A stretch of DNA of 64,000 nucleotides from Chryseosolibacter histidinae (GTDB lineage: Bacteria > Bacteroidota > Bacteroidia > Cytophagales > Cyclobacteriaceae), in NCBI RefSeq assembly GCF_018598225.1, contig NZ_JAHESF010000006.1, forward strand, positions 186,001 through 250,000, read 5' to 3'. Positions 1 to 64,000 of the stretch are shown here, piece by piece. The notes under the pieces are model-generated. The model saw only the letters and a list, made by a program, of their open reading frames with translations. It searched no databases and was not told where the DNA came from. Position 1 is the first letter of the stretch. Every line of letters starts with the position of its first letter. A program made the position numbers and the translations under genes.

Positions 1-1100
1 ACTGCTATCGCATAGATCTGACCTGCGCCTACACTCGTTCCAACAGACAACGACGGACTTGGGAAAGGGCCTCCGTCCGCAGTTAACCTGGCCAGTCCGT
101 TCCGGGGATTAGAATCATAAGACTGAAAAGCTCCGGCGATCAGGATCTGGCCATCGCTTTCTATTGCGATCTTGGTTACATACTCATCCGGGCCGCCTCC
201 GGTAGGAAAGCCGGGGTCCCAACTTCCATTGGCATTCAGGCAAATCAAATGACGCACTGAAACGCCATTATAACTTGTAAAAAAACCTCCCAATAAGATC
301 CTGCTATCACTTTTCAAAGCCACTGTGTTCACAGCGTCGTTTGGCCCTGTTCCAATGGTAAAACCTCCATCAAGGCTTCCATTGGCATTCAGGCGCGCAA
401 CGCGATTTCGCCCTGTACCGTTATAACTGGTGAACCCGCCAACGATAACGATCTTTCCATCATTCTGTACTGCGATGTCGGCAACACGGCCATTGGCGCC
501 GGTTCCAGGCGTAAAGCTACCGTCAAGACTGCCGTTTGCATTCAGACGTGTGATCTTGCTCCTCGCGCTGCCATCGAATGTTGTAAATTCACCACCGATC
601 ATGATCTTTTGATCGCTTTGGATCGCAATCGTGGTCACTACATCATTCGCTCCGGTTCCAATTGAAAAAGAACCATCCAGGCTTCCATTGGTATTTAACC
701 GGGCGATACGCGAGCGCGCTGTGCTGCCATACATTGTGAACGAACCTCCGATCACGATCTTTCCGTCAGCTTGCAACGCAACGGTGCTTATATTGTCATT
801 TGCGCCGGTGCCGACGTTAAAGCTGGCATCCAGGCTACCATCTGCGTTCAATCTTGCTATACGGCTTCTAGCCACACCGTGGTAGGTTTTGAAGGCGCCG
901 ACGATGATAATCTTTCCATCGGTTTGTACTGCAACGTCTGTCACTGTGCCATCAGGGCCATCTCCATAACCGAAACCAAGATCTGTTGGGTTGAATGAAG
1001 GATCAATAGCACCGGCCTGCGCATAGGCATCCTGTGAGAATAAAACTGAAATGATTGAAAGGAAGGCAGAGGCCACGACGACAGAGAAACGGAATTGCAT
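1..1100 (-). CDS. Delta-60 repeat beta-propeller protein, secreted, N-terminal part (cut by window edge)
   Basis: An uninterrupted frame runs leftwards from an ATG at 1098-1100 and off the window, giving about 366 visible residues. It starts with a hydrophobic signal peptide (MQFRFSVVVASAFLSII) ending near an AQA cleavage site. About seven repeats of 51 residues follow, each built around D-G-K-I-(V/L)-I-(G/V)-G-x-F, then R-x-(I/V)-A-R-L-N and N-G-S-L-D-x-x-F. These match the delta-60 family, thought to form beta-propellers on the cell surface. At DNA level the repeat is exactly 153 bp: the 'cttccattggcattcag' segment recurs near 223, 376, 529, 682 and 835. The missing C-terminus could carry a T9SS sorting or adhesion domain. 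The plus-strand ORFs here are shadows of the repeats. Family assignment is firm; function is unknown. Confidence 0.85.
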   Translation of the reverse strand, partial: MQFRFSVVVASAFLSIISVLFSQDAYAQAGAIDPSFNPTDLGFGYGDGPDGTVTDVAVQTDGKIIIVGAFKTYHGVARSRIARLNADGSLDASFNVGTGANDNISTVALQADGKIVIGGSFTMYGSTARSRIARLNTNGSLDGSFSIGTGANDVVTTIAIQSDQKIMIGGEFTTFDGSARSKITRLNANGSLDGSFTPGTGANGRVADIAVQNDGKIVIVGGFTSYNGTGRNRVARLNANGSLDGGFTIGTGPNDAVNTVALKSDSRILLGGFFTSYNGVSVRHLICLNANGSWDPGFPTGGGPDEYVTKIAIESDGQILIAGAFQSYDSNPRNGLARLTADGGPFPSPSLSVGTSVGAGQIYAIA

Positions 1101-1226
1101 TAGTTAGAATTTTGGGGCATAATATAGGGTTATAGACGCTTCCCTGCAACGAAAGAAATACCCGCCGGTAAAATAGATGCTTGGCAAGCGTGGAATGTAT
1201 GGCGAAGTGCTTTACAAACAAGCGCC

Positions 1227-1567
1227 CTACCTTATCGCCTTCGGATTTCCCAGCAACGGAATATTCAGCTCCTCAACAAAGACCGTATTGATCTTTTTCT
1301 GGTCGCCACCACAGGCCAGGTTCACGATCTTCACCTGTGACGGCATCACGTTATCTTCTAACTACGCATAACCCCGTTGGCTAAGGAACTCAAATTTGGC
1401 GAAGGACCGGAATCCCGCCAAAGCATTTACTTTCCGCGCCTGGTACTGGACAGAGATATTCGGTCCCAGTCCTTGGGTTCACCACCAGCTGAAACTCAAT
1501 ACGAACCTCTTTTAACCCAGCTTCTCTTGCAATCTTGTGTCGAATCAGACCGCATTGTTTTTAAATC
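1227..1567 (-). pseudogene. Possible decayed coding remnant, unidentified
   Basis: The 528-base gap 1101-1628 has no intact gene. On the minus strand three short frames read like protein but are separated by stops and frame changes. They lie at about 1567-1398 (contains IAREAGLKEVRIEFQLVVN), about 1480-1362 (contains ISVQYQARKVNALAGFRSF) and 1352-1227 (contains KIVNLACGGDQKKINTVF). The first two overlap in different frames, as expected if an indel broke one gene. I do not recognise the family. It may simply be chance coding-like sequence. Confidence 0.3.
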
Positions 1568-1628
1568 CTGGTCAGTCTCTGACGTAAAAGGTAGGATGTC
1601 TGATAGTTAACGGCAGTTCATGAAATAA

Positions 1629-4496
1629 TTATCTCTTCAACACCTTTTTTCTGTGAACTTCCCCTCTAACCCTAAATTCAATAATATACAACCCCGCGGG
1701 AACATTGGCCAGGCTCCATGAGTTTTCATCGATCATCGGGGGCACGGTCCGTATGCCCTGCACGTTGTACAAGCTAAGCGCTGACGCCCGTTCCCCTTGC
1801 GCTTCCACTATCAGCCTGTCGTTCACAGGATTGGGATAAATGTTCACACCTCCTCCCACCTCCTCCACCCCCGTGACAAACGGCGACTGAATAGCATAAT
1901 CCGTGAAGAGCTTGTACGCTCCAGGCTTCAGCACAAAGCTGGAGGGTGTGCTTGTAATGTCAACGGCATGGCCACCCTCATAGTAATCGTACCAGGTGCC
2001 GGTGTGTGGGAAGGACGCTGATACATTCTGATCGGTAACGTCGAAGTTTACCACGACGAGGGTGTTCATGTCTGCTGCCTGTGCTGGCGAGGCTGTATAG
2101 GGAACGTTGCGGAGAATGAGCTGCTTTACCAGGTTGTTGCCGCTGGGGAATTCGGCGTTGCCTGAGGCGAACACGTCGTGTTCTTTTCGGAGGCGGTTCA
2201 GGTCCGCGATGTGTTTGTAAAGGTCATAACGCCGCGCCTCGTTGCGGTAATTCCATCGTACGGGTTTGGGTGACACGCGGCAATTGGAATTATTACTGCC
2301 ATCGGGACACTGATTGATGCTCAGGTCGTAACCCAGCTCGCCGAATTGCCAGAGCATCTTCGGGCCAGGTACGGTATAAAAGATTGTGGCCGCGGCTGCC
2401 ATCCGTTTCAACGCTACGTCTATGGCTTTTGTATCGTGACCGGTGACGGTTCTGCCATACTGAACGTTCTTGTACATCAACCGTTCTTCGTCATGACTTT
2501 CCATGTAGCCCACCAGGTGAGGTACGCTCCAGCCACGGGCTCCGTAATGCACACAGCTGATGTCTGAGTTGTTTGCGTAGCCCATGGTGCTCTCGTTGTA
2601 AGGGTCCGTCATCTTACCCCACAGCATCATTCCTTTTCCTTCGGCGGCGCGGTATTCGGCAAGCTCCTTCTCTTCTGTATTCACCGACAGGTGTTCGAGG
2701 ATCACATAAGCGTTAGGTGAATGCGCCCAGATCTTATCGGCCATGCGTTTCAGTAAAGCGATGCGTGAGGCATCGTAAGCCGACCAGGCATTGACCTCCG
2801 CGCCGGTATCACAATTGGGCGTAGTGCAATAATTCGTTGTTGTAAATCCTTTTGAAAGATCAAAGCGGAACCCGTCGACCTTATACTCATGCAACCAGTG
2901 GTAGTTTACGGTGTCGAGATACTTTTGGGTATAGGAGCTGCCGTGGTTCATGTCGAAGAAAACATTGAACGGATGCTGGGCTGTCTCGTAGAACCATTTA
3001 TTGTCAGCTTGTGGTCTGCCAGCGGTGAAATCGTAATCCATGAGCACGTAAGGATTCGGAAGGTCGTGGTGATTCATGGCGATGTCGAGGATCACTGCCA
3101 CACCCTGCTGATGACAGCGATCAACCAATTCTTTTAGCTTGTTCTTCGTGCCGTAATATTTATCAGGGGCAAACATGAACGTGGGATTATAACCCCAGCT
3201 CTCGTTGCCATTGAACTCCATCACGGGCATCAGCTCGATGGCGTTGATACCTAATCTCTTAAGGTAGCCCAGTGTATCGATCAGGTTCTGGTAGTTACGC
3301 TCTCCATCGGCAAAAAGATCACGCACCAGCAGCTCATATACCACCAGCTTCTCTTTGGCTGGCCTCACGAAATCTGTCGCCTGCCAGGTGTAGGGTTGTT
3401 GTGCCGTCTGCAGCACCGCTACACGATTAAAATACCATTGCTCTTTTTTTGCCCTGGCGGGAAAACTCTTCAGCGAAGGGTAAGCTTTGGCAGGAATGTA
3501 CTGATCGTCCGGATCGAGGATCTTATCCGCATAAGGATCGGCCATGTACACAGACTCGTCTACAAGGTATTGATAAGCGTACTCCTGTCCCGGCACCAAA
3601 CCTGTCAGCTCAAGCCAAAAGTGCTCGCCATCTTTCTTCATGCGGTAAGCGGGGTCGATCTGCCAGTCGGTAAAATCACCGATCACGTACACAGACGTTT
3701 TACCCGGAGCCCACAGGCCTACCGTAGCTTTGCTCGGGTCAGCGCCATAATTAATACCATCAATGATCTCCTGCGGACGCTGCTGCGCCACTGTGGGTGC
3801 CCTGACAATGTAGGTAAATGACGCTGTTTTGGTTTCAGCACCGTTGTTTCCTTCTATCACCACGTTGACCACACCCGGTGCTTCGGCGATGGTATGGACG
3901 TAGCTCAACGACATTGCACCCGCAGCAGTCTGCACGGTTGCGTTATTGATCTTCAAGGTCAGCGTACTGATAGCGGAAGCATTGGCAGTGATGCCGATCT
4001 GTTCACCCTGGTTCTTGAAGACCGGGAACGTGGCAGGTTGGGAAAAATTGACTGTGAAGCCGGTGGCGAATTCGATAAACCGGTCGTTGTCGGTCTGCTT
4101 GCCCCCGTTCCAGTCACGGGTCTTCAGCTTGAGCCCGATCTTTTTGATCTGTGCCGCCGGTTTATTGAAGAACGTTGTTGGTGTGAACGTGATCTGGTAA
4201 CGGTCAGGGTTGATGCTAACGCGCGCTACTTTCGCGGCGTCCTGGGCAGCCGTGGCAGGGTTCACGTTCGTGGGCGCATCACAACTAGACGAACAGCCAT
4301 CGGCGATCCAGGTCCAGATCCACACGGGATTGGTGCTGTTGTCCCACGCCAAGTTATTGAGCGATGTGCCGGTGACGTCAACGGTGATGGTAACAGGCTG
4401 GTCAGCGCGTGGGATGGCGGGAATGGTGGTGACGGTCTGGGCGAATGAAGCGATACTACCCCATAAGATAAAAAACGATTTCAGGAAAAAGCGCAT
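1629..4496 (-). CDS. Secreted GH13 alpha-amylase with N-terminal accessory domain, CBM48-like domain and T9SS sorting domain
   Basis: 955 residues. Order: signal peptide 1-20; an accessory domain about 21-145, close to that of the 6438-7196 protein; an immunoglobulin-like stretch about 150-235; an E-set/CBM48-like domain about 250-330; a GH13 barrel about 385-780; a C-terminal beta domain; and a type A sorting domain about 880-955 (IYPNP start, KKVLKR end). Catalytic residues are D546 in GFRFDLSK (nucleophile), E601 in VILEHL (acid/base) and D669 in ESHDEE; DIAMNH at 471-476 is conserved region I. It should cleave alpha-1,4 glucans outside the cell after export by the type IX system, taking the role of SusG but anchored differently. 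It lies downstream of susE, separated by a terminator and a heptamer repeat, so it may have its own promoter. Exact specificity (amylase, pullulanase or maltogenic) is unresolved. Confidence 0.9.
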   Translation of the reverse strand: MRFFLKSFFILWGSIASFAQTVTTIPAIPRADQPVTITVDVTGTSLNNLAWDNSTNPVWIWTWIADGCSSSCDAPTNVNPATAAQDAAKVARVSINPDRYQITFTPTTFFNKPAAQIKKIGLKLKTRDWNGGKQTDNDRFIEFATGFTVNFSQPATFPVFKNQGEQIGITANASAISTLTLKINNATVQTAAGAMSLSYVHTIAEAPGVVNVVIEGNNGAETKTASFTYIVRAPTVAQQRPQEIIDGINYGADPSKATVGLWAPGKTSVYVIGDFTDWQIDPAYRMKKDGEHFWLELTGLVPGQEYAYQYLVDESVYMADPYADKILDPDDQYIPAKAYPSLKSFPARAKKEQWYFNRVAVLQTAQQPYTWQATDFVRPAKEKLVVYELLVRDLFADGERNYQNLIDTLGYLKRLGINAIELMPVMEFNGNESWGYNPTFMFAPDKYYGTKNKLKELVDRCHQQGVAVILDIAMNHHDLPNPYVLMDYDFTAGRPQADNKWFYETAQHPFNVFFDMNHGSSYTQKYLDTVNYHWLHEYKVDGFRFDLSKGFTTTNYCTTPNCDTGAEVNAWSAYDASRIALLKRMADKIWAHSPNAYVILEHLSVNTEEKELAEYRAAEGKGMMLWGKMTDPYNESTMGYANNSDISCVHYGARGWSVPHLVGYMESHDEERLMYKNVQYGRTVTGHDTKAIDVALKRMAAAATIFYTVPGPKMLWQFGELGYDLSINQCPDGSNNSNCRVSPKPVRWNYRNEARRYDLYKHIADLNRLRKEHDVFASGNAEFPSGNNLVKQLILRNVPYTASPAQAADMNTLVVVNFDVTDQNVSASFPHTGTWYDYYEGGHAVDITSTPSSFVLKPGAYKLFTDYAIQSPFVTGVEEVGGGVNIYPNPVNDRLIVEAQGERASALSLYNVQGIRTVPPMIDENSWSLANVPAGLYIIEFRVRGEVHRKKVLKR

Positions 4497-4526
4497 AGGC
4501 TACGTTCAGCGGTTCGAAGTTTAAAT

Positions 4527-4618
4527 AACGAATACTGAATATCGAACGCCGAATGTTGAAGTTGAGGTGGTCACATCCTTCGGCCTTCGAAATTCGACAT
4601 TCGTTATTCGATATTCAA
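4527..4618. repeat. Heptamer-built palindromic element (CGAATAC family)
   Basis: The left arm (4527-4566) is a run of degenerate 7-mers such as CGAATAC, TGAATAT, CGAACGC and CGAATGT. A loop of about 20 bases follows, then a right arm (about 4585-4618) of complementary 7-mers (TTCGAAA, TTCGACA, TTCGTTA, TTCGATA). It has the same architecture as the other intergenic elements in the window but a different core sequence. It lies between the amylase and the susE terminator. Confidence 0.75.
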
Positions 4619-4621
4619 GCA

Positions 4622-4654
4622 GATAAAAGAGGCTGCCTCTTGCAAGACAGCCTC
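4622..4654 (-). terminator. Rho-independent terminator of the susC-susE operon
   Basis: On the minus strand the arms GAGGCTG and CAGCCTC form a 7-bp stem around a 12-base loop, followed by TTTTAT. It sits 18 bases after the susE-like stop codon and should separate the transporter operon from the amylase gene. Confidence 0.75.
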
Positions 4655-4671
4655 CGGGTTTAGGTTAGGAA

Positions 4672-6420
4672 TTATTGTGGCGTGATGGTGTACTTGTATC
4701 CGGTAATAGGATCGAGTATCATCTCAATTACGTAAGTGCCTGCTGTTACGGCGATATCACTGCCTCCGTATTCCAGGCTTCCATTGGCGCCCGTGTCACC
4801 GAAGTTAGTATCCCAGCCGTCATTGGCCCTGAACTTTATGTTACCATTGAAAAGGGTTATGGTCTTTGTCCACTTGTAACTGCCTTTTCCGCCTACGAAG
4901 GTCATATCATCGTCACTTGCCCAGCCCGCGTCGTTGCCAGTTCTCGCAGATCCTATGATACCCCATGCCATGGGCTCGACTTTATATTTCAGGGTATTGT
5001 AATCCAATGTAATCCGGTAGAATCCACTGGCATCGATCGTGGCGTTGTCTTCGTCATCCTGGGCGAGGTCGCCGGAGATCACGCCGTTGCTCACTGAGCG
5101 GCTTTGTTTTTTAGAGCCCCAGTCTCCCGCCCAATCCTGCACCTGCAGGAACTTAAAACCTTCACCGGTTTCCATATAGGCATAGATCTCGAACACATTG
5201 GTTGCTTTTTTAACAAATTTGACGGAGTTGCCCGGGTTCCAGCCAGCGGAGGTCGAGCCACCTACCAGGAACATATCTGTAGGCGGCGTGAACGCGGTAA
5301 GCTTGAATTTGCCGGTAGCGAAATCAGCCCTTACGAAATAACCTGAGGCATTTTGCACCTTGATGTTATCACCACCGAAAGCGTACTCCGTTCCGGAAGT
5401 GATGGTTGAACCCGTCGAGCTTCCCCAGTTCACGTCCCAGCTTCCGCAGGTCAGCACAAATTTGAACTCTGCATTCGCAGGAATATTGATCAGGGACTCG
5501 AACACACCGCCGCCTTTGTTGGTGAGCTGGATGGCATCTGTACAGTTATTTGACCAGTTGTTCGTGAAAGACCCCACGATGTACAATGTGGGGACATCGA
5601 AAATCTCGAACCACACAAACCGTGTCTCTGGAGCATAGCTGAAGTCATTCACGGTAGCCTGCACACGCCAGAACAACCCGTCGGTGTAAGTGATGCCGTG
5701 CAGCAGCTCGATCAGCTTCTTATGTGTCAGGGTAAGTGTGCTGGCCGTTCCATTGTTGTCAGCGTCCAGGGTGAGCACGGGATTGGCAAAACCGTCAGCA
5801 GTAGTGGCAGCGATCCATTTGTATTTTACAGTTCCCTGTGTGGAAGTGGCTGCTGACCACGAAAACACAACGTTCTGGTTAGGCGTGCGAATCCCGTCCA
5901 GGAAAAGCTTCTGGTTGGGAGAAGGTGCTGCATAGGTGAACTCACCAATGCCGGTTGGCGAAACAGAAAGTTTCAACGCAAAACTGCCTGCTGCCTTTAC
6001 CTTATTCTCTCCGAGCTCGTTAACGGTTTTGGCTTCCACCGTCCAGATAAAATCAGACGTGCCACCGGAAGAAGCAATATTAGATAAGGTGCTCATGGTA
6101 AGCGTGACCTTGGGCGATTTACCTTCATTGTCAGCGTCAACAGCCAATAGCGGTGCCGTGAAGTCGTTGCCCGCTTTGTCCAGCAGGAAACGGTAAGTGG
6201 GCGTACCGCCAAGGCCGGTTTTGGCGGCCTCCCACTCCAGCACAATGGCTTTTTGCGGTGTACCGGGATTCAGTGTAAGCGCGGTGAAGTTGGCGGGAGT
6301 TACCAGCTTGAAGCTGCTGATGGACTCGCCCTTCCCGATATTCTCATTTTCCTCGTTATCGCACGCTGCGAAAACCAGCGTGATGATGCAGAGCTTGAAT
6401 ATATAGTGTAGAATCTTCAT
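4672..6420 (-). CDS. SusE/SusF-family outer-membrane starch-binding lipoprotein
   Basis: 582 residues. The N-terminus ends in a lipobox (LVFAAC, Cys near 19), so it is a lipoprotein, probably surface-exposed. Two SusE-type domains follow (about 35-140 and 150-265; each has an F-T-A-L/K-L-F-x-G start and a 'V-x-F-x-W' strand). The C-terminal half holds three repeated modules beginning L-Y-I-V-G-S-F, M-F-L-V-G-G-S and W-G-I-I-G-S-A, typical of SusE/SusF carbohydrate-binding domains. Its role is to hold alpha-glucan near the SusCD pore. It ends the susC-susD-lipoprotein-secreted-protein-susE run and is followed by a terminator. Confidence 0.88.
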   Translation of the reverse strand: MKILHYIFKLCIITLVFAACDNEENENIGKGESISSFKLVTPANFTALTLNPGTPQKAIVLEWEAAKTGLGGTPTYRFLLDKAGNDFTAPLLAVDADNEGKSPKVTLTMSTLSNIASSGGTSDFIWTVEAKTVNELGENKVKAAGSFALKLSVSPTGIGEFTYAAPSPNQKLFLDGIRTPNQNVVFSWSAATSTQGTVKYKWIAATTADGFANPVLTLDADNNGTASTLTLTHKKLIELLHGITYTDGLFWRVQATVNDFSYAPETRFVWFEIFDVPTLYIVGSFTNNWSNNCTDAIQLTNKGGGVFESLINIPANAEFKFVLTCGSWDVNWGSSTGSTITSGTEYAFGGDNIKVQNASGYFVRADFATGKFKLTAFTPPTDMFLVGGSTSAGWNPGNSVKFVKKATNVFEIYAYMETGEGFKFLQVQDWAGDWGSKKQSRSVSNGVISGDLAQDDEDNATIDASGFYRITLDYNTLKYKVEPMAWGIIGSARTGNDAGWASDDDMTFVGGKGSYKWTKTITLFNGNIKFRANDGWDTNFGDTGANGSLEYGGSDIAVTAGTYVIEMILDPITGYKYTITPQ

Positions 6421-6437
6421 GTAGGTCGATGTTTAGA

Positions 6438-7196
6438 TTACTGGAAGAACACAAGAGAGAATTCATCCGACTGAACGTTGCTGCCAGTGCTTGAAAAACG
6501 GTATTTGATCGAGCGAACCTCGCTGCTGCTGAAGTTGAAGCTGGGCATGATGCGGATATAATGCAATCCGTTGCCGGCATTCACGGTAGCAGCGTTCTCG
6601 ATCTTTCCGATCTCCGCGTTGGCCTCATTGTAGGCCCGGATGGTAACCTTGAAATTGCTCAGCTCATACTTGAGCGCCGGAACTGTGGCGATCGTCTGAT
6701 CGAGGTACAGGGTAACAACATCATCTTTGGTGACTTTGGTCGGGAAAATGCGGTTGACTTTGGGTGTGAACACCAGCGGCTCTACATTGATGAGCACGTC
6801 GGTATCCGACTGCTTGCCATCACCCCAGTCTGCGCTCTTCAGCTTGAGGCCGATCTTTTTGATCTCAGAAGGCGGCTTGGCATAAAAAGCCGACGGAACA
6901 ATTGTAATGGAATACACATTGGCTGACACCCGTGTCATTTTCGCCTTCTCGGTACTGGCACCGCCGGCAGGGTTCACGTTGGTAGGTGCGTCGCAGTTGG
7001 CTGAACAACCTTCGGAGATCCAGGCCCACATCCATACATCGCCGGTATATCCTGCCAGCGATGTGCCCGTAACATCCACGGTAATGGTGATCTCGTCCTC
7101 AGCCGTAAATGAAGGCGGGGCCACTGTAGCTTTGGGTTGAGCATACGCTGCTACCACCCCTGTCAGAAAAAGTATAGGTAATAATAGTCTCTTCAT
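6438..7196 (-). CDS. Secreted PUL accessory protein, DUF4961-like
   Basis: 252 residues with a signal peptide (MKRLLLPILFLTGVVAAYAQ) and no lipobox. Residues about 28-140 resemble the amylase N-terminus: TVDVTGTSLAG, W-x-W-A-W-I-S-E-G-C-S-x-x-C-D-A-P-T-N-V-N-P, then EIKKIGLKLKSADWGDGKQSD. The paired Cys may form a disulfide. The second half (about 145-252) is another beta-rich domain. It lies 17 bases before susE and is clearly co-transcribed with susCD. I infer a glycan-binding or adaptor role because the same module is fused to the amylase; the DUF name is from memory and no biochemical role is known to me. Confidence 0.7.
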   Translation of the reverse strand: MKRLLLPILFLTGVVAAYAQPKATVAPPSFTAEDEITITVDVTGTSLAGYTGDVWMWAWISEGCSANCDAPTNVNPAGGASTEKAKMTRVSANVYSITIVPSAFYAKPPSEIKKIGLKLKSADWGDGKQSDTDVLINVEPLVFTPKVNRIFPTKVTKDDVVTLYLDQTIATVPALKYELSNFKVTIRAYNEANAEIGKIENAATVNAGNGLHYIRIMPSFNFSSSEVRSIKYRFSSTGSNVQSDEFSLVFFQ

Positions 7197-7202
7197 AACA
7201 AA

Positions 7203-7718
7203 TCATTCTTTGGTGAAAGAATACTGATAAGTGACAACTGCTTCCGGTACACCAGCTTTGGGCTGGGTACGGATGAGCTTGAAGATCATCTCTCCATTGT
7301 TCAGCCCTGCAAAAGAGCCCAGCTCGATGCTGGTGCCGCTGCTTCCGGAGAAAGTGATCTTGCTCGGGTAGTTGACATCGTCAACGGACCAGTTACCAGA
7401 TGAAATGCCACTCCCGATGATGTTGGGCGAATTGCCGGCCTGCACGGTAAAGGTTGCAGGCGCATTGCCTGACACGCTGAGCACCAGCTTGAAATCCTTG
7501 AACGCGAAGTCATTGGTGATATCCTGAAGCTGTGCGAAGGACGGAAAGCCTTTGCGCTCTGCGTCATTGTCGCGCTGTACCACTTTGCTGAGGGTCCAGG
7601 TGCCGGCGAGCTTGGGTACAATAGGCTCCCGTGCGCCTAAGGCCGGGAACTCGTCCGGCTGGCAGCACAGCAGCACCAGCGCTATGAGTGTAAATGAAAT
7701 GGATCTATAGTAGTTCAT
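7203..7718 (-). CDS. DUF5004/lipocalin-like lipoprotein of the starch locus
   Basis: 171 residues. The signal LIALVLLCCQ gives a lipobox with Cys near 18 or 19. The mature part is a small beta-barrel-like domain starting P-K-L-A-G-T-W-T-L-S-K-V, the usual opening of lipocalin-like/DUF5004 proteins, and ending with regular strands. It sits between susD (21 bases upstream) and the DUF4961-like protein (6 bases downstream). It is probably a periplasmic or surface accessory of the SusCD complex. The family call rests on the W-x-L opening and context; function unknown. Confidence 0.65.
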   Translation of the reverse strand: MNYYRSISFTLIALVLLCCQPDEFPALGAREPIVPKLAGTWTLSKVVQRDNDAERKGFPSFAQLQDITNDFAFKDFKLVLSVSGNAPATFTVQAGNSPNIIGSGISSGNWSVDDVNYPSKITFSGSSGTSIELGSFAGLNNGEMIFKLIRTQPKAGVPEAVVTYQYSFTKE

Positions 7719-7739
7719 AATTGATGTCGTGTTTGGTGA

Positions 7740-9137
7740 TTAATTACATCCGCCCTGCGGGTTCATGATAAAACCTCTTGTCGACTGCTCCGACGCCGGG
7801 AACTGTAGCACCATGCCGTTACAATCCCAGGGCGCTCCTCTTACAATCACATTTTCACCCAGCACGCCGATGCGCTTGAGGTCATGAACGCGATTGCCTT
7901 CTCCCAGAAATTCCTTCCTCCGCTCCTGCCTTGCTTCGAGTATCACGGTCTCAGCGCTGGGTCCTGACAACAGCGGAACGTTTGCCCTGCCTTTGATCTT
8001 GTTGATGTGATTGGCGGCAGCAGCAAGATTCTGGTTCAGCTCGCCATAACTCTCGGCAGCGATCAGCAGCATTTCAGAAAGGCTCACATGGGTCACATTG
8101 AAATAGGTTGAGTCGAAACGGGTGAACACTTTGGTAAGACCTGTCTTATAAGGTTTCTCGGCCACCCATGATGCACGCTTGTCAGCAGGATTGCTGGTCA
8201 GCAACGCATAGGCTTCGTTGGAGCTGCGGATGGTAGGCGGTGCTATGCCGGCGGTGTTGTTGAGACCGGCCTTCGGATCAGGATTGACTGAACGGTACGA
8301 ATCCCTGAACTGGGTGTTCCTCACATCGTTGGCGCTGGTGCTGATCGTTGCAAAGATAGCCTCCGGTGATATCGTTTTTCCAAAACGTGTGTTGATGTCG
8401 GCAGGCAGCACATAATTGGGGCTTGCGATCACCTCTTCGGCTTTGGCGGCAGCGTTGGTGAAACTATTCATCTGAAAATAGACCCGCGCCAGATAAGCTT
8501 TCGCGGCGAAACTGGTGGCATAGACCCCATTGGTAGGCGGCAGCAGTGTTTCGGCATCGGTGAGGTCTTTGATCACCTGCTCATATACTTCGGCAACAGT
8601 GTTGCGCTGACGGGGTTCGATCTTCGTTGACGTTTTGATCACGATGCCCAGGTGTGAATTATCCTGCGTATAACCGTAGGGCTGGGCGAACAACCTGACG
8701 TGCTCGAAGTGGCACATCGCCCTGATGAACTTGGCCTCGCCTTCAAACCTGTTCTTTTCGGCATCGCTCAGGCTGATGGCATTGAGGTTTTCCAGGATGG
8801 CGTTGGCCCTGCCGATGGCGACATAAGGATCTTTGTAGTATCCTCCCACATCGGAGTTGAAGAAGTCAGAGCTCCTGTTGTACACCTGCACGAGGAAACC
8901 CGTGTTGCCGGAGATGGTGACGTTGTCGGTCAGCAGCTCTGCGAAGCGTTGATTGTTGCCGTTGAATGCGTTGGCGATGACATCGTAAGCGGAGTTCAGA
9001 ACCTCCTGCATATCCTGCGCCGAACGGATGGCATCTTCTTTACGGATCTCGTTGTCGGGCAGATCATTCTCGAGCAGGTCACTGCAGCCGGCAGCGATCA
9101 GCGCACAGACGATGATAATGCTATATAAATTTCTCAT
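7740..9137 (-). CDS. SusD/RagB-family nutrient-binding outer-membrane lipoprotein
   Basis: 465 residues with lipobox (LIAAGC, Cys18). The N-terminal SusD-like region has DLLENDLPDNEI and a conserved TPR core (RFEGEAKFIRAMCHFEHVRLFAQPYG). The C-terminal region ends with E-A-R-Q-E-R-R-K-E-F-L-G-E-G-N-R-V-H-D-L-K-R, the signature of the family. It caps the SusC barrel and delivers oligosaccharide to it. Its start lies 9 bases after the susC stop, so the pair is translated together. The substrate is inferred to be an alpha-glucan from the GH13 and GH31 neighbours. Confidence 0.93.
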   Translation of the reverse strand: MRNLYSIIIVCALIAAGCSDLLENDLPDNEIRKEDAIRSAQDMQEVLNSAYDVIANAFNGNNQRFAELLTDNVTISGNTGFLVQVYNRSSDFFNSDVGGYYKDPYVAIGRANAILENLNAISLSDAEKNRFEGEAKFIRAMCHFEHVRLFAQPYGYTQDNSHLGIVIKTSTKIEPRQRNTVAEVYEQVIKDLTDAETLLPPTNGVYATSFAAKAYLARVYFQMNSFTNAAAKAEEVIASPNYVLPADINTRFGKTISPEAIFATISTSANDVRNTQFRDSYRSVNPDPKAGLNNTAGIAPPTIRSSNEAYALLTSNPADKRASWVAEKPYKTGLTKVFTRFDSTYFNVTHVSLSEMLLIAAESYGELNQNLAAAANHINKIKGRANVPLLSGPSAETVILEARQERRKEFLGEGNRVHDLKRIGVLGENVIVRGAPWDCNGMVLQFPASEQSTRGFIMNPQGGCN

Positions 9138-9146
9138 GATGATCTT

Positions 9147-12100
9147 TTAGAAAGTGATGTTCAATGAAACATTGTACGATTTCTCTTGAGGCGGAGTCAG
9201 GTAAGTAATGTTAGGACTCAGGTTCCTGTCGGTCTGGTTATCGAAGTCCCTTACCACCTCCGGATCGAGGCCGGGGAACTTCGTAAAGGTGAGCAGGTTC
9301 ATGGCCGAAAACGACAGCCTGCTCTTCGAGATCCTGAACTTCGACAAGAACGTAGCCGGAAGATTATAGCCCAGTGAAATGTTGCGCAGCCTCATATAAG
9401 AAGCATCGTGGATCCACATATCGGTATTGAACCACTCTTTGCTGTTGCCATGTTCAGCCGGCGTGAGGGTGAGCTTGGGATATTGAGCCACATCACCGGC
9501 TTTTCGCCAATGGTCTCCAACATCTTCCCGGGTGTTCCAGTCAGAAAGGAATCCCAGCTGACGTTTGGAAGATGAATCGTAAATGTCTCCGCCGATCACG
9601 AATACAAACAGGAAGCTCAGGTCAAATGACTTGTAGTTGAATGTGTTGGTGAAGCTTCCCACAGCGTCGGGCAGCACATCGCCTACAGGCATACGATCGT
9701 CCTGTTCATTGTACGTAAAGGTTTCATAACCGTTTTTGTCTAGGTACACCGGCTTGCCGGTAGCCGCGTCCACGTGCGAGAACCTTACCAGGTAGTTGGT
9801 GCCTACAGGATAACCCTCCACTATGCGGGTATCGTTGGTGCCACCACTCACAGCATCGGGCGTGTATCCGCCGATAGACAATACCTTATTCGTGTTGTAC
9901 GCAATATTGAAGGTGGTGCTCCAGCTGAAATCACCACGCTGGAAATTGGTGGTGTTCAAGGTCAGCTCCACACCTTTGTTCCTGATCTCTCCTACGTTGC
10001 CATAGAAGTCGCTGAACCCGTTGTAGTTGGGCAGGATCAGCTTCATGATCACGTCCTCTGTGTTCTTTTGATAATAAGAGAACTCGGCGTTGATCTTGTC
10101 ATCCAGCAATGCCAGCTCGAAACCCAGGTCAAGGTTGCGGGTGGTCTCCCATTTCAGGTCAGGGTTCTCGACTTTGTTAGGATAACGGATCGGTCGCTGA
10201 TTGTACACCGGGTTAGGGTTCGTCAAATACGTGCCGATGGCCTGGTTATTCTCGAAGCTCGCGTTACCTGTGATACCATAGGCTGCCTTCAGCTTCAGGG
10301 TGCTCAGAACTTCCGAGTCTTTCAGAAAATCTTCTTCGGAGATCAGCCACGCGCCCGATACTACCGGGAAGAAGCCATACCGGTTGTTGGCCCCGAAACG
10401 CGACGAACCGTCTACGCGGCCAGTAGCCTGGAAGTAATACTTCTCACCAATAGCATAATTGGCCCTCAGGAAATAGCTGATGAATGACCACTTCTGGTCG
10501 GGACGAACATAAACGTCGTTGGCTACCAGGTTCGTTTCTGAAAAGTTTCCTTTGTCCTTATACTGCGTGCTGAGCACATCGAGGCCGCGGTAACGGATAT
10601 TGTCTTTGCCGGAAGTGATGGACTGCTGGTATTCTGTGCCGAGCAGGAGCTTCAGCTTGGAGCGCTCTCCCATCTTATAGTCGTATTCCGCCAGCGCATT
10701 GATGTTGAAGTTGTCAACATAACGCAGGTCGCGCTCCGCCTGGTTATAGTTGGTGCCCTGGAGCAATGCCGATTGCCACGTATCGTTTTTCTGATCGAGG
10801 TAATCATAGCTGCCGCCAATGGTGAACTTGAGATTGGACAGCGGCGCGTAACGTAATAAAAGCGAGTTGATGGTGCGATAATCCACCGTGTATCCCTGGA
10901 AGTTATCGCGCTCGAAAAGCGGGTTGTTGCCATTGCCGCTGGTGCTGGTCCTGAAGTAATCGCCATTATCGTCAAATACCGGGTAGATAGGTAACGCTGT
11001 AGACATGGCCAGTCCCAGGCCTCCCGTATAGGCTACGCGCACACGGTGGTTCAATACCTGGCTGTAGGATGTTGACAGTCCGAGATCAAGCTTATTGGAG
11101 AGCTTGTAATCGATGTTGGCCCGGATGCTGTAACGCTGCAGGGAGTTGCCGGCGATATAAGATTCATTGTTGGCATACGAACCGCCGATATAAGCACTGA
11201 GCTTTTTCCGGTTGAAGGTAGTGGAGAGGTTGTATTGTTGTTTGAGACCGGTTTGGGTAACAAGGTCCCACCAGTCTGTGTTCACCTGTGATGCTTTCTG
11301 AAATGCAGCGAGCCGCGCTTCAGGGGAGTCGTCGGCATCGGAATAGCCGGGAAGCCACACCGCGCCTGTGTTTCCGTCGTTCTCCCATGCTTCCTGCCGC
11401 GCCTGCAGCCACTGCTGGCTATTGTAGAACTTAGGCTTCGCTACGGGCGATGAGGTGCCGATGTTCATGGAGAAATCGAAGACAGGTTTGCCGGTGAGGC
11501 CCTTCCCTCTTTTGGTGGTAATGAGCACCACGCCGTTCGAGCCCCGTGATCCGTAGATCCCTGCCGCCGCTGCATCCTTCAATATTTCAATGGATTCAAT
11601 ATCCGAAGGGTTGATGGCCGACAAAGGATTGTTGTTGAAGGCACCATTCTGCCAGTTGGCCTCCTGCAGAAAGTTATCAGCCGTGATCGGAATGCCGTCT
11701 ACTACATACAGCGGATCACCGTTAGCGGATACAGAAGCGATGCCGCGGATGCGGATCACGGAACCGGAGCCTGACAAGCCACTGCCCTGGATCACCTGAA
11801 CACCTGCGGCCTGTCCTTGCAATGCGGCCTCGAAGCTGGTGGTAGGCAACGCAGCGATCTTATCGCCACTCACTTTTGCGATCGATCCGGTGATCTCCCG
11901 CTTGGTCTGGGTGCCGTAGCCTACGACAACAACCTCCTGTAATGTCTGCACATCGGTAGACATCCGAATGTCTACCTGGGTTCTGTTGTTAATGGGGATC
12001 TCCTGGGTGTTATAACCAATGAAGGAAAAAACGAGGATGCCGTCGGCGGGAGCCTGGATCACATACTTTCCTTCTTCATCCGAAAAGGTGCCCGAGCTGG

Positions 12101-12257
12101 TACCTTTAAGCGAAATACTGACTCCGGGTATCGGAGCTCCATCGTCCATGGAGACGACGCTGCCTTTGACGGTCACTTCCTGCGCCTGAACCTGAAAACA
12201 GGCAAGCAGCAGGAGCAAACACAAAGGCGTTTTAATGAGCGGATAGAATTTTACCAT
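9147..12257 (-). CDS. SusC/RagA-family TonB-dependent outer-membrane transporter
   Basis: 1036 residues. Signal peptide 1-26; carboxypeptidase-D regulatory-like domain about 28-100 (VKGSVVSMDDGAPIPGVSIS...FSFIGYNT); TonB box region about 107-115 (QEVVVVGYG); plug domain to about 235 (SVIRIRGIAS, DPLYVVDGIP, ILKDAAAAGIYGSRGSNGVV); then a 22-strand barrel with the terminal strand ending NVSLNITF. Energised by TonB-ExbBD, it imports oligosaccharides bound by SusD. It is first in the operon; 203 bases of regulatory DNA with LacI-type palindromes separate it from the divergent lacI gene. No N-terminal STN domain is seen, so sigma/anti-sigma control is unlikely and LacI control is favoured. Confidence 0.95.
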   Translation of the reverse strand: MVKFYPLIKTPLCLLLLLACFQVQAQEVTVKGSVVSMDDGAPIPGVSISLKGTSSGTFSDEEGKYVIQAPADGILVFSFIGYNTQEIPINNRTQVDIRMSTDVQTLQEVVVVGYGTQTKREITGSIAKVSGDKIAALPTTSFEAALQGQAAGVQVIQGSGLSGSGSVIRIRGIASVSANGDPLYVVDGIPITADNFLQEANWQNGAFNNNPLSAINPSDIESIEILKDAAAAGIYGSRGSNGVVLITTKRGKGLTGKPVFDFSMNIGTSSPVAKPKFYNSQQWLQARQEAWENDGNTGAVWLPGYSDADDSPEARLAAFQKASQVNTDWWDLVTQTGLKQQYNLSTTFNRKKLSAYIGGSYANNESYIAGNSLQRYSIRANIDYKLSNKLDLGLSTSYSQVLNHRVRVAYTGGLGLAMSTALPIYPVFDDNGDYFRTSTSGNGNNPLFERDNFQGYTVDYRTINSLLLRYAPLSNLKFTIGGSYDYLDQKNDTWQSALLQGTNYNQAERDLRYVDNFNINALAEYDYKMGERSKLKLLLGTEYQQSITSGKDNIRYRGLDVLSTQYKDKGNFSETNLVANDVYVRPDQKWSFISYFLRANYAIGEKYYFQATGRVDGSSRFGANNRYGFFPVVSGAWLISEEDFLKDSEVLSTLKLKAAYGITGNASFENNQAIGTYLTNPNPVYNQRPIRYPNKVENPDLKWETTRNLDLGFELALLDDKINAEFSYYQKNTEDVIMKLILPNYNGFSDFYGNVGEIRNKGVELTLNTTNFQRGDFSWSTTFNIAYNTNKVLSIGGYTPDAVSGGTNDTRIVEGYPVGTNYLVRFSHVDAATGKPVYLDKNGYETFTYNEQDDRMPVGDVLPDAVGSFTNTFNYKSFDLSFLFVFVIGGDIYDSSSKRQLGFLSDWNTREDVGDHWRKAGDVAQYPKLTLTPAEHGNSKEWFNTDMWIHDASYMRLRNISLGYNLPATFLSKFRISKSRLSFSAMNLLTFTKFPGLDPEVVRDFDNQTDRNLSPNITYLTPPQEKSYNVSLNITF

Positions 12258-12297
12258 AGGTTAATGATTAGGGATTAATTGGAAGGCGAGAATTACC

Positions 12298-12309
12298 TCA
12301 ACCGTTTGA
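12298..12309. promoter_or_regulatory. Candidate LacI-type operator 1, near the susC start
   Basis: TCAACCGTTTGA is an imperfect palindrome centred on CG. Its core CAACCGTTTG differs by one base from CAAACGTTTG at the pckA promoter and by two from the core of operator 2. It lies about 41 bases upstream of the susC start codon. Confidence 0.45.
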
Positions 12310-12383
12310 AAAATAGGTTTTGTGGTAATCCAAAACCTGAAACCAGCAATAAAAATTCACGAAATCGTGCCCGTTAACGAACG

Positions 12384-12397
12384 CGCAAACGATTGCG
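12384..12397. promoter_or_regulatory. Candidate LacI-type operator 2
   Basis: CGCAAACGATTGCG is a 14-bp palindrome with one mismatch per half and the central CG typical of LacI-family operators. It lies midway between susC and lacI and could control both. Its centre is about 32 bp (three helical turns) from that of operator 3. Confidence 0.6.
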
Positions 12398-12416
12398 ATT
12401 CTTTATAAAAATTTGT

Positions 12417-12427
12417 GCAACGGTTGC
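12417..12427. promoter_or_regulatory. Candidate LacI-type operator 3
   Basis: GCAACGGTTGC is a palindrome around its central base. It sits 34 bases before the lacI start, suitable for autoregulation. More TTGCG half-sites follow at about 12435 and 12453. Confidence 0.45.
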
Positions 12428-12460
12428 GGAGATATTGCGAACACGTTTTAACTTGCGTAT

Positions 12461-13510
12461 ATGAAATACAATCAAGTAACCATTAAAGACATCGCCCGTG
12501 AATTGGGCATCTCTCCCTCCACGGTTTCAAGGGCCCTAAAAGACCATCCCGATATCAGCCCCGAAACCAAAAAAGCGGTCAATGAACTGGCCGAAAAACT
12601 CAATTACCAGCCCAATATTGTGGCGCTCAGCCTCCGCCAAAGCAAAACCAACACCATCGGTGTGATCATCCCTGAGCTGGTGCACTTCTTCTTCTCTACT
12701 GTTATCAGCGGTATTGAAGACGTAGCCTATAGCGCGGGTTACAACGTGATCATCACACAATCGAATGAATCGCTGCAGCGTGAAAAAACCGACATCAAGG
12801 CACTGTTTAACAGCCGTGTAGACGGAATGCTCATCTCCGTATCGCGCGAAACCAATACTTTCGACCACATTGAAGGCATCCTCGCCAAGGGTGTTCCCAT
12901 GGTGTTCTTTGACCGCGTATATGAGAACGCCAACTCCAGCAAGATCATCGTTGATGACCTCAGCGGCGCCAAAGAAGCAACGCTCCACCTGATCGACCAG
13001 GGTTGCAAGCGCATCGCTCACCTGGAAGGACCGCCGAACCTCGAGATCACCAAACAGCGTCTCGAAGGCTACCTCGAAGCATTGAAAGACCATAACATTC
13101 CCGTAAACAAGAACCTGATCATGGCCTGCCCCCTGGGAACCATTGAAGAAGGTAAAAAGGCCACTGAAAAGCTGCTGGCGATGGCAGAACCGCCGGATGC
13201 GATCTTTGCTACCAACGACCCTGCCGCCATGGGTGCTATGCAGGCTATCAAGGAAGCTGGACTGAAGATCCCTAAAGATATTGCCGTGGTAGGATTCAGC
13301 AACTGGTTCTTCAGCGCACTGCTCGATCCGCCGCTGACGTCAGTTGACCAGCCCGGTTTCGAGATGGGCCAGGAAGCCGCCAAACTGCTCATCCGCCAGA
13401 TCGAGATGAAAACCAAAAACAGCGATATCGACGTACAACCCGAGACGAAGGTTCTTAAAACCCGGCTCGTAGTTCGTGACTCTTCCCTCAAAAAAGGAAA
13501 GAAGAAGTAG
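12461..13510 (+). CDS. LacI-family transcriptional regulator of the alpha-glucan locus
   Basis: 349 residues. The N-terminal helix-turn-helix (VTIKDIARELGISPSTVSRALKDHPDIS, about 6-33) and hinge helix (NIVALSLRQSKTNTIGVIIPE) are classical. The rest is a periplasmic-binding-protein-like effector domain with typical motifs (VDGMLISVSRET, VPMVFFDR, VDDLSGAKEATLHLIDQG, AIFATNDPAAMGAM, IAVVGFSNW). It is divergent from susC and co-directional with GH31 and the symporter, so it probably responds to maltose or a maltooligosaccharide. Palindromes in the shared upstream region support direct control and autoregulation. Whether it represses or activates cannot be told from sequence. Confidence 0.93.
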   Translation: MKYNQVTIKDIARELGISPSTVSRALKDHPDISPETKKAVNELAEKLNYQPNIVALSLRQSKTNTIGVIIPELVHFFFSTVISGIEDVAYSAGYNVIITQSNESLQREKTDIKALFNSRVDGMLISVSRETNTFDHIEGILAKGVPMVFFDRVYENANSSKIIVDDLSGAKEATLHLIDQGCKRIAHLEGPPNLEITKQRLEGYLEALKDHNIPVNKNLIMACPLGTIEEGKKATEKLLAMAEPPDAIFATNDPAAMGAMQAIKEAGLKIPKDIAVVGFSNWFFSALLDPPLTSVDQPGFEMGQEAAKLLIRQIEMKTKNSDIDVQPETKVLKTRLVVRDSSLKKGKKK

Positions 13511-13522
13511 AATAGTAGAATA

Positions 13523-13694
13523 GTCGATGGTCCATAGTCCATAGCCGTGCATCGGTTGGATTATGGACCATTGCTTTTTACTTCATTTCCATCTTCTCGA
13601 GTAACTCTCCCATACTTACGCAATCGACTATACGTACTGCGCATCCACGGTTTTATCGCGGCATGCCATGGACTATGGACCATCGACCATGGAC
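13523..13694. repeat. Heptamer-built palindromic element (GGTCCATA family)
   Basis: The left arm GATGGTCCATAGTCCATAGC (13524-13543) and right arm about 13664-13693 (CATGGACTATGGACCATCG then ACCATGGAC) are complementary and built of degenerate 7-mers. The inner segment of about 120 bases has one more copy (ATTATGGACCATTG). The right arm creates a false in-frame ATG at 13668 that extends the GH31 ORF. Confidence 0.75.
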
Positions 13695-13748
13695 TTTTAT
13701 CCCAATTTCCTTACTTTCGAAAAGTTAACCATCCAACATCCATTCTTC

Positions 13749-16163
13749 ATGTCGTCAACCATCCATTCAGTAGTGAGCCAGTCCGTGGGAAAAATAGTAC
13801 GCTGGCAAAAAGAGCAGGCAGGTATTTCGGGAGAAACAGCAACGGAAAAATTCAGGATCACTTTATATAACGAACACATTGCGCGGGTCAGCATTACACG
13901 CGAAAGTGAGCCCGAGACCTTTTCGTATGCAGTGATCGCACAACCGGCAGGTGTTGCATTTCATGTTGAAGAAAGCGACCGCCAGATCACGATCAAGACA
14001 TCCGCATTCACAATGATCATTGGGAAAGATCCGATGCGCATCAGCTTTCTCAATCCGGCCGGCGAAGTGATCAACGAAGACGATCCTGCCTTTGGCACCA
14101 GCTGGAGCGGGGAACAAGTGACTACGTACAAGAAGCTGCAGGAAGCAGAACGGTTTATCGGTCTCGGTGAAAAAACGGGGCCTCTCGACCGGCGTGGCGC
14201 TGGTTACACCAACTGGAACACGGATAACTTCGGCTATGGCTCCGGCGCTGATCCGCTCTACAGCACCATACCTTTCTATATCGGCATTCATCACAAACTG
14301 GTCTACGGCATTTTCTTCGACAACACCCACAAGACCTTTTTCAATTTCGGCGCTTCCAACAACCGCTTCTCCAGCTTTGCTGCCGACACCGGAGAAATGA
14401 ATTACTACTTCATACACGGCAGCAATGTGCGCGACATCATCCGGCAGTATACACACCTTACGGGAAGGATGGAGCTCCCTCCGCTCTGGAGCATCGGCTA
14501 CCAGCAATGCCGTTACAGCTATTATCCCGACAAGGAGGTGCTCAGTGTTGCCAACACATTCCGCGAGAAAGATATTCCCGCCGACACCATCGTGCTCGAC
14601 ATCCACTACATGGAGAAGTACAAGATCTTCACCTGGAGCAAAAAGGATTTTCCCGATCCCAAAGGCCTTATGGAAAAACTGAAAGCGCTTGGATTCAATG
14701 TAGTGGTGATGTGCGATCCGGGAATAAAAGTTGAAGAAGGATATCAAACTTATGAAGACGGTGTGAAGCATGACGTGTTCATCAAGTACCCGGACGGGAC
14801 CTATTATACAGGTCAGGTGTGGCCGGGCTGGTGCCACTTCCCGGACTTCACACATCCCAAAACCAGGGCCTGGTGGAAAGATCAATTCAATGACTATGTG
14901 GCCCTGGGTGTTGAAGGTTTCTGGAACGACATGAACGAGATCGCTACCTGGGGAAACATGCTGCCGGAAAATGTGGAGATGGACTTTGAAGGCAACAGGA
15001 CCACTACACGCAGGGGACGGAACATCTACGGTTTTCAGATGGCGCGAAGCACCTATGAGGCCACCAAGGCGCTGATGAAGAACAAACGCCCCTTCAACCT
15101 CACACGGTCAGGTTACTCCGGCATCCAGCGTTATGCTGCCGTATGGACTGGCGATAACGTTGCCTATGACGAGCACATGATGCTGGGCGTGCGCATCGTG
15201 AACAGCATGGGGCTGTCAGGCATCGCTTTCGCGGGATATGATGTGGGCGGATTTGTGGGCAACGCCGATTCAAAGCTCTTTGCGCGCTGGGTCTCCATCG
15301 GCGCCTTCTCCCCTTTCTTCAGGGGCCACTCCATGATCAACAGTCGTGATTCGGAGCCCTGGGCGTATGGCGAAGAGGTTGAGCAGATCTCGCGCAACTA
15401 CATCAGGTTCCGCTACCAGCTGCTGCCCTATATTTACGCGCTGTTCCACGAAGCGAGCGAAACAGGAATGCCTGTTCAGCGCTCACTCGCCATCGACCAT
15501 ACACACGATAACAAGGTCTATGACGGACAATTCAATCACCAGTATTTCTTCGGTCCCTCCATTCTTGTGGCACCCGTAGAGAGCAACAAGGACTTTGTAA
15601 AAGTTTACCTGCCAGAAGCAGATTCATGGTATTACCTGTACGATGGAAAAAAACACGCCGGAAGCGCCGAGCTCATCCTGGCGTGCCCTATGCACAAGCT
15701 TCCCGTTTTTGTCAAAGCCGGCGCCATCATACCCATGCAGCCGCCCACGTCACACACGGGCCAGAAGCCTGAACAATTAATCGTGCATGTGTATGCCGGG
15801 CCATCCGCCAGCGACTTCCTGTTCTACGAAGATGACGGCGCTACATTCGATTACCAGAAGAAGGTATTCTCGAAGCGTGTCATCGAATACAAACCCACCG
15901 AGCGGAAGATCGTATTCCGCGCGGCGGAAGGAAGTTATCATACACAGTACAAGACCACACGGCTGGTGCTGCATGGTTTCGACGGAGCGATCTCGACAGC
16001 ACAAGTGAACAAGGAAGTGCGGTCTGTCATTCCGGAAGTGAACAGGTTCTTCGCCGGGCTCGAGAAGTTCGATCCCATTCACGACCCGGAACCTGCCCCG
16101 GAAGAACCGGTGCTGGTGATCGAATTTGATTACCACGCGAAGGAGATCGTTGTACAATTTTGA
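13749..16163 (+). CDS. GH31 alpha-glucosidase
   Basis: 804 residues from the ATG at 13749. A longer frame opens at 13668, but its first 27 codons lie in an intergenic repeat, so it is not used. Domains: N-terminal beta-sandwich to about 235 (with W-S-G-E-Q and F-I-G-L-G-E-K-T-G-P-L-D-R-R-G), the (beta/alpha)8 barrel, and C-terminal beta domains (LPVFVKAGAIIPM; DDGATFDYQ). The nucleophile is the Asp near residue 394 in GFWNDMNE; the acid/base Asp is in WTGDNVA. No signal peptide is visible, so it is probably cytoplasmic and hydrolyses imported maltooligosaccharides to glucose. It is followed after 21 bases by the sugar symporter. Confidence 0.9.
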   Translation: MSSTIHSVVSQSVGKIVRWQKEQAGISGETATEKFRITLYNEHIARVSITRESEPETFSYAVIAQPAGVAFHVEESDRQITIKTSAFTMIIGKDPMRISFLNPAGEVINEDDPAFGTSWSGEQVTTYKKLQEAERFIGLGEKTGPLDRRGAGYTNWNTDNFGYGSGADPLYSTIPFYIGIHHKLVYGIFFDNTHKTFFNFGASNNRFSSFAADTGEMNYYFIHGSNVRDIIRQYTHLTGRMELPPLWSIGYQQCRYSYYPDKEVLSVANTFREKDIPADTIVLDIHYMEKYKIFTWSKKDFPDPKGLMEKLKALGFNVVVMCDPGIKVEEGYQTYEDGVKHDVFIKYPDGTYYTGQVWPGWCHFPDFTHPKTRAWWKDQFNDYVALGVEGFWNDMNEIATWGNMLPENVEMDFEGNRTTTRRGRNIYGFQMARSTYEATKALMKNKRPFNLTRSGYSGIQRYAAVWTGDNVAYDEHMMLGVRIVNSMGLSGIAFAGYDVGGFVGNADSKLFARWVSIGAFSPFFRGHSMINSRDSEPWAYGEEVEQISRNYIRFRYQLLPYIYALFHEASETGMPVQRSLAIDHTHDNKVYDGQFNHQYFFGPSILVAPVESNKDFVKVYLPEADSWYYLYDGKKHAGSAELILACPMHKLPVFVKAGAIIPMQPPTSHTGQKPEQLIVHVYAGPSASDFLFYEDDGATFDYQKKVFSKRVIEYKPTERKIVFRAAEGSYHTQYKTTRLVLHGFDGAISTAQVNKEVRSVIPEVNRFFAGLEKFDPIHDPEPAPEEPVLVIEFDYHAKEIVVQF

Positions 16164-16184
16164 GTTTAACTACCCTGCTATCGA

Positions 16185-17717
16185 ATGAGTACTGCAACCA
16201 TGACCTTCACCAAACCCAGGCTCAGCTTCTGGCAGATCTGGAACATGAGCTTCGGGTTCCTCGGCATCCAGTTCGGCTTTGCGCTGCAGAATGCCAATAC
16301 GAGCCGCATCTTTTCAACACTCGGTGCCAACCCTGATGATCTTGCCATCCTCTGGCTTGCTGCGCCGGTAACGGGATTGCTCGTACAACCGCTTATCGGC
16401 TACTACAGCGACCGCACCTGGCACCCCGTGTGGGGGCGCCGCAGACCATACTTCGCCATCGGCGCATTGCTGGCATCCATCTCGTTGTGTGTAATGCCCA
16501 ATTCCTCCTTCTTGTTTATGGCGGCGGGAACACTCTGGATCATGGATGCCTCCATCAACATCAGCATGGAGCCGTTCCGCGCTTTTGTGGGCGACAAACT
16601 TCCGCCGTCGCAAAGGACCACCGGTTTTGCCATGCAGAGCTTTTTTATCGGCATTGGTGCCATCGTGGCCTCTTACCTCCCCTATATCTTCAACAGGTTC
16701 ATGGGCATCTCCAACACCGCAGCGGTTGCCGGAGAGGTAAGTGACAACGTGAAGTATTCATTCTATGCCGGGGCTGCCATGCTTTTTATCACCGTGATGT
16801 GGACCGTGCTCAGCACCAAAGAATATCCGCCTGACCCGGCCTTCGAATCGGCGCTGAAATCCAAACAAAAAAAGAACATCGAGAACGAAGGGCTGTATCA
16901 GCAGAAGTTCATGAGAACAGGACTGGTGCTGGCCGCGCTGGGCACGCTGCTGTCCCTGGTCATCGCTATGTTTGCGCTTGAAAAGGAGCTTTTTGTGCTG
17001 GCAATAGGCCTGGCGTTGTTCGGCGTCGTTCACATCATGGCGTCATACCTCATCCGGCAAAACCGCTCCTATCTCGGCATTGTGCACATTGTAAAGGACT
17101 TCAATACCATGCCGCGCACCATGATCCAGCTGGCCTATGTGCAGTTCTTTTCGTGGTTCGCCTTGTTTGCCATGTGGATCTATACCACCCCCGCGGTGAC
17201 CAGTCATATTTTCAAGACCACCGATCCCCGCTCCGCTGCGTATAACGATGGCGCCGACCTCGTAGGCAAATTGTTCGGCGACTACAACGGCATTGCCGCG
17301 CTGGCAGCCATTGCGTTGCCTTTTATTGCGCGTTATACAAGTCGCCGCGTCACTCACCTTATCGCCCTGAGCTGTGGCGGCGTCGGACTCATTTCATTCC
17401 TGTTCATTTCAGATCCCGGTATGCTTTGGCTTCCCATGATCGGCGTCGGCATTGCGTGGGCGAGCATCCTTTCCATTCCTTATGCCATGCTCTCGGGCTC
17501 ACTACCCTCAGAGAAGATGGGTTATTACATGGGGGTATTCAACTTCTTCATCGTGATACCACAGATCGTGGCGGCTACACTTCTGGGATTCCTGCTGAAC
17601 AAAGTGTTTGGTGGTCAATCCATTTATGTGCTGGTGGCCGGAGGTGTGTCAATGATCGTGGCCGGGCTGTTGAGCTTGATGGTAAATGACCGTGATGAGG
17701 TTAATCCGGGGGAGTAA
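16185..17717 (+). CDS. MFS sugar:cation symporter, SLC45/GPH type (probable maltose transporter)
   Basis: 510 residues with about 12 hydrophobic segments. The loop after the second helix has D-R-T-W-H-P-V-W-G-R-R-R-P-Y, the signature of the sucrose/maltose SLC45-like group; SMEPFRAFVGDKLPPSQRT is another typical motif. It lies between GH31 and an esterase and follows lacI, so it probably carries maltose or short maltodextrins across the inner membrane after SusCD import. The ATG at 16185 starts MSTATMTF; the second Met at 16200 is an alternative start. Confidence 0.87.
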   Translation: MSTATMTFTKPRLSFWQIWNMSFGFLGIQFGFALQNANTSRIFSTLGANPDDLAILWLAAPVTGLLVQPLIGYYSDRTWHPVWGRRRPYFAIGALLASISLCVMPNSSFLFMAAGTLWIMDASINISMEPFRAFVGDKLPPSQRTTGFAMQSFFIGIGAIVASYLPYIFNRFMGISNTAAVAGEVSDNVKYSFYAGAAMLFITVMWTVLSTKEYPPDPAFESALKSKQKKNIENEGLYQQKFMRTGLVLAALGTLLSLVIAMFALEKELFVLAIGLALFGVVHIMASYLIRQNRSYLGIVHIVKDFNTMPRTMIQLAYVQFFSWFALFAMWIYTTPAVTSHIFKTTDPRSAAYNDGADLVGKLFGDYNGIAALAAIALPFIARYTSRRVTHLIALSCGGVGLISFLFISDPGMLWLPMIGVGIAWASILSIPYAMLSGSLPSEKMGYYMGVFNFFIVIPQIVAATLLGFLLNKVFGGQSIYVLVAGGVSMIVAGLLSLMVNDRDEVNPGE

Positions 17718-17761
17718 GTTTAAAGTTTAAGGTCTCAGGTTTAAAGTTTAATGTTTAAAGT
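17718..17761. repeat. Heptamer tandem repeat (GTTTAAA family), single arm
   Basis: Directly after the symporter stop, six degenerate 7-mers run in tandem: GTTTAAA, GTTTAAG, GTCTCAG, GTTTAAA, GTTTAAT, GTTTAAA. No complementary arm is seen nearby, so it may be half an element. Confidence 0.75.
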
Positions 17762-17796
17762 TGCTGAGCCAATGGCAAGTTGTAAATTGCTGTATC

Positions 17797-18984
17797 ATGC
17801 GAGTTTTCTTTTTTCTGCTGGTCGTTTCGTGTAACTGTTTTGCGCAGGACTATTCGTCGTTTACGGCTACTGTTCAGGAGCTTTATACGCTTAAAACTCC
17901 AAGCGCAGTAACAGAAGTGTGGAATGAGCTGGTGGAATCCGAAGACATTCCATTGGTGCGCGAAGATTCTGTGGCGTTCCTCTATCGTGGCGAGGCAAAG
18001 TCTGTGGTGTGGATGGGTGACTTCAACGGATGGGGCTACCACAAGAATTTCAATAACAAAGGCAAACGGATTCCGAACACGGATCTCTGGATCCTGAAGG
18101 CTGCGTTCCCGAAAGATGCCCGGCTCGATTACAAGATCCTGATCGATGATGCCAACTGGATCCTCGATCCTTATAACACAGATCATCAATGGTCCGGCGT
18201 AGGCGGTGGAAGCCCCAACTCGGAGCTGCGCATGCCCGGATGGAAGGAAGATCCACTCACTACCACACCGCTCCCGGACATGAAGCGCGGCAAGCTTGAA
18301 AAAGACCTGCTGCTCAACAGCCAGGCGCTGGCCTATCAGATAACCTACAGCATCTATATTCCCAGCGGTTACAAACCTTCCAATGTTTACCCGGTGATCT
18401 ACGTTACGGATGGCTACGAGTACATGCACGATCGCCTTGGCAACATGGTGACCATTCTCGATAACCTCATCCATCTCGGAAAGATCAAACCGGTGGTAGC
18501 CGTTTTCATCGACCATCGCGAACCCGTGAACAGGTCTAACAACCGGCGCATGACAGAGCTGGCCATGAATGAAAAATACATGAGCTTCCTTACGGAGGAA
18601 TTGATGCCACTCATCGAACAGCATTACAGGATCACTAAAGACCCAGCACAACGCGCTGTGATGGGTACCTCGATGGGTGGATTGTCTGCAGCCTATTTTG
18701 CTTTCTCCAAACCTGGTCTCTTCGGACTTGCCGGCATCCAATCGCCTGCCTTCTGGTTCAAACCCGAGATCTATACGCTGTGCGATAATCCCGAGAACCC
18801 TCCCCTGAAGATCTTCATGACCACCGGCCTCATCCACGATACCGAAGAAGGCGCCCGTAAAATGAAAACCATTTTGGAAAAGAACACCTGCACCTATGTC
18901 TACAAAGAAGTGAACCAGGGGCACTCCTGGGGCAACTGGAGGGATTCGATTGATGATATTCTGGTGTATTTCTTCGGAGGTTAG
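17797..18984 (+). CDS. Secreted CBM48-like/esterase-fold hydrolase
   Basis: 395 residues from the ATG at 17797, giving signal peptide MRVFFFLLVVSCNCFAQ; an upstream TTG in frame has no signal-like sequence. Residues about 60-160 are an early-set/CBM48-like domain (FLYRGEAKSVVWMGDFNGW). The rest is an esterase-D/enterochelin-esterase alpha/beta hydrolase: Y-S-I-Y-I-P-S-G-Y, IYVTDGYEYM, nucleophile Ser292 in GTSMGG and His376 in GHSWGNW. It lies at the end of the lacI-GH31-symporter run. It may remove acyl groups from decorated glucans, but neither substrate nor reaction can be assigned; similar proteins are often annotated only as putative esterases. Confidence 0.8.
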   Translation: MRVFFFLLVVSCNCFAQDYSSFTATVQELYTLKTPSAVTEVWNELVESEDIPLVREDSVAFLYRGEAKSVVWMGDFNGWGYHKNFNNKGKRIPNTDLWILKAAFPKDARLDYKILIDDANWILDPYNTDHQWSGVGGGSPNSELRMPGWKEDPLTTTPLPDMKRGKLEKDLLLNSQALAYQITYSIYIPSGYKPSNVYPVIYVTDGYEYMHDRLGNMVTILDNLIHLGKIKPVVAVFIDHREPVNRSNNRRMTELAMNEKYMSFLTEELMPLIEQHYRITKDPAQRAVMGTSMGGLSAAYFAFSKPGLFGLAGIQSPAFWFKPEIYTLCDNPENPPLKIFMTTGLIHDTEEGARKMKTILEKNTCTYVYKEVNQGHSWGNWRDSIDDILVYFFGG

Positions 18985-19015
18985 ACTCAACCCTTCGAAC
19001 ACCCCTTTATACACA

Positions 19016-19085
19016 CCCCTTTGAGGGTTTTGCAGAGGCGTACGAACTTTAAGAGGCACTGCCTCGTGAAAAGCCCTCAAAGGGT
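19016..19085. repeat. Long imperfect stem-loop
   Basis: CCCCTTTGAGGGTTTT (19016-19031) is complementary, with one bulged G, to AAAAGCCCTCAAAGGG (about 19070-19085). The loop holds a second small hairpin, GAGGCACTGCCTC. It lies about 30 bases after the esterase stop and could act as a terminator or mRNA 3' end; no clear U-tract follows. Confidence 0.55.
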
Positions 19086-19202
19086 TATATAATAATTCTA
19101 TATTCTATATTCTTCTAATCAAACCTACATCCTATTTCCCAAATCCCGATTCTGCCGTAAATTCGGCACCTGATTTGATTTCATTCATCAAACCCCTGGT
19201 AT

Positions 19203-20339
19203 ATGAAAGTACGTTTACTGATCTGGTGTTCCTTTATATTGCTGGCCGCCTGCAGCTCGGGCAAAAAGGCGTATGAACGCGGCGATTATTTTGGTGCGGT
19301 TACAAAGGCTATTACACGCCTCAGGCAGAATCCCGATCACTCCAAGACCGTTGAAACGCTCAGAAGCGCCTACCCTTTGGCGGTTGACTTCTATGAGACT
19401 CAGGCCAAAAACGAAATTGCTTCCAATTCACCGTTCAAGTGGAAAAATGCCATCCAGTCTTACAGCCAGATCAACTACATGTATGAGCAGATCAGGCAGT
19501 GCCCTGGCTGTTTGAAGGTGATCAGCAACCCCAAGAACTATTACGCCGAGATCGGCCCGCTTAAAGAAAAAGCTGCCGATGAAAGTTATAACGCTGGCAT
19601 TACGGCCCTCATGAAAGGTACCCGTGCCGATGCCAAACAGGCTTATTTCAATTTTAAAGATGCCCAGGCTTTTGTACCTGGCTACAAAGATGTTGTGGAA
19701 TACCTGGACAAGTCGAAGTTCGAGGCCACGGTAAAAGTGATCCTGGAGCAGATCCCGGTTCCCGCAAGGTACAACCTGAGCGGCGGATTTTTCCAGGACA
19801 AGGTTGAAGAATACCTGCATACCAGCTACCCTGACGAAGGCTTTGTTAAATTCTACACGCCACAGGAAGCCAGCAAGGCCAACCTTCCCCAGGCTGACCA
19901 GATCATGCGCATCCAGTTCGACGATTTCTCCGTGGGCAACGTGAACATGAAAGAAAAGGAAGAAACGGTATCAAAAGACAGCGTAAAGGTTGGCGAAGCC
20001 AAGGTTGAAGGCAAAACCGTTCCCGTCTACAATACCGTAAAAGCAAAGCTTACCACCTATCGCAAGGAAGTGATCTCCACAGGCCTGCTGAGCATGCTCA
20101 TCGTGGATGCCAAAAGCAACGGCGTGCTTCAGCATAAAAAGTTCAATGGCGAATACAGCTGGGTAAATTCCTGGGCGCGCTACAATGGCGATGAGAGGGC
20201 CCTTACCGATCAACAGCTCAACCTCTGCAAACAAAAAGAGATGCAACCTCCTGTGAACCAGGACCTGTTCCTCGAGTTCACCAGGCCGATCTATAATCAG
20301 CTGGTGCCGGCGATCAAGGGGTTCTACCAGAACTATTAG
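19203..20339 (+). CDS. TPR-like lipoprotein of unknown function
   Basis: 378 residues with lipobox ILLAACSSG (Cys17). The mature N-terminus resembles a TPR-type repeat (KKAYERGDYFGAVTKAITRLRQNP), with helical segments to about 180 that include a C-P-G-C pair (IRQCPGCLKV). The C-terminal half is a beta-rich domain with a charged stretch (EKEETVSKDSVKVGEAKVEGK) and a conserved end (EFTRPIYNQLVPAIKGFYQNY). It is monocistronic with its own terminator. The general look is of a Bacteroidota outer-membrane-associated lipoprotein; no function can be assigned. Confidence 0.75.
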   Translation: MKVRLLIWCSFILLAACSSGKKAYERGDYFGAVTKAITRLRQNPDHSKTVETLRSAYPLAVDFYETQAKNEIASNSPFKWKNAIQSYSQINYMYEQIRQCPGCLKVISNPKNYYAEIGPLKEKAADESYNAGITALMKGTRADAKQAYFNFKDAQAFVPGYKDVVEYLDKSKFEATVKVILEQIPVPARYNLSGGFFQDKVEEYLHTSYPDEGFVKFYTPQEASKANLPQADQIMRIQFDDFSVGNVNMKEKEETVSKDSVKVGEAKVEGKTVPVYNTVKAKLTTYRKEVISTGLLSMLIVDAKSNGVLQHKKFNGEYSWVNSWARYNGDERALTDQQLNLCKQKEMQPPVNQDLFLEFTRPIYNQLVPAIKGFYQNY

Positions 20340-20341
20340 AA

Positions 20342-20513
20342 TCGTCCACAGTCCACGGCAGTTGGGGTATAAACTCTTCTGAAATACAGAATCAAGGAGC
20401 CCTTTTTCTCGTAGAGGAAGGGCTTCTTAGTTTTTGGAAAGCCTTATTCAGAACTTAACCTGGCTAGGGGAATCTATATGCCGTGGACTGTGGACCGTCG
20501 ACTGTGGACTTTT
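20342..20513. repeat. Heptamer-built palindromic element (GTCCACA family) enclosing a terminator
   Basis: The left arm CGTCCACAGTCCACGGCAG (20343-20361) is complementary to the right arm at about 20480-20512 (CCGTGGACTGTGGACC then GTCGACTGTGGAC). Between the arms lies the terminator of the preceding gene. The same family occurs at 38028-38268 and 57206-57263. Confidence 0.75.
20394..20436 (+). terminator. Terminator of the TPR-like lipoprotein gene
   Basis: AAGGAGCCCTT and AAGGGCTTCTT pair around a loop of about 14 bases, followed by TTTTT at 20432-20436. Confidence 0.65.
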
Positions 20514-20579
20514 TCATCCAGGCCAATCCAACAGAACTATTTTCTACGTAAATAGGGTTATTGATAAAAAAATAATCAC

Positions 20580-21233
20580 ATGCGACTCGCTATTGTCTCA
20601 TTGGCTGCATGCCTGATGGTCGCCGGAAGCTCCTGCGGCCAGAAAAATAAACAGGAGGAAAAAACCATGGTAAACGAAGTGTCAAACAACGCGGCACTGG
20701 AAACAGCCACCTTTGGATCAGGGTGTTTCTGGTGTACCGAAGCGATCTTTTTGAATGTTGATGGGGTAAAGAAGGTAGTATCCGGCTACATGGGTGGTAA
20801 AGTGAAGAATCCCACCTACAAAGAAGTCTGCAGCGGACTGACAGGCCATGCTGAGGTCATTCAGCTGACGTATGATCCGGCCGTTGTAACGTACGAAGAA
20901 CTGCTGGAGATCTTCTGGCAAACCCACGACCCCACTACCCTCAACAGGCAGGGAGCGGACGAAGGCACGCAATACCGCTCGGTTGTATTTTATCACAACG
21001 ATGAGCAAAAACGGCTGGCTGAATTTTACAAGAAAAAGCTGGATGAAGCCAAGGCATTTGACGGCCCTATCGTCACTGAGATCACCAAGGTGAGCGACTT
21101 TTACAAAGCTGAAGACTACCATCAAAATTATTATAACCTAAATAGCAACGCTCCATACTGTTCATTTGTCATTCAGCCGAAATTGCAGAAGTTTAAGAAA
21201 GTGTTTAAAGAAAAATTAAAAAAAGAGATTTAA
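20580..21233 (+). CDS. msrA: Peptide-methionine (S)-S-oxide reductase, exported form
   Basis: 217 residues. The MsrA core starts at about 38 with ATFGSGCFWCTEAIF; the Cys of GCFWC is the catalytic nucleophile. Other family motifs are VSGYMGGKVKNPTYKEVCSG, TGHAEVIQLTYDP and LLEIFWQTHDPTTLNRQGADEGTQYRSVVFYH. An N-terminal hydrophobic stretch (SLAACLMVAGSSCG) suggests export, possibly as a lipoprotein, although GSSC is a weak lipobox; a cytoplasmic form could start at the Met near 20668. It repairs oxidised methionine, so an exported copy would protect envelope proteins. Confidence 0.93.
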   Translation: MRLAIVSLAACLMVAGSSCGQKNKQEEKTMVNEVSNNAALETATFGSGCFWCTEAIFLNVDGVKKVVSGYMGGKVKNPTYKEVCSGLTGHAEVIQLTYDPAVVTYEELLEIFWQTHDPTTLNRQGADEGTQYRSVVFYHNDEQKRLAEFYKKKLDEAKAFDGPIVTEITKVSDFYKAEDYHQNYYNLNSNAPYCSFVIQPKLQKFKKVFKEKLKKEI

Positions 21234-21343
21234 GCCGCTGAATTTTCAAAAAAATCTAAAATAATTATGAAACTAATCATCTAAACCTGCGTTATAAATA
21301 CTTGAGTAGAGTAATTCTTCTCATAGGTTTAGGTTTAGGTAAC

Positions 21344-21372
21344 AAAAAAGCCCAGAGACGCTGGGCTTTTTT
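21344..21372. terminator. Bidirectional rho-independent terminator
   Basis: AAAAAAGCCCAG, loop AGACG, CTGGGCTTTTTT: a perfect stem with A and T tracts on each side. It lies about 110 bases after msrA and serves the convergent pair msrA and the 21472-23445 gene. Confidence 0.9.
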
Positions 21373-21416
21373 GCATTTATGGCCACTGGTGAAATCTCGC
21401 GGCAATTGATCGGCAA

Positions 21417-21448
21417 TAAAAAAAGCCTGCAGCATTCACTACAGGCTC
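21417..21448 (-). terminator. Terminator of the yfiR-like/HAMP-GAF-PAS operon
   Basis: On the minus strand AGCCTG and CAGGCT form a stem followed by seven T residues, about 24 bases after the stop of the sensor gene. Confidence 0.8.
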
Positions 21449-21471
21449 TTCGGTTGAGTTTTTAAGTTCTG

Positions 21472-23445
21472 TTATGACACTGTGACCTTGCCGTTTACTT
21501 TCAGTGAAGTAATATCGTAAGCGATCTTCAGCACTTTGGTCACTACACCTGCTTTGTTCTTCACAGGCGAATAAGACGCCTTCAGCCACACTTCTTCACC
21601 GTTCTTGTTGATACGTTTAAAGTCGCCACGGTTTACACGGCCTGAAGCCAGGTCGCGCCAGAGGTTCTTATAACTATCGGTGCTTCTTTCTTCTTTCGGT
21701 ACAAACAGCCTGTGGTGTTCACCCACGATCTCTTCGGCCTTGTATCCCATCAGGTCGAGGAAGTTATGGTTAGCCTTCAGCACCACACCTTCAACGTCGA
21801 ACTCCACAACGGCCATGGTATCGTTTATTACCCTCATGGTACCTTCTACTTCTGCCTGGCCGCGTTGCATTTCTTCCTGCGTTGCCTGGAGCTCTTCCAT
21901 GTTCTGGCGCATTTCCTCTTCCTGGGCGCGCATCTGTTCGGTCATCTCCTGAGACTCTTCCAGCAGGCGCTGGGTCTTGGCGTTGATCTTCACAGACGAG
22001 ATGGTAGAAGCAATGCTCTCTGCGATCTTCTGAACAAACTCCATTTCGTAATCCTGGAACACTGTAAAAGAAGCGATCTCCACCACACCGAAGATCTGGT
22101 CGTTGACCTTCAGCGGCACGATGAGCACGCTGGTAGGGTTGGCGTCGCCCAGCCCTGACGTGATCTTGATATAGCTCTGAGGAACTTCGGTGAGGTATAC
22201 GATGTCTCCCTCCTGCCACGCCTGACCCGCAAGGCCTTCGCCTCTGTGGATCTTGTGGTTGAGGAACTTCTTCTTATCCCACGCATAGCAGGCCTTCATA
22301 GACATGCTGGGCTCGCCATCGTCTTCGGTATCGTCAACAATGTACAACGCACCCTGATTGGCCTTGAGGTACTTCACCAGGTTGCCAATGATCTCGTCAG
22401 CCAGCTTCAGCAGGTCGCTGTTATTGGTCCGGAGAATTTCACCGAACTTCGCCTGGCCCTCAGTGGCCCAGTTGCGTTTCTTATCATCTTCCGCAACCTT
22501 GGAAAGGTTATCACGCATATTGATCAGCGCGTTACCGAGAACGTCGTGCTGGCTCAACGGTTTAAAGTCTGACTGGTAATTTCCATTACCGATATTCTCC
22601 GCAAAGAAGGTAGTAGCCTTCAGACCATTCACCAGGCTGTCCATCGCTACGGCCATATCGCCGATCTCGTCGTTGTTGAACTTGGTCTGCTTGTCTTCCA
22701 CCAGCTCTCCTTTGCCCAGCTTCACCACGATATTCTTCAGGAAGTTCACCGGTTTGGTGATGGAGAGTACAAGGTAAATAGCACTGATGATGGCAATGGC
22801 CAGGAACACACCACCCAGCATGAGGGTCAGTGTCTTCAGCCTGTCGATAGAATCGATCACTTCTATATCCGATTTCGCGGTAAGCTCATTCTGCTTTTGC
22901 GCGATAAAGGCGAGTTTTTTGATCAGCGTATTGGTAATGGGAATAACCTCGCTTTCTATGGAGTTCTCGGCCATGAACTTCACCGTAGGATCTTCATAGT
23001 TCTCGAAGGTCTGCAGGTTGGCCATGATCGACTGGCGCTGGATGTTGATCAGTGAATCGAAATTATTGAACACTGTATCCATCCTCAGCTTCTGGTCAGG
23101 GGCCCAGTTCACCGCAAGCTGTTCGATCTGCTTTCTCAGGGCGGGGTAGTCCGTTTCCTGGAGCTGACGCAATGCGTTTTTGTCTTCCTGGTTGGTCTGA
23201 AGGTATACCCAGTTGGTGACCAACATCCTTGAGCGGGTTACCAGGAGGATAAACTCGTTCACAGCATCTTTTGAAGGCCTGTAATTGTCCTTTGAGCTCT
23301 TCACAACATTGTCGATGGTGTTGCCATTACCAAAGATGATGGACACGACAAGGATGAACAGCGCAATGAGAACGATAAAACTACCTAGGATTTTATTCCC
23401 GATCGTTAACCGAAAGCGAAACTTCTTCTTTTCTTTTTCTTCCAT
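21472..23445 (-). CDS. Membrane HAMP-GAF-PAS signalling protein without a catalytic output domain
   Basis: 657 residues. TM1 about 16-38, an extracytoplasmic helical sensor about 40-205, TM2 about 207-229, HAMP about 229-282, a GAF domain about 345-485 (GEGLAGQAWQEGDIVYLTEVP, VLIVPLKVNDQIFGVVEIAS), a Glu/Gln-rich coiled coil about 486-535, and a PAS domain about 535-648 (FDVEGVVLKANHNFLDLMGY). The protein ends right after the PAS PAC motif, with no histidine kinase, GGDEF, EAL or methyl-accepting region. It lies 8 bases after the yfiR-like gene, so the two are co-expressed; in Pseudomonas the YfiR partner is the GGDEF protein YfiN. It may signal by binding a separate kinase or regulator. Confidence 0.88.
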   Translation of the reverse strand: MEEKEKKKFRFRLTIGNKILGSFIVLIALFILVVSIIFGNGNTIDNVVKSSKDNYRPSKDAVNEFILLVTRSRMLVTNWVYLQTNQEDKNALRQLQETDYPALRKQIEQLAVNWAPDQKLRMDTVFNNFDSLINIQRQSIMANLQTFENYEDPTVKFMAENSIESEVIPITNTLIKKLAFIAQKQNELTAKSDIEVIDSIDRLKTLTLMLGGVFLAIAIISAIYLVLSITKPVNFLKNIVVKLGKGELVEDKQTKFNNDEIGDMAVAMDSLVNGLKATTFFAENIGNGNYQSDFKPLSQHDVLGNALINMRDNLSKVAEDDKKRNWATEGQAKFGEILRTNNSDLLKLADEIIGNLVKYLKANQGALYIVDDTEDDGEPSMSMKACYAWDKKKFLNHKIHRGEGLAGQAWQEGDIVYLTEVPQSYIKITSGLGDANPTSVLIVPLKVNDQIFGVVEIASFTVFQDYEMEFVQKIAESIASTISSVKINAKTQRLLEESQEMTEQMRAQEEEMRQNMEELQATQEEMQRGQAEVEGTMRVINDTMAVVEFDVEGVVLKANHNFLDLMGYKAEEIVGEHHRLFVPKEERSTDSYKNLWRDLASGRVNRGDFKRINKNGEEVWLKASYSPVKNKAGVVTKVLKIAYDITSLKVNGKVTVS

Positions 23446-23453
23446 AGTGGGGT

Positions 23454-23960
23454 TTAGATCAAAATCGCCATACTGGTGAGTGTATTTGAGATCTTTAAGT
23501 TATGCTTGCTGGCTGCAGCCTGATTTAACTCAAAGGCTAATTTACCATCTTTCATGATAAAGTTGATGTGACTGCCCTTCGTTCCCAGTCCCGGTTCTTC
23601 CGTGATCACGAGCACTGGCTGAACACCAACTTTCCCCATCACATCGGCCAATTGTGCAGAATGTGCTGCAGGAATAAACAGAATATTACATTTCCTGATC
23701 TCGGCCACTGAATTGATCCGCGTGATCTTGATGGAGCGATCCCCTACCTTCTTACCCTGCGTTCCCTGCCTGAGCTCTTCTGTGATCGGTGAATCGCCCA
23801 GCACGAAGATCTCAAAATCACCCTGACTGGATTCGTCGGGCCAAACCACATGCCGTGTAAAACTGAATATATAAACCGAATGCATTCTATAGCTCTGGGC
23901 CTGAACGCAGATGATGCTTGTCATCAGACACAACAGGATGAGTGGGGCGCTCTTTCTCAT
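23454..23960 (-). CDS. YfiR/DUF4154-family periplasmic protein
   Basis: 168 residues with signal peptide (LILLCLMTSIICVQAQ). Family features are the Y-R-M-H-S-V-Y-I-F-S-F-T-R-H-V-V-W-P opening, F-E-I-F-V-L-G-D-S-P-I, CNILFIPAAHSAQL, LVITEEPGLGTKGSHINF and the ending FELNQAAASKHNLKISNTL. In YfiBNR systems such proteins sit in the periplasm and restrain a membrane signalling partner. Here the partner would be the HAMP-GAF-PAS protein encoded 8 bases downstream. The ligand or stress sensed is unknown. Confidence 0.85.
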   Translation of the reverse strand: MRKSAPLILLCLMTSIICVQAQSYRMHSVYIFSFTRHVVWPDESSQGDFEIFVLGDSPITEELRQGTQGKKVGDRSIKITRINSVAEIRKCNILFIPAAHSAQLADVMGKVGVQPVLVITEEPGLGTKGSHINFIMKDGKLAFELNQAAASKHNLKISNTLTSMAILI

Positions 23961-24054
23961 GATCCGGTAATTATAACAAGTTTCTTAAAAGCAAACAAAA
24001 TTAACCCCCTGCACGCTGTAAAAAGTGCATATTCTCGAAATTTCTGACACTAGA

Positions 24055-24243
24055 ACAGGATGGACAGGATTTACAAGATTCGCAGGATGGACCAGGATTA
24101 ACCAGGATTAAAGATTCACGGGATCAGTCAGGATCTAATGGATTGACAGGACGAACAGGATTGGTCTTAATTAAATATTATGGGCTTTCCTGATGACCCC
24201 GGGCATTTATCCTGTCAATCCTGAAAATCCTTTAATCCTGGTT
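24055..24243. repeat. Dispersed palindromic repeat of ACAGGATTA-type units
   Basis: The 331-base gap 23961-24291 between divergent genes is filled mainly by this element. The left part (24055-24165) is a tandem of degenerate 9-10 base units such as ACAGGATGG, ACAGGATTT and ACCAGGATTA. The right part (24208-24242) carries the complement (ATCCTGTCA, ATCCTGAAA, ATCCTTTA, ATCCTGG). The unit is longer than in the heptamer elements but the architecture is the same. Confidence 0.75.
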
Positions 24244-24291
24244 TTTATTTAGAAGGAAAGCCACTAACTTTTAAAATTAAATTACCCTGCT

Positions 24292-25146
24292 ATGTGCCGA
24301 CTAATGGCTTACCTGGGCTCGCCCATTATTATTGATAAACTGCTTTATCAACCAAAAAACTCACTTGTTAACCAGAGTATCAATGCCAAAGAGCTGGAAG
24401 AGCCTTTGAATGGCGACGGCTTCGGTCTTGGCTGGTACGCACGGGAAGTAAACTTCGAGCCCGTGACCTTTGTGTCGGTGCACCCGGCGTGGAGTAACCG
24501 CAACCTGCGCAACCTCGCGCCCAAGATCCGCACCGACTGCCTCATCGCGCACGTCCGGGCTGCCAGTGTGGGAGAAGTATCGGAGTCAAACTGCCACCCC
24601 TTTCAATACAAGAACATGCTGATGATGCATAACGGTGGTGTTGAAAATTTCTCCAACATAAAAAGGAAGATCCGCGAACCGTTGACCGATGAGCTTTATA
24701 ACTGGATCAAAGGACAAACAGACTCAGAGCACATCTTCGCTTACCTGCTGAACGACCTGTTCCGGAACCACAAGACGCTCAGTCCCGAAGCCGTGGTCGA
24801 TGCCTTTGAGAACACCTTCAAAGCGCTGAAAAAAATGATGGCTGAAAATAATATCCACGAGGCCGCCTACCTGAACATGGTGGTGACCAACGGACTGTTC
24901 ATTGTGGGCACACGTTATGTCACAGACCCCAAAGAAGAACCCCTCACCCTCTATCACTCTGAAGGAAGCCGTTATGTGGTGGAAGACGGCGTCACACAGA
25001 TGATGGCCCCGGAAGACGATGACCAGGCAGTGCTGGTGGTATCTGAAAAACTCTCCGACGACAAAGACTGGACTCTCATACCACCAAACCACTTTGTTAT
25101 TGTAGACAATACGCTGAATGTAAGGATCAGGGCGATCAAGGCTTAA
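24292..25146 (+). CDS. Class II glutamine amidotransferase (YafJ/EgtC-like)
   Basis: 284 residues starting MCRLMAYLGSP; Cys2 becomes the N-terminal nucleophile after Met removal, as in Ntn-type amidotransferases. Further motifs are NGDGFGLGWYA, LIAHVRAASVGEVSESNCHPF (oxyanion and glutamine-binding region) and MMHNGGVENF. The family hydrolyses glutamine, or a gamma-glutamyl substrate as in ergothioneine synthesis. No synthase domain or ergothioneine gene is nearby, so the acceptor reaction is unknown. It is preceded by a repeat region and followed by another repeat, so it is probably monocistronic. Confidence 0.85.
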   Translation: MCRLMAYLGSPIIIDKLLYQPKNSLVNQSINAKELEEPLNGDGFGLGWYAREVNFEPVTFVSVHPAWSNRNLRNLAPKIRTDCLIAHVRAASVGEVSESNCHPFQYKNMLMMHNGGVENFSNIKRKIREPLTDELYNWIKGQTDSEHIFAYLLNDLFRNHKTLSPEAVVDAFENTFKALKKMMAENNIHEAAYLNMVVTNGLFIVGTRYVTDPKEEPLTLYHSEGSRYVVEDGVTQMMAPEDDDQAVLVVSEKLSDDKDWTLIPPNHFVIVDNTLNVRIRAIKA

Positions 25147-25148
25147 AT

Positions 25149-25275
25149 CAGTTTGCCGGTTGCCAGTTGCCGGTTTAGAGAATAGTATACATCATTTGTG
25201 GGCTTAGTTCAGAATTCAAAAGTGCTTCTGTATAGTACTGAACTGGCAACCCGTAACTGGCAACTGGCAACTTTT
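25149..25275. repeat. Heptamer-built palindromic element (GCCGGTT family)
   Basis: Left arm GCCGGTTGCCAGTTGCCGGT (about 25156-25175) and right arm about 25240-25275 (AACTGGC, AACCCGT, AACTGGC, AACTGGC) are complementary 7-mer tandems. About 65 unique bases lie between. The right arm runs up to the promoter region of the next gene. Confidence 0.75.
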
Positions 25276-25302
25276 GTGTAGTTTCGCAGGAAATTCATCC
25301 TT

Positions 25303-26499
25303 GTGAAATACGACATCATTATCGTTGGCGGCGGAATTGTAGGACTGGGCACGGCGCTGAACCTCATCAACAGCAATCCCAGGTACAAGATCCTGGTGCT
25401 TGAAAAGGAGCCACAGCTGGCATCACACCAGACCGGCAACAACAGCGGCGTGATCCACTCAGGCCTGTACTATAAGCCGGGAAGCCTCAAGGCCCGCAAC
25501 TGTATCCATGGCTACAACCTGCTGGTGGACTTCTGCCGCCAGAATGATATTCCTTTCGAGCTCTGTGGCAAGATCGTGGTAGCCACCGACGAGCAGGAAC
25601 TTCCGTTGTTAAAAAATCTCTATGACCGCGGCCACCAGAACGGCCTGAAGAATTTCAGAATGCTGCGCAGCGAAGAGCTGAAAGAATACGAGCCTCACGT
25701 AACAGGCCTGGCCGGATTTTTTGTTCCCCAAACCGGTATCGTAGACTATAAGGTGGTTGCCGAGAAATATGCCGAGCTGATCCGCCAGAAAGGAGGCGTG
25801 ATCAACCTGGGTGAAAAGGTCACGGACATCAAGCTTGAATCCGCTGCCGTAACTGTGGTCACCACACGTTCCAGCTACAGCAGCTCGCTGATCGTCAATT
25901 GCGCCGGCCTCTACTCAGACAAGATCGCCAGGCTCACCACACCTGACCTCAATGTGAAGATCATTCCTTTCAGGGGCGAATACTACAAGCTGAAGAAAGA
26001 CAAAGAATACCTGGTCAAGAACCTCATCTATCCTGTACCCGATCCGAACTTCCCTTTCCTGGGTGTTCACTTCACCCGCATGATGAAAGGTGGCGTCGAG
26101 GCTGGTCCCAACGCCGTGTTGGCTTTCAGTCGCGAAGGATATAAGAAATCAGACATCAACCTGGGCGAGCTGTCAGAGACCCTGGCATGGCCTGGATTTC
26201 AGAAAGTAGCCAGGAAATACTGGAAAACCGGGATGGGTGAAATGTACCGCTCATTCTCGAAGGCAGCCTTCACCAAAGCCCTGCAGAAGCTGATCCCCGA
26301 GGTACGGGAGACAGACCTCGTTGAAGGTGGTGCCGGCGTACGCGCGCAAGCCTGCGATCGCACGGGAGGCCTGGTGGATGACTTCCTCATCGTTGAAAAA
26401 CAGCAGGTGATCAATGTCTGCAACGCACCCTCGCCGGCGGCTACGTCTTCGTTAGCGATCGGAGAAACGGTGGCTGCGCTGGCGATGAAGAGAGTTTGA
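25303..26499 (+). CDS. lhgO: L-2-hydroxyglutarate oxidase (FAD-dependent)
   Basis: 398 residues starting at a GTG codon (25303), which places the Rossmann motif (YDIIIVGGGIVGLGTALNL) at the very N-terminus; no in-frame ATG precedes it. Family motifs are SHQTGNNSGVIHSGLYYKPGSLKARNC, PQTGIVDYKVVAEKYA, IPFRGEYYKL, PDPNFPFLGVHFTRM, VEAGPNAVLAF and GGAGVRAQACDRTGGLVDDF. The enzyme oxidises L-2-hydroxyglutarate to 2-oxoglutarate, passing electrons from FAD to the membrane quinone pool or oxygen. It removes a by-product of malate dehydrogenase. No functional link to its neighbours is seen. Confidence 0.92.
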   Translation: MKYDIIIVGGGIVGLGTALNLINSNPRYKILVLEKEPQLASHQTGNNSGVIHSGLYYKPGSLKARNCIHGYNLLVDFCRQNDIPFELCGKIVVATDEQELPLLKNLYDRGHQNGLKNFRMLRSEELKEYEPHVTGLAGFFVPQTGIVDYKVVAEKYAELIRQKGGVINLGEKVTDIKLESAAVTVVTTRSSYSSSLIVNCAGLYSDKIARLTTPDLNVKIIPFRGEYYKLKKDKEYLVKNLIYPVPDPNFPFLGVHFTRMMKGGVEAGPNAVLAFSREGYKKSDINLGELSETLAWPGFQKVARKYWKTGMGEMYRSFSKAAFTKALQKLIPEVRETDLVEGGAGVRAQACDRTGGLVDDFLIVEKQQVINVCNAPSPAATSSLAIGETVAALAMKRV

Positions 26500-26501
26500 A
26501 A

Positions 26502-26578
26502 AGGTACGAGGTACGAGATACGAACTACGACAGCTCGGTGCATTCATCGTACCTCGTAATTCGTACCTCGTACCTTGT
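26502..26578. repeat. Heptamer-built palindromic element (TACGAGG family), copy 1
   Basis: Begins three bases after the lhgO stop. Left arm of TACGAGG-type 7-mers, a loop with CAGCTCGGTGCATTCATC, and a right arm of TCGTACC/TCGTAAT-type 7-mers. The loop sequence recurs at 28740-28760, which marks these as copies of one element. Confidence 0.85.
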
Positions 26579-26609
26579 AAATGTTAAGCGTTAGACCGCT
26601 GTACTTGGG

Positions 26610-27344
26610 CTAGAATATGCTCATCACGACTCCACCCTGCAATCCCCACACATTTACCTGCTGGTAGTAGCGCTGAAATACGGCGCCGGCGGTGAGGTAG
26701 CCGTGAAGTTTGCCACGTTCGAAGAAGCCGTAGCGGAAGTGAGCACTGACCTCTTTGCGCGCTTCCGAACCACGATACTCGGCTACGCCACCCAGTTTGC
26801 CGAAAGGTTTGATCTGCACCCCTGCTGTCCACTCCGGATATGACTGTCGCATCTCATAAGCTTCAGTGATCACACCGCCCCCCACACGAACCGTAACATC
26901 CCTTGTGGTAATAAAGTTGAGCTGCAATACCTGCCATTCATTGGTGCGCAGGTGTTTGACGCCGTCGAAGTCTTCTTCAAGGATATAGTTGAATCTGAAA
27001 TCGGTGGAGAACAACCCCCAGTTTGCACGCAGACGCGGATTGGCGATATAATAACTGGATGGCTGCGCGGCTACCTGGAGCATGGCATCAAGCGAGATGA
27101 TGGACGGGATCTCGCGCTTGCGGCTCACAGCATGCTGCTGGGCGTTGATCACTTCCACGAACATGAACTGAAAGAAGAAGTCGATCATAAAGCTACCGGA
27201 GCTACCGGATCCTCCGGAGGAGCCTCCGCTCCCGATCTCGCGTGATCCTTTTGACTTGGATGCACTTTTGATCTCGTCGACCTGTGCCCGGGTTGTGCCG
27301 GCGAGCACCAGGAATACAAGGATGATGAGTAGAATGCGGGTCAT
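26610..27344 (-). CDS. Secreted beta-rich protein, probable outer-membrane protein, unknown function
   Basis: 244 residues. Signal peptide MTRILLIILVFLVLAGTTRAQ is followed by a low-complexity Ser/Gly linker (EIGSGGSSGGSGSSGS) and then amphipathic strands (ANWGLFSTDFRFNYIL; WQVLQLNFITTRDVTVRVGGGV; TAGVQIKPFGKLGGVAEYRG; HFRYGFFERGKLHGYLTAGAVF), ending in VMSIF. This pattern suggests a small outer-membrane barrel, but the terminal aromatic signature is weak. The gene is flanked by repeat elements on both sides and appears monocistronic. No family is recognised. Confidence 0.7.
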   Translation of the reverse strand: MTRILLIILVFLVLAGTTRAQVDEIKSASKSKGSREIGSGGSSGGSGSSGSFMIDFFFQFMFVEVINAQQHAVSRKREIPSIISLDAMLQVAAQPSSYYIANPRLRANWGLFSTDFRFNYILEEDFDGVKHLRTNEWQVLQLNFITTRDVTVRVGGGVITEAYEMRQSYPEWTAGVQIKPFGKLGGVAEYRGSEARKEVSAHFRYGFFERGKLHGYLTAGAVFQRYYQQVNVWGLQGGVVMSIF

Positions 27345-27458
27345 GGGGTACAGGTTTTAAGGGACCAAGCAACAATTTTGGAGCCAAAGTCTTGGAGATC
27401 AGGTATGCTGCGAAAGTAGAGATGATTGATTTCGGAGTTTTGTGCTTCGCATCATGAA

Positions 27459-27536
27459 AGGTACGGGGTACGAATTACGAGGTACGATAAATCCAGGATC
27501 GGGCATCGTACTTCGTATCTCGTACTTCGTACTTCT
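27459..27536. repeat. Heptamer-built palindromic element (TACGAGG family), copy 2
   Basis: Left arm TACGGGGTACGAATTACGAG..., loop with ATCCAGGATCGGGCATCG, right arm of TCGTACT/TCGTATC 7-mers ending 16 bases before the moeB-like start. It lies between divergent genes, so it occupies promoter DNA. Confidence 0.85.
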
Positions 27537-27552
27537 TTACTAAATTGGCGTC

Positions 27553-28707
27553 ATGTCATTGACCTCCGAAGAGCTTAAACGATATAGCCGTCACCTGGTT
27601 TTGCAGGAGTTTGGGATGGCGGGGCAATTGAAACTGAAGCATGCGCGGGTGCTGGTGGTGGGCGCTGGCGGTCTGGGCTCGCCGGTATTACTTTACCTGA
27701 CAGCAGCCGGCATCGGCACCATTGGTATTGCAGACCATGATACCATAGACATCTCCAACCTGCAGCGACAGGTACTGTTCATCACAGCATCGGCAGGCGA
27801 AAGCAAGGCGCTGGCTGCGGAGAAAAGATTACAACAGCTGAATCCGCTCGTGAGCTTCCGGGTACATCCTGTAAAGCTCACCTCGCAGAATGCACTTGAC
27901 ATCCTCAAAGATTATGATGTGGTGGTGGATGGCACCGACAATTTTGCCACCCGTTACCTGCTCAACGATGCCTGTGTGCTGCTCGACAAACCCCTGGTCT
28001 ATGGCTCTATCCTGAAGTTCGAAGGGCATCTGGCGGTGTTCAATTGCCCAAAAAGTGACGGAAGCCGAAGTCCCAATTACCGCGATCTTTTTCCGGAGCC
28101 TCCTGCCCCCGGAAGTGTGCAGAACTGCGAAGATGCGGGTGTCATTGGCGTGCTGCCAGGCATTATCGGCACCATGCAGGCCAACGAAGTCATTAAAATA
28201 GTGACAGGCACAGGCGAACCCCTGGCTGGTAAACTGCTGATCTTTGACAGCAATTCCATGGAACAGACCCTGATCACCGTACCTGGCAGGAATTCCCGGA
28301 ACGCCATTAAAACTTTAATCGATTATGATGATTTTTGTGGCATAAGTCCGGATAAAAATAAATCTTTGGACGTAAAACAAACCCAAAACATGAAAGAGAT
28401 CACCGTACAGGAATTGAAAAAGCTTAAGGATTCAGGAGCTGATTTTCAGCTGATCGATGTACGTGAGCCCCATGAGTACGATATCTGCAATCTCGAAGGA
28501 GAACTGATCCCGATGTCAGAGATACCCTATAATGTCGACAAAATTTCGAAGGATAAACAAGTAGTGATCCACTGTCGCAGCGGCAAACGTAGTGGCGACA
28601 TGCTCTTGTGGCTCGAGAAGAACCACGGCTTCAGCAACCTCTACAACCTCAAGGGTGGCGTACTGGCCTGGGCCAAAGAGATCGACCCGACCTTTCCAAC
28701 GTATTAA
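27553..28707 (+). CDS. moeB: MoeB/ThiF-family adenylyltransferase fused to rhodanese
   Basis: 384 residues. The E1-like domain is about 1-265: YSRHLVLQEFGMAGQLKL, nucleotide loop VVGAGGLGSPVLLYLTAAGIGTIGIADHDTI, Arg finger region NLQRQVLF, DGTDNFATRYLLNDAC, and a candidate catalytic Cys in SVQNCEDAG. A C-terminal rhodanese domain is about 285-384, with active Cys in VIHCRSGKRS. The enzyme adenylates the C-terminus of a ubiquitin-like sulfur carrier (MoaD or ThiS) and the rhodanese supplies sulfur. The paired CxxC zinc motifs of E. coli MoeB are not seen (only single Cys residues at the expected places). No molybdopterin or thiamine genes are adjacent, so the pathway is undecided. Confidence 0.85.
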   Translation: MSLTSEELKRYSRHLVLQEFGMAGQLKLKHARVLVVGAGGLGSPVLLYLTAAGIGTIGIADHDTIDISNLQRQVLFITASAGESKALAAEKRLQQLNPLVSFRVHPVKLTSQNALDILKDYDVVVDGTDNFATRYLLNDACVLLDKPLVYGSILKFEGHLAVFNCPKSDGSRSPNYRDLFPEPPAPGSVQNCEDAGVIGVLPGIIGTMQANEVIKIVTGTGEPLAGKLLIFDSNSMEQTLITVPGRNSRNAIKTLIDYDDFCGISPDKNKSLDVKQTQNMKEITVQELKKLKDSGADFQLIDVREPHEYDICNLEGELIPMSEIPYNVDKISKDKQVVIHCRSGKRSGDMLLWLEKNHGFSNLYNLKGGVLAWAKEIDPTFPTY

Positions 28708-28710
28708 ATT

Positions 28711-28781
28711 AAGTACGAGGTACGAAATACGAGGTACGGCAGCTCGATCTGCATTCATCGTATTTCGTACTTCGTATCTCT
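28711..28781. repeat. Heptamer-built palindromic element (TACGAGG family), copy 3
   Basis: Begins four bases after the moeB-like stop and ends six bases before the stop of the convergent sulfhydrylase gene, filling the whole gap. Left arm TACGAGGTACGAAA..., loop GCAGCTCGATCTGCATTCAT, right arm TCGTATTTCGTACTTCGTAT. It could serve as a terminator hairpin for both genes. Confidence 0.85.
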
Positions 28782-28786
28782 TCAGA

Positions 28787-29968
28787 TTACTTTCCTGAAA
28801 CTTCTATCGCCTGCTGCACATCGGCAATGATGTCTTCAATGTGCTCGAGCCCTACAGCAATGCGGATCAATCCTGGCGTAATACCTACCGCGCCACGCTC
28901 GGCATCGGTAAGCTTCGAATGCGTGGTTGACGCCGGGTGAATGGCGATGGTCCTTGTATCTCCAAGGTTCGGGGTATGCGAGATCATCTTCAGCGCATTC
29001 AGGAATTTACGTCCCTGGTCGAGTCCTCCTTTTATTTCAAAGGTCACAAGCCCGCCTCCTGCGCTCATCTGCTTTTTCGCCAGCGCATGCTGCGGATGTG
29101 AGGGCAGGTAGGGATATTTAACCTTCAGCACATCTTTATGCTTTTCGAGGTACTGAGCCAACGCCAGCGCATTCTGGCAGTGACGATCCATACGCACCGC
29201 CAGCGTCTCCAGGCTTTTCGACAGAATCCATGCATTAAAGGGCGACATCGAAGGCCCTGTGTGCCGCGCAAAAAAACGGATCTCCTTGATCAGCTCTTTT
29301 GTGCCGAGGATCGCTCCCCCGATCACGCGGCCCTGGCCATCCATGAACTTGGTGGCGGAATGGGTCACAATATGAGCTCCCCATTTGGCGGGGTTCTGAA
29401 TATATGGCGTTGCAAAGCAGTTGTCTACATTCAGGATGAGGTTGTGCTTCTTCGCCAGCTTGCCCAGCCACTCCAGGTCTATGATGTCAAGCGCGGGGTT
29501 GGAAGGGGTCTCCACAAAGATCATCCGGGTATTCGGCTGGATCTTGGCTTCCCACGTTTCCGGCTCATTCACATCGGCATAAGTATGCGTAATGCCTACC
29601 TTGGGGAAGATGGTATTCAAAATCTGGTGCGTGGATCCGAACACGGAACGGCAGGCCAGCACATGATCGCCACTCTTCAAAAGCGCCGCCATGCTGGCAT
29701 ACATCGCCGCCATGCCCGATGCGGTAGCGATACCATCTTCGGTACCCTCCATCGTACAGAGCTTCTCGATCAGCTCGTTGGTATTGGGATTGGAGTAACG
29801 GCTGTAGATGTTGCCGGTGATCTCATCGGCAAACATGGCCCTCGCCTGCTCTGCATCGTCAAATACAAAGCTCGAGGTGAGGTAAACGGGAACAGCGTGC
29901 TCGCGGAATGAAGAACGTTCGTGCTGCTGGCGGATGGCATCCGTCTCAAAGTGTTTTTTCTTGCTCAT
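28787..29968 (-). CDS. metZ: PLP-dependent O-succinylhomoserine sulfhydrylase-like enzyme
   Basis: 393 residues of the Cys/Met metabolism PLP family. The PLP Lys is in THSATKFMDGQGRVIGG. Other motifs are YLTSSFVFDDAEQA, YSRYSNPNTNELIEKLC, ATASGMAAMYASMAALLKSGDHVLA, ETPSNPALDIIDLEWL, LNVDNCFATPYIQNP and HPASTTHSKL. The S-A-T-K-F-M-D-G-Q-G version favours MetZ (direct sulfhydrylation of O-succinylhomoserine to homocysteine) over cystathionine gamma-synthase, but lyase or acetylhomoserine activity cannot be excluded. It follows the OsmC-like gene by 6 bases, so symporter, OsmC and MetZ form one operon. Confidence 0.85.
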   Translation of the reverse strand: MSKKKHFETDAIRQQHERSSFREHAVPVYLTSSFVFDDAEQARAMFADEITGNIYSRYSNPNTNELIEKLCTMEGTEDGIATASGMAAMYASMAALLKSGDHVLACRSVFGSTHQILNTIFPKVGITHTYADVNEPETWEAKIQPNTRMIFVETPSNPALDIIDLEWLGKLAKKHNLILNVDNCFATPYIQNPAKWGAHIVTHSATKFMDGQGRVIGGAILGTKELIKEIRFFARHTGPSMSPFNAWILSKSLETLAVRMDRHCQNALALAQYLEKHKDVLKVKYPYLPSHPQHALAKKQMSAGGGLVTFEIKGGLDQGRKFLNALKMISHTPNLGDTRTIAIHPASTTHSKLTDAERGAVGITPGLIRIAVGLEHIEDIIADVQQAIEVSGK

Positions 29969-29974
29969 CGGGAA

Positions 29975-30397
29975 TCAGGGGGCAACAATCTCAAAACTAT
30001 AGGTAACCTTGGCGGTTTTCTCCAGGGTCTTGGCTACTGAACAATATTTATCTACGGCAAGGCTCACCGCTTTATCGGCCTTGTCTTTGTCAAGGTTGCC
30101 GAAAAGTTTATAGTGGGCGTGAACTTCGGTGAAGAGCGATGGGATGGCTCCCTGCTCCCGCTCGCCGGTCACGGTAACCTTGATATCTTTCAGGTCCTGC
30201 TTCTGTTTCTTTAAAATATTCACCACGTCAATGGCGCTGCATCCGCCCATGGCAGCCAGCAGCATTTGCATGGGACGCATTCCCTGGTTGGTACCTCCGA
30301 TGTCGGGCGATGCATCGATGTGCACACTGTTACCATTCTCATTGGCAGCCTCGAAGTGGAAGGCGTCATTCAATCGTTTTAACTCTATCTTGATCAT
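29975..30397 (-). CDS. OsmC/Ohr-family protein
   Basis: 140 residues from the ATG at 30395-30397 (MIKIELKRLND); a longer frame upstream lies inside the symporter gene and is rejected. Family features: PMQMLLAAMGGCSAIDVVNIL with the first active Cys, and VDKYCSVAKTLEKTAKV with the second. OsmC proteins are cytoplasmic homodimers that reduce organic hydroperoxides with this Cys pair. The start overlaps the last 32 bases of the symporter gene, indicating translational coupling. A link with MetZ downstream could be thiol metabolism, but this is only inferred. Confidence 0.88.
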   Translation of the reverse strand: MIKIELKRLNDAFHFEAANENGNSVHIDASPDIGGTNQGMRPMQMLLAAMGGCSAIDVVNILKKQKQDLKDIKVTVTGEREQGAIPSLFTEVHAHYKLFGNLDKDKADKAVSLAVDKYCSVAKTLEKTAKVTYSFEIVAP

Positions 30398-31775
30398 GTT
30401 TTTCGTTCTTCGGCCATAAGAGACTTCCTCCCACAACACTCAGCACGCTTACCACCGTTGCCGGGATCAGACTGGGCCAGGAGGTCTCGCAAAATTCAAA
30501 GATAATCCAAGTAAGCATACCAAGCACCATCCCCGCCAACGCTCCTCCCCGGCTTGTACGCTTCCAGTAGAGTCCAAACGTTAAAGGAGCAAATAAGGAT
30601 ACAAGGCTCAGGATAGAAGACTCTCCCACCAGCTCATAGATGTTAGACCGCATGCACGCCATGACGGTGGCCAGCACACTGAAGATAAGTACGGATAAAC
30701 GCGTGAGGATCAGCAACTGCCTGTCTGAATAGCGGTGCCTGGCCAGGGGCTTCACCACGTTCTCTGAAAAGATCGCGGCCGGCGCCAGAATAGCCGAGCT
30801 CGTGGTGCTCATGATGGCCGACAGCAGCGAGCCGAAGAACATGATCTGCACCGGCAATGTGGTGTGCATCAGCACCATGCTGGGAAGCGCGAGCTGCGTA
30901 TCGCCGTTGATCTGGTCCGGATACAGGTGCCTGGTGCAAAGACTGATGAAAAGCGGAAGCATGGCAATGGTCATGTAAAGGGCTGCAGCCAGGTAACACG
31001 AGCGGACTGCCGTGTGCACCGAGTTGGAAGACATGGACCGCTGGAACACATCCTGCGAGGGAATAGAGCCAAGCCCCAGCACGCACCAGGCCGCCACATA
31101 CGCAGCGATCTCTTTGACCTCGAAGGCCGGCAGGAATCGGAAGCTCTCCCTGGGCATCTCCGAGATAACCGTGCTCACACCGCCAGCCTTCACGGCGAGG
31201 ATGACCGCCACGATCAGCAGCCCTGCAATGATGATGATGGTCTGTATAAAATCGGTAATGGTGATGGCCCACATACCACCAATGTACGTGTAAACAGTCA
31301 CCACCACGGCGCTGATCACCACTCCCTCCCACACCGCGATGCCCGTGACCACGTTCAGGATCAGTCCCATGGCCACCAACTGCGCGGCGATATAACCAAT
31401 GTAGGGAGGCGCGAGGAAAATGCTGGCCACAAGCTCCGTGGTCTTGCCATATTTCACTTTGAAAAAATCGCCAAGGGTGAGCAGGTTCATGTTGTACAGC
31501 CTGCGAACGTAGAACATGCCGAACAATACCAGGCAGAACGAAGCACCGAAAGGGTCTTCGATCACGGCATACAATCCACCCTTGAGGAACTCGGAAGAAG
31601 CCCCGAAGACGGTTTCGGAGCCGAACCAGGTGGCGAACATAGCCGAAGAACTTAGCAATAGCGGAAGGCTTCTGCCCGCCAGCATGTAGTCATCAGAGGT
31701 CTTTACTCTCCGGGATGCCCATACGCCCACCAGGATGGTCAGTACCAGGTAAGCAATGATGGAGAGTAATAACAA
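30366..31775 (-). CDS. Sodium:solute symporter family transporter
   Basis: 469 residues with about 12-13 hydrophobic segments. Motifs of the SSS family: S-D-D-Y-M-L-A-G-R-S-L-P, ATWFGSETVFGASSEFLKGGLYAVIEDPFGA, LTLGDFFKVKYGK, GGMWAITITDFIQTIII and SIPSQDVFQRSMSS. The start is a TTG (complement of 31773-31775): four codons further upstream is a TAA in frame and no ATG lies before TM1. The solute is not predictable from sequence. First gene of an operon with the OsmC-like gene and metZ. Confidence 0.88.
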   Translation of the reverse strand: MLLLSIIAYLVLTILVGVWASRRVKTSDDYMLAGRSLPLLLSSSAMFATWFGSETVFGASSEFLKGGLYAVIEDPFGASFCLVLFGMFYVRRLYNMNLLTLGDFFKVKYGKTTELVASIFLAPPYIGYIAAQLVAMGLILNVVTGIAVWEGVVISAVVVTVYTYIGGMWAITITDFIQTIIIIAGLLIVAVILAVKAGGVSTVISEMPRESFRFLPAFEVKEIAAYVAAWCVLGLGSIPSQDVFQRSMSSNSVHTAVRSCYLAAALYMTIAMLPLFISLCTRHLYPDQINGDTQLALPSMVLMHTTLPVQIMFFGSLLSAIMSTTSSAILAPAAIFSENVVKPLARHRYSDRQLLILTRLSVLIFSVLATVMACMRSNIYELVGESSILSLVSLFAPLTFGLYWKRTSRGGALAGMVLGMLTWIIFEFCETSWPSLIPATVVSVLSVVGGSLLWPKNEKHDQDRVKTIE

Positions 31776-31840
31776 TTCGGCTTTACTTTAATGAAAGGGT
31801 TAAAGTAAAAACAACAGCGCTATTAATTCAAGCGGGCCGT

Positions 31841-32725
31841 TTATTTTTTCTGGCCGAACTGGAAGGTACGGGTCACGTTGAAGCCAAAGTGGATGTCACC
31901 GTCGGCAAAGTCTCCGTCCGTTTGCGTGATGAAGGCGCGTTCTGTGAGGCCCCGCGTGTTGGTGAACACGAGCTGAAATACGTGGCCACCGGTCTCGATG
32001 TCGACACCAATGCCGAACGTGTTGTTGTAAGGACTGTTTTCAGGAACGTCGAGGCGGTAGTAATATTCCGAGGTGAATGCCACACTCTTTGTCACCTTGA
32101 TCCTGCCACCTACTCCCAGGGCGAGCTGGTCATTCTTCTCGATGAGTTGGGTTACAGCATTGCGGTGAACAAGTGTTGGCATGAGCTGCAGTGAAAGGCC
32201 TGGTGTGATCTTGCGGGCGATAAGTAGCTGCCCTACGTATGACAGGCGGTCAATATTTTCGAAGCCGTCGGGTGCAGCATTCTTCTTGGGCGAGAACTGG
32301 TAAGCAGCGCCGCCGAGCAATACCATGGTAAATGGCATGTTACGCGAGCCCTTGCTCTGCCGCATCACTTTGTATTTGAAGTAGCCGTCCGAGGTCTTGT
32401 CAACCGAGTTGCGGCCTATGCTTACACTGAGGTTGTCTGTGATGCCGTAATCGAGGCCGTAACGCACATAGGCCTGGTCAAGCCCGAACATCTCATATGC
32501 CCCTCCGTTGATCGGACCGAACCTGTGCGCAAAAATGAACTCGAGTGTGCTCTTGGGTTTTGTTTCCACCGTATGCCCGTTCACCAGGCGGGTACCTTTG
32601 AAGGTCTGAAACGCGTAGTCAGTGTCTGACTGTTGGCTTTGTTCCAGTTCTTTCATGAGATCATCCTGCGCAGCAACAGATAATGCAAACATCAATACAG
32701 ACAAAGACAGTACAAGTTTTTTCAT
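31841..32725 (-). CDS. DUF5777-family outer-membrane beta-barrel protein
   Basis: 294 residues with signal peptide (MKKLVLSLSVLMFALSVAAQ). Family pattern: TFKGTRLVNGHTVET, LEFIFAHRFG, GLDYGITDNLSVSIGRNSVDKT, then alternating barrel strands ending FNVTRTFQFGQ. Its ATG overlaps the stop of the upstream YceI gene by 4 bases (ATGA), so the two are translationally coupled. Proteins of this family are often seen beside YceI and c-type cytochromes in Bacteroidota. The role is unknown; the context hints at an envelope redox or lipid process. Confidence 0.8.
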   Translation of the reverse strand: MKKLVLSLSVLMFALSVAAQDDLMKELEQSQQSDTDYAFQTFKGTRLVNGHTVETKPKSTLEFIFAHRFGPINGGAYEMFGLDQAYVRYGLDYGITDNLSVSIGRNSVDKTSDGYFKYKVMRQSKGSRNMPFTMVLLGGAAYQFSPKKNAAPDGFENIDRLSYVGQLLIARKITPGLSLQLMPTLVHRNAVTQLIEKNDQLALGVGGRIKVTKSVAFTSEYYYRLDVPENSPYNNTFGIGVDIETGGHVFQLVFTNTRGLTERAFITQTDGDFADGDIHFGFNVTRTFQFGQKK

Positions 32726-33261
32726 ATTGGTTTATACGTAAATTCTACTCTAACCTCGATCTCTTCAGCGATATTCTGCCACACCAGCTGGGGAATGGTG
32801 ATACTGTAGTCCACCAGCTTCACCATGAACTTCGACTTCACCACCGCTTTACCTCCTGTAAATTCTATGGTGCCGGGGATCTCCACATCTTTGGTTACGC
32901 CGTGGATGCTGAGCTTGCCCACCGCCTTTACTTTCTGCTCACCCGGATTGCCCGCCTTGAAGCCTACAAGCTTTCCCTGAAAAGTGGACTTCGGAAATTT
33001 TTCGATCTCCATGTACTTCTCATTGAAGTGCTCACGCATCAGCGACTTGGCAAATTTAAAATCTTTTATCTTGACAATGTAAACAAGGTCTCCGCTGCCG
33101 GCATTAAAAAGGCTGCCCACCATGTTGTTCACCGCCTCGATATCTTCGATGGCGGCGTCAGAATAAAAGGAGATCTGACCCTTCTCTGATGAAAACTTCT
33201 GAGCATGCAGGCTAACTCCCAGCCCGATGCCTGCAATGATAAGCAGGGTTGTTTTATTCAT
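32722..33261 (-). CDS. YceI-family periplasmic lipid-binding-like protein, copy 2
   Basis: 179 residues from the ATG at 33259-33261, which gives signal peptide MNKTTLLIIAGIGLGVSLHAQ; an upstream in-frame ATG lies in the end of the preceding gene. YceI lipocalin-like fold: GQISFYSDAAIEDIEAVN, EHFNEKYMEIEKFPKSTFQGK, GKLSIHGVTKDVEIPGTIEF, then strands to the end. YceI proteins bind polyisoprenoid chains in a hydrophobic pocket. It is clearly a tandem duplicate of the next gene upstream (7 bases apart), with strong similarity over the whole length. Confidence 0.9.
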   Translation of the reverse strand: MNKTTLLIIAGIGLGVSLHAQKFSSEKGQISFYSDAAIEDIEAVNNMVGSLFNAGSGDLVYIVKIKDFKFAKSLMREHFNEKYMEIEKFPKSTFQGKLVGFKAGNPGEQKVKAVGKLSIHGVTKDVEIPGTIEFTGGKAVVKSKFMVKLVDYSITIPQLVWQNIAEEIEVRVEFTYKPI

Positions 33262-33268
33262 TAATGGT

Positions 33269-33805
33269 TTACTGCGGCTTGTATGAAAAGTCAACGGTAA
33301 CCTCCACCTGTTCCGCGATGTTCTGCCATAACAGCTGCGGAATAGTGATCTTGTAATCTTCCAGCTTCACCATGAATTTCGATTTCATCACCAGCTTGTT
33401 ATCCTGCTTTTCAATGGTGCCCGGGATCTCCACATCCCGCGTAACGCCATGAATGGTCAGCTTCCCTGCGGCCTTCACCTGCTGAACACCCTTGCCATTG
33501 CTGTCAAATCCCGAGATCTTGCCCTGGAAGGTAGACTTGGGGTACTTGTCTGATTCCATATACTTTTCGTTGAAGTGCTCCTGCATCAGCGATTTCTTAA
33601 ACTGAAACCCGTTGATGGTGATGGAATAAACGATCTCACCGCTCTCGCTGTTAAAAATACTGGAAACCTTCTTGTTCTCAGCCGTGATATCCTCGATGGC
33701 AGCATGGGAAAAAAAGGAAACGTTAGCTTTCTCCAGGGAGTACTTCTGCGCTACGGCGCTCACCCCCATCACACCTAGTACCAGTACGAATACGGATCTT
33801 ATCAT
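33269..33805 (-). CDS. YceI-family periplasmic lipid-binding-like protein, copy 1
   Basis: 178 residues with signal peptide (MIRSVFVLVLGVMGVSAVAQ). Same layout as its paralogue: NVSFFSHAAIEDITAEN, LMQEHFNEKYMESDKYPKST, GKLTIHGVTRDVEIPGTIE, FMVKLEDYKITIPQLLWQNIAEQVEV. The conserved HFNEKYM-E-x-x-K-(Y/F)-P-x-S-(T)-F segment is the family core. It lies between the cytochrome-like gene (4 bases upstream) and the second YceI gene. A carrier of quinone-like isoprenoids for the cytochrome is an attractive but unproven idea. Confidence 0.9.
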   Translation of the reverse strand: MIRSVFVLVLGVMGVSAVAQKYSLEKANVSFFSHAAIEDITAENKKVSSIFNSESGEIVYSITINGFQFKKSLMQEHFNEKYMESDKYPKSTFQGKISGFDSNGKGVQQVKAAGKLTIHGVTRDVEIPGTIEKQDNKLVMKSKFMVKLEDYKITIPQLLWQNIAEQVEVTVDFSYKPQ

Positions 33806-33809
33806 TGGG

Positions 33810-34175
33810 TTAATTGTTTGGCGCTCCCTGGTCTGACCAGCAAGCTATCTTTGCAATCTCATCCGCTGTGAGCGGGCCTGCATCACTGCTCGCAGGAGGC
33901 ATGATCCTGTTCACAACCCTTCTCTTTACTTCGCCGGTTTGCGCCTCGTCCTGGAAAATGGCAAAAACAGACCAGTTCTTGTCTGCACCATTGTCTCCGT
34001 TGTGACATCCGGAGATCGCACACTTCGTGGCCACAATGGCGTGGACATCCGCTGCATAGCTGACCGGCTCATCCGGGCACGTATACGCAGGGAACTCGTG
34101 CTTCACACACGACTCCTGGATCAGCATAATCACGAGAAAGGAAAATAAAATCTTTAAAGATGTAGCCTGACGCAT
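33810..34175 (-). CDS. Small c-type cytochrome-like lipoprotein with a CX4CH motif
   Basis: 121 residues. The N-terminal hydrophobic stretch ends in a lipobox-like IQESC (Cys23). The possible haem site is Cys52-A-I-S-G-Cys57-His58, with four rather than two residues between the Cys. A possible distal ligand Met92 lies in NRIMPPASSD, and the C-terminal helix (LTADEIAKIACWSDQGAPN) is like that of many small cytochromes c. Two further Cys lie at about 33 and in IACW. CX4CH is a rare but known haem-binding variant, so haem attachment is plausible yet unproven. First gene of the operon; two small-RNA-like units lie upstream. Confidence 0.75.
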   Translation of the reverse strand: MRQATSLKILFSFLVIMLIQESCVKHEFPAYTCPDEPVSYAADVHAIVATKCAISGCHNGDNGADKNWSVFAIFQDEAQTGEVKRRVVNRIMPPASSDAGPLTADEIAKIACWSDQGAPNN

Positions 34176-34273
34176 AATTTAAAATCGATATACTGTTACA
34201 AAGATGTTTAACCAACGATCGGTTTTGAGAAAGGACAAGTAACAGATTATGCGACAATAGTGCAATGGAGGGG

Positions 34274-34342
34274 CCAAAAATGAAAATCCCCCGAAGTCCT
34301 GGACCACGGGGGAAAATCATTGTCTATAGTTGGCTTTAATCT
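34274..34342 (-). ncRNA. Candidate small RNA 1 (about 69 nt)
   Basis: On the minus strand, a -7 box TATCTTTG (complement of 34348-34355) is followed by a 21-base segment (complement of 34321-34341, starting GATTAAAGCC) identical in candidate 2. A hairpin follows: TCCCCC at the complement of 34308-34313 and GGGGGA at 34287-34292, then a T-rich tail (TTTTCATTTTT). Promoter-like box, conserved 5' end and terminator make a complete short transcription unit. No clear -33 TTG is seen for this copy. It may instead be a leader of the cytochrome operon that starts about 100 bases downstream. Confidence 0.6.
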
Positions 34343-34347
34343 TGAAT

Positions 34348-34355
34348 CAAAGATA
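34348..34355 (-). promoter_or_regulatory. -7 promoter box of small RNA 1
   Basis: TATCTTTG on the minus strand matches the Bacteroidota TAnnTTTG consensus and lies about six bases before the conserved RNA segment. Confidence 0.55.
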
Positions 34356-34465
34356 TAGTAACATGCTTTTTCTGCCATTTCCGAATCGACCATTTGATCA
34401 TAACGGAGATGAACTGCTTTTTTTGAGGTTAGAAAGACTTTGAACGATCTTATGCGAGACGTTTT

Positions 34466-34529
34466 AAAATAAAAATCCCCCTGAGTACACGACAAAGGGG
34501 GACTTTCATGTCTATAGTTGGCTTTAATC
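34466..34529 (-). ncRNA. Candidate small RNA 2 (about 64 nt)
   Basis: Same design as candidate 1, 188 bases upstream. The identical 21-base segment is the complement of 34509-34529. The hairpin has TCCCCC (complement of 34497-34502) and GGGGGA (complement of 34476-34481), with a different loop, then a T-rich tail (complement of 34466-34475). The sequence between conserved segment and hairpin differs from copy 1, so the two share the 5' end and the terminator but not the middle. A short peptide frame starting ATG inside each unit (M-x-x-P...LRGIFI) is also shared, but is largely dictated by the hairpin. Confidence 0.65.
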
Positions 34530-34534
34530 TGATT

Positions 34535-34564
34535 CAAATTTAGGGGAAATATTGATTGAAGCAA
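34535..34564 (-). promoter_or_regulatory. Promoter of small RNA 2 (-33 TTG, -7 TAAATTTG)
   Basis: On the minus strand TTG (complement of 34562-34564), 19 bases of spacer, then TAAATTTG (complement of 34535-34542): an exact match to the Bacteroidota housekeeping promoter, ending about six bases before the conserved RNA segment. Confidence 0.75.
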
Positions 34565-34591
34565 CTGTTTGATTTTTTTTTAGCGCTTTTT

Positions 34592-34786
34592 TTACTTTTC
34601 CGGCCCACCATTTATGGTATCACGCGCAACTGAGTCGGTATCCATATAATTCTTTTTGAGCCGTTCCTTGAGCTGAGCCTTTGACCCGGGGAAAGTAGTC
34701 CTTCGGCTGATATCGTAGCTCGCATACGCCAGGAGAATGACGAACAGAATACAGGCTCCTATAAAAATTTTCTTCGACAACTTCAT
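34592..34786 (-). CDS. Small single-pass membrane protein, unknown
   Basis: 64 residues: one transmembrane helix (about 8-25, IFIGACILFVILLAYASY) and a charged tail (SKAQLKERLKKNYMDTDSVARDT). The ATG follows the stop of the translocase-like gene by two bases, so it is the second gene of that operon and may be a partner or stabiliser of the large membrane protein. No family is recognised. Coding status is supported by the tight spacing and the TM-plus-charged-tail pattern. Confidence 0.6.
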   Translation of the reverse strand: MKLSKKIFIGACILFVILLAYASYDISRRTTFPGSKAQLKERLKKNYMDTDSVARDTINGGPEK

Positions 34787-34788
34787 GA

Positions 34789-37700
34789 CTAAATGAATTC
34801 CAGGATCTTATCGGCAAGCTTCACGTTGTCTGACACCAGCTCGTAGAACTGATCCTTGTTGAGCTTGAGAATAACCACTTCCGATCGGGCAATGAGCAGG
34901 TTGGTATTCACAAAATTGGGTAATGGCATCATTTCACCGATGAACTGTCCCTGTGAGAACTGTGTGATGAACTCGCCGCGCTGATAAAAGTCTATCGCTC
35001 CCGTTACCAGCACATAGAAGTTGTTGTTCGACTTCTCGTCCAGCAGCAGGGTTTCTTCCGGCCTCACATGAAGCTCGTCGCTGATGTCGGCCAGGTACGA
35101 AAGCGCGAGGCCCGGCAGGTTCTCGAAGATGGTGATCTTTTGGAAGAACAGCACCTTTTCAAAAAGTGTCATCTTGCGGCCGTGGATAATGAGGGCGTCG
35201 AGCTCGCGCTTCTGCTGCTCTCCCAGGCGCCGCGTATTCTGATGGTATTCGTCCGGACTGATCTGGTACAACGCCCAGGCCGATACTTCCTTGATGAACA
35301 GGTCGGGATTGAAGAGCTGCGCGATGAGGTCGAGCTTGAAGTCAGCGATGCGTTGCATGCCGATCTGGAAGATCACGCAGGCTTTGGTCCAGCGGTTGGA
35401 TTGTGTGAAGTCGCGGTTGATGATGAATTTCAGCACCAGCTTCGAATCGAGCTTCACGCGCGGATAAAAATCTTCGAGACGGTAGATGCGCTCCACATCA
35501 GAAAGGTCATCCAGCACCGGTATCACACGCTGCTTGAGCTGATCGGAAAGGAACACGTCGAGCAGCTCGATGGCATAGGTGATACCATCTGCCGTGCCGC
35601 TGTCGATATTCTCTTTCACCAGCTGGATCGATCGCGTGTCATACAACATCGCCATCAGCATGTAAATGTGCTCGATATCGCCCTGGATCTCCCAGCGCAA
35701 CGCCGACTTGATCTGCTCATTGAACCCTTCCGCGCCACCGATCTCCTGGATGGCGCTCAGGTTCCAGCGAATGTCTGCAATATCGGCCTCGATGGCGTAC
35801 TTGATGCGGGTGATCTGCGAGATGCCTGCTTTGAAACCACATTCACCCAGCGACAACAGCACTTGCGACACCACAACCTTGTTGGGATAATCGATCTTGT
35901 TCCAGAGCTGCTCCTTGGCGCGCTGCCCTCCTATGCGGCCCATAGCCTGTACGATCTTCAGCATCACCTGCGTGTTTTGCCCGCTGCGGTAAAAACCGGC
36001 ATCGAGAGCCTGCAGTGTTTCAGGGCCGATGAGCACCAGCGCATTCATGGCCTGGTTGCTGAATACGGGGCTGCCGAGGTTCTCGATCAGCGCGTTGATC
36101 ACTTCAGGTGTATACCGTTTGATGGAGGTCTTGATGGCGGTATTCCTGACCTTCGGCTCGGTGTCGTTCAGCAGCTCCATCAGGAAAGAGATGCCCTCCT
36201 CCCGTTGGGTGTGCAGCAACAGCTCGGCAGCATAATGCCTGTCGTTCGGGTTCACAGAACGCGTAAGCTTCATGATGCGGCCTTTGGTAATATCACCATC
36301 GTTATCGATGATCATCTGGAGGTCTATCTTGCTGAGGATGTTCTTGGCACCGCCCTCCACTTTCGACTCGTCCAGGCGGATCACATACTGGTCAGACACT
36401 GACAACCCCTTCAGCTCGTTCATACGTTCCTGGGCATAGTAGCGGGTGGCTTCATCATCGTTCTTCATCAGGTTATTGATCCACGTACCGGTAAGCGCCG
36501 CGTTGATCTTCTCCAGCAGCTTGAATGAGAACACCGCCTTGCCGGGAGCCGGTGTCACCAGCATCTGCTCAAGCCTGGTCACCACCTGCTTGAACCCTCG
36601 CTCCAGCTTTTCCTGCTCAACGTCAGACGTGGTTTCCAGCTTCTGCCTGATCTTGTTCCGGTAGCCCGAGTAAAGTTTGTTCACCACAATGAAATAGAAG
36701 ATTGTGAGCACCACGATCAGCAAACAGATGTGGATGAACTCGAAGAACGGAATGAAGGCAAAGCTGAAGATCAGGATACCGGCGATGAACCGCGCACTCT
36801 CATTCATCAACCCCTCCACCTTCGACTGAATGTTGAAGCGGTAACGGTTATCAAGCGGGATGAAGAACAGCTTGAAGACGGGGTTCTCCAGTGAATCGCG
36901 GAGCGTCCAGTTGAAGAGCCTGTTCAACGCCACAAAAAGGAAAAAATACAGGAAGCCTGTAGGCGAAGCCACCCTGTCGTAACCCATCACAGACCCCAGC
37001 ACCAGCGCGCCCAGCGCAAACACGCCTACTACCATCGGCAGAATGAAAAGCGAAATGCGCAGGCCATAGTTGGAGATGATCCGGCTGTTGATAAAGGTCT
37101 GCATGATGAGGCTGAGCCCGTACACTGCGCCAGTAAAAAATGAGTTGAAGTTGGTGAGCTCGCGCTCGTCAGGGTATTGCTGTTTCACCAGCTCCTGGAA
37201 TGAGTACTGCGAGAACATCAGCGTGACCATAGACAAAAGCAGGAACAGCCCCAGGGACCGGATATATTTGTCGCCGAATAATTTGTCGATCTGGGTCTCG
37301 CTGCGCACCGCGGTCCCGAACTCAAAAGGGTCGTTCTTGGCAATGTTGAATGACGATGCTATCGCGATCAGCAAAATGAATACGATGAAGATACTGATAC
37401 AGCAAAGCAGCAGGTAGTTGGAAGTATCCTGCACCAGCTGCGATGAGAAGGGAATGATGATCAGCGTGGCCACGATGGCGGCGATGAGCTGCCCGGTATC
37501 GATCCAGCCAATGATACGTTTAGACTGCCGGAAGTTGAACAACCTTCCGAAGATGCCCCAGAAGCTCAGCAGCAGCACGGCTGTAATAGGCCCCGTCATA
37601 CAATACAGGGCAAAGATAAAGGTGTTGTGCAGCGTAGTGCCCCCGAAATGCAGCAGCAGGTAAGCGCCGAGGGTAAAGGCAAAGACCAATATTACACTCA

Positions 37701-37953
37701 CCAGCGAAAGCGTGGTAAATTTGATCCAGTTCTGAAAGAATGAGAACAGGCCCGTGGTCATGATGCCCAGGGCACCGGCAATCAGGAACGCACGGTTGAG
37801 CTGATCGCCAAGACGGTTGAGAAACAGCGAGTCTGCCGTTACCTGATAGGTGGCAATGAATACCCCCATGAAAAATCCTGTGGTGAGCATCAAAGCGATC
37901 TGCTTTTGCTCCTGCGACCTGATCTGAAGCCGTCCTGCTATTCCTTCTGCCAT
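34789..37953 (-). CDS. Nucleotide-translocase-like (Npt1-type MFS) protein with HEAT repeats and cNMP-binding domain
   Basis: 1054 residues from the ATG at 37951-37953 (MAEGIAGRLQIRSQEQKQIAL). The open frame continues 38 codons upstream into intergenic repeat DNA; that extension is rejected. The N-terminal part (about 20-450) has roughly 12 hydrophobic helices resembling ATP/ADP translocases (FFMGVFIATYQVTADSLFLNRLG; RLFNWTLRDSLENPVFKLFFIPL). Helical HEAT-like repeats follow at about 570-850 (PNDRHYAAELLLHTQREEGI; EPKVRNTAIKTSIKRY). A cyclic-nucleotide-binding domain ends the protein (EETLLLDEKSNNNFYVLVTGAIDFYQ...FIGEMMPLPNF). Its PBC Arg is not obvious (NFVNTNLLIA where R-x-A is typical), so ligand binding is uncertain. 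It may be a membrane scaffold or sensor rather than a transporter of nucleotides. Confidence 0.8.
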   Translation of the reverse strand: MAEGIAGRLQIRSQEQKQIALMLTTGFFMGVFIATYQVTADSLFLNRLGDQLNRAFLIAGALGIMTTGLFSFFQNWIKFTTLSLVSVILVFAFTLGAYLLLHFGGTTLHNTFIFALYCMTGPITAVLLLSFWGIFGRLFNFRQSKRIIGWIDTGQLIAAIVATLIIIPFSSQLVQDTSNYLLLCCISIFIVFILLIAIASSFNIAKNDPFEFGTAVRSETQIDKLFGDKYIRSLGLFLLLSMVTLMFSQYSFQELVKQQYPDERELTNFNSFFTGAVYGLSLIMQTFINSRIISNYGLRISLFILPMVVGVFALGALVLGSVMGYDRVASPTGFLYFFLFVALNRLFNWTLRDSLENPVFKLFFIPLDNRYRFNIQSKVEGLMNESARFIAGILIFSFAFIPFFEFIHICLLIVVLTIFYFIVVNKLYSGYRNKIRQKLETTSDVEQEKLERGFKQVVTRLEQMLVTPAPGKAVFSFKLLEKINAALTGTWINNLMKNDDEATRYYAQERMNELKGLSVSDQYVIRLDESKVEGGAKNILSKIDLQMIIDNDGDITKGRIMKLTRSVNPNDRHYAAELLLHTQREEGISFLMELLNDTEPKVRNTAIKTSIKRYTPEVINALIENLGSPVFSNQAMNALVLIGPETLQALDAGFYRSGQNTQVMLKIVQAMGRIGGQRAKEQLWNKIDYPNKVVVSQVLLSLGECGFKAGISQITRIKYAIEADIADIRWNLSAIQEIGGAEGFNEQIKSALRWEIQGDIEHIYMLMAMLYDTRSIQLVKENIDSGTADGITYAIELLDVFLSDQLKQRVIPVLDDLSDVERIYRLEDFYPRVKLDSKLVLKFIINRDFTQSNRWTKACVIFQIGMQRIADFKLDLIAQLFNPDLFIKEVSAWALYQISPDEYHQNTRRLGEQQKRELDALIIHGRKMTLFEKVLFFQKITIFENLPGLALSYLADISDELHVRPEETLLLDEKSNNNFYVLVTGAIDFYQRGEFITQFSQGQFIGEMMPLPNFVNTNLLIARSEVVILKLNKDQFYELVSDNVKLADKILEFI

Positions 37954-37984
37954 GCTAACTTCAAAGATAACAGAATCCCCGGGA

Positions 37985-38015
37985 TAGTAGTAGGCAGTAG
38001 GCAAACGGCGGTAGG
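37985..38015. repeat. Heptamer tandem (AGTAGGC family)
   Basis: AGTAGGC, AGTAGGC, AAACGGC, GGTAGGC in tandem just upstream of the translocase-like start. No complementary arm is seen, so only half an element is present. Confidence 0.6.
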
Positions 38016-38073
38016 CAAAAAATGCAGCCCACGGTCGACGGGCGACTGTCCACGGCATGTGGAGCAATGCCTA

Positions 38074-38165
38074 AAGTACGAGGTACGAAATGCGAGGTAC
38101 ATAAATGCAGATCGGGCAGCCGTACTTCGTTCCCGATAGCTATCGGGATCGTACCTCGTACTTAA
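38074..38165. repeat. Heptamer-built palindromic element (TACGAGG family), copy 4, interrupted
   Basis: Left arm TACGAGGTACGAAATGCGAG..., loop AAATGCAGATCGGGCAGC, and a right arm split by an 18-bp palindrome at 38131-38148. Without that palindrome the right arm reads in regular TCGTACx 7-mers. Confidence 0.85.
38131..38148. repeat. 18-bp perfect palindrome TCCCGATAGCTATCGGGA, copy 1
   Basis: It interrupts the right arm of a TACGAGG element. The same palindrome occurs at 40245-40262 and, with one mismatch, at 49272-49289, each time within another repeat. Confidence 0.9.
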
Positions 38166-38195
38166 GAAAAAAGCCCCTTCAGGATGGAAGAGGCT
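38166..38195 (-). terminator. Terminator of the ompH-like gene
   Basis: On the minus strand AGCCTCTTC, loop CATCCT, GAAGGGGCT, then TTTTTTC: a stem with one mismatch and a T tract, about 75 bases after the stop. Confidence 0.7.
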
Positions 38196-38269
38196 ACTAT
38201 ATTATGAATCCAGTCTACGAGGCTCACACTGACCGTCCGTGGACCGTCGACTGTCGACCGTGGACTATT

Positions 38270-38896
38270 TTATTTCTTCGCAGTGGTGTCGGCTTTCACT
38301 TTACCACCGGCCTTCTCCACCTGGTACTCGTCGTTCAGCCCTTTGATCACATCCTGGCTGATGTCAAGACCCGGGCCCCCGAAAAGTACGTCGCTGGCAG
38401 GGTCATATTTCAACACTACCTGAAGTCCGCGTTCCTGACCATATTTCTTCAGGAAAGCGGTCACACGGCCATACAATTCCCTGTTTAGCTTGGCTTCTTC
38501 TTCCATCAGCGCCTGCGCGAGGCTCTGCTGATACATCTGCAGGTTCTGCTGCTTCTTGCCGAGGTCTTCTTCGGTAGCGCGCACCTGCCCGAGCGTCATG
38601 CTGTTCACATTGCGCTGGTATGCCTGGATCTCGCTCTGCAGTCCCATGGCCCTGTTACGGTAATCCTGGTCCATTTTTTTAGTCTTGGCTTCCAGCTGCT
38701 CCTTGTTCACTTTCAGGTACTCATAGTACTTCAGCACGGTGTCTGAGTTGATGTAGGCTATTTTAAGATCCACGGAAGTGGTATCGCCTGAACCTGAATA
38801 AGATGATGCGCTTTTAGGACCGGAGAAATGCAAGTAAAATAAAACACAGACCGCCACCAGCAGTACGATGTTCAAAACCAGGGACAAATTCTTCAT
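38270..38896 (-). CDS. OmpH/Skp-family periplasmic chaperone-like protein
   Basis: 208 residues. An uncleaved-looking N-terminal hydrophobic helix (NIVLLVAVCVLFYLHF) is followed by IAYINSDTVLKYYEYLKVNKEQLEAKTKKMDQDY, the usual opening of OmpH-family proteins. A long coiled coil follows (about 70-150, Gln/Glu/Lys-rich), and the conserved end has LQVVLKYDPASDVLFG and LDISQDVIKGLNDEY. Skp-type trimers hold unfolded outer-membrane proteins in the periplasm; the anchor-like N-terminus suggests a membrane-tethered form. It does not neighbour bamA or lpx genes here. Confidence 0.85.
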   Translation of the reverse strand: MKNLSLVLNIVLLVAVCVLFYLHFSGPKSASSYSGSGDTTSVDLKIAYINSDTVLKYYEYLKVNKEQLEAKTKKMDQDYRNRAMGLQSEIQAYQRNVNSMTLGQVRATEEDLGKKQQNLQMYQQSLAQALMEEEAKLNRELYGRVTAFLKKYGQERGLQVVLKYDPASDVLFGGPGLDISQDVIKGLNDEYQVEKAGGKVKADTTAKK

Positions 38897-39004
38897 GGAT
38901 CTTGAAATAGGGGTTCGATTAACTAGGGCGCAAATATGCCTAGTATTTGCCCAACATTCAAAGGTGCAACTAAAGAAAATCGGAAATTGAAAAGAAAAAT
39001 GTGG

Positions 39005-39559
39005 CTATTGCGCTACATCCTGGGTCTGGAAAGAGTACAATGTCTCATCCAGGTCAAGGGTATCTTCATTGAAATCCCTGATGAATCTTTCGATCTCGTG
39101 TGAGGTGATCTTTTCCACATGCAGCCCGATATCAAGCGCTACACCAAAGTCAGTGTTGGCATCCATGTCCACATGCTCTTTCACTTTCACGGCCTCGTCT
39201 TCTTCCAGCTCCATGATCACTTCGGCGATGTATAAACCGATCTCTTCCTGCAGCGGATCCAGCGCGGCGAGGTTGCCGTTCTCATCCTCCTCGTAAGTGA
39301 TCTTCTTGTATTCCGGAAAGTGTTTGGCTGCCCTGTGCTCGGCGATCTCGAAAAGCTCGCTCTCATGCTGCAATCTCAGCGTGTACATCACGGCATCGTA
39401 TACAACGTCTTTGCCTTCGTAAACTCCGACAAAATAAAAATGTACGTATTCATCGGTGTTCTCATCTTCCTCATCCATCACATAGCCTCTTCCCGAAGCC
39501 TGGATCCTGGCTTTAAAATCATGAATAACCTGGGGATCGAATCCTTTATTCTCGTTCAT
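39005..39559 (-). CDS. Acidic cytoplasmic protein, unknown function
   Basis: 184 residues, strongly acidic (DEEDENTDEY, ELEEDEAVKVKEH, NEDTLDLDE), with no signal peptide or membrane segment. Middle part VYEGKDVVYDAVMYTLRLQHESELFEIAEHRAAKHFPEYKKI looks like a mixed alpha/beta domain. It looks like a conserved hypothetical protein; no family is recognised. It lies alone between the ompH-like and gamma-carbonic-anhydrase genes, on the same strand as both. Confidence 0.65.
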   Translation of the reverse strand: MNENKGFDPQVIHDFKARIQASGRGYVMDEEDENTDEYVHFYFVGVYEGKDVVYDAVMYTLRLQHESELFEIAEHRAAKHFPEYKKITYEEDENGNLAALDPLQEEIGLYIAEVIMELEEDEAVKVKEHVDMDANTDFGVALDIGLHVEKITSHEIERFIRDFNEDTLDLDETLYSFQTQDVAQ

Positions 39560-39694
39560 GCCGAAAGATATTAACGTTGATTAATATAAGTATAAAAAGA
39601 CCTTTTTTATACTATTTTTTTCTAAAATTCTAAAAGACGAAAGCCGCGATAGATTGGGTGAACGCCCAAAAAATTTATGCCAGCCCGGCTACTA

Positions 39695-40207
39695 CTATTG
39701 TTTGAACCATTCGGCATACATGGGGTAGTTCCTGGCGGTGCGCTGGATCACGGCCTTCATTTCTTCTCCGGTATCTTTCACTCTTTTTGCGGGCACACCG
39801 GCATATACGCTGCCCGGTTCCACCTTTGTACCCGGCAGGATCACCGCGCCGGCCGCGATCACCGAGTTGCTGCCGATCACAGCATCATCCATAACGATGG
39901 CTCCCATACCAATGAGCACATCGTCTTCCACAGTACAACCATGCACAATAGCGTTGTGCGCGATCGATACATTATTGCCGATCACGGTCTTCGCTTTCTG
40001 GTAGGTGCAATGGATCACCGCCCCATCCTGGATGTTGGTGTTATTGCCGATGGTGATGGAATGGACATCACCCCTGACCACGGCATTGAACCACACCGTG
40101 CAGTTATCGCCCATGGTCACTTCACCCACTACGGTTGCATTGTCGGCCAGAAAACAGTTGTTGCCGAACTTCGGCGCATGCCCCCTCACCTCTTTTATTA
40201 AAGCCAT
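39695..40207 (-). CDS. Gamma carbonic anhydrase-family hexapeptide protein
   Basis: 170 residues forming a left-handed beta-helix from hexapeptide repeats (NCFLADNATVVGEVTMGDNCTVWFNAVVRGDVHSITIGNNTNIQDGAVIH). Candidate zinc-binding His residues are in VIHCTYQK, SIAHNAIVHG. The C-terminus is a short helix (AVIQRTARNYPMYAEWF). Such YrdA/CaiE-like proteins are trimers with a metal site at the interface; some have carbonic anhydrase activity, many have none shown. Monocistronic; a repeat element lies directly upstream. Confidence 0.88.
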   Translation of the reverse strand: MALIKEVRGHAPKFGNNCFLADNATVVGEVTMGDNCTVWFNAVVRGDVHSITIGNNTNIQDGAVIHCTYQKAKTVIGNNVSIAHNAIVHGCTVEDDVLIGMGAIVMDDAVIGSNSVIAAGAVILPGTKVEPGSVYAGVPAKRVKDTGEEMKAVIQRTARNYPMYAEWFKQ

Positions 40208-40227
40208 ATTGTTTTGATTCTAAATCC

Positions 40228-40318
40228 CCCGCAGGTCTCGCCGGTCCCGATAGCTATCGGGATACGCAGATTCTCATGCATTAGACTTTTCTGCGTTAAT
40301 CTGCGGAATCTGCGGGAA
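40228..40318. repeat. Dispersed repeat of CGCAGATT-type units with nested palindrome
   Basis: The left part (CCCCGCAGGTCTCGCCGG) and right part (TCTGCGTTAATCTGCGGAAT...) are degenerate complements built of units of about 9-10 bases; the left arm is interrupted by the 18-bp palindrome at 40245. It lies between divergent genes. Confidence 0.7.
40245..40262. repeat. 18-bp perfect palindrome TCCCGATAGCTATCGGGA, copy 2
   Basis: Identical to the copy at 38131-38148, inside a repeat of another family. Confidence 0.9.
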
Positions 40319-40359
40319 ACAAGCATTTCAGCCCAAATATGCGGAAATTTTAAATCCCC

Positions 40360-40401
40360 TGACAAGATGTCATTTAGTAAAGACTAAAAATTGTATTTTT
40401 G
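40360..40401 (+). promoter_or_regulatory. miaB promoter with TGACA-N3-TGTCA palindrome
   Basis: A -7 box TATTTTTG (40394-40401) matches TAnnTTTG, 17 bases before the miaB ATG. Upstream, TGACAAGATGTCA (40360-40372) is a perfect inverted repeat located where the -33 region or an operator would be. No good -33 TTG is seen at standard spacing, so an activator may act here. Confidence 0.6.
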
Positions 40402-40418
40402 CGTCCTACTGTTAGACC

Positions 40419-41873
40419 ATGGAGAAATTATTTGAGGATATTGGGATACTGGACAACGCCGGGCAGGAGAATTGCGAAACTTTTCAGGTTTCAAAAGAGC
40501 AGAACACGGGCAAATCGCGAAAGCTGTACATTGAAAGCTACGGCTGCCAGATGAACTTCTCCGACAGTGAGATCGTTGCCTCTATTCTGCAAAAGGAAGG
40601 ATTTGACACCACCTCTGATATCAACACAGCCGATGTTGTTTTTCTGAATACCTGTTCCATCCGCGAAAAGGCGGAACAGACGGTACGCAACAGGCTCAGC
40701 CATATCAATGGACTTAAAAAGCACAAACCCGAGCTTATGGTGGGCGTTCTTGGCTGTATGGCCGAGCGCCTGAAAGCCAAGCTGCTGGAAGAGGAGAAGA
40801 TCGTTGACCTGGTGGCAGGACCCGACGCGTACAGAGATTTACCGAAGTTAATTTTACAGGTAGACGAGGGCGAAAAAGCGGTTAATACGTTTCTCTCTCG
40901 CGAAGAGACCTACGCAGACATCAGCCCTGTACGGTTGAATTCCAACGGCGTAACAGCCTTCATTTCCATCATGCGCGGCTGCGACAACATGTGCACGTTT
41001 TGCGTGGTGCCTTTTACCCGGGGCCGTGAAAGAAGCCGCGACCCGCTCTCCATTGTAGCGGAAGCGCGCGACCTTTTTGAAAAAGGCTATCGCGAAGTTA
41101 CGCTGCTGGGCCAGAACGTGGACTCCTACAAGTGGAGCGAGCAGGAGAACAACAAAGCGTGGATCGAAAAGAAAGGGGTGCAGGACGTCGTGACCTTTGC
41201 AGGATTGCTGGAGAAAGTGGCGCAGGTAAGCCCCGAGCTCCGCATCCGGTTCTCTACATCGCATCCGAAAGACATTACTGATGATGTGCTGCACGTGATG
41301 GCCAGGTACGAGAACATTTGCAAATACATTCACCTGCCGGTGCAAAGTGGCAACAGCAGGATCCTCGGGCTCATGAACCGCGGCTACAGCCGTGAGTGGT
41401 ACCTGGGCAAGGTTCAGCGCATCCGCGAGATCCTGGGAGAAGATTGCGGCCTGTCGTCTGACATGATCGCCGGGTTCTGCTCAGAGACGGAGGAAGAACA
41501 CCAGGAAACCCTGAGCCTCATGGATGCCGTGCAGTTCGATTTCGCCTATATGTTCTTCTATTCCGAACGCCCGGGCACACTGGCCGAGAAGAAGTTCAAG
41601 GACGATGTTTCAGCCGAAGCCAAGAACCGGAGGCTCAGTGAGATCATCGACAAGCAACGAGACCATTCGCTGCAGCGGAACAGGCGCGATGTGGGAAAAA
41701 CTTTCCGTGTGCTGATCGAAGGATACTCCAGGCGGTCGGATCAGTTTTTACAGGGACGGAACACGGCCAACAAAGTAATTGTTTTCCCTAAAGAAAATTT
41801 CACCAGAGGCCAGTATGTGAATGTGTATGTAGAAGATTGCACAGGCGGCACCCTGGTTGGTAAAGCAGTTTAA
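40419..41873 (+). CDS. miaB: tRNA-2-methylthio-N6-dimethylallyladenosine synthase
   Basis: 484 residues. The N-terminal methylthiotransferase domain has [21 protein letters not shown] and [12 protein letters not shown] with its three Cys for one iron-sulfur cluster. The radical SAM core has [22 protein letters not shown] (CxxxCxxC) for the other. A TRAM domain ends the protein ([24 protein letters not shown]). It adds the methylthio group to A37 of tRNAs that read UNN codons. It is first in a run with the sigma-54 activator (2 bases downstream), lptE, an unknown gene and secG. Confidence 0.95.
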
Positions 41874-41875
41874 GA

Positions 41876-43138
41876 ATGACGATCACAGAAACAGAAATAC
41901 AAAACATCAAACAGCGGTTCGGGATCATCGGGTACTCTCCCCTCCTGAACAACGCCGTGCGGGTGGCCATGCAGGTAGCACCTACGGATATGTCCGTTCT
42001 AATCACCGGCGAAAGCGGGAGCGGAAAGGAATCATTTTCGAAGATCATCCACCACCTCAGTCCACGCAAGCATGGACAATTTATAGCCATTAACTGCGGA
42101 TCGATCCCGGAAGGTACCATCGATTCGGAGCTCTTCGGCCACGAAAAAGGATCTTTCACGGGCGCCCATGAAGCGCGCAAGGGATACTTCGAAGTAACCA
42201 ACGGTGGCACTATCTTCCTGGACGAGATCGGCGAGATGCCCCTCGGCACCCAGGCACGCCTGCTGCGGGTACTCGAGAACGGCGAGTTCATCAAAGTAGG
42301 TTCATCCAAGGTGCAGAAAACGGATGTGCGGGTGGTGGCCGCCACCAATGTGAACCTGATGAAGAATGTAGAAGAAGGAAAGTTCAGGGAAGACCTGTAC
42401 TACCGTCTCAGCACCGTGCCCATCTTCGTTCCACCCCTACGCGAGCGGGGCAAAGATGCCGAGCTGCTCTTCCGCAAGTTCGCCACAGACTTTGCCGAGA
42501 AATACAAGGTGAAGCCGGTCATGCTTACTGAAGACGCAAAAGATGTACTGGCCAAGTACCGTTTTCCCGGAAACATCCGCCAGCTGAAAAATCTGGTGGA
42601 GCAGATCTCCGTGCTGTCAACTGAAGACAAAGACATCAGCGCAGAAGTGCTCCAGCGTTACCTGCCCAAAGAGAATAACTTGCCGGCGCTCTATCGCAAC
42701 CCCACTATGGAAAAGGATGGCCTGTCGGAACGCGACATTCTCTACAAGGTGCTGTTCGATATGAAAAAAGATGTCACCGACCTGAAGAAGATCGTGCTCG
42801 ACATGCTCAACGGACAAGCGCAGGCGGGACAGCTCGTCAAAGACAACCCGCACCTTTTCCAGGATATCCCCACGGAGAATGGCGATAACAAAGATCAGCA
42901 CGTGGTGCTGAACATCCCGGCACAGCAGGCCATTCAGAATGGCGAGCATGTTGAAGATGTGCACGACATCAGCCATGAGGCCGAAGACGACTCGCTTTCC
43001 ATCGAGAAGAAAGAAAAAGAGCTGATCATGCGCGCGCTCCGGAAGAATAACAACAGACGAAAATATGCGGCACGTGATTTGGGGATATCGGAGCGGACCC
43101 TATACCGTAAGATCAAACAATACGAGCTTGAAGAATAG
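41876..43138 (+). CDS. Sigma-54-dependent transcriptional activator without receiver domain
   Basis: 420 residues. AAA+ domain about 20-245: Walker A GESGSGKES, sigma-54-contacting loop GSFTGA (Ser replacing the usual Ala of GAFTGA), Walker B GGTIFLDEIGEMP, and the R-finger region FREDLYYRLSTVPIFVPPLRERG. A linker follows (about 290-375), then a Fis-type HTH at the C-terminus (YAARDLGISERTLYRKIKQYEL). There is no N-terminal receiver or PAS domain, so its control must come from expression level or a partner. It starts two bases after miaB. No sigma-54 promoter was recognised in the window. Confidence 0.92.
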   Translation: MTITETEIQNIKQRFGIIGYSPLLNNAVRVAMQVAPTDMSVLITGESGSGKESFSKIIHHLSPRKHGQFIAINCGSIPEGTIDSELFGHEKGSFTGAHEARKGYFEVTNGGTIFLDEIGEMPLGTQARLLRVLENGEFIKVGSSKVQKTDVRVVAATNVNLMKNVEEGKFREDLYYRLSTVPIFVPPLRERGKDAELLFRKFATDFAEKYKVKPVMLTEDAKDVLAKYRFPGNIRQLKNLVEQISVLSTEDKDISAEVLQRYLPKENNLPALYRNPTMEKDGLSERDILYKVLFDMKKDVTDLKKIVLDMLNGQAQAGQLVKDNPHLFQDIPTENGDNKDQHVVLNIPAQQAIQNGEHVEDVHDISHEAEDDSLSIEKKEKELIMRALRKNNNRRKYAARDLGISERTLYRKIKQYELEE

Positions 43139-43142
43139 CCTC

Positions 43143-43694
43143 ATGAACCCGGTGAAACGTACGTTCTCCTCTTTTTTTTCGGTCTGTTTCTGTCTCATTG
43201 CCCTGATCATGACAAACTCATGTGGCATTGGCGTGAATTATTCCATGACGGGCATATCCACCACCGCCAGTACCATCTCCATCAGTGAGTTCTATAACAA
43301 TGCTGACCTTGGGCCGGCCAACATGGGCCAGACCATCACCAACCAGCTGAAGAACTATTTCATTCAGAATTCAAGTCTTAAAGTAGTGGCGGAAGAAGGT
43401 GAGCTGATGCTAGAGGGCGAGATCACCGGCTTCTCCCTCACCCCTATCGCCCCGGTATCTACCGGCAACCCAGAAGATATCAACTCCGCCTCTTCCACCA
43501 GGCTAACCATCACAGTTAAAGCCACTTACATCAATACTTTGGATGATAAAATGAGCTTCAAAGACAAGAACTTCTCGTTTTACAAGGACTTCCCCAACGA
43601 GATCAACGTCGCTGATGTCGAAGAACAGTACACCCGGCAGATTTTTGAGCGCATTATCAACGATATCTTCAATGCCTCCGTGGCCAATTGGTAA
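43143..43694 (+). CDS. lptE: LptE-family lipoprotein of the LPS transport complex
   Basis: 183 residues from the ATG at 43143; the longer open frame upstream overlaps the sigma-54 activator gene and is rejected. Signal with lipobox-like MTNSCG (Cys27). Family opening: Y-S-M-T-G-I-S-T-T-A-S-T-I-S-I-S-E-F-Y-N-N-A; also QTITNQLKNYFIQNSSLKVV and ADVEEQYTRQIFERIINDIFNA. LptE plugs the LptD barrel that inserts LPS in the outer leaflet. The gene follows the activator stop by four bases. Confidence 0.82.
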   Translation: MNPVKRTFSSFFSVCFCLIALIMTNSCGIGVNYSMTGISTTASTISISEFYNNADLGPANMGQTITNQLKNYFIQNSSLKVVAEEGELMLEGEITGFSLTPIAPVSTGNPEDINSASSTRLTITVKATYINTLDDKMSFKDKNFSFYKDFPNEINVADVEEQYTRQIFERIINDIFNASVANW

Positions 43695-43794
43695 AATTTC
43701 TTATTTTTACCCTGGTGTCGGGTCATCTTTGAACTGCCTCAGGGTCAATCTTTTATGACCCCGTCATTTCGCGGTGACACGCCCCCAGCACCTA

Positions 43795-44859
43795 ATGACC
43801 ATTGTGGATAAGAATCTCTTTACATCACTGCTTCAACGATACACCGACAGCTCCCTCGCGGAGGCTGAAGAGGTTGTTGCATTGAAAGCGGAATACCCTT
43901 ACAGTCAGCTTCTTCATACCCTTTCTGCCCGGGTTAGCAAAGACCATGGGTTCAATTCTCACCAGCAAGAGCTTCAACTGGCCGCGATCCATGCCGCCGA
44001 CCGTGGTGTGCTGAAAGAGATCATTACGGCCGAAGCTGTTGAGTCGGAGCCAGAACCCACGCCTGCAAACGCTTATACTCCCGTCACCATACAGGAAACT
44101 CCCTCGGCCGCGCCGGAATTCAAAATACAGCGCAACGATTCGGCTGATGTTGCTGATGAGCTGATGCGCGATCTTGACAAGCTCAACACCCTGAAGAATA
44201 ATTTCGAGATGCTGCTGGTAGAATACTCTGAAGTACAGAGCGAGGAAACAGCAGCGCCTCCGGTGGAAGAACCTGCTCCTGTTAAAGCCCCGGTTCAGAC
44301 AAACGAACCGGTACCGGTGAAAAAAACGCCGCCGGTAAAGGAAGCCGTTCCCGAACATACCGAGCCCGACGGACAGGATGCCACGCCGGCACCGAAACCC
44401 AAGGGAAAATCAAAAAAACAAAGGATCATAGAACTGGCAAAGGCAATGAACGAAGCTGAAACCGAAGAAAAGGACCTTGAAGATAAGGACAAAAAGGATC
44501 GGGCAAGCGCCAGAACCGGCAACCCTTCTGACGAGCTGATCGAAGAGATCCGTGTATCGAAGGAGGAGATCGTTCCGGAAAGCGACAAGCAAAGGGAGCA
44601 GATGGCGATCATCAATAACTTTATCAAGACCCAGCCTTCTATTACGAACGCCAGAGAACGGCAAAGCCATGCTTCCGGTGATCTGGCCACCATCAAATCT
44701 GGTGAATTCGGAGACAACATCGTTTCTGAAACCCTTGTGGAGATCCTTATCCGCCAGGGTAAAAAAGACAAGGCTATCGAGGTGCTGAAAAAGTTGATTT
44801 GGAAATATCCACAAAAAAAGAGTTACTTTGCATCCCAAATAGAAGACTTGAAGAAGTAA
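43795..44859 (+). CDS. Unknown protein with helical N-terminus, disordered middle and conserved C-terminal helix
   Basis: 354 residues from the ATG at 43795 (an in-frame GTG at 43774 is an alternative). N-terminus: NLFTSLLQRYTDSSLAEAEEVVALKAEYPYSQLLHTLSARVSKDH, helical. The middle (about 85-265) is rich in Pro, Glu, Ala and Lys (EEPAPVKAPVQTNEPVPVKK) and probably disordered. The C-terminus is TPR-like (DNIVSETLVEILIRQGKKDKAIEVLKKLIWKYPQKKSYFASQIEDL). No signal peptide. It lies between lptE and secG, which start 100 bases before and 3 bases after it, and is probably a conserved member of this cluster; no function known to me. Confidence 0.7.
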   Translation: MTIVDKNLFTSLLQRYTDSSLAEAEEVVALKAEYPYSQLLHTLSARVSKDHGFNSHQQELQLAAIHAADRGVLKEIITAEAVESEPEPTPANAYTPVTIQETPSAAPEFKIQRNDSADVADELMRDLDKLNTLKNNFEMLLVEYSEVQSEETAAPPVEEPAPVKAPVQTNEPVPVKKTPPVKEAVPEHTEPDGQDATPAPKPKGKSKKQRIIELAKAMNEAETEEKDLEDKDKKDRASARTGNPSDELIEEIRVSKEEIVPESDKQREQMAIINNFIKTQPSITNARERQSHASGDLATIKSGEFGDNIVSETLVEILIRQGKKDKAIEVLKKLIWKYPQKKSYFASQIEDLKK

Positions 44860-44862
44860 CTT

Positions 44863-45216
44863 ATGTACACATTCATTATTGGTTTCATCATCTTTTTTGC
44901 CGTTCTGCTGGTGCTGGTGATCCTGGCGCAAAACTCTAAAGGCGGCGGACTCACAAGTCAGTTTGGCGGATCTTCTGCCAGCAACATCATCGGCGTGAAA
45001 AAGACCGGCGACCTGCTGGAAAAGCTCACCTGGGGTTTTGTGATCTCCATCATGGTGCTTTCCCTGGTAGCGTCAACCAAAATGGTAACGCCAACAGGCA
45101 GACAGGTACCTTCTAACCAGATCATTGAAAGAGCAGGCGAGCAGTCGTCCCCGGTTGATGTCAATCCCCAATTGAACCTTGACACTACACAAACTCCTGC
45201 AGATACTTCAAAATAA
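44863..45216 (+). CDS. secG: Preprotein translocase subunit SecG
   Basis: 117 residues. Two transmembrane helices: about 3-22 (IIGFIIFFAVLLVLVILAQ) and about 52-75 (LTWGFVISIMVLSLVAS). Between them lies the SecG signature NSKGGGLTSQFGG then IIGVKKTGDLLEKLTW. The C-terminal tail (about 80-117) is hydrophilic and longer than in E. coli, as in other Bacteroidota. SecG assists SecYE in protein export. It starts three bases after the preceding gene and ends the miaB-secG run with a terminator. Confidence 0.93.
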   Translation: MYTFIIGFIIFFAVLLVLVILAQNSKGGGLTSQFGGSSASNIIGVKKTGDLLEKLTWGFVISIMVLSLVASTKMVTPTGRQVPSNQIIERAGEQSSPVDVNPQLNLDTTQTPADTSK

Positions 45217-45242
45217 TTTTGTTCTATACCTAAACTTAAAAG

Positions 45243-45272
45243 AGCCTGCCGATCCGGTGGGCTTTTTTATTT
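45243..45272 (+). terminator. Terminator after secG
   Basis: AGCCTGCC and GGTGGGCT pair (two G-U wobbles) and are followed by TTTTTT. Confidence 0.75.
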
Positions 45273-45357
45273 AAGTACGGTGCGCTAAATACGAAATACG
45301 AGGTACGATAGCCAGGTCTGGGATTTACCGTACCTCGTATTTCGTACTTCGTACCTT
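45273..45357. repeat. Heptamer-built palindromic element (TACGAGG family), copy 5
   Basis: Left arm TACGGTGCGCTAAATACGAA..., loop ATAGCCAGGTCTGGGATT, right arm of TCGTATT/TCGTACT 7-mers. It fills the gap between the secG terminator and the convergent gene's stop. Confidence 0.8.
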
Positions 45358-45372
45358 ACAGATAACCTTCGC

Positions 45373-46089
45373 CTAAGCCGACTGCGAAATGTGCTTCACA
45401 AACAGCCGCTTTGCCACCGGCATCAGCGTTTCTACGAACGGGAATTTCATTTTAGACAGCACCAGGAATGCTGCAGGATTGGGCAGGTCCTTGTACCGGC
45501 GGATCAGGTCCAGCTTGATACGCTCATAGGTATTCAGGGGATTCTTGTCCACGTCTTCGATGAAGCGGGTATTGAGGCTCCGGAGCTGTTCTTTGCTGTC
45601 TTCGAAGATGCTCACCTGGTAACGGTATACCTTGGTTTCCTTCTCTGGCGGCTGTGTCACGAACAGGTAGCCCTCATTGGCATAAAGAGGTGTAACGCCT
45701 ATCGGTGAGATCTCGCATTGCGATTCCACATATTCGTAGATCACGGTGCCTTCCTGGAGGGAATCCTTGATCTGCGGAATGGAGAACTCGATGATAGATT
45801 CCAGCTCGCTCATCACGGCATCGTCCTGCACCATCTCGCGGTAGCTCAGTTCGAGTTTGTTGAACTCTTCCAGCGAGATCTCTTTCGGAAATGCTTCGCG
45901 GATCAGGGTTTTGTTTTCCTTGACAGCCTGAAGGTTCCGGTAATGGAACACAAGGTCGGCCAGGAACGGATAAAGCTCAACTTTGCTGAAGGATTTTTTG
46001 ACGGTTTGGAGATAGGCCAGCAGCAGGTATTTCTTGTATTCAAAATCGATCAGACCTTGCGTCAGCCAATCTTTTGACAGTTTTTCCAT
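45373..46089 (-). CDS. Cytoplasmic protein of unknown function
   Basis: 238 residues, no signal peptide or TM. N-terminus KDWLTQGLIDFEYKKYLLLAYLQTVKKSFSKVELYPFLADLVFHYRNLQAVKENK is helical; the middle has a mixed domain (SPIGVTPLYANEGYLFVTQPPEKETKVYRYQVSIFED); the end is helical (FVETLMPVAKRLFVKHISQSA). It looks like a conserved Bacteroidota hypothetical. It is convergent with secG and divergent from groES, 278 bases away. Confidence 0.65.
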   Translation of the reverse strand: MEKLSKDWLTQGLIDFEYKKYLLLAYLQTVKKSFSKVELYPFLADLVFHYRNLQAVKENKTLIREAFPKEISLEEFNKLELSYREMVQDDAVMSELESIIEFSIPQIKDSLQEGTVIYEYVESQCEISPIGVTPLYANEGYLFVTQPPEKETKVYRYQVSIFEDSKEQLRSLNTRFIEDVDKNPLNTYERIKLDLIRRYKDLPNPAAFLVLSKMKFPFVETLMPVAKRLFVKHISQSA

Positions 46090-46161
46090 ATGCTCACACT
46101 TTCATAACCAAAATATAGCGCATTATACACATGAAGTCAATGCGAAAATGGCCGCTTATGA

Positions 46162-46198
46162 TGACATGGTCACCAGCCATATAACTGACAACCTGCCA
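46162..46198. promoter_or_regulatory. Possible operator pair upstream of groES
   Basis: TGACATGGTCA (46162-46172, TGAC-N3-GTCA) and TGACAACCTGCCA (46186-46198, one mismatch from TGACA-N3-TGTCA) lie 24 bp apart in the 278-base divergent region before groES. The second resembles the perfect site before miaB. No CIRCE element (TTAGCACTC-N9-GAGTGCTAA) is seen, so HrcA control is unlikely. Confidence 0.3.
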
Positions 46199-46367
46199 TA
46201 TGGTAACCTAAAAATTATGCCATTTAACCCCAAATACATACGTAAATCTGTCATAGAATAGAAAAAATGTCCGTTATTCGCGTCTCCTTTCGCCCCGGCA
46301 TGAAAGCTGCTAAACGGGCAGGGCGAAACCCTTTGTTTTGTTTAACCTTAAAACACAATTCTAGTAT

Positions 46368-46646
46368 ATGTCGAAAATTAACTTCAAACCTAATGAGGAC
46401 AGGGTGTTGGTGGAACCTGCTGCCGCAGAGGAGAAAACCGCATCCGGAATTATCATTCCTGATACTGCAAAAGAGAAACCGCAGAAAGGCAAGATCGTAG
46501 CCGTTGGCGAAGGTCTGAAAGACAAGCCTGTAACCGTGAAGGTCGGAGATAATGTGCTCTACGGTAAATATGCCGGAACAGAGATCACGATCGAAGGTAA
46601 AGAATACCTGATCATGAGAAACTCAGACATTTTCGGAATTATTTAA
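46368..46646 (+). CDS. groES: Co-chaperonin GroES
   Basis: 92 residues, a usual length. Motifs: [42 protein letters not shown], with the mobile loop at about 16-32, and [21 protein letters not shown] toward the end. Forms the heptameric lid for GroEL. It precedes groEL by 24 bases. The upstream 278 bases carry no CIRCE sequence. Confidence 0.96.
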
Positions 46647-48308
<1,662 letters not shown>

Positions 48309-48334
48309 TTGAAACATCGACACTCATATAAAAA

Positions 48335-48366
48335 GAAAGGCTTCACGAAAGTGAGGCCTTTTTTAT
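48335..48366 (+). terminator. Terminator of groES-groEL
   Basis: AAAGGCTTCAC, loop GAAA, GTGAGGCCTTTTTT: long stem with GNRA-type tetraloop and T tract, 27 bases after the groEL stop. It overlaps the last codons of the convergent small ORF. Confidence 0.9.
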
Positions 48367-48510
48367 TCTACGGTTTATGTCTGGTTTATCAGGAATCAAC
48401 TCTATATTTTCCTGTTCTTGTTCCTGTATAAATGCCAGGCTATCCACCGTTAAATTATGCACAAATTCAAGAGGCTCATCAATTTTTGATGATTCCTTTT
48501 TCTTACTCAT
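48343..48510 (-). CDS. 55-residue charged protein downstream of the Panacea gene
   Basis: ATG at 48508-48510, stop at 48343-48345: MSKKKESSKIDEPLEFVHNL then a Gln/Glu-rich helix (FIQEQEQENIEL) and a basic end (NRRIKKASLS). It is too short for common ORF cutoffs. It lies 22 bases after the Panacea-gene stop on the same strand and shares that region's AT-rich composition, so co-transcription is likely. No membrane segment. It could be the partner of the Panacea protein or an unrelated small protein; coding status is moderately supported. Confidence 0.5.
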   Translation of the reverse strand: MSKKKESSKIDEPLEFVHNLTVDSLAFIQEQEQENIELIPDKPDINRRIKKASLS

Positions 48511-48532
48511 CGAATCGGTTTTGAGAAGAGGT

Positions 48533-49069
48533 TTACAGTTGATCGTTGGCCGCGGTTTGCCTTACCTTGGTTTGCCTCGCGGCTTCAGCTCTTTCCTTGA
48601 AGTATTTTTGGATTATTGTATTCTCTATGACCAATTCCAAATCTACTCCGCCATTTCTCTTTATCACCTGATCCCATGGCGATCCATCAACATGGGTAGC
48701 ATTAGATAACTTTATGGCAGAATATGGAGCGTAGGTACTCCAAACTGAATCAAGAAATGAAATTGTTTCTTTGTCCAGAGATTCGATTCCCAGAGTCCCT
48801 TTGCTGAAATCAATGACTTCTTGCGGCGGTAACAGCGAAGTAATGCTTGAATTACCCCAGTGTTTCGTTTTATGGTATAAGTCTTTAATAACAGGGCCGA
48901 ACTGCCATGCCTGAATCGCATCTGTAATTAAAGGCTCATTTCTTAAAGCCAGATGCCAGCCGTGAGCAAAGTAAATTAGCTTTTGGAGTTTCATTGGTGA
49001 AATAAGATCTTTTTCATCAATGCTCTTCTGAATGAAGTAATTTGCAATAGTTACAGGTGAATATGTCAT
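48533..49069 (-). CDS. Panacea-domain (SocA/DUF4065) protein, antitoxin-like
   Basis: 178 residues. Family motifs are clear: SPVTIANYFIQKS, ISPMKLQKLIYFAHGWHLALRNEPLITDAIQAWQFGPVIKDLY (the core of DUF4065/GepA-type proteins), TISFLDSVWSTYAPYSAIKLSNATHVDGSPW. The Panacea domain is known as a promiscuous antitoxin module that pairs with many unrelated toxins; other members are proteolytic adaptors (SocA). Here the only tightly linked gene is a 55-residue ORF downstream, which is unlike common toxins. A perfect inverted repeat 35 bases upstream suggests regulation. Confidence 0.85.
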   Translation of the reverse strand: MTYSPVTIANYFIQKSIDEKDLISPMKLQKLIYFAHGWHLALRNEPLITDAIQAWQFGPVIKDLYHKTKHWGNSSITSLLPPQEVIDFSKGTLGIESLDKETISFLDSVWSTYAPYSAIKLSNATHVDGSPWDQVIKRNGGVDLELVIENTIIQKYFKERAEAARQTKVRQTAANDQL

Positions 49070-49103
49070 AATTGCAACCTTTACACAATACTAACGCTTT
49101 CTT

Positions 49104-49120
49104 TTGACAATGAGTGTCAA
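49104..49120. promoter_or_regulatory. Inverted repeat upstream of the Panacea gene
   Basis: TTGACAATGAGTGTCAA has perfect 6-bp arms around a 5-base centre, 34 bases before the start codon. A weak -7-like TAGTATTG lies between it and the gene, so the repeat covers the upstream promoter region. Confidence 0.55.
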
Positions 49121-49200
49121 TGATATTTTGATTACAGTCAAACAGTCGATGGCATCCGACTGGAATAACTCAGTGTACGCTAGTTCAATTTCTGACAATC

Positions 49201-49238
49201 AAAAAAAAACCTCTTCCCGGAAGGAAAGAGGTTTTCTT
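49201..49238. terminator. Hairpin terminator, possibly bidirectional
   Basis: AACCTCTT and AAGAGGTT pair around TCCCGGAAGGA, with A9 before and TTCTTTTT after. The gene it serves is not obvious: it lies between the Panacea gene start and the OPT gene end, both on the minus strand. Confidence 0.7.
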
Positions 49239-49257
49239 TTTCGGATACTGTGTAAAA

Positions 49258-49347
49258 AGTACGAGGTACGATCTCGATAGCTATCGGGAACAAGGTACGA
49301 TGAGTGCAGATCGAGCTATCGTACTTCGTATTTCGTACCTCGTACTT
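49258..49347. repeat. Heptamer-built palindromic element (TACGAGG family), copy 6, interrupted
   Basis: The left arm GTACGAGGTACGAT is interrupted by a copy of the 18-bp palindrome (49272-49289, one mismatch). Then the loop TGAGTGCAGATCGAGCTATC and a right arm of TCGTATT/TCGTACC 7-mers that stops four bases before the OPT stop codon. Confidence 0.85.
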
Positions 49348-49351
49348 TGGA

Positions 49352-51391
49352 TCAGTCTTTCTTCACCGCCAATCTGTACAGCATAAACATCATCGTAAAG
49401 AAGAACAACGTTCCCAGGATCATGTAACCATTCAGGCTGAAAGTCTCCGTCATGAAGTGCTCCAGGCTCATGCGCCTCATTTCTTCACGGTAGAAAACTC
49501 CGAGCACAGCAGCGATCACACCTGTAATGGCGCCGCCTGCGATAAGGCCGGTGGCGAAGAGGCTGCCACGGCTCAGCTCGTTATCATCTGCGCGCTCGCC
49601 TTTTCTTTCAGCTCTCCAGTCAACATATCCTTTCAGGGCGCCGCCGGCAAATATGGGAAGCGTGGTAGACAGGGGAAGGTAAAGACCGATGGCAAACGCC
49701 AGGGCTTTGATATTGCAGAGCTCGAGTGTAACGGCAATGAACACACCTACCATCACAAACTGCCAGTCGAGGTTGAACGAAAGGATGCCGCGGGTAAGCG
49801 TGGCCATGAGCGTAGCCTGAGGTGCAGGGAAATCGTCACCCCCGATGGCGTGATGGATATTATTCGCCAGCATCTCTGGGGTGGGCGTATCCAGCACCCT
49901 GATCACCAAACCAATGGCGATGGACGACACAATGGCGCCGATAAAAAGGGCCAGCTGCTGATATTTTGGAGTCGCTCCAACGATATAACCGGTCTTCAGG
50001 TCCTGTGAAGTACCACCCGCATTGGCTGCAGCAATACAGATCATACCTCCTACCACAATGGCCAGAGGTTCGTAGAATTTACCCGACCAGCCCACACTGG
50101 TGAAGATGAGACAGGTGCCCATGAGCGTAGCGATGGTCATTCCGGAGATCGGATTGTTGCTGGTCCCTACCAATCCTACGATGCGGCTCGATACGGTCAC
50201 GAAGAAGAAACCAAAGATCACCACGAGTATACCGATGAGCAGTTTCTGGAAGACACCGTCGCCGGGAATGCCCGGAAGAATGGAAGTTAAGAGCACCAGC
50301 ACAATGCTGCCGAAGATCACCACCTTAAATGAATAATCGCGGTCTGTTCTCGCAATGCTGGCTTCACCTTTCTCTTTCAGCGAGCCCACGCTTTCGCGGA
50401 AGGAGCTGATGATGGTGGGGATGGTCTTGAGCAATGTGATAAAACCTCCTGCGGCCACGGCACCAGCGCCGATCTGGCGAATGTAGGCCCGGTATAGTGC
50501 GTCAGCATAGTTGCCGAAGGTATGGGTCTCCGGATTCCAGTTGCCGTACCCTCCTGCCGTGGTCATGCTGGCCAGGTTGCCGAGCTTCACCAACTGAAGG
50601 GCTATGGTATCGGGTGCTACCAGCGTTGACAGCAGCGGAATGATGGCCCACCACGCCAGCACCGATCCGGCTACCAGCACACCCGAAATTCGTGGACCGA
50701 TGATGTAGCCTACACCGAGATATTCGGGTGTGATCTCGCCGCGCGTAGCTGCAGACGGCCAATATTTATTGGCAGCGCTCGTCACGTACGACGGCATCTC
50801 GGAGATAACAAAGAACACTTTCTGAAGCAGCGCGTAAACGAACGCTACTCCCATTCCTGTGAAGGCAGTCTGTGCAAACACGCCACCCTTCTCTCCCGCC
50901 TGCAGCACCGAAGCACAGGCTGTTCCTTCAGGATATGGAAGTGTGCCGTGCTCTTTCACGATCAGCGACCTCCGCAGTGGGATCATCATCATGGTGCCCA
51001 GCATACCGCCGAACGCCGCCAGGATGAGGATGGTGAGATAATCGAAATAACCTTCGCCCACGCTCTTTCCGTCAGCTCCTGGCGACAGAAAAAGAAACCC
51101 CGGCAACGTGAAGGCTACACCGGCAGCGATGGATTCGCCGGCAGATCCAGTGGTCTGGATGATGTTGTTCTCCAGGATGGTGGTCTTCAAAAATTTCCTT
51201 CCCAGCGTGATGGCGATCACCGCGATGGGGATAGACGCCGTAACGGTAAGACCCGCCTTAAGGGCCAGGTACACCGTAGACGAGCCGAAAAGGATCCCGA
51301 AGAGCGAACCGAATATGATAGACTTGGCCGTAAACTCAGCAACGTTGAGCTCAGGCGGTACGTAGGGTTTGAAAGTTTTACTTTCCTGCAT
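49352..51391 (-). CDS. OPT-family oligopeptide transporter
   Basis: 679 residues with about 15-16 hydrophobic segments. Family features: SIIFGSLFGILFGSSTVYLALKAGLTVTASIPIAVIAITLGR, NNIIQTTGSAGESIAAGVAFTLPGFLFL, LPYPEGTACASVLQAGEKGG and GGTSQDLKTGYIVGATPKYQQLALFIG. Bacterial OPT proteins import oligopeptides or metal-peptide chelates with protons; which one cannot be told. It follows the POT gene by 32 bases, giving a two-gene peptide-uptake operon divergent from pckA. Confidence 0.92.
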   Translation of the reverse strand: MQESKTFKPYVPPELNVAEFTAKSIIFGSLFGILFGSSTVYLALKAGLTVTASIPIAVIAITLGRKFLKTTILENNIIQTTGSAGESIAAGVAFTLPGFLFLSPGADGKSVGEGYFDYLTILILAAFGGMLGTMMMIPLRRSLIVKEHGTLPYPEGTACASVLQAGEKGGVFAQTAFTGMGVAFVYALLQKVFFVISEMPSYVTSAANKYWPSAATRGEITPEYLGVGYIIGPRISGVLVAGSVLAWWAIIPLLSTLVAPDTIALQLVKLGNLASMTTAGGYGNWNPETHTFGNYADALYRAYIRQIGAGAVAAGGFITLLKTIPTIISSFRESVGSLKEKGEASIARTDRDYSFKVVIFGSIVLVLLTSILPGIPGDGVFQKLLIGILVVIFGFFFVTVSSRIVGLVGTSNNPISGMTIATLMGTCLIFTSVGWSGKFYEPLAIVVGGMICIAAANAGGTSQDLKTGYIVGATPKYQQLALFIGAIVSSIAIGLVIRVLDTPTPEMLANNIHHAIGGDDFPAPQATLMATLTRGILSFNLDWQFVMVGVFIAVTLELCNIKALAFAIGLYLPLSTTLPIFAGGALKGYVDWRAERKGERADDNELSRGSLFATGLIAGGAITGVIAAVLGVFYREEMRRMSLEHFMTETFSLNGYMILGTLFFFTMMFMLYRLAVKKD

Positions 51392-51423
51392 AGATAAAGG
51401 TTAAATGAGTTCTGTCAAAGGTC

Positions 51424-52923
51424 CTAACGGACGTCGCCCATCAGCTTGCGGATGGGTTTGCTGAAGATCAGCACTACGGCTCCGGCGATCAGCGTGATCT
51501 TCACCACCAGGCCGAAGAGGTCTACCAGCAACTGCGGATTGGCGGCAATGGATTCGTTGTCGAACTGCCCGGCAAACAATCCCGCGATGAGGTTGCCCAG
51601 CGCCAGCGCCATGAAGAAAACGCCCATCATTTGGCCTACGAGCCGCTGTGGCGCCAGCTTTGAAACTGCGCTCAGGCCGATCGGGTACAGGCAGATCTCA
51701 CCGAACGTAAGCATGAGATAGGTCATGGTCAGCCACGTTGGCAACGGCTTCTCTCCCCGGATCACGATCAGGGAGGCCCCGATCATGATCACATATCCTA
51801 ACGCCATAAAGATCAGGCCCAGTGACAACTTCACCGGTGTCGACGGGTTGAGCTTGCGTTGCGCGAGCCACACCCAGAGCCAGGCAAACACCGGCACAAA
51901 GATGACCACAAAGATCGGGGGCACGGCCTGCATCCAGCTGGCAGGCATCTCGAAGCTCCCTACGAACATATCGGTGTAGCGTTCGGCAAACAGGTTGAGC
52001 GAAGAGCCCTGCCCTTCAAAGCCCGCATAAAATGCCGTAGCGGCCAGAAACAGGATGCAGACGGCCACGATCTTCTTCTTCTCGGAAGCGTCAAGGTTCT
52101 CGGCTACAAAAACATAGGTGAAGTAGATCACCACACTGGCAGCGATGACAACACCGGAAACACCAGCAAACACAACGGGGTTGATGGTGATCGTGCCTGT
52201 CATCATCAAAACGACCAACGCAGTCAGTAGCACACCTCCCGCCCACAGGCCCTTGCGGATGTTGCTCTCACGTTGTTGCTGCTGCGCTTTGTCAGGAAGG
52301 CGGCTCGGATGGAGGCCCGCATCGCCAAGACTTTTTTCCGTAGCCTTATACTGAATGATGCCGAGCACCATACCAATACCTGCTGCGGCAAAACCGTAGT
52401 GCCAGTTGATGTTCTCGCCGAGATAGCCAGTGATGAAAGGTGCAATGAATGCGCCGATGTTGATGCCCATGTAAAAGATAGAGAAGCCGGCATCTCGCTT
52501 GGCCTGCTCTGCAGGAGGATACAGTGCGCCTACCATGCTGCTGATGTTGGGCTTGAGCAACCCGGTGCCTGTAACAATGAGGAGCAGTCCAAGGAAAAAC
52601 GTTTCAATGAAGGGAAAGGCCAGGCAAAAGTGTCCGAGGGCTATGATGCATCCGCCGTAGAAGACTGCTTTGCGCAGTCCAAAGTAACGGTCGGCCAGCC
52701 AACCTCCCGGCAACGCGAGCAGGTAAACGAACATGGTATAAAGTCCATAAATAGCGCCGCCGGTCTTGTCGTCAAATCCCATTCCGCCCTTTTCAACAGA
52801 AGCAACCATGAATAAAAGCAGCAGTGCCCGCATGCCATAGTAGCTAAAACGCTCCCACATTTCAGTAAAAAACAAGGTGGCCAGCCCGCGTGGATGACCA
52901 AAGAAACTTCTGTCAAAACTCAT
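51424..52923 (-). CDS. POT/PTR-family proton-dependent peptide transporter
   Basis: 499 residues with about 12-14 helices. The proton/peptide motif E-x-x-E-R-F-x-Y-Y appears as TEMWERFSYYGMRALL at about 20-35 (E-M-W-E-R, a common bacterial variant). Also GGWLADRYFGLRKAVFYGGCI, LIVTGTGLLKPNISSMVG, FSIFYMGINIGAFIAPFITG and LMLTFGEICLYPIGLSAVSKLAP. It imports di- and tripeptides. First gene of the peptide-uptake operon; its start is 187 bases from pckA, across a shared regulatory region. Confidence 0.93.
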   Translation of the reverse strand: MSFDRSFFGHPRGLATLFFTEMWERFSYYGMRALLLLFMVASVEKGGMGFDDKTGGAIYGLYTMFVYLLALPGGWLADRYFGLRKAVFYGGCIIALGHFCLAFPFIETFFLGLLLIVTGTGLLKPNISSMVGALYPPAEQAKRDAGFSIFYMGINIGAFIAPFITGYLGENINWHYGFAAAGIGMVLGIIQYKATEKSLGDAGLHPSRLPDKAQQQQRESNIRKGLWAGGVLLTALVVLMMTGTITINPVVFAGVSGVVIAASVVIYFTYVFVAENLDASEKKKIVAVCILFLAATAFYAGFEGQGSSLNLFAERYTDMFVGSFEMPASWMQAVPPIFVVIFVPVFAWLWVWLAQRKLNPSTPVKLSLGLIFMALGYVIMIGASLIVIRGEKPLPTWLTMTYLMLTFGEICLYPIGLSAVSKLAPQRLVGQMMGVFFMALALGNLIAGLFAGQFDNESIAANPQLLVDLFGLVVKITLIAGAVVLIFSKPIRKLMGDVR

Positions 52924-53051
52924 TCAGGTATTCTTTCATTTAGCGTAATCCGGGATCGCGTAATAATATTTTAATCGCGGCTCAAAGTAGGGTGATTAAG
53001 TCACATTCGCAAGCCGGCTTACACAGGCCAAAAATAGAAAAAAGCTCTTTG

Positions 53052-53061
53052 CAAACGTTTG
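53052..53061. promoter_or_regulatory. LacI-type palindrome on the pckA promoter
   Basis: CAAACGTTTG is a perfect 10-bp palindrome centred on CG. Its right half (TTTG, 53058-53061) is the -33 element of the pckA promoter, so a bound regulator would block polymerase. It differs by one base from cores in the susC-lacI region (CAAACGATTG, CAACCGTTTG). Confidence 0.6.
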
Positions 53062-53086
53062 AAATGGCATAAATTTAGTATCTTTG
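53058..53086 (+). promoter_or_regulatory. pckA promoter (TTTG, 17-base spacer, TATCTTTG)
   Basis: TTTG at 53058-53061 and TATCTTTG at 53079-53086 match the Bacteroidota -33/-7 consensus. The -7 box lies 24 bases before the ATG at 53111. Confidence 0.75.
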
Positions 53087-53110
53087 CTTAACTCATTAAC
53101 CCAAACACAC

Positions 53111-54724
53111 ATGTTAGAATTAGGAACAAAACCGGCTCATGCCTCGGTTAAGGACCTGGGTATTTCCGATGGTAAAGCACACTGGAACCTGTCACCGGAG
53201 CGCCTGGCGGAGATGGCCGTCCAGGCGGGGCAGGCTACGATGACGAGCAGCGGAGCAATTGCTGTAGATACCGGAGAGTTTACGGGACGATCACCCAAAG
53301 ACAAGTTCACGGTAAGGGATGAAGTGACGGACAAAACCGTCTGGTGGAATAACTTCAATATCCCTTTTGATGCCGCCAGGTTCGATCAATTGTATATCAA
53401 GATGATCCGGTACTTTGAGGGCAAGGAGTTCTTTGTACGCGATGTCTTTGCCTGTGCCGACTGGCGTTACCGGATGAACATCAGGGTGATCAACGAATAT
53501 GCATGGTCGAACCTGTTCACCTATAACATGTTCATCAGACCTACAGAGAAGGAGCTGCTGAGCTTCTCTCCCGAGTGGATGATCCTGAACGCACCGGGCT
53601 TCAAGGCTAACCCTGAAGAGGACGGCACGCGCCAGCACAACTTCTCTATCATCGACTTTAAGCGTAAGATCATCCTCATCGGCGGCAGCGGATACACCGG
53701 CGAGATCAAAAAAGGTGTCTTCACAGCCCTCAATTTCGTGCTGCCGCAACAGAAGGGCGTGCTTTCCATGCACTGCTCCGCCAACACCGGCGAGAAAGGT
53801 GACACCGCCATCTTCTTCGGCCTCTCAGGCACCGGTAAAACAACACTTTCGGCTGATCCCAACCGGAAGCTGATCGGTGACGACGAGCATGGCTGGACCG
53901 CCGACAATGTGATCTTTAATTTTGAAGGCGGATGTTATGCCAAGACCATCGATCTCTCTGAGGAAAAAGAACCCGACATCTACCACGCCATTAAAAAAGG
54001 CGCGCTGCTGGAGAACGTGGGCTATAAAGCGGGAACCACGGAAGTGGATTATAAGGATGGCAGCCGCACCGAAAATACACGGGTGAGCTATCCCATCGAG
54101 CATATCAGCAACATCGCCACACCCTCCTTCGGCATCAATCCGAGAAATATCTTCTTCCTGACCTGCGATGCTTACGGCGTGCTTCCTCCCATCTCGAAGC
54201 TTACACCGGGCCAGGCAGCGTTTCACTTCATCAGTGGTTATACCGCCAAGGTTGCTGGAACAGAAGCAGATGTTACCGAACCTACCATGACCTTCTCCGC
54301 ATGTTTCGGCGCTCCCTTCATGCCGCTTCATCCTACTAAGTACGCTGAAATGCTGAGCAAAAAAATGAAAGATGCGAAGGTCAACGTATGGCTCGTTAAC
54401 ACCGGCTGGTCAGGCGGCGCTTATGGCGTTGGCAAACGTATGAGCCTGAAACATACACGCGCCCTGATCACTGCTGCCCTGAATGGCGAGCTTGACAATG
54501 TCAGCTACGAGATCCATGATGTATTTGGTCTGGCGATGCCGGCTACCTGCCCGAATGTGCCGTCCGAGATCCTGAATCCCAGGAACACATGGTCTGATAA
54601 AGACGCTTATGATAACAAGGCGAATTTCCTTGCCAATGCGTTCATCAAGAATTTCGAAAAATTCTCTGCTAACGCCAATGAAGAGATCCTCGCCGGCGCT
54701 CCGCATGCCCGTGTGCCCGCTTAG
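53111..54724 (+). CDS. pckA: ATP-dependent phosphoenolpyruvate carboxykinase
   Basis: 537 residues from the ATG at 53111; the open frame extends nine codons upstream only to a TTG within the promoter. Motifs: EFTGRSPKDKFTV, the kinase-1a P-loop FFGLSGTGKTTLSADPNR near 235-252, GDDEHGW metal site, NFEGGCYAKTIDLS, and ENTRVSYPIEHISN. It converts oxaloacetate and ATP to phosphoenolpyruvate and CO2, the first step of gluconeogenesis. It is divergent from the OPT/POT operon, consistent with growth on peptides, and may be repressed when sugar is present through the palindrome at its promoter. Confidence 0.96.
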   Translation: MLELGTKPAHASVKDLGISDGKAHWNLSPERLAEMAVQAGQATMTSSGAIAVDTGEFTGRSPKDKFTVRDEVTDKTVWWNNFNIPFDAARFDQLYIKMIRYFEGKEFFVRDVFACADWRYRMNIRVINEYAWSNLFTYNMFIRPTEKELLSFSPEWMILNAPGFKANPEEDGTRQHNFSIIDFKRKIILIGGSGYTGEIKKGVFTALNFVLPQQKGVLSMHCSANTGEKGDTAIFFGLSGTGKTTLSADPNRKLIGDDEHGWTADNVIFNFEGGCYAKTIDLSEEKEPDIYHAIKKGALLENVGYKAGTTEVDYKDGSRTENTRVSYPIEHISNIATPSFGINPRNIFFLTCDAYGVLPPISKLTPGQAAFHFISGYTAKVAGTEADVTEPTMTFSACFGAPFMPLHPTKYAEMLSKKMKDAKVNVWLVNTGWSGGAYGVGKRMSLKHTRALITAALNGELDNVSYEIHDVFGLAMPATCPNVPSEILNPRNTWSDKDAYDNKANFLANAFIKNFEKFSANANEEILAGAPHARVPA

Positions 54725-54751
54725 TTGAGCATTCTCATTAACCAACATTAT

Positions 54752-54790
54752 GGCCACCTGGATTATTCCGGGTGGCTTTTCTATTTTTTC
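54752..54790 (+). terminator. Terminator of pckA
   Basis: GCCACCTGG and CCGGGTGGC pair with one mismatch around ATTATT, followed by TTTTCTATTTTTT, 27 bases after the stop. Confidence 0.85.
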
Positions 54791-54797
54791 ATCAGTT

Positions 54798-54813
54798 CCG
54801 AAAACGTTTCCGG
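54798..54813. promoter_or_regulatory. AACGTT-centred palindrome between pckA and the next gene
   Basis: CCGAAAACGTTTCCGG is palindromic at 14 of 16 positions with central ACGT. It resembles LacI-family operators and lies about 84 bases before the next start codon. The outer bases differ from the pckA site, so another regulator may be involved. Confidence 0.35.
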
Positions 54814-54896
54814 GCCTGATTTTTTTTGTGTTTTTCCTATAATGTTTTTATAATTCTGATTCATAAGAATTACACTATAACCAAAAAGTATTACCT

Positions 54897-55367
54897 ATGA
54901 AACGTTTGAAAATTTTTCTGCCGGTCATGTTCGTCTTTGCTGTCACCATGAGCCAGGCACAGACAGCATCCCAATCTTTTAACGATGAAGATCTGAAGAA
55001 GTATGCCATTACCATGGATTCAGTGAAAGGCATGCAGGCAACACTTCAGGATATTATCGCAGAGATGGTACAGAAAAACACCGTGATGAGCGTAGCGCGT
55101 TACAATGAGTTGTTCAAGATAGCCAATGACCAGGCAAAGCTTACCGAAGCCAAAGCGACACCGGAAGAGATTAAGTTTGTGAATGATGTTGCGGCTAAAA
55201 GAAAAGAGGAAACGACCCGGATCAATAACACCTACCAGGCGCTTGCCAAAGAATACGTTGGCCTGAAAGCCTTCAATGCCATTAAAAAATCACTGGCCTC
55301 CGATGAAACGGTGAAAGCGAAGTATGATGCGATGAGCAAGGAGCTTGAATCGAAAGGTGGGGAGTAA
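54897..55367 (+). CDS. Secreted helical protein, DUF4168-like
   Basis: 156 residues. Signal peptide MKRLKIFLPVMFVFAVTMSQAQ is followed by SFNDEDLKKYAITMDSVKGM, the usual opening of DUF4168-like proteins, then helices rich in Lys, Glu and Ala to the end (IKKSLASDETVKAKYDAMSKELESKG). Probably periplasmic and all-helical. It has its own terminator at 55458 and a nearby palindrome at 54798. Function unknown; family named from the opening motif only. Confidence 0.65.
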   Translation: MKRLKIFLPVMFVFAVTMSQAQTASQSFNDEDLKKYAITMDSVKGMQATLQDIIAEMVQKNTVMSVARYNELFKIANDQAKLTEAKATPEEIKFVNDVAAKRKEETTRINNTYQALAKEYVGLKAFNAIKKSLASDETVKAKYDAMSKELESKGGE

Positions 55368-55368
55368 A

Positions 55369-55402
55369 AAGAAGCCAGAAGTAAGGAGCCAGGAGTCAGG
55401 AG
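55369..55402. repeat. Heptamer tandem (GAAGCCA family), single arm
   Basis: GAAGCCA, GAAGTAA, GGAGCCA, GGAGTCA, GGAG in tandem directly after the stop of the preceding gene. No complementary arm was found. Confidence 0.6.
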
Positions 55403-55457
55403 AGGTTGAAGAATACCAATCAGTTAAGGGCTCTGATTTGCAAAGACAAGATACATG

Positions 55458-55484
55458 AAGCCGTCCAAAGGGGCGGCTTTTTTT
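55458..55484 (+). terminator. Terminator of the DUF4168-like gene
   Basis: AAGCCGTCC and GGGCGGCTT pair around a short loop, followed by a T tract. Confidence 0.85.
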
Positions 55485-55641
55485 ATTGGGGGACAACGCC
55501 TATCTTCGCGACTTTAAAACCCAGGGCGGGATAGACATTCAGCTATTGTAGTGTGCTTATGCAGCGTCGATAATGGCTGGTTGCCGGCTTACATTTGCTG
55601 CCTGCCCGGAATTAACAACCCCGATCACTGTTATCAGCGAT

Positions 55642-56433
55642 ATGAGATTAAAGACTATGGCCCTCCTCCTGCTCTCGAGCCTGGCCATCCATTCATTTGC
55701 ACAAAAGAACCGGCCGTTTTCCAAAGGAGAACACTATCTGTCGTCGCTTTTAGATAATTCAATTGTATTTGATACTGCAAACCTGGTTTCGGGCATCAAT
55801 CACTCCCGCGTATGGGATACAGAAAATGCCTGGAGAAGCTGGAACATTGTGGAAAATTTTACCTACGGCAAAGACCGGGGCAGTCTTCCCATGATCGCCG
55901 ATCTGAACTCGCTTCACCCCTATTTCAGAGATAAGATCGTGGAGCTCATTCGTGTTTGCAAGGCCCAGGGAATTGAACTCGCCGTGGTGGAATCATTCAG
56001 AACACACGCCAAACAAGCCGAGTATTTTGGCATGGGCCGCAAGTATACACGCTCAAAAGGTGGTAAATCAAAACATCAGTATGGCCTTGCCGTTGATGTG
56101 GTACCCGTTGTTAACTCTATTGCGCTGTGGGATGACCAGGTGCTCTGGAAAAAGATCGGTGTTGCCGGCGAGAGACTGGGACTTCGCTGGGGAGGCCGCT
56201 GGAGATCACCTTACGATCCCGCGCACTTCGAGTGGAGCGGAGGCATCACTACGTATGAATTAGCCAATGGAATTCAGCCACGCGTTCCGGCAAGCTTAGC
56301 CAATGTTTATCCCTGTCTTGGTGAGGAGGTTGAGCGCCTTCAGAAATACTGGGATGCCTGGGAAACTGAGCAGGCAGTGTCGGCGAGAAACGGTAGCCCT
56401 GAGACGGGGATGCATGGTGCGGTGAAACCTTGA
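55642..56433 (+). CDS. M15-family peptidoglycan peptidase (CwlK/VanY-like), secreted
   Basis: 263 residues from the ATG at 55642, giving signal peptide MRLKTMALLLLSSLAIHSFAQ; the longer frame from 55573 lacks a signal-like start. The M15 core is about 95-205: ELAVVESFRTHAKQAEYFGMGRKYTRSKGGKSKHQYGLAVDVVP, with zinc ligands His (KSKHQYG) and Asp (AVDVVP), and the later His in DPAHFEW. It should cleave D-Ala-containing or L-Ala-D-Glu bonds in cell-wall peptides. The C-terminal 50 residues are low in motif content. Convergent with the ompA-like gene. Confidence 0.87.
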   Translation: MRLKTMALLLLSSLAIHSFAQKNRPFSKGEHYLSSLLDNSIVFDTANLVSGINHSRVWDTENAWRSWNIVENFTYGKDRGSLPMIADLNSLHPYFRDKIVELIRVCKAQGIELAVVESFRTHAKQAEYFGMGRKYTRSKGGKSKHQYGLAVDVVPVVNSIALWDDQVLWKKIGVAGERLGLRWGGRWRSPYDPAHFEWSGGITTYELANGIQPRVPASLANVYPCLGEEVERLQKYWDAWETEQAVSARNGSPETGMHGAVKP

Positions 56434-56472
56434 TCACGATCACGGTGGCCATGGGTTGAAACCCCTGGATAT

Positions 56473-57150
56473 TTAATCTTTCAGGATCCGCATTTCAACG
56501 CGGCGGTTGCGGGCGCGGTCTTCATCTGTCATTTCATTGCCCAGTGGTTGGGTACCTCCGAACGCTTTTGTTTTGATCCTGTTCTTGGAAACTCCTTTGC
56601 TCACCAGGTAATTCTTCACGGCCTCTACCCTTTTCTGTGATAACTTCATGTTGCCTTTGGCATTGCCCTGGCTATCGGTGTGTCCTTCGAGCTGGATCAT
56701 GATGCGCTCATTCTCCATCATCATCTGCGCGATCTCGTCGAGCTCATCGTACGAGCTTTCGGCGATCACGGATTTGCCCTGGGGGAAAATAAGGTGATTG
56801 AGGCGGATGGTCTCACCTGCCGGGGTCAGCCTGATATCACGCTGGATGCGATGGCCTTCGCTGATATCTTCCGGATCGACAATGACCGTTCTGGGATTGT
56901 ATCCCTTGGCCTCCGCTGTGATCTGGTAACGTGCCGTGCCGAAGATCTCGAATGAGTAAGTGCTGTCGTTGAACTTTCCGTTGATGCTACCGGTAGGGAT
57001 ACTGCTATAATGAATGGATGCTTTAACGCCTTTGTTGGTTTTGGCATCCGTTACCTTTCCCTGGGCGACCATGCTTTCGATATCCTCCTGAGCAGCGCAG
57101 ACCGCTGGTATCAGGAGCATTGCCGCAGACATCAGACAAAGGCACTTCAT
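56473..57150 (-). CDS. OmpA-family peptidoglycan-binding protein with N-terminal carboxypeptidase-like regulatory domain
   Basis: 225 residues. Signal peptide to about 20 (LIPAVCAAQ). Residues about 28-105 form a beta-sandwich of the CarboxypepD_reg type (VAQGKVTDAKTNKGVKASIHY...YQITAEAKGYNPRTV). Residues about 118-225 are the OmpA C-terminal domain: FPQGKSVI, IQLEGHTDSQGNAKGNMKLSQKRVEAVKNYLVSKGV and ARNRRVEMRI, with the Asp and Arg that hold diaminopimelate. There is no barrel, so it is a periplasmic wall-binding protein, perhaps linked to gliding or T9SS components. Confidence 0.88.
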   Translation of the reverse strand: MKCLCLMSAAMLLIPAVCAAQEDIESMVAQGKVTDAKTNKGVKASIHYSSIPTGSINGKFNDSTYSFEIFGTARYQITAEAKGYNPRTVIVDPEDISEGHRIQRDIRLTPAGETIRLNHLIFPQGKSVIAESSYDELDEIAQMMMENERIMIQLEGHTDSQGNAKGNMKLSQKRVEAVKNYLVSKGVSKNRIKTKAFGGTQPLGNEMTDEDRARNRRVEMRILKD

Positions 57151-57205
57151 GTACCCAAGTTAAGGGGTTTTTGAGCGAATTCCTAATGATTTTCTAATGG
57201 TGTAG

Positions 57206-57263
57206 AAGTCCACGGTCCACAGTCGACAGTCCACCGCAGTGTGGTCTGTGGTGGACTGTGAAC
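57206..57263. repeat. Heptamer-built palindromic element (GTCCACA family)
   Basis: AGTCCAC, GGTCCAC, AGTCGAC, AGTCCAC on the left; short loop CGCAGT; then GTGGTCTGTGGTGGACTGTG on the right. Third copy of this family in the window, compact here. Confidence 0.8.
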
Positions 57264-57270
57264 CATTCCA

Positions 57271-57363
57271 TCAGAGGTCGAGCTCTATGGTTTCGCCTAC
57301 ACCGAACGACTTATCTTCATCGTCAGGTTTCTTTTTCGGTATGGGCGCCGGCCTTTCTATTTC
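57271..57363 (-). other. Candidate -1 frameshift extension of parC (30 residues)
   Basis: The zero frame of parC ends GCA AAA AAG AAA TAG. The heptamer A AAA AAG (complement of 57363-57369) is in the phase needed for -1 slippage. The -1 frame then reads EIERPAPIPKKKPDDEDKSF and GVGETIELDL before a TGA at 57271-57273. This continuation has coding-like character (acidic-basic linker, defined end). The product would be 970 residues. It may be programmed frameshifting or an undetected A-run indel (in the genome or by sequencing). Confidence 0.55.
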
Positions 57364-60182
57364 TTTTTTGCCTTCTTCACTTTTTTCGGAGCCGCTTTGG
57401 CGTTCGCTTTTGGCTTCTTGGCCGAAGAGGTCTTGCTGCTCGGCTTTGATTTTTGGCTTTGGCTCTGGCCTTTGCTGGACTTGGTGCTTGGGCTTTTCCG
57501 GGGCTTCGAAGAGGCTTGACTGCTCCCCTTCTTCGAGCCACTGGTTGTGGTCTGGTTCAGTTTTTTTTTTTGAGGCGCCTCTTTTTCCGAGTCAGCCACT
57601 TCCACTACGTCATTATCCTCATCACCTTCTTCCAGGCCGGTCTCTTCGTCCTGCACCAGGTTCACCTTCGTAACCTTGTATTCTGAAAGCCTGTTGCCCA
57701 ACGCCTTCCATCCTTTGATCTCCACCAGCTCATCGAGGCTGGCAGTCTCCATCTTCTTGGGCTTGTCTTTGGCCTTCTGCACTTCCATCTCGATCTCCGG
57801 ACTTTCAGCCGTGGAGACAACCACCAGGCGCGAACCGATTCCCTCTGAAATGAAGCCGAATTCCTTGTCCATGGTGCTGGTCTCGATCATAAATCGTTTC
57901 ACCATGTATTGTTTGCTTTCGCCATCCACGTAAACGGCGGAGACGGCTTTCTTGGGATTGAACTTCTCAACGTGCAACGTCTTTTCAGGATCGTAGCGGT
58001 TGGCGATGTCGAAGTTGGTGATCTTGTATGAGCCATTGCGCTGGAAGGCGATGATCTGGTCGTCGCCATCGAATTTGCCGAGCGCCTTGCCACGGCCATC
58101 CTTATTAAGGCGGCCTGCGTCTGCATCGTACCACAGGCTGATCTTGCTCAGCGTAGATGCTCCGGCCTTCAGGAAATCAACCTTGCGCACGGGATAATGC
58201 GTGATGGTATTACCCTTCGAGGTCCTGCCCTTCACTTCCAGTTCGGAAAAATCATATTCAAAGATCTTCTTGCGGGCGGTGCTGGCAGGGCTCAGCTTCA
58301 CCTCCACGGTCTCAGCTTCACCATTGGGGTTTCCACTCACATAATGAAGCTTCGAGTTGGGGTGTCCCTGGGTCAGGTCATACTCTTTATCGCGGGTAAC
58401 GCCGGGCAGGTTGAAACGTTTGGCAAACGTTCTTCCGGATTTGCCGTCGGAATAGATCACGTTGTACACCATGCGGTCGTCTCCCTTTTTCCAGACGCCG
58501 GCGAACATGATGTCTTTGCCCATGAACCCTTTTTCCTGGATCTTAGATACCATTACCTTACCGTCTTTCCGGATAGCGATCACGTTATCCAGCTCCGAGC
58601 AGTCGCAGATGTATTCTGTTTTTTCGTCGCGTTTCAGCCCATAACCCATGAAGCCGTCAGCACGGTTCACGTACAACTTCTGGTTGCTGGCGATTACCTC
58701 TGTAGCCGAAACGGACTGGAAGCTTCTGATCTCCGTTTTGCGTTCGCGGCCCTTGCCGTATTTCTCCAGCAGCTTCTGGAAGTAGTCGATGGCGTATTCG
58801 GTCAGGTGCCTGAGGTGATGCTGCGTTTCTTTCAGCTCCTTCTCCAGGTCCTTCAGCATCTCATCGGCCTTGAACGAGTCGTAACGGGAGATCCGCTTGA
58901 TCCTGATCTCGGTCAGCTTCACGATGTCGTCGGTGGTGATCTCGCGGTAGAATTTCTTCTTGTGGGGTTTCAGGCCTTTGTCAATGCGGCTGATCACCTC
59001 TTCCCATGTTTTGGCCTCTTCAATATCGCGGTAGATACGGTTCTCGATGAAGATCTTCTCCAGCGATGAGAACAGGATTTTTTCCATGAGCTCGGCTTTC
59101 CTGATCTCGAGCTCCTTTTTGAGGAGGGCAACGGTCTGTGTGGTGTTGTATTTCAGGATGTCGTTCACCGCCATGAAGTGCGGCTTATCCTCGATGATCA
59201 CACAGGCGTTGGGCGATATACTGATCTCGCAATCGGTGAAAGCGTAGAGCGCATCCATAGCAATTTCGGGCGACTGTCCCGGCTGCAGGTGGATGATGAT
59301 CTCAACATCCTTGGCGGTATTGTCTACTACCTGCTTCACCTTGATCTGTCCCTTCTCACTGGCCTTCACGATGGATTCCATCAAAGAAGTAGTGGTGGTA
59401 GAGAACGGTATCTCTTTGATTGCCAGGGTCTTTTTATCGATTATGTCAATCTTTGCTCTAACCTTGATCTTGCCTCCCCGCATGCCCTGGTTGTATTCCG
59501 AGAAGTCGGCCAGGCCACCGGTTGGGAAGTCGGGATAGATCTTGGGCTTCTTCTCCTTCAGTATATCGACAGAAGCCTTGATGAGTTCGCAGAAGTTGTG
59601 GGGCAGGATCTTGGTAGACAAACCTACAGCGATACCTTCCACACCTTGCGCCAGCAGCAGCGGGAATTTTACCGGCAGCGTTACGGGCTCTTTCTTGCGG
59701 CCGTCGTAAGACAATTGCCACTCCGTGGTCTGCGGGTTGTACACCACATCGAGGGCGAACTTCGAGAGGCGCGCTTCTATGTAGCGAGGTGCCGCGGCGC
59801 TGTCGCCGGTTCTAACATCACCCCAGTTACCCTGGGTCTCGATGAGCAGGTCTTTCTGGCCGAGGTTCACAATAGCCTCTCCGATGGCGGCGTCACCGTG
59901 CGGGTGGTACTGCATGGAGTGACCGATGACGTTGGCCACCTTATTAAAACGCCCGTCGTCCATCTCCTTGAGGGAGTGCATGATCCTGCGCTGCACGGGT
60001 TTGAACCCGTCTTCGATGCGCGGCACGGCACGTTCAAGGATCACATACGAGGCATAGTCAAGAAACCAATTCTGGTATAGCCCATCAAGCGCAACGGAAT
60101 GTACTGCGTCGCCAGTACCAGAACCGTTCGTGCCGGTTGAAACTACGGTGGGTTTACCTACAGGTGGTTTTTTCTTACTCAT
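57357..60182 (-). CDS. parC: DNA topoisomerase IV subunit A
   Basis: 941 residues in the zero frame. The breakage-reunion domain has YASYVILERAVPRIEDGFKPVQRRIMHSL, the catalytic Tyr134 in APRYIEARLS, and FPLLLAQGVEGIAVGLSTKILPHNF. A coiled-coil follows, then a beta-pinwheel-like C-terminal domain lacking a classical GyrA box (QRRGGKG is not seen), which favours ParC over GyrA. The tail (about 850-941) is Lys/Ser-rich and low-complexity (QASSKPRKSPSTKSSKGQSQ). It lies 42 bases after parE. The gene may continue by -1 frameshift. With ParE it decatenates daughter chromosomes. Confidence 0.9.
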   Translation of the reverse strand: MSKKKPPVGKPTVVSTGTNGSGTGDAVHSVALDGLYQNWFLDYASYVILERAVPRIEDGFKPVQRRIMHSLKEMDDGRFNKVANVIGHSMQYHPHGDAAIGEAIVNLGQKDLLIETQGNWGDVRTGDSAAAPRYIEARLSKFALDVVYNPQTTEWQLSYDGRKKEPVTLPVKFPLLLAQGVEGIAVGLSTKILPHNFCELIKASVDILKEKKPKIYPDFPTGGLADFSEYNQGMRGGKIKVRAKIDIIDKKTLAIKEIPFSTTTTSLMESIVKASEKGQIKVKQVVDNTAKDVEIIIHLQPGQSPEIAMDALYAFTDCEISISPNACVIIEDKPHFMAVNDILKYNTTQTVALLKKELEIRKAELMEKILFSSLEKIFIENRIYRDIEEAKTWEEVISRIDKGLKPHKKKFYREITTDDIVKLTEIRIKRISRYDSFKADEMLKDLEKELKETQHHLRHLTEYAIDYFQKLLEKYGKGRERKTEIRSFQSVSATEVIASNQKLYVNRADGFMGYGLKRDEKTEYICDCSELDNVIAIRKDGKVMVSKIQEKGFMGKDIMFAGVWKKGDDRMVYNVIYSDGKSGRTFAKRFNLPGVTRDKEYDLTQGHPNSKLHYVSGNPNGEAETVEVKLSPASTARKKIFEYDFSELEVKGRTSKGNTITHYPVRKVDFLKAGASTLSKISLWYDADAGRLNKDGRGKALGKFDGDDQIIAFQRNGSYKITNFDIANRYDPEKTLHVEKFNPKKAVSAVYVDGESKQYMVKRFMIETSTMDKEFGFISEGIGSRLVVVSTAESPEIEMEVQKAKDKPKKMETASLDELVEIKGWKALGNRLSEYKVTKVNLVQDEETGLEEGDEDNDVVEVADSEKEAPQKKKLNQTTTSGSKKGSSQASSKPRKSPSTKSSKGQSQSQKSKPSSKTSSAKKPKANAKAAPKKVKKAKKK

Positions 60183-60224
60183 ATTGCAAACAAGTCAATC
60201 AGCTTGATGTATTGTTTTGTATTC

Positions 60225-62138
60225 TTAAGCTACAGCATCTTCAGGCTGCTCTTCCAGGGCAATCTTATCATCGGCCCCTTTTTCAACTTTATCCAACTCG
60301 ATCCGCAGGTTATCGATGATGAACTCCTGGCGGTCAGGGGTGTTCTTGCCCATATAAAATTCCATGATCTGCTGCAGGTTGGTATCGTGCAGCAGCACGG
60401 GTTGAAGCCTGATATCTTCACCGATGAATTCGCCGAACTCGTCGGGTGAGATCTCTCCGAGACCTTTGAAGCGTGTGATCTCCACTTTGCCGCCTAACTT
60501 CTGCATGGCGTTCTGCTTCTCTTCTTCACTGTAGCAATAAATGGTTTCCTTCTTGTTGCGTACGCGGAAAAGCGGCGTCTCCAAAATGAACACGTGGCCC
60601 GCCTTTACCAGGTCGGGAAAGAACTGCAGGAAAAAGGTCATGAGCAGCAACCGGATGTGCATGCCGTCAACGTCTGCATCGGTGGCGATGATCACCTGGT
60701 TATAACGCAGGCCATCGAGGCCGTCTTCGATGTTCAGGGCGTGCTGCAGCAGGTTGAACTCTTCGTTCTCATAAACCACTTTTTTGGTAAGCCCGTAACA
60801 GTTGAGCGGCTTACCACGGAGGCTGAACACCGCCTGAGTCTCTACACTACGCGACTTGGTGATGGAACCACTGGCCGAGTCTCCCTCAGTGATGAAGATC
60901 TGGCTGTTGGCGCCTTTTTCGTTCTTATCGTCGAAATGGAACCGGCAATCCCGCAGCTTGCGGTTGTGTAGATTGGCTTTTTTGGCGCGTTCGTTCGCCA
61001 GCTTTTTGATACCGGCGATCTCCTTGCGCTCACGTTCAGACTGGGTGATACGTTTGAGCAGGGCATCGGCGGTAATCGGATTTTTATGAAGGTAGATCTC
61101 GAGCTCTTTCGCTACAAAGTCGCCCACGTAGTTCTTAACGAGCGCGCCTTCGGGTGCCATGTTGAGCGACCCAAGCTTGGTCTTGGTCTGTGATTCGAAT
61201 ACAGGCTCCTGGACCCGTACGGCGATGGCGCCGATGATGCTGGCGCGGATATCGGCTGCATCGAAGTCTTTCTTGTAGAAATCACGAACCCCGCGAACCA
61301 CGCCTTCCCGGAAGGCGGCGAGGTGTGTTCCACCCTGTGTTGTATTCTGGCCGTTGACGAACGAATAGTATTCTTCGCCATACTGGTTGCCGTGGGTGAG
61401 CGCTACTTCGATGTCGTTGCCCTTGAAGTGGATGATGGGATAACGAAGGTCATCGGCGTTGCTCTTCTGCCGGAGCAGGTCGAGCAGGCCGTCTTTCGAG
61501 TAGAACTTGTTGTTGTTATAGTTGATGGTGAGGCCCGCGTTGAGAAAGGCATAGTTCCACATCAGGTCGTCCAGGTATTCCGGGATGAAGTGATAGTGTT
61601 TGAACATGGTCTCATCCGGCTCGAACTCCACCAGGGTGCCGTTCTTCTCGTCTGTTTTACCCTGGCGCGGATCGTTGACCAGCACACCTTTTTTGAACTC
61701 GGCAAGCTTGGTCTGCCCATCGCGGAAAGCCTGCACCTTGAAATAGTTCGACAGCGCATTCACCGCTTTGGTACCCACACCGTTCAAGCCCACGGATTTC
61801 TGGAAGGCACCCGAATCGTACTTGGCACCGGTATTGATCTTGGACACAACATCCACCACTTTACCGAGCGGGATGCCGCGGCCGTAATCGCGCACGATCA
61901 CTTTCGATTCGGTGATGGTGACATCGATCACTTTTCCATACCCCATCATGTGCTCATCGATACAGTTATCGACGACCTCTTTCACAAGGACGTAGATCCC
62001 ATCGTCTTTGGACGAGCCGTCGCCGAGCTTACCGATGTACATACCGGGGCGCAAACGAATATGCTCGCGCCAGTCGAGCGACTTGATGCTTGATTCATCA
62101 TAACCGATAGCAGGTGCCGATGCAGCAGATTTTGCCAT
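60225..62138 (-). CDS. parE: DNA topoisomerase IV subunit B
   Basis: 637 residues. GHKL ATPase: [34 protein letters not shown] (Glu-Asn), [27 protein letters not shown]. Transducer domain next, then [22 protein letters not shown] and [21 protein letters not shown]. Met instead of Ser in [10 protein letters not shown] and the length favour ParE over GyrB. It powers strand passage with ATP for ParC. Upstream is a 190-base gap (62139-62328) without recognisable promoter; the pair parE-parC is transcribed toward lower coordinates. Confidence 0.93.
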
Positions 62139-62328
62139 ACGCTTACAGGATTGAATTAATTAAGACAAACAGTTCAAAAAATCAATTAAGAGCTTAAAAA
62201 GTGCGAATTAACACTAATAAAACGATTTTTAATGTCATCCCAAGGGACCGCCCGCTTCCCCGCACTATAAAGTCACCTTACCTATCCATTCATAACTTAC
62301 TGATTTACAAACCTTAGACGGATAACGA

Positions 62329-62769
62329 TCAAACCGACTGTTTAAGAAAAAATTTTTGATACAATGCATATACCGGCCAGGCCGCGGCCCAAATTACGAT
62401 CAGGGTAACGCTTCCATAAATAACAAAGCCGATGCGGGCGTAGTCAAATTTTTCGGCGCTGTTATATAACCCGATGAGGCTGAGCGCGATAATGAAGAAT
62501 ACGTTAATGGTAATAACGAGGCCGTGAAACCACATTCGGAAGGCTTCCGCGCTGCCGTACATGCTTTTAATGACGTATACCAGCACGTTAACGGTGATGG
62601 AAATGGCCAGCATTACATAAAACAGCACATCGCGGTTCATGGAGATCTGTCCGCTGCTTTCTTCCTGGATCACCATGTTCTCCTGCCAGCCGGCATATCC
62701 ATACAACAATGTGGCAAATAATGCCAGGACGGAAACAAACCATACCACCCTGAAAAGTTTTAACAGCAT
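62329..62769 (-). CDS. Four-helix membrane protein of unknown function
   Basis: 146 residues from the ATG at 62767-62769 (MLLKLFRVVWFV); the open frame continues upstream but would overlap the divergent gene's promoter and start. Four hydrophobic helices: about 5-25, 45-65, 77-100 and 110-135 (RDVLFYVMLAISITVNVLVYVI; GLVITINVFFIIALSLIGLY). No catalytic motif is seen. It looks like a small conserved Bacteroidota inner-membrane protein. It is divergent from the hydroxylase gene with only 37 bases between the starts. Confidence 0.7.
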   Translation of the reverse strand: MLLKLFRVVWFVSVLALFATLLYGYAGWQENMVIQEESSGQISMNRDVLFYVMLAISITVNVLVYVIKSMYGSAEAFRMWFHGLVITINVFFIIALSLIGLYNSAEKFDYARIGFVIYGSVTLIVIWAAAWPVYALYQKFFLKQSV

Positions 62770-62777
62770 TTGTTTAT

Positions 62778-62785
62778 TAAATTTG
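62778..62785 (+). promoter_or_regulatory. -7 box of the hydroxylase gene
   Basis: TAAATTTG matches TAnnTTTG, 21 bases before the GTG start at 62807. It makes the alternative GTG at 62786 unlikely as a start, because transcription would begin at or after it. Confidence 0.5.
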
Positions 62786-62806
62786 GTGCAAATAAACGGA
62801 AAACTT

Positions 62807-64000
62807 GTGAACCTGAACCCGATTGTTCTTTCCATTCCGATTTTTTTCACGCTGATCGGAATAGAGCTGCTGGTGGAGCGCTTTACAAACCAGAAGCTTT
62901 ACCGGTTGCCGGATGCCATTGCCAACCTGAGCTGTGGTATAACCTCGCAATTATCGGGATTGTTCCTCAAACTATTTGCGGTGGGCGTCTATCAATACCT
63001 GTTCGAACACTTTGCGTTTATGACTTGGGAGCGGAACTGGCTCTACTTTGTGGTGCTGATACTGCTCGTGGACCTCGCCTACTACTGGGCGCACCGCATG
63101 AGCCATGAAGTGAACCTCTTCTGGGGCGGTCACGTGGTGCATCATCAGAGTGAAGACTACAATCTTTCTGTGGCGCTGCGTCAAAGCTCGCTGCAGGTGA
63201 TCTGGACGTTCGGCTTCAGCCTGCCCATTGCGTTCCTCGGCTTTGAGACCGGCGACTTTGTACTGATCTCCGCTTTCAATACTTTATACCAGTTCTGGAT
63301 CCACACCGAGACCATCAAAAAGCTTCCGCGCTGGATCGAGTTCATCTTCAACACGCCTTCCCATCACCGTGTTCACCATGGCAGGGATCCCAAATACATC
63401 GACAAAAACCACGCAGGGTCACTGATCATCTGGGACAGGATGTTCGGCACTTTCCAGGAAGAGGAAGAAAAGCCGACCTACGGCATCACCAAACCCATCA
63501 ACAGCTGGAACGCGGTATGGGCCAACATGAGCCACTATGCGGACATGAGCAACGATCTCAAACGGATCCCTTCGTGGTATGACCGCTTCAGATACCTGTT
63601 CAAAAAACCGGGATGGTTGCCGGAGTCACTGGGTGGCTACCGTGCGGCGCCGGTGGTGGATAAATCGACCTACCGGAAATACGAGACACCTTCTCCCCTG
63701 TCGCTCAACCTGTACGTGCTCTTTCAATACGTGCTTTGCCTGGCGGGCACTTCACTTTTCCTGTTCAGCCAGAAGACTCCTGAAGGTCTTGACCGGTTCT
63801 CTTTACAGGAAAACATTTTTATCACGGTGCTCATCTCCATCGTGGTGGTGAACTGCGGCGTACTTTTCGAGCAGCGCGCCTGGGTAAAATGGGCGGAATG
63901 GATCCGGATCGTCCTCTATCCTGCCATGCTCAGCCTGTTCACCTACGCCTATGGATGGCCGTTGTGGCTGCACGCACTTTCATTCTCTTATTTTATCATA
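62807..64000 (+). CDS. Sterol desaturase/fatty acid hydroxylase-family membrane enzyme (cut by window edge)
   Basis: At least 398 residues, open to the end of the window. GTG start at 62807 (MNLNPIVLSIPIFFTLIGIE), chosen because TM1 begins at once and a -7 box lies just upstream. The three His motifs of the di-iron family are present: H-R-M-S-H in YYWAHRMSHE, H-V-V-H-H, and H-H-R-V-H-H in NTPSHHRVHHGRD. About six or more TM segments, including a C-terminal extension with further helices (LYVLFQYVLCLAGTSLFLF; IFITVLISIVVVNCGVLF). It should hydroxylate or desaturate a lipid in the inner membrane; the substrate is unknown. The C-terminal extension resembles that of alkylglycerol monooxygenase-like proteins. 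Confidence 0.88.
   Translation, partial: MNLNPIVLSIPIFFTLIGIELLVERFTNQKLYRLPDAIANLSCGITSQLSGLFLKLFAVGVYQYLFEHFAFMTWERNWLYFVVLILLVDLAYYWAHRMSHEVNLFWGGHVVHHQSEDYNLSVALRQSSLQVIWTFGFSLPIAFLGFETGDFVLISAFNTLYQFWIHTETIKKLPRWIEFIFNTPSHHRVHHGRDPKYIDKNHAGSLIIWDRMFGTFQEEEEKPTYGITKPINSWNAVWANMSHYADMSNDLKRIPSWYDRFRYLFKKPGWLPESLGGYRAAPVVDKSTYRKYETPSPLSLNLYVLFQYVLCLAGTSLFLFSQKTPEGLDRFSLQENIFITVLISIVVVNCGVLFEQRAWVKWAEWIRIVLYPAMLSLFTYAYGWPLWLHALSFSYFII

Follow-up and report, generated by a model that had tools for sequence, protein, structure and literature searches.

Inward-Pointing Arms of Tandem Heptamers between the Genes of Chryseosolibacter histidinae: One Layout in About Ten Sequence Families

Introduction

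Degenerate tandem heptamers lie between genes in the STRR repeats of heterocystous cyanobacteria, as they do in Chryseosolibacter histidinae, and REP/BIME elements are placed at 3′ ends. To our knowledge, many families of convergent, four-unit arms have not been described for STRR heptamers. The original prediction, made for a 64,000-nucleotide stretch of C. histidinae DNA (hereafter, the window), named STRR as the only known analogue; going by the sections of Rehm et al. (2015; PMC4692102) drawn on here, the G-rich heptamer repeats of Xanthomonas (GGGANTN) and Nostoc (GGGGA(C/T)T) are closer, and form the closest known case. According to those sections, these repeats prefer four units, a number linked to G-quadruplex formation; they occur as convergent inverted pairs, are under-represented between divergent genes, and lie on the sense strand near stop codons and antisense upstream of ORFs, while the prominent repeats are found at different genes in sister species.

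The C. histidinae arms share most of these features, as far as the same sections describe them: they are intergenic tandem heptamers (1 of 206 arms lies deep in a called gene), favor four units (113 of 204 detected arms), form convergent pairs (93 of 98 same-family neighbors), lie in the sense orientation at stop codons, and are scarce in divergent gaps. Unlike the single G-rich unit type described there, they fall into about ten families whose heptamers change between congeners, and none of 204 arms holds a quadruplex motif.

Two other systems are more distant. TAACTGA direct repeats, found in Beggiatoaceae, cyanobacteria, and some Bacteroidetes (MacGregor 2015; PMC4679880), consist of one word, mostly placed before start codons in the main species; the portions of that paper used here also describe intergenic tandem heptamers, patchiness across phyla, and 7-nt indels, in common with our arms, and some gaps of that system hold other heptamers too. 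Tandem TAACTGA gave no run in 804 kb of C. histidinae. A GTAG or CGTC tag (names as in PMC3733652) marks the foot of REP/RAYT palindromes. They resemble the present elements as many short, lineage-specific extragenic palindromes, and differ in that the RAYT link is weak here and few wide spacers are alike; the word ‘heptamer’ is absent from the text of PMC3733652.

Sample and Definitions

In 1.264 Mb of the genome, 379 arms were counted, 9 of them without a family, with runs longer than 200 nt excluded. TACGA hits were the main guide in choosing 460 kb of this sample, and contigs C36, C45, and C63 were included because of their Y1 genes; arm densities and gene context were computed from the 804 kb set alone. 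A 464 kb set joins the window to a further 400 kb of this genome. A hexamer model of our own making supplied the gene calls. The ‘+’ orientation was set for each family from its left arms. Stretches of a second genus were selected around GTSSAC hits or as neighbors of such stretches.

Results

Period-7 arms are real and widespread. At a threshold of at least 16 of 21 matches, lag 7 yields 16 arms in the window against a shuffle mean of 0.1, and each remaining lag from 4 to 13 yields 0–2; the 804 kb set holds 170 period-7 arms against 1–11 at lags 4–13. A complementary stretch within 300 bp (score of at least 14) accompanies 67 of 96 arms and 2 of 96 random places in the 464 kb set, and the six window elements that were folded as RNA gave z-scores from −5.2 to −9.6. 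The tandem arms foretold for the window are present at the stated places. Neither outcome named beforehand as refuting, a lack of excess over shuffles or repetition of one family alone, was obtained in the window or in the 804 kb. All of the roughly ten families have one layout: a ‘+’ arm, a spacer, and a ‘−’ arm (Table 1). No Rfam model matched the window at gathering thresholds.

Table 1. Heptamer elements of the window, in window coordinates.
Element	Span	Arms	Strand	Remarks
Palindrome ATTCGNN	4524..4620	4524-4553 + 4576-4619		complementarity score 20; RNA fold
Palindrome GTCCATA	13517..13698	13517-13548 + 13663-13698		score 22; spacer ~115 nt
Lone ‘+’ arm GTTTAAA	17713..17766		+	immediately 3′ of stop codon at 17717; no partner
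Lone period-7 arm TATTCTA	19086..19113			absent from the original prediction; scores 6 and 6
GTCCACA pair	20342..20513	short left arm ~20342-20361 + right arm 20480-20513		score 15
Palindrome GTTGCCR	25147..25275	25147-25180 + 25241-25275		complementary arms; RNA fold
Palindrome TACGANN	26496..26588			score 23; RNA fold
Palindrome TACGANN	27459..27541			complementary arms; RNA fold
Palindrome TACGANN	28710..28776			79-nt convergent gap; RNA fold
Lone arm AGTAGGC	37985..38019			no partner
GTCCACA pair	38026..38269	38026-38055 + 38233-38269		score 22
TACGANN element	38074..38165			small palindrome CCCGATAGCTATCGGG interrupts right arm; direct reading
Palindrome TACGANN	45273..45358			complementary arms; RNA fold
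TACGANN element	49256..49352			CTCGATAGCTATCGGG interrupts left arm
Lone ‘+’ arm GGAGYMA	55370..55404		+	immediately 3′ of stop codon at 55367; no partner
GTCCACA ‘+’ arm, degenerate right arm	57204..57263			score 10 or 11, upper edge of control range

Several individual assignments changed. The element at 13523, taken for an octamer repeat, is built on GTCCATA, a heptamer sister to GTCCACA. The palindrome proposed at 57206 keeps its left arm, and its right arm is weak; the arms at 17718, 37985, and 55369 were rightly called single, with best partner scores of 8, 7, and 6 within 300 bp, in the control range. The GTCCACA element at 38028 stands, with the correction that the pair wraps an entire TACGANN element and a terminator, the latter having a counterpart, judged by eye, in the 83-nt gap of the syntenic congener G002. 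A terminator-like hairpin is also visible by eye inside the pair at 20342..20513.

Placement follows the genes closely. Arm density is 3.63 per kb of gap between convergent genes, 1.71 between co-directional genes, and 0.62 between divergent genes (804 kb), so that convergent gaps are favored and divergent gaps avoided; the earlier statement that all gene orientations occur was correct as to occurrence and hid this strong bias. The claim that no arm lies inside a supported gene is nearly true genome-wide, with 9 of 206 midpoints in called genes and one deeper than 60 nt. Besides the 93 ‘+−’ cases, same-family neighbors within 300 bp include two ‘++’, two ‘−−’, and one ‘−+’; different-family neighbors are ‘+−’ in 28 cases, ‘++’ in 9, ‘−−’ in 4, and ‘−+’ in 2. 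Arms abutting a stop codon are ‘+’ in the gene sense in 97 of 100 cases, a rule that for paired arms is partly geometry since ‘+’ was set from left arms, and lone arms abutting a stop codon are so in 47 of 49. A lone arm could be what remains of a former pair.

More than four units are rarely found in three of the four main families. Exact regular expressions, free of detector bias, found in 804 kb 40 GTCSAY runs of exactly four units and one longer, 13 GTTRCC and 7 TACGA runs of four and none longer, and 10 GTTTNAR runs of four, with 4 of 35 runs longer. Four is the commonest run length in the GTCSAY family alone (40 of its 75 runs with at least two units); runs of two or three are commoner by exact matching in GTTRCC and TACGA, where four is thus a ceiling. 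If each unit may carry one mismatch, exactly four units are present in 113 of the 204 detected arms and five or more in 35, counts made with a detector that misses short arms.

The two arms of an element do not look like copies of each other. Complementarity within elements is lower than between elements in all six families tested (combined p 1e-6); the inverted copying first proposed is not supported. Among 30 elements examined, 17 carry exactly one odd GTCGAC unit in each arm, and in 14 of these the units stand at offset positions (2,3) or (3,2). A unit with an extra base occurs in 10 of 18 GTTGCC elements, in the left arm of 8 and the right arm of 2, and in no element do both arms have it. 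Spacers seldom match: 21 of 2,016 pairs among 64 longer spacers are similar (0–2 after shuffling), involving 23 of the 64, while 9 of 24 compact TACGA elements have one of two short spacer cores. At locus L188, three adjacent gaps hold homologous GTTTAAA elements in loci ~70–74% alike. In one gap, a GTTGCC ‘+’ arm separates the old arm from the core, and a ‘−’ arm lies outside the old right arm; of the other two, one has a GTTGCC arm solely at the stop codon and one has none. This suggests that arms were gained separately around older DNA; only one side of the right-hand insertion has an anchor, and no target-site duplication was seen by eye in this one case.

Related species differ both in which gaps are filled and in the heptamer used, as the syntenic comparison originally proposed now documents. 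Here, the TACGA triplet pattern yields 174 hits, against none in either congener and 1 and 8 in two of the 56 other relatives searched. G002 has the same layout with other heptamers: of two gaps filled in both species, that of 45273..45358 holds a GTTTGTA palindrome and that of 49256..49352 AACCAAT arms. In 8 of 10 comparable window gaps that hold an element here, G002 lacks a period-7 arm; the gap of the 25147..25275 element is 156 nt long here and 54 nt there. Gap length grows with the element relative to genome G001 (p 0.04), and the corresponding value for G002 is not significant (p 0.11). The idea that the gene at 26610-27344 was mobilized by its flanking TACGA elements was rejected, as G001 has the gene at the corresponding position and G002 has no match to it.

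The layout is also present in a second genus, which we take to be Algoriphagus. For a species pair there, 6 of 19 arm clusters of genome G168 were comparable (for 12, the DNA examined contained no orthologous place, and one interval was too long): two differ by complete heptamer units, 14 and 21 nt, one is alike, and three are rearranged. The proposed slippage is thereby supported, in steps of 7 nt, in one species pair. GT-frame arms abutting a stop codon there are 18 sense, 8 antisense, and 4 ties, so the sense rule is weaker. A universal GT frame was discarded, being clear here, weaker in the second genus, and not found in G002. In samples of 20 relatives (0.3–20 kb, many short), lag-7 arms number four in total, so the trait looks patchy. 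A phylum-wide scan found the four-unit GTSSAC pattern in 7 of 395 genomes, C. histidinae among them, and 79 other loci have a mild lag-7 excess (36 against 4–15 at other lags from 4 to 11). Among viral contigs, one with 75% G+C matches the GTCCAC pattern.

Discussion

One design with unrelated heptamers, and the same design with other heptamers in G002, points to a process that generates such elements, as originally argued, and not to common descent from a single sequence. Poor matching within elements, few alike spacers, and the L188 locus together make arms, rather than whole palindromes, look like the unit gained. Our leading explanation, held tentatively at a little below an even chance, is that these are fast-changing DNA repeats of gene ends in which, for the wide families, the unit gained or lost is an arm of at most about four heptamers (28 bp). 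Arms would be copied or added, pointing inward, at the borders of older intergenic DNA, with copies of the same heptamer word throughout the genome as their source, and would then grow and shrink by slippage in 7-nt steps. Two same-family arms around old DNA would form an imperfect stem-loop as a by-product. For the most part, the repeats would be DNA that spreads itself or is neutral and that 3′ ends tolerate, and whatever effect they have on mRNA ends would be secondary. The whole-heptamer differences between second-genus orthologues, the restriction of TACGA relative to the congeners, and the G002 terminator enclosed at 38026-38269 favor arm gain. Against it, shared TACGA cores and the 23 similar spacers fit whole-element copying for some elements, and the avoidance of perfect pairing could reflect selection against stable long hairpins. 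The L188 case has its one-sided anchor and its ~70–74% likeness, the G002 gap-length comparison is not significant, and the stop-codon rule is partly geometric and weaker in the second genus. No adding enzyme was found: a telomerase-like reverse transcriptase adding heptamers was rejected, the genome having no RVT_1 match, and a Y1 link is not clear. A search for SbcC in ten genomes gave no match in C. histidinae, G001, G009, and G038, sub-threshold matches in G002, G017, and G030, while the cut-off was passed only by G040, G046, and G012; its absence as a permissive cause is suggestive, but the genomes are too few.

It is unlikely that whole palindromes are instead transposed in trans, as REPs are, by a Y1 transposase (REP/RAYT or IS200-type) recognizing the folded strand. 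A REP-type transposase had been thought absent; the genome has four Y1 genes, three of them RAYT-like by length and match, and a TACGA pair lies ~200 nt beyond the end of one, on one side. Shared TACGA spacer cores fit such transposition, and the offset mismatches and one-arm extra-base units recall strand-specific hairpins. However, period-7 arms are missing from the 3.2-kb loci of the other two RAYT-like genes, whose flanks, by eye, contain a different palindrome; G002 has arms, yet its five Y1 hits all look IS200-like; wide-family spacers are seldom alike; and single arms occur. The tie between Y1 genes and heptamer elements is weak.

We also consider it improbable that the elements are selected 3′-end stem-loops that protect mRNA ends or insulate genes, their sequence being free as long as the arms pair. 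Location at stop codons in convergent and co-directional gaps, strong folds in all six window elements tried, and gaps filled by different families in two species would agree with such selection, as would T-tracts that are modestly more frequent at the outer foot of ‘−’ arms (22 of 104) than in random gap windows (12.6%). Yet compensatory change does not maintain pairing, and the T-tract of an intrinsic terminator hardly exceeds the random value overall (31 of 206 arm feet, 15.0%; ‘+’ arms 9 of 102). Moreover, ordinary terminators stand beside or inside several elements (by eye), most comparable G002 gaps lack a period-7 arm, and lone arms are common.

Local mutation, with slippage and template switching building array and inverted partner on the spot, is very unlikely and already largely contradicted by the low complementarity within elements, the recurrence of the same few words at scores of loci, and the polarity kept by different-family neighbors. 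The 7-nt steps between second-genus orthologues and the mild lag-7 excess elsewhere are in its favor, as is the statement in the portions of PMC4679880 used here that most genomes of an earlier survey have heptamers as their most frequent long simple repeat. An assembly or contamination artefact is extremely improbable: the assembly is a draft of 122 contigs, but the arms sit between conserved syntenic genes and recur in G002 (5 contigs) and several second-genus genomes. G-quadruplex elements of the kind proposed for the four-unit Xanthomonas and Nostoc heptamers, which the cited sections of PMC4692102 show to be similar in unit number, convergent pairing, and stop-codon placement, have virtually no chance of being the answer and are ruled out for the sampled part of the genome, where no arm (0 of 204) has the motif and 804 kb contain no tandem GGGANTN run.

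Similar rules in about ten families without a quadruplex motif, and other words in a congener, mean that the four-unit rule must have a cause other than the quadruplex. A layout that outlives sequence replacement between sister species is unusual, and its constancy while the word varies by family and species points to a little-studied, sequence-independent process. More speculatively, and rather doubtful as it stands, sequence-independent machinery in several phyla might install inward arms, each some four heptamers (28 bp) long, at intergenic edges, using the current heptamer of the lineage; palindromes, stop-codon placement, and the number four would be its signature, and the Xanthomonas and Nostoc quadruplex repeats a special case. 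The origin of high-copy extragenic palindromes thus becomes testable in relatives of C. histidinae, including the genus presumed to be Algoriphagus.

Abundance and Composition of the Heptamer Arms

The heptamer arms, i.e., runs of tandem 7-mers, form a real and abundant class of repeats at gene ends that is specific to the lineage. Period 7 stands out far beyond chance expectation: the window, part of a draft genome of 8.04 Mb in 122 contigs, contains 16 arms vs. a shuffle mean of 0.1, and 804 kb of the same genome yielded 170 arms at lag 7 vs. 1–11 at each of the other lags between 4 and 13. The arm positions put forward in the original prediction were confirmed by a tandem-repeat finder and by direct reading, with some entries corrected. 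Rfam gave no match in the window.

About ten heptamer families, most of them present in both orientations, take in 370 of the 379 arms found in 1.264 Mb of the genome, 460 kb of which was chosen mainly around TACGA matches. These are GTACGAR; GTCSACR and its sister GTCSATR; GTTRCCR; GTTTNAR; GGAGYMA; GTAATCR; GAATWTA; GAGATNT; and two rare ones. Genome-wide, the TACGA triplet pattern has 174 matches, overlapping ones included, and the four-unit GTSSAC pattern has 139. Four units are rarely exceeded in three of the four main families (1 of 75 runs in GTCSAY, 0 of 51 in GTTRCC, and 0 of 41 in TACGA, vs. 4 of 35 in GTTTNAR), a ceiling that cannot come from the detector because run lengths were counted by exact regular expression. 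When one mismatch per unit is allowed, the count comes to exactly four units in 113 of 204 detected arms and to five or more in 35.

Arrangement Relative to Genes

An element comprises a ‘+’ arm, a spacer, and a ‘−’ arm, with ‘+’ defined for each family from its left arms. Neighboring arms of the same family run ‘+’ then ‘−’ in 93 of 98 cases; neighbors of different families do so in 28 of 43, and the reverse order is seen in only two of these. Arms seldom lie within genes called by our hexamer model, with midpoints inside a gene for 9 of 206 family arms and deeper than 60 nt for just one. Per kb of gap there are 3.63 arms between convergent, 1.71 between co-directional, and 0.62 between divergent genes. 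Arms occur in 77 co-directional gaps, where the median distance from the upstream stop codon to the start of the first arm is 1 nt. Arms abutting a stop codon are ‘+’ in the gene sense in 97 of 100 cases, including 47 of 49 lone arms, which may be what is left of former pairs. Since left arms set the definition of ‘+’, the sense rule for paired arms is partly geometry, and its weight rests on lone and mixed-family arms.

T-tracts are hardly enriched at arm feet overall (31 of 206 vs. 12.6% of random gap windows); ‘−’ arms alone show a modest excess (22 of 104).

Coordinates of individual features in the window and in other loci
Locus	Positions	Feature
Window	24055–24240	Palindromic pair of degenerate AGGAT-based repeats, period 9–10, not 7; gap before 24292
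Window	38026–38269	GTCCACA arms surrounding a terminator
Window	38131–38148	CCCGATAGCTATCGGG palindrome breaking into a TACGA element (direct reading)
Window	49270–49287	CCCGATAGCTATCGGG palindrome breaking into a second TACGA element (direct reading)
L145 (congener G002)	17597–18453	Seven AAGCTNC arms 127–153 nt apart, resembling an arm-plus-spacer unit repeated in tandem
L219 (second genus)	1623–1698	Unbroken-phase array grading TACTGAA, AACTGCT, CACTGTG, GTCTGTC, GACTGTG
L231 (7.5-kb viral contig, 75% G+C)	1777–1817	GTCCACG runs
L231	4359–4414	Inverted run 2.5 kb on, with one GTCGAC unit

Pairing and Origin of the Arms

Complementarity is lower within elements than between elements of the same family in all six families tested (combined p 1e-6), including GTTTAAA, for which the difference is not significant taken alone. 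Of 30 elements of the GTCSAY families, 17 have the odd unit GTCGAC exactly once in each arm, at positions (2,3) in eight, (3,2) in six, (2,2) in two, (4,3) in one, and (3,3) in none, an offset placement with a one-sided Fisher p of 0.0035. Lower complementarity and offset GTCGAC units together argue that an arm is probably not copied from its partner and that perfect pairing is avoided. Among GTTGCC elements, 10 of 18 have a unit with an extra base in exactly one arm.

Whole-element copying is likely for the TACGA family, as suggested by one of two short spacer cores shared by 9 of 24 compact elements. Among 64 spacers of at least 25 nt, 21 of 2,016 pairs are similar, vs. 0–2 after shuffling, involving 23 spacers; part of this similarity consists of fragments of other arms.

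We tentatively favor the separate gain of arms, which has better support than the other mechanisms. At locus L188, homologous GTTTAAA elements about 70–74% alike occupy three neighboring gaps. In one, a GTTGCC ‘+’ arm separates the old arm from the core, and a ‘−’ arm lies outside the old right arm; in another, the only GTTGCC arm is the one at the stop codon, and the remaining gap has none. The terminator enclosed by the GTCCACA arms at 38026–38269 is, by eye, also present in an 83-nt gap of the syntenic congener.

Small Palindromes and Transposase Genes

With up to one mismatch, 16 copies of the CCCGATAGCTATCGGG palindrome lie between genes in 804 kb, and there are none in the samples of both congeners (G001, G002) or of the second-genus genome G168. 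A search of 804 kb with a strict pattern for the AGGAT-based pair recovers its right arm alone. Two of three RAYT-like genes have no period-7 arm nearby, and the third has one TACGA pair ~200 nt away. The flanks of two RAYT-like genes, at L003 and L004, carry by eye a GGCGCAAGTCTTC-like palindrome family of their own, distinct from the heptamer arms. Neither SbcC nor RVT_1 had a match in the 8.04-Mb genome.

Distribution in Related Genomes

Judged by one protein, the named organisms closest to the genome of the window belong to the Cyclobacteriaceae and Fulvivirgaceae. Both congeners have genomes of about 5.8 Mb vs. 8.04 Mb here. G002, syntenic with most of the window, has 32 lag-7 arms in 240 kb vs. 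0–6 at other lags from 4 to 13, built from different words (AAGCTNC, AAATCTT, GTTTGTA, AACCAAT, AAAGCNN, and others). Two gaps are filled in both species by unrelated heptamers. Its arm densities (convergent 1.53, co-directional 1.18, divergent 0.50) follow the same order as here, with a divergent deficit that is not significant (p 0.08). G001 has a single arm in 60 kb.

GTSSAC triplets occur in 28 of 59 genomes of the second genus, and the stretches examined show a lag-7 excess in seven of eight genomes, not clearly in G459 (two arms in 20 kb). Arm density is 0.13 per kb in divergent gaps vs. 1.44 and 1.53, and 11 of 123 arms lie deep within called genes. With GT frame as the criterion, the sense rule is weaker (18 sense, 8 antisense, and 4 ties). 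Between two species about 92% identical in larger blocks, six arm clusters could be compared: two show length differences of 14 and 21 nt, one is alike, and three are rearranged, with gained segments bounded by arms. The L219 gradient gives the appearance of one family turning into another.

Relation to Known Heptamer Repeats

PMC4692102 describes G-rich heptamers in Xanthomonas and Nostoc that prefer four units, a number tied there to quadruplexes. They lie on the sense strand within 50 bp of stop codons and are scarce between divergent genes, and two Xanthomonas species have 70 and 75 convergent pairs (PMC4692102). The arms here obey much the same rules; unlike those repeats, their words are not G-rich. 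The quadruplex motif is absent from all 204 arms, and the quadruplex explanation does not fit them. Among the literature matches listed, with subscription papers mostly outside, none describes convergent heptamer arms of multiple families in Bacteroidota, which is weak evidence of absence. The arms are a known kind of repeat, here in a new form, in which Xanthomonas/Nostoc-like rules operate without G-rich words.
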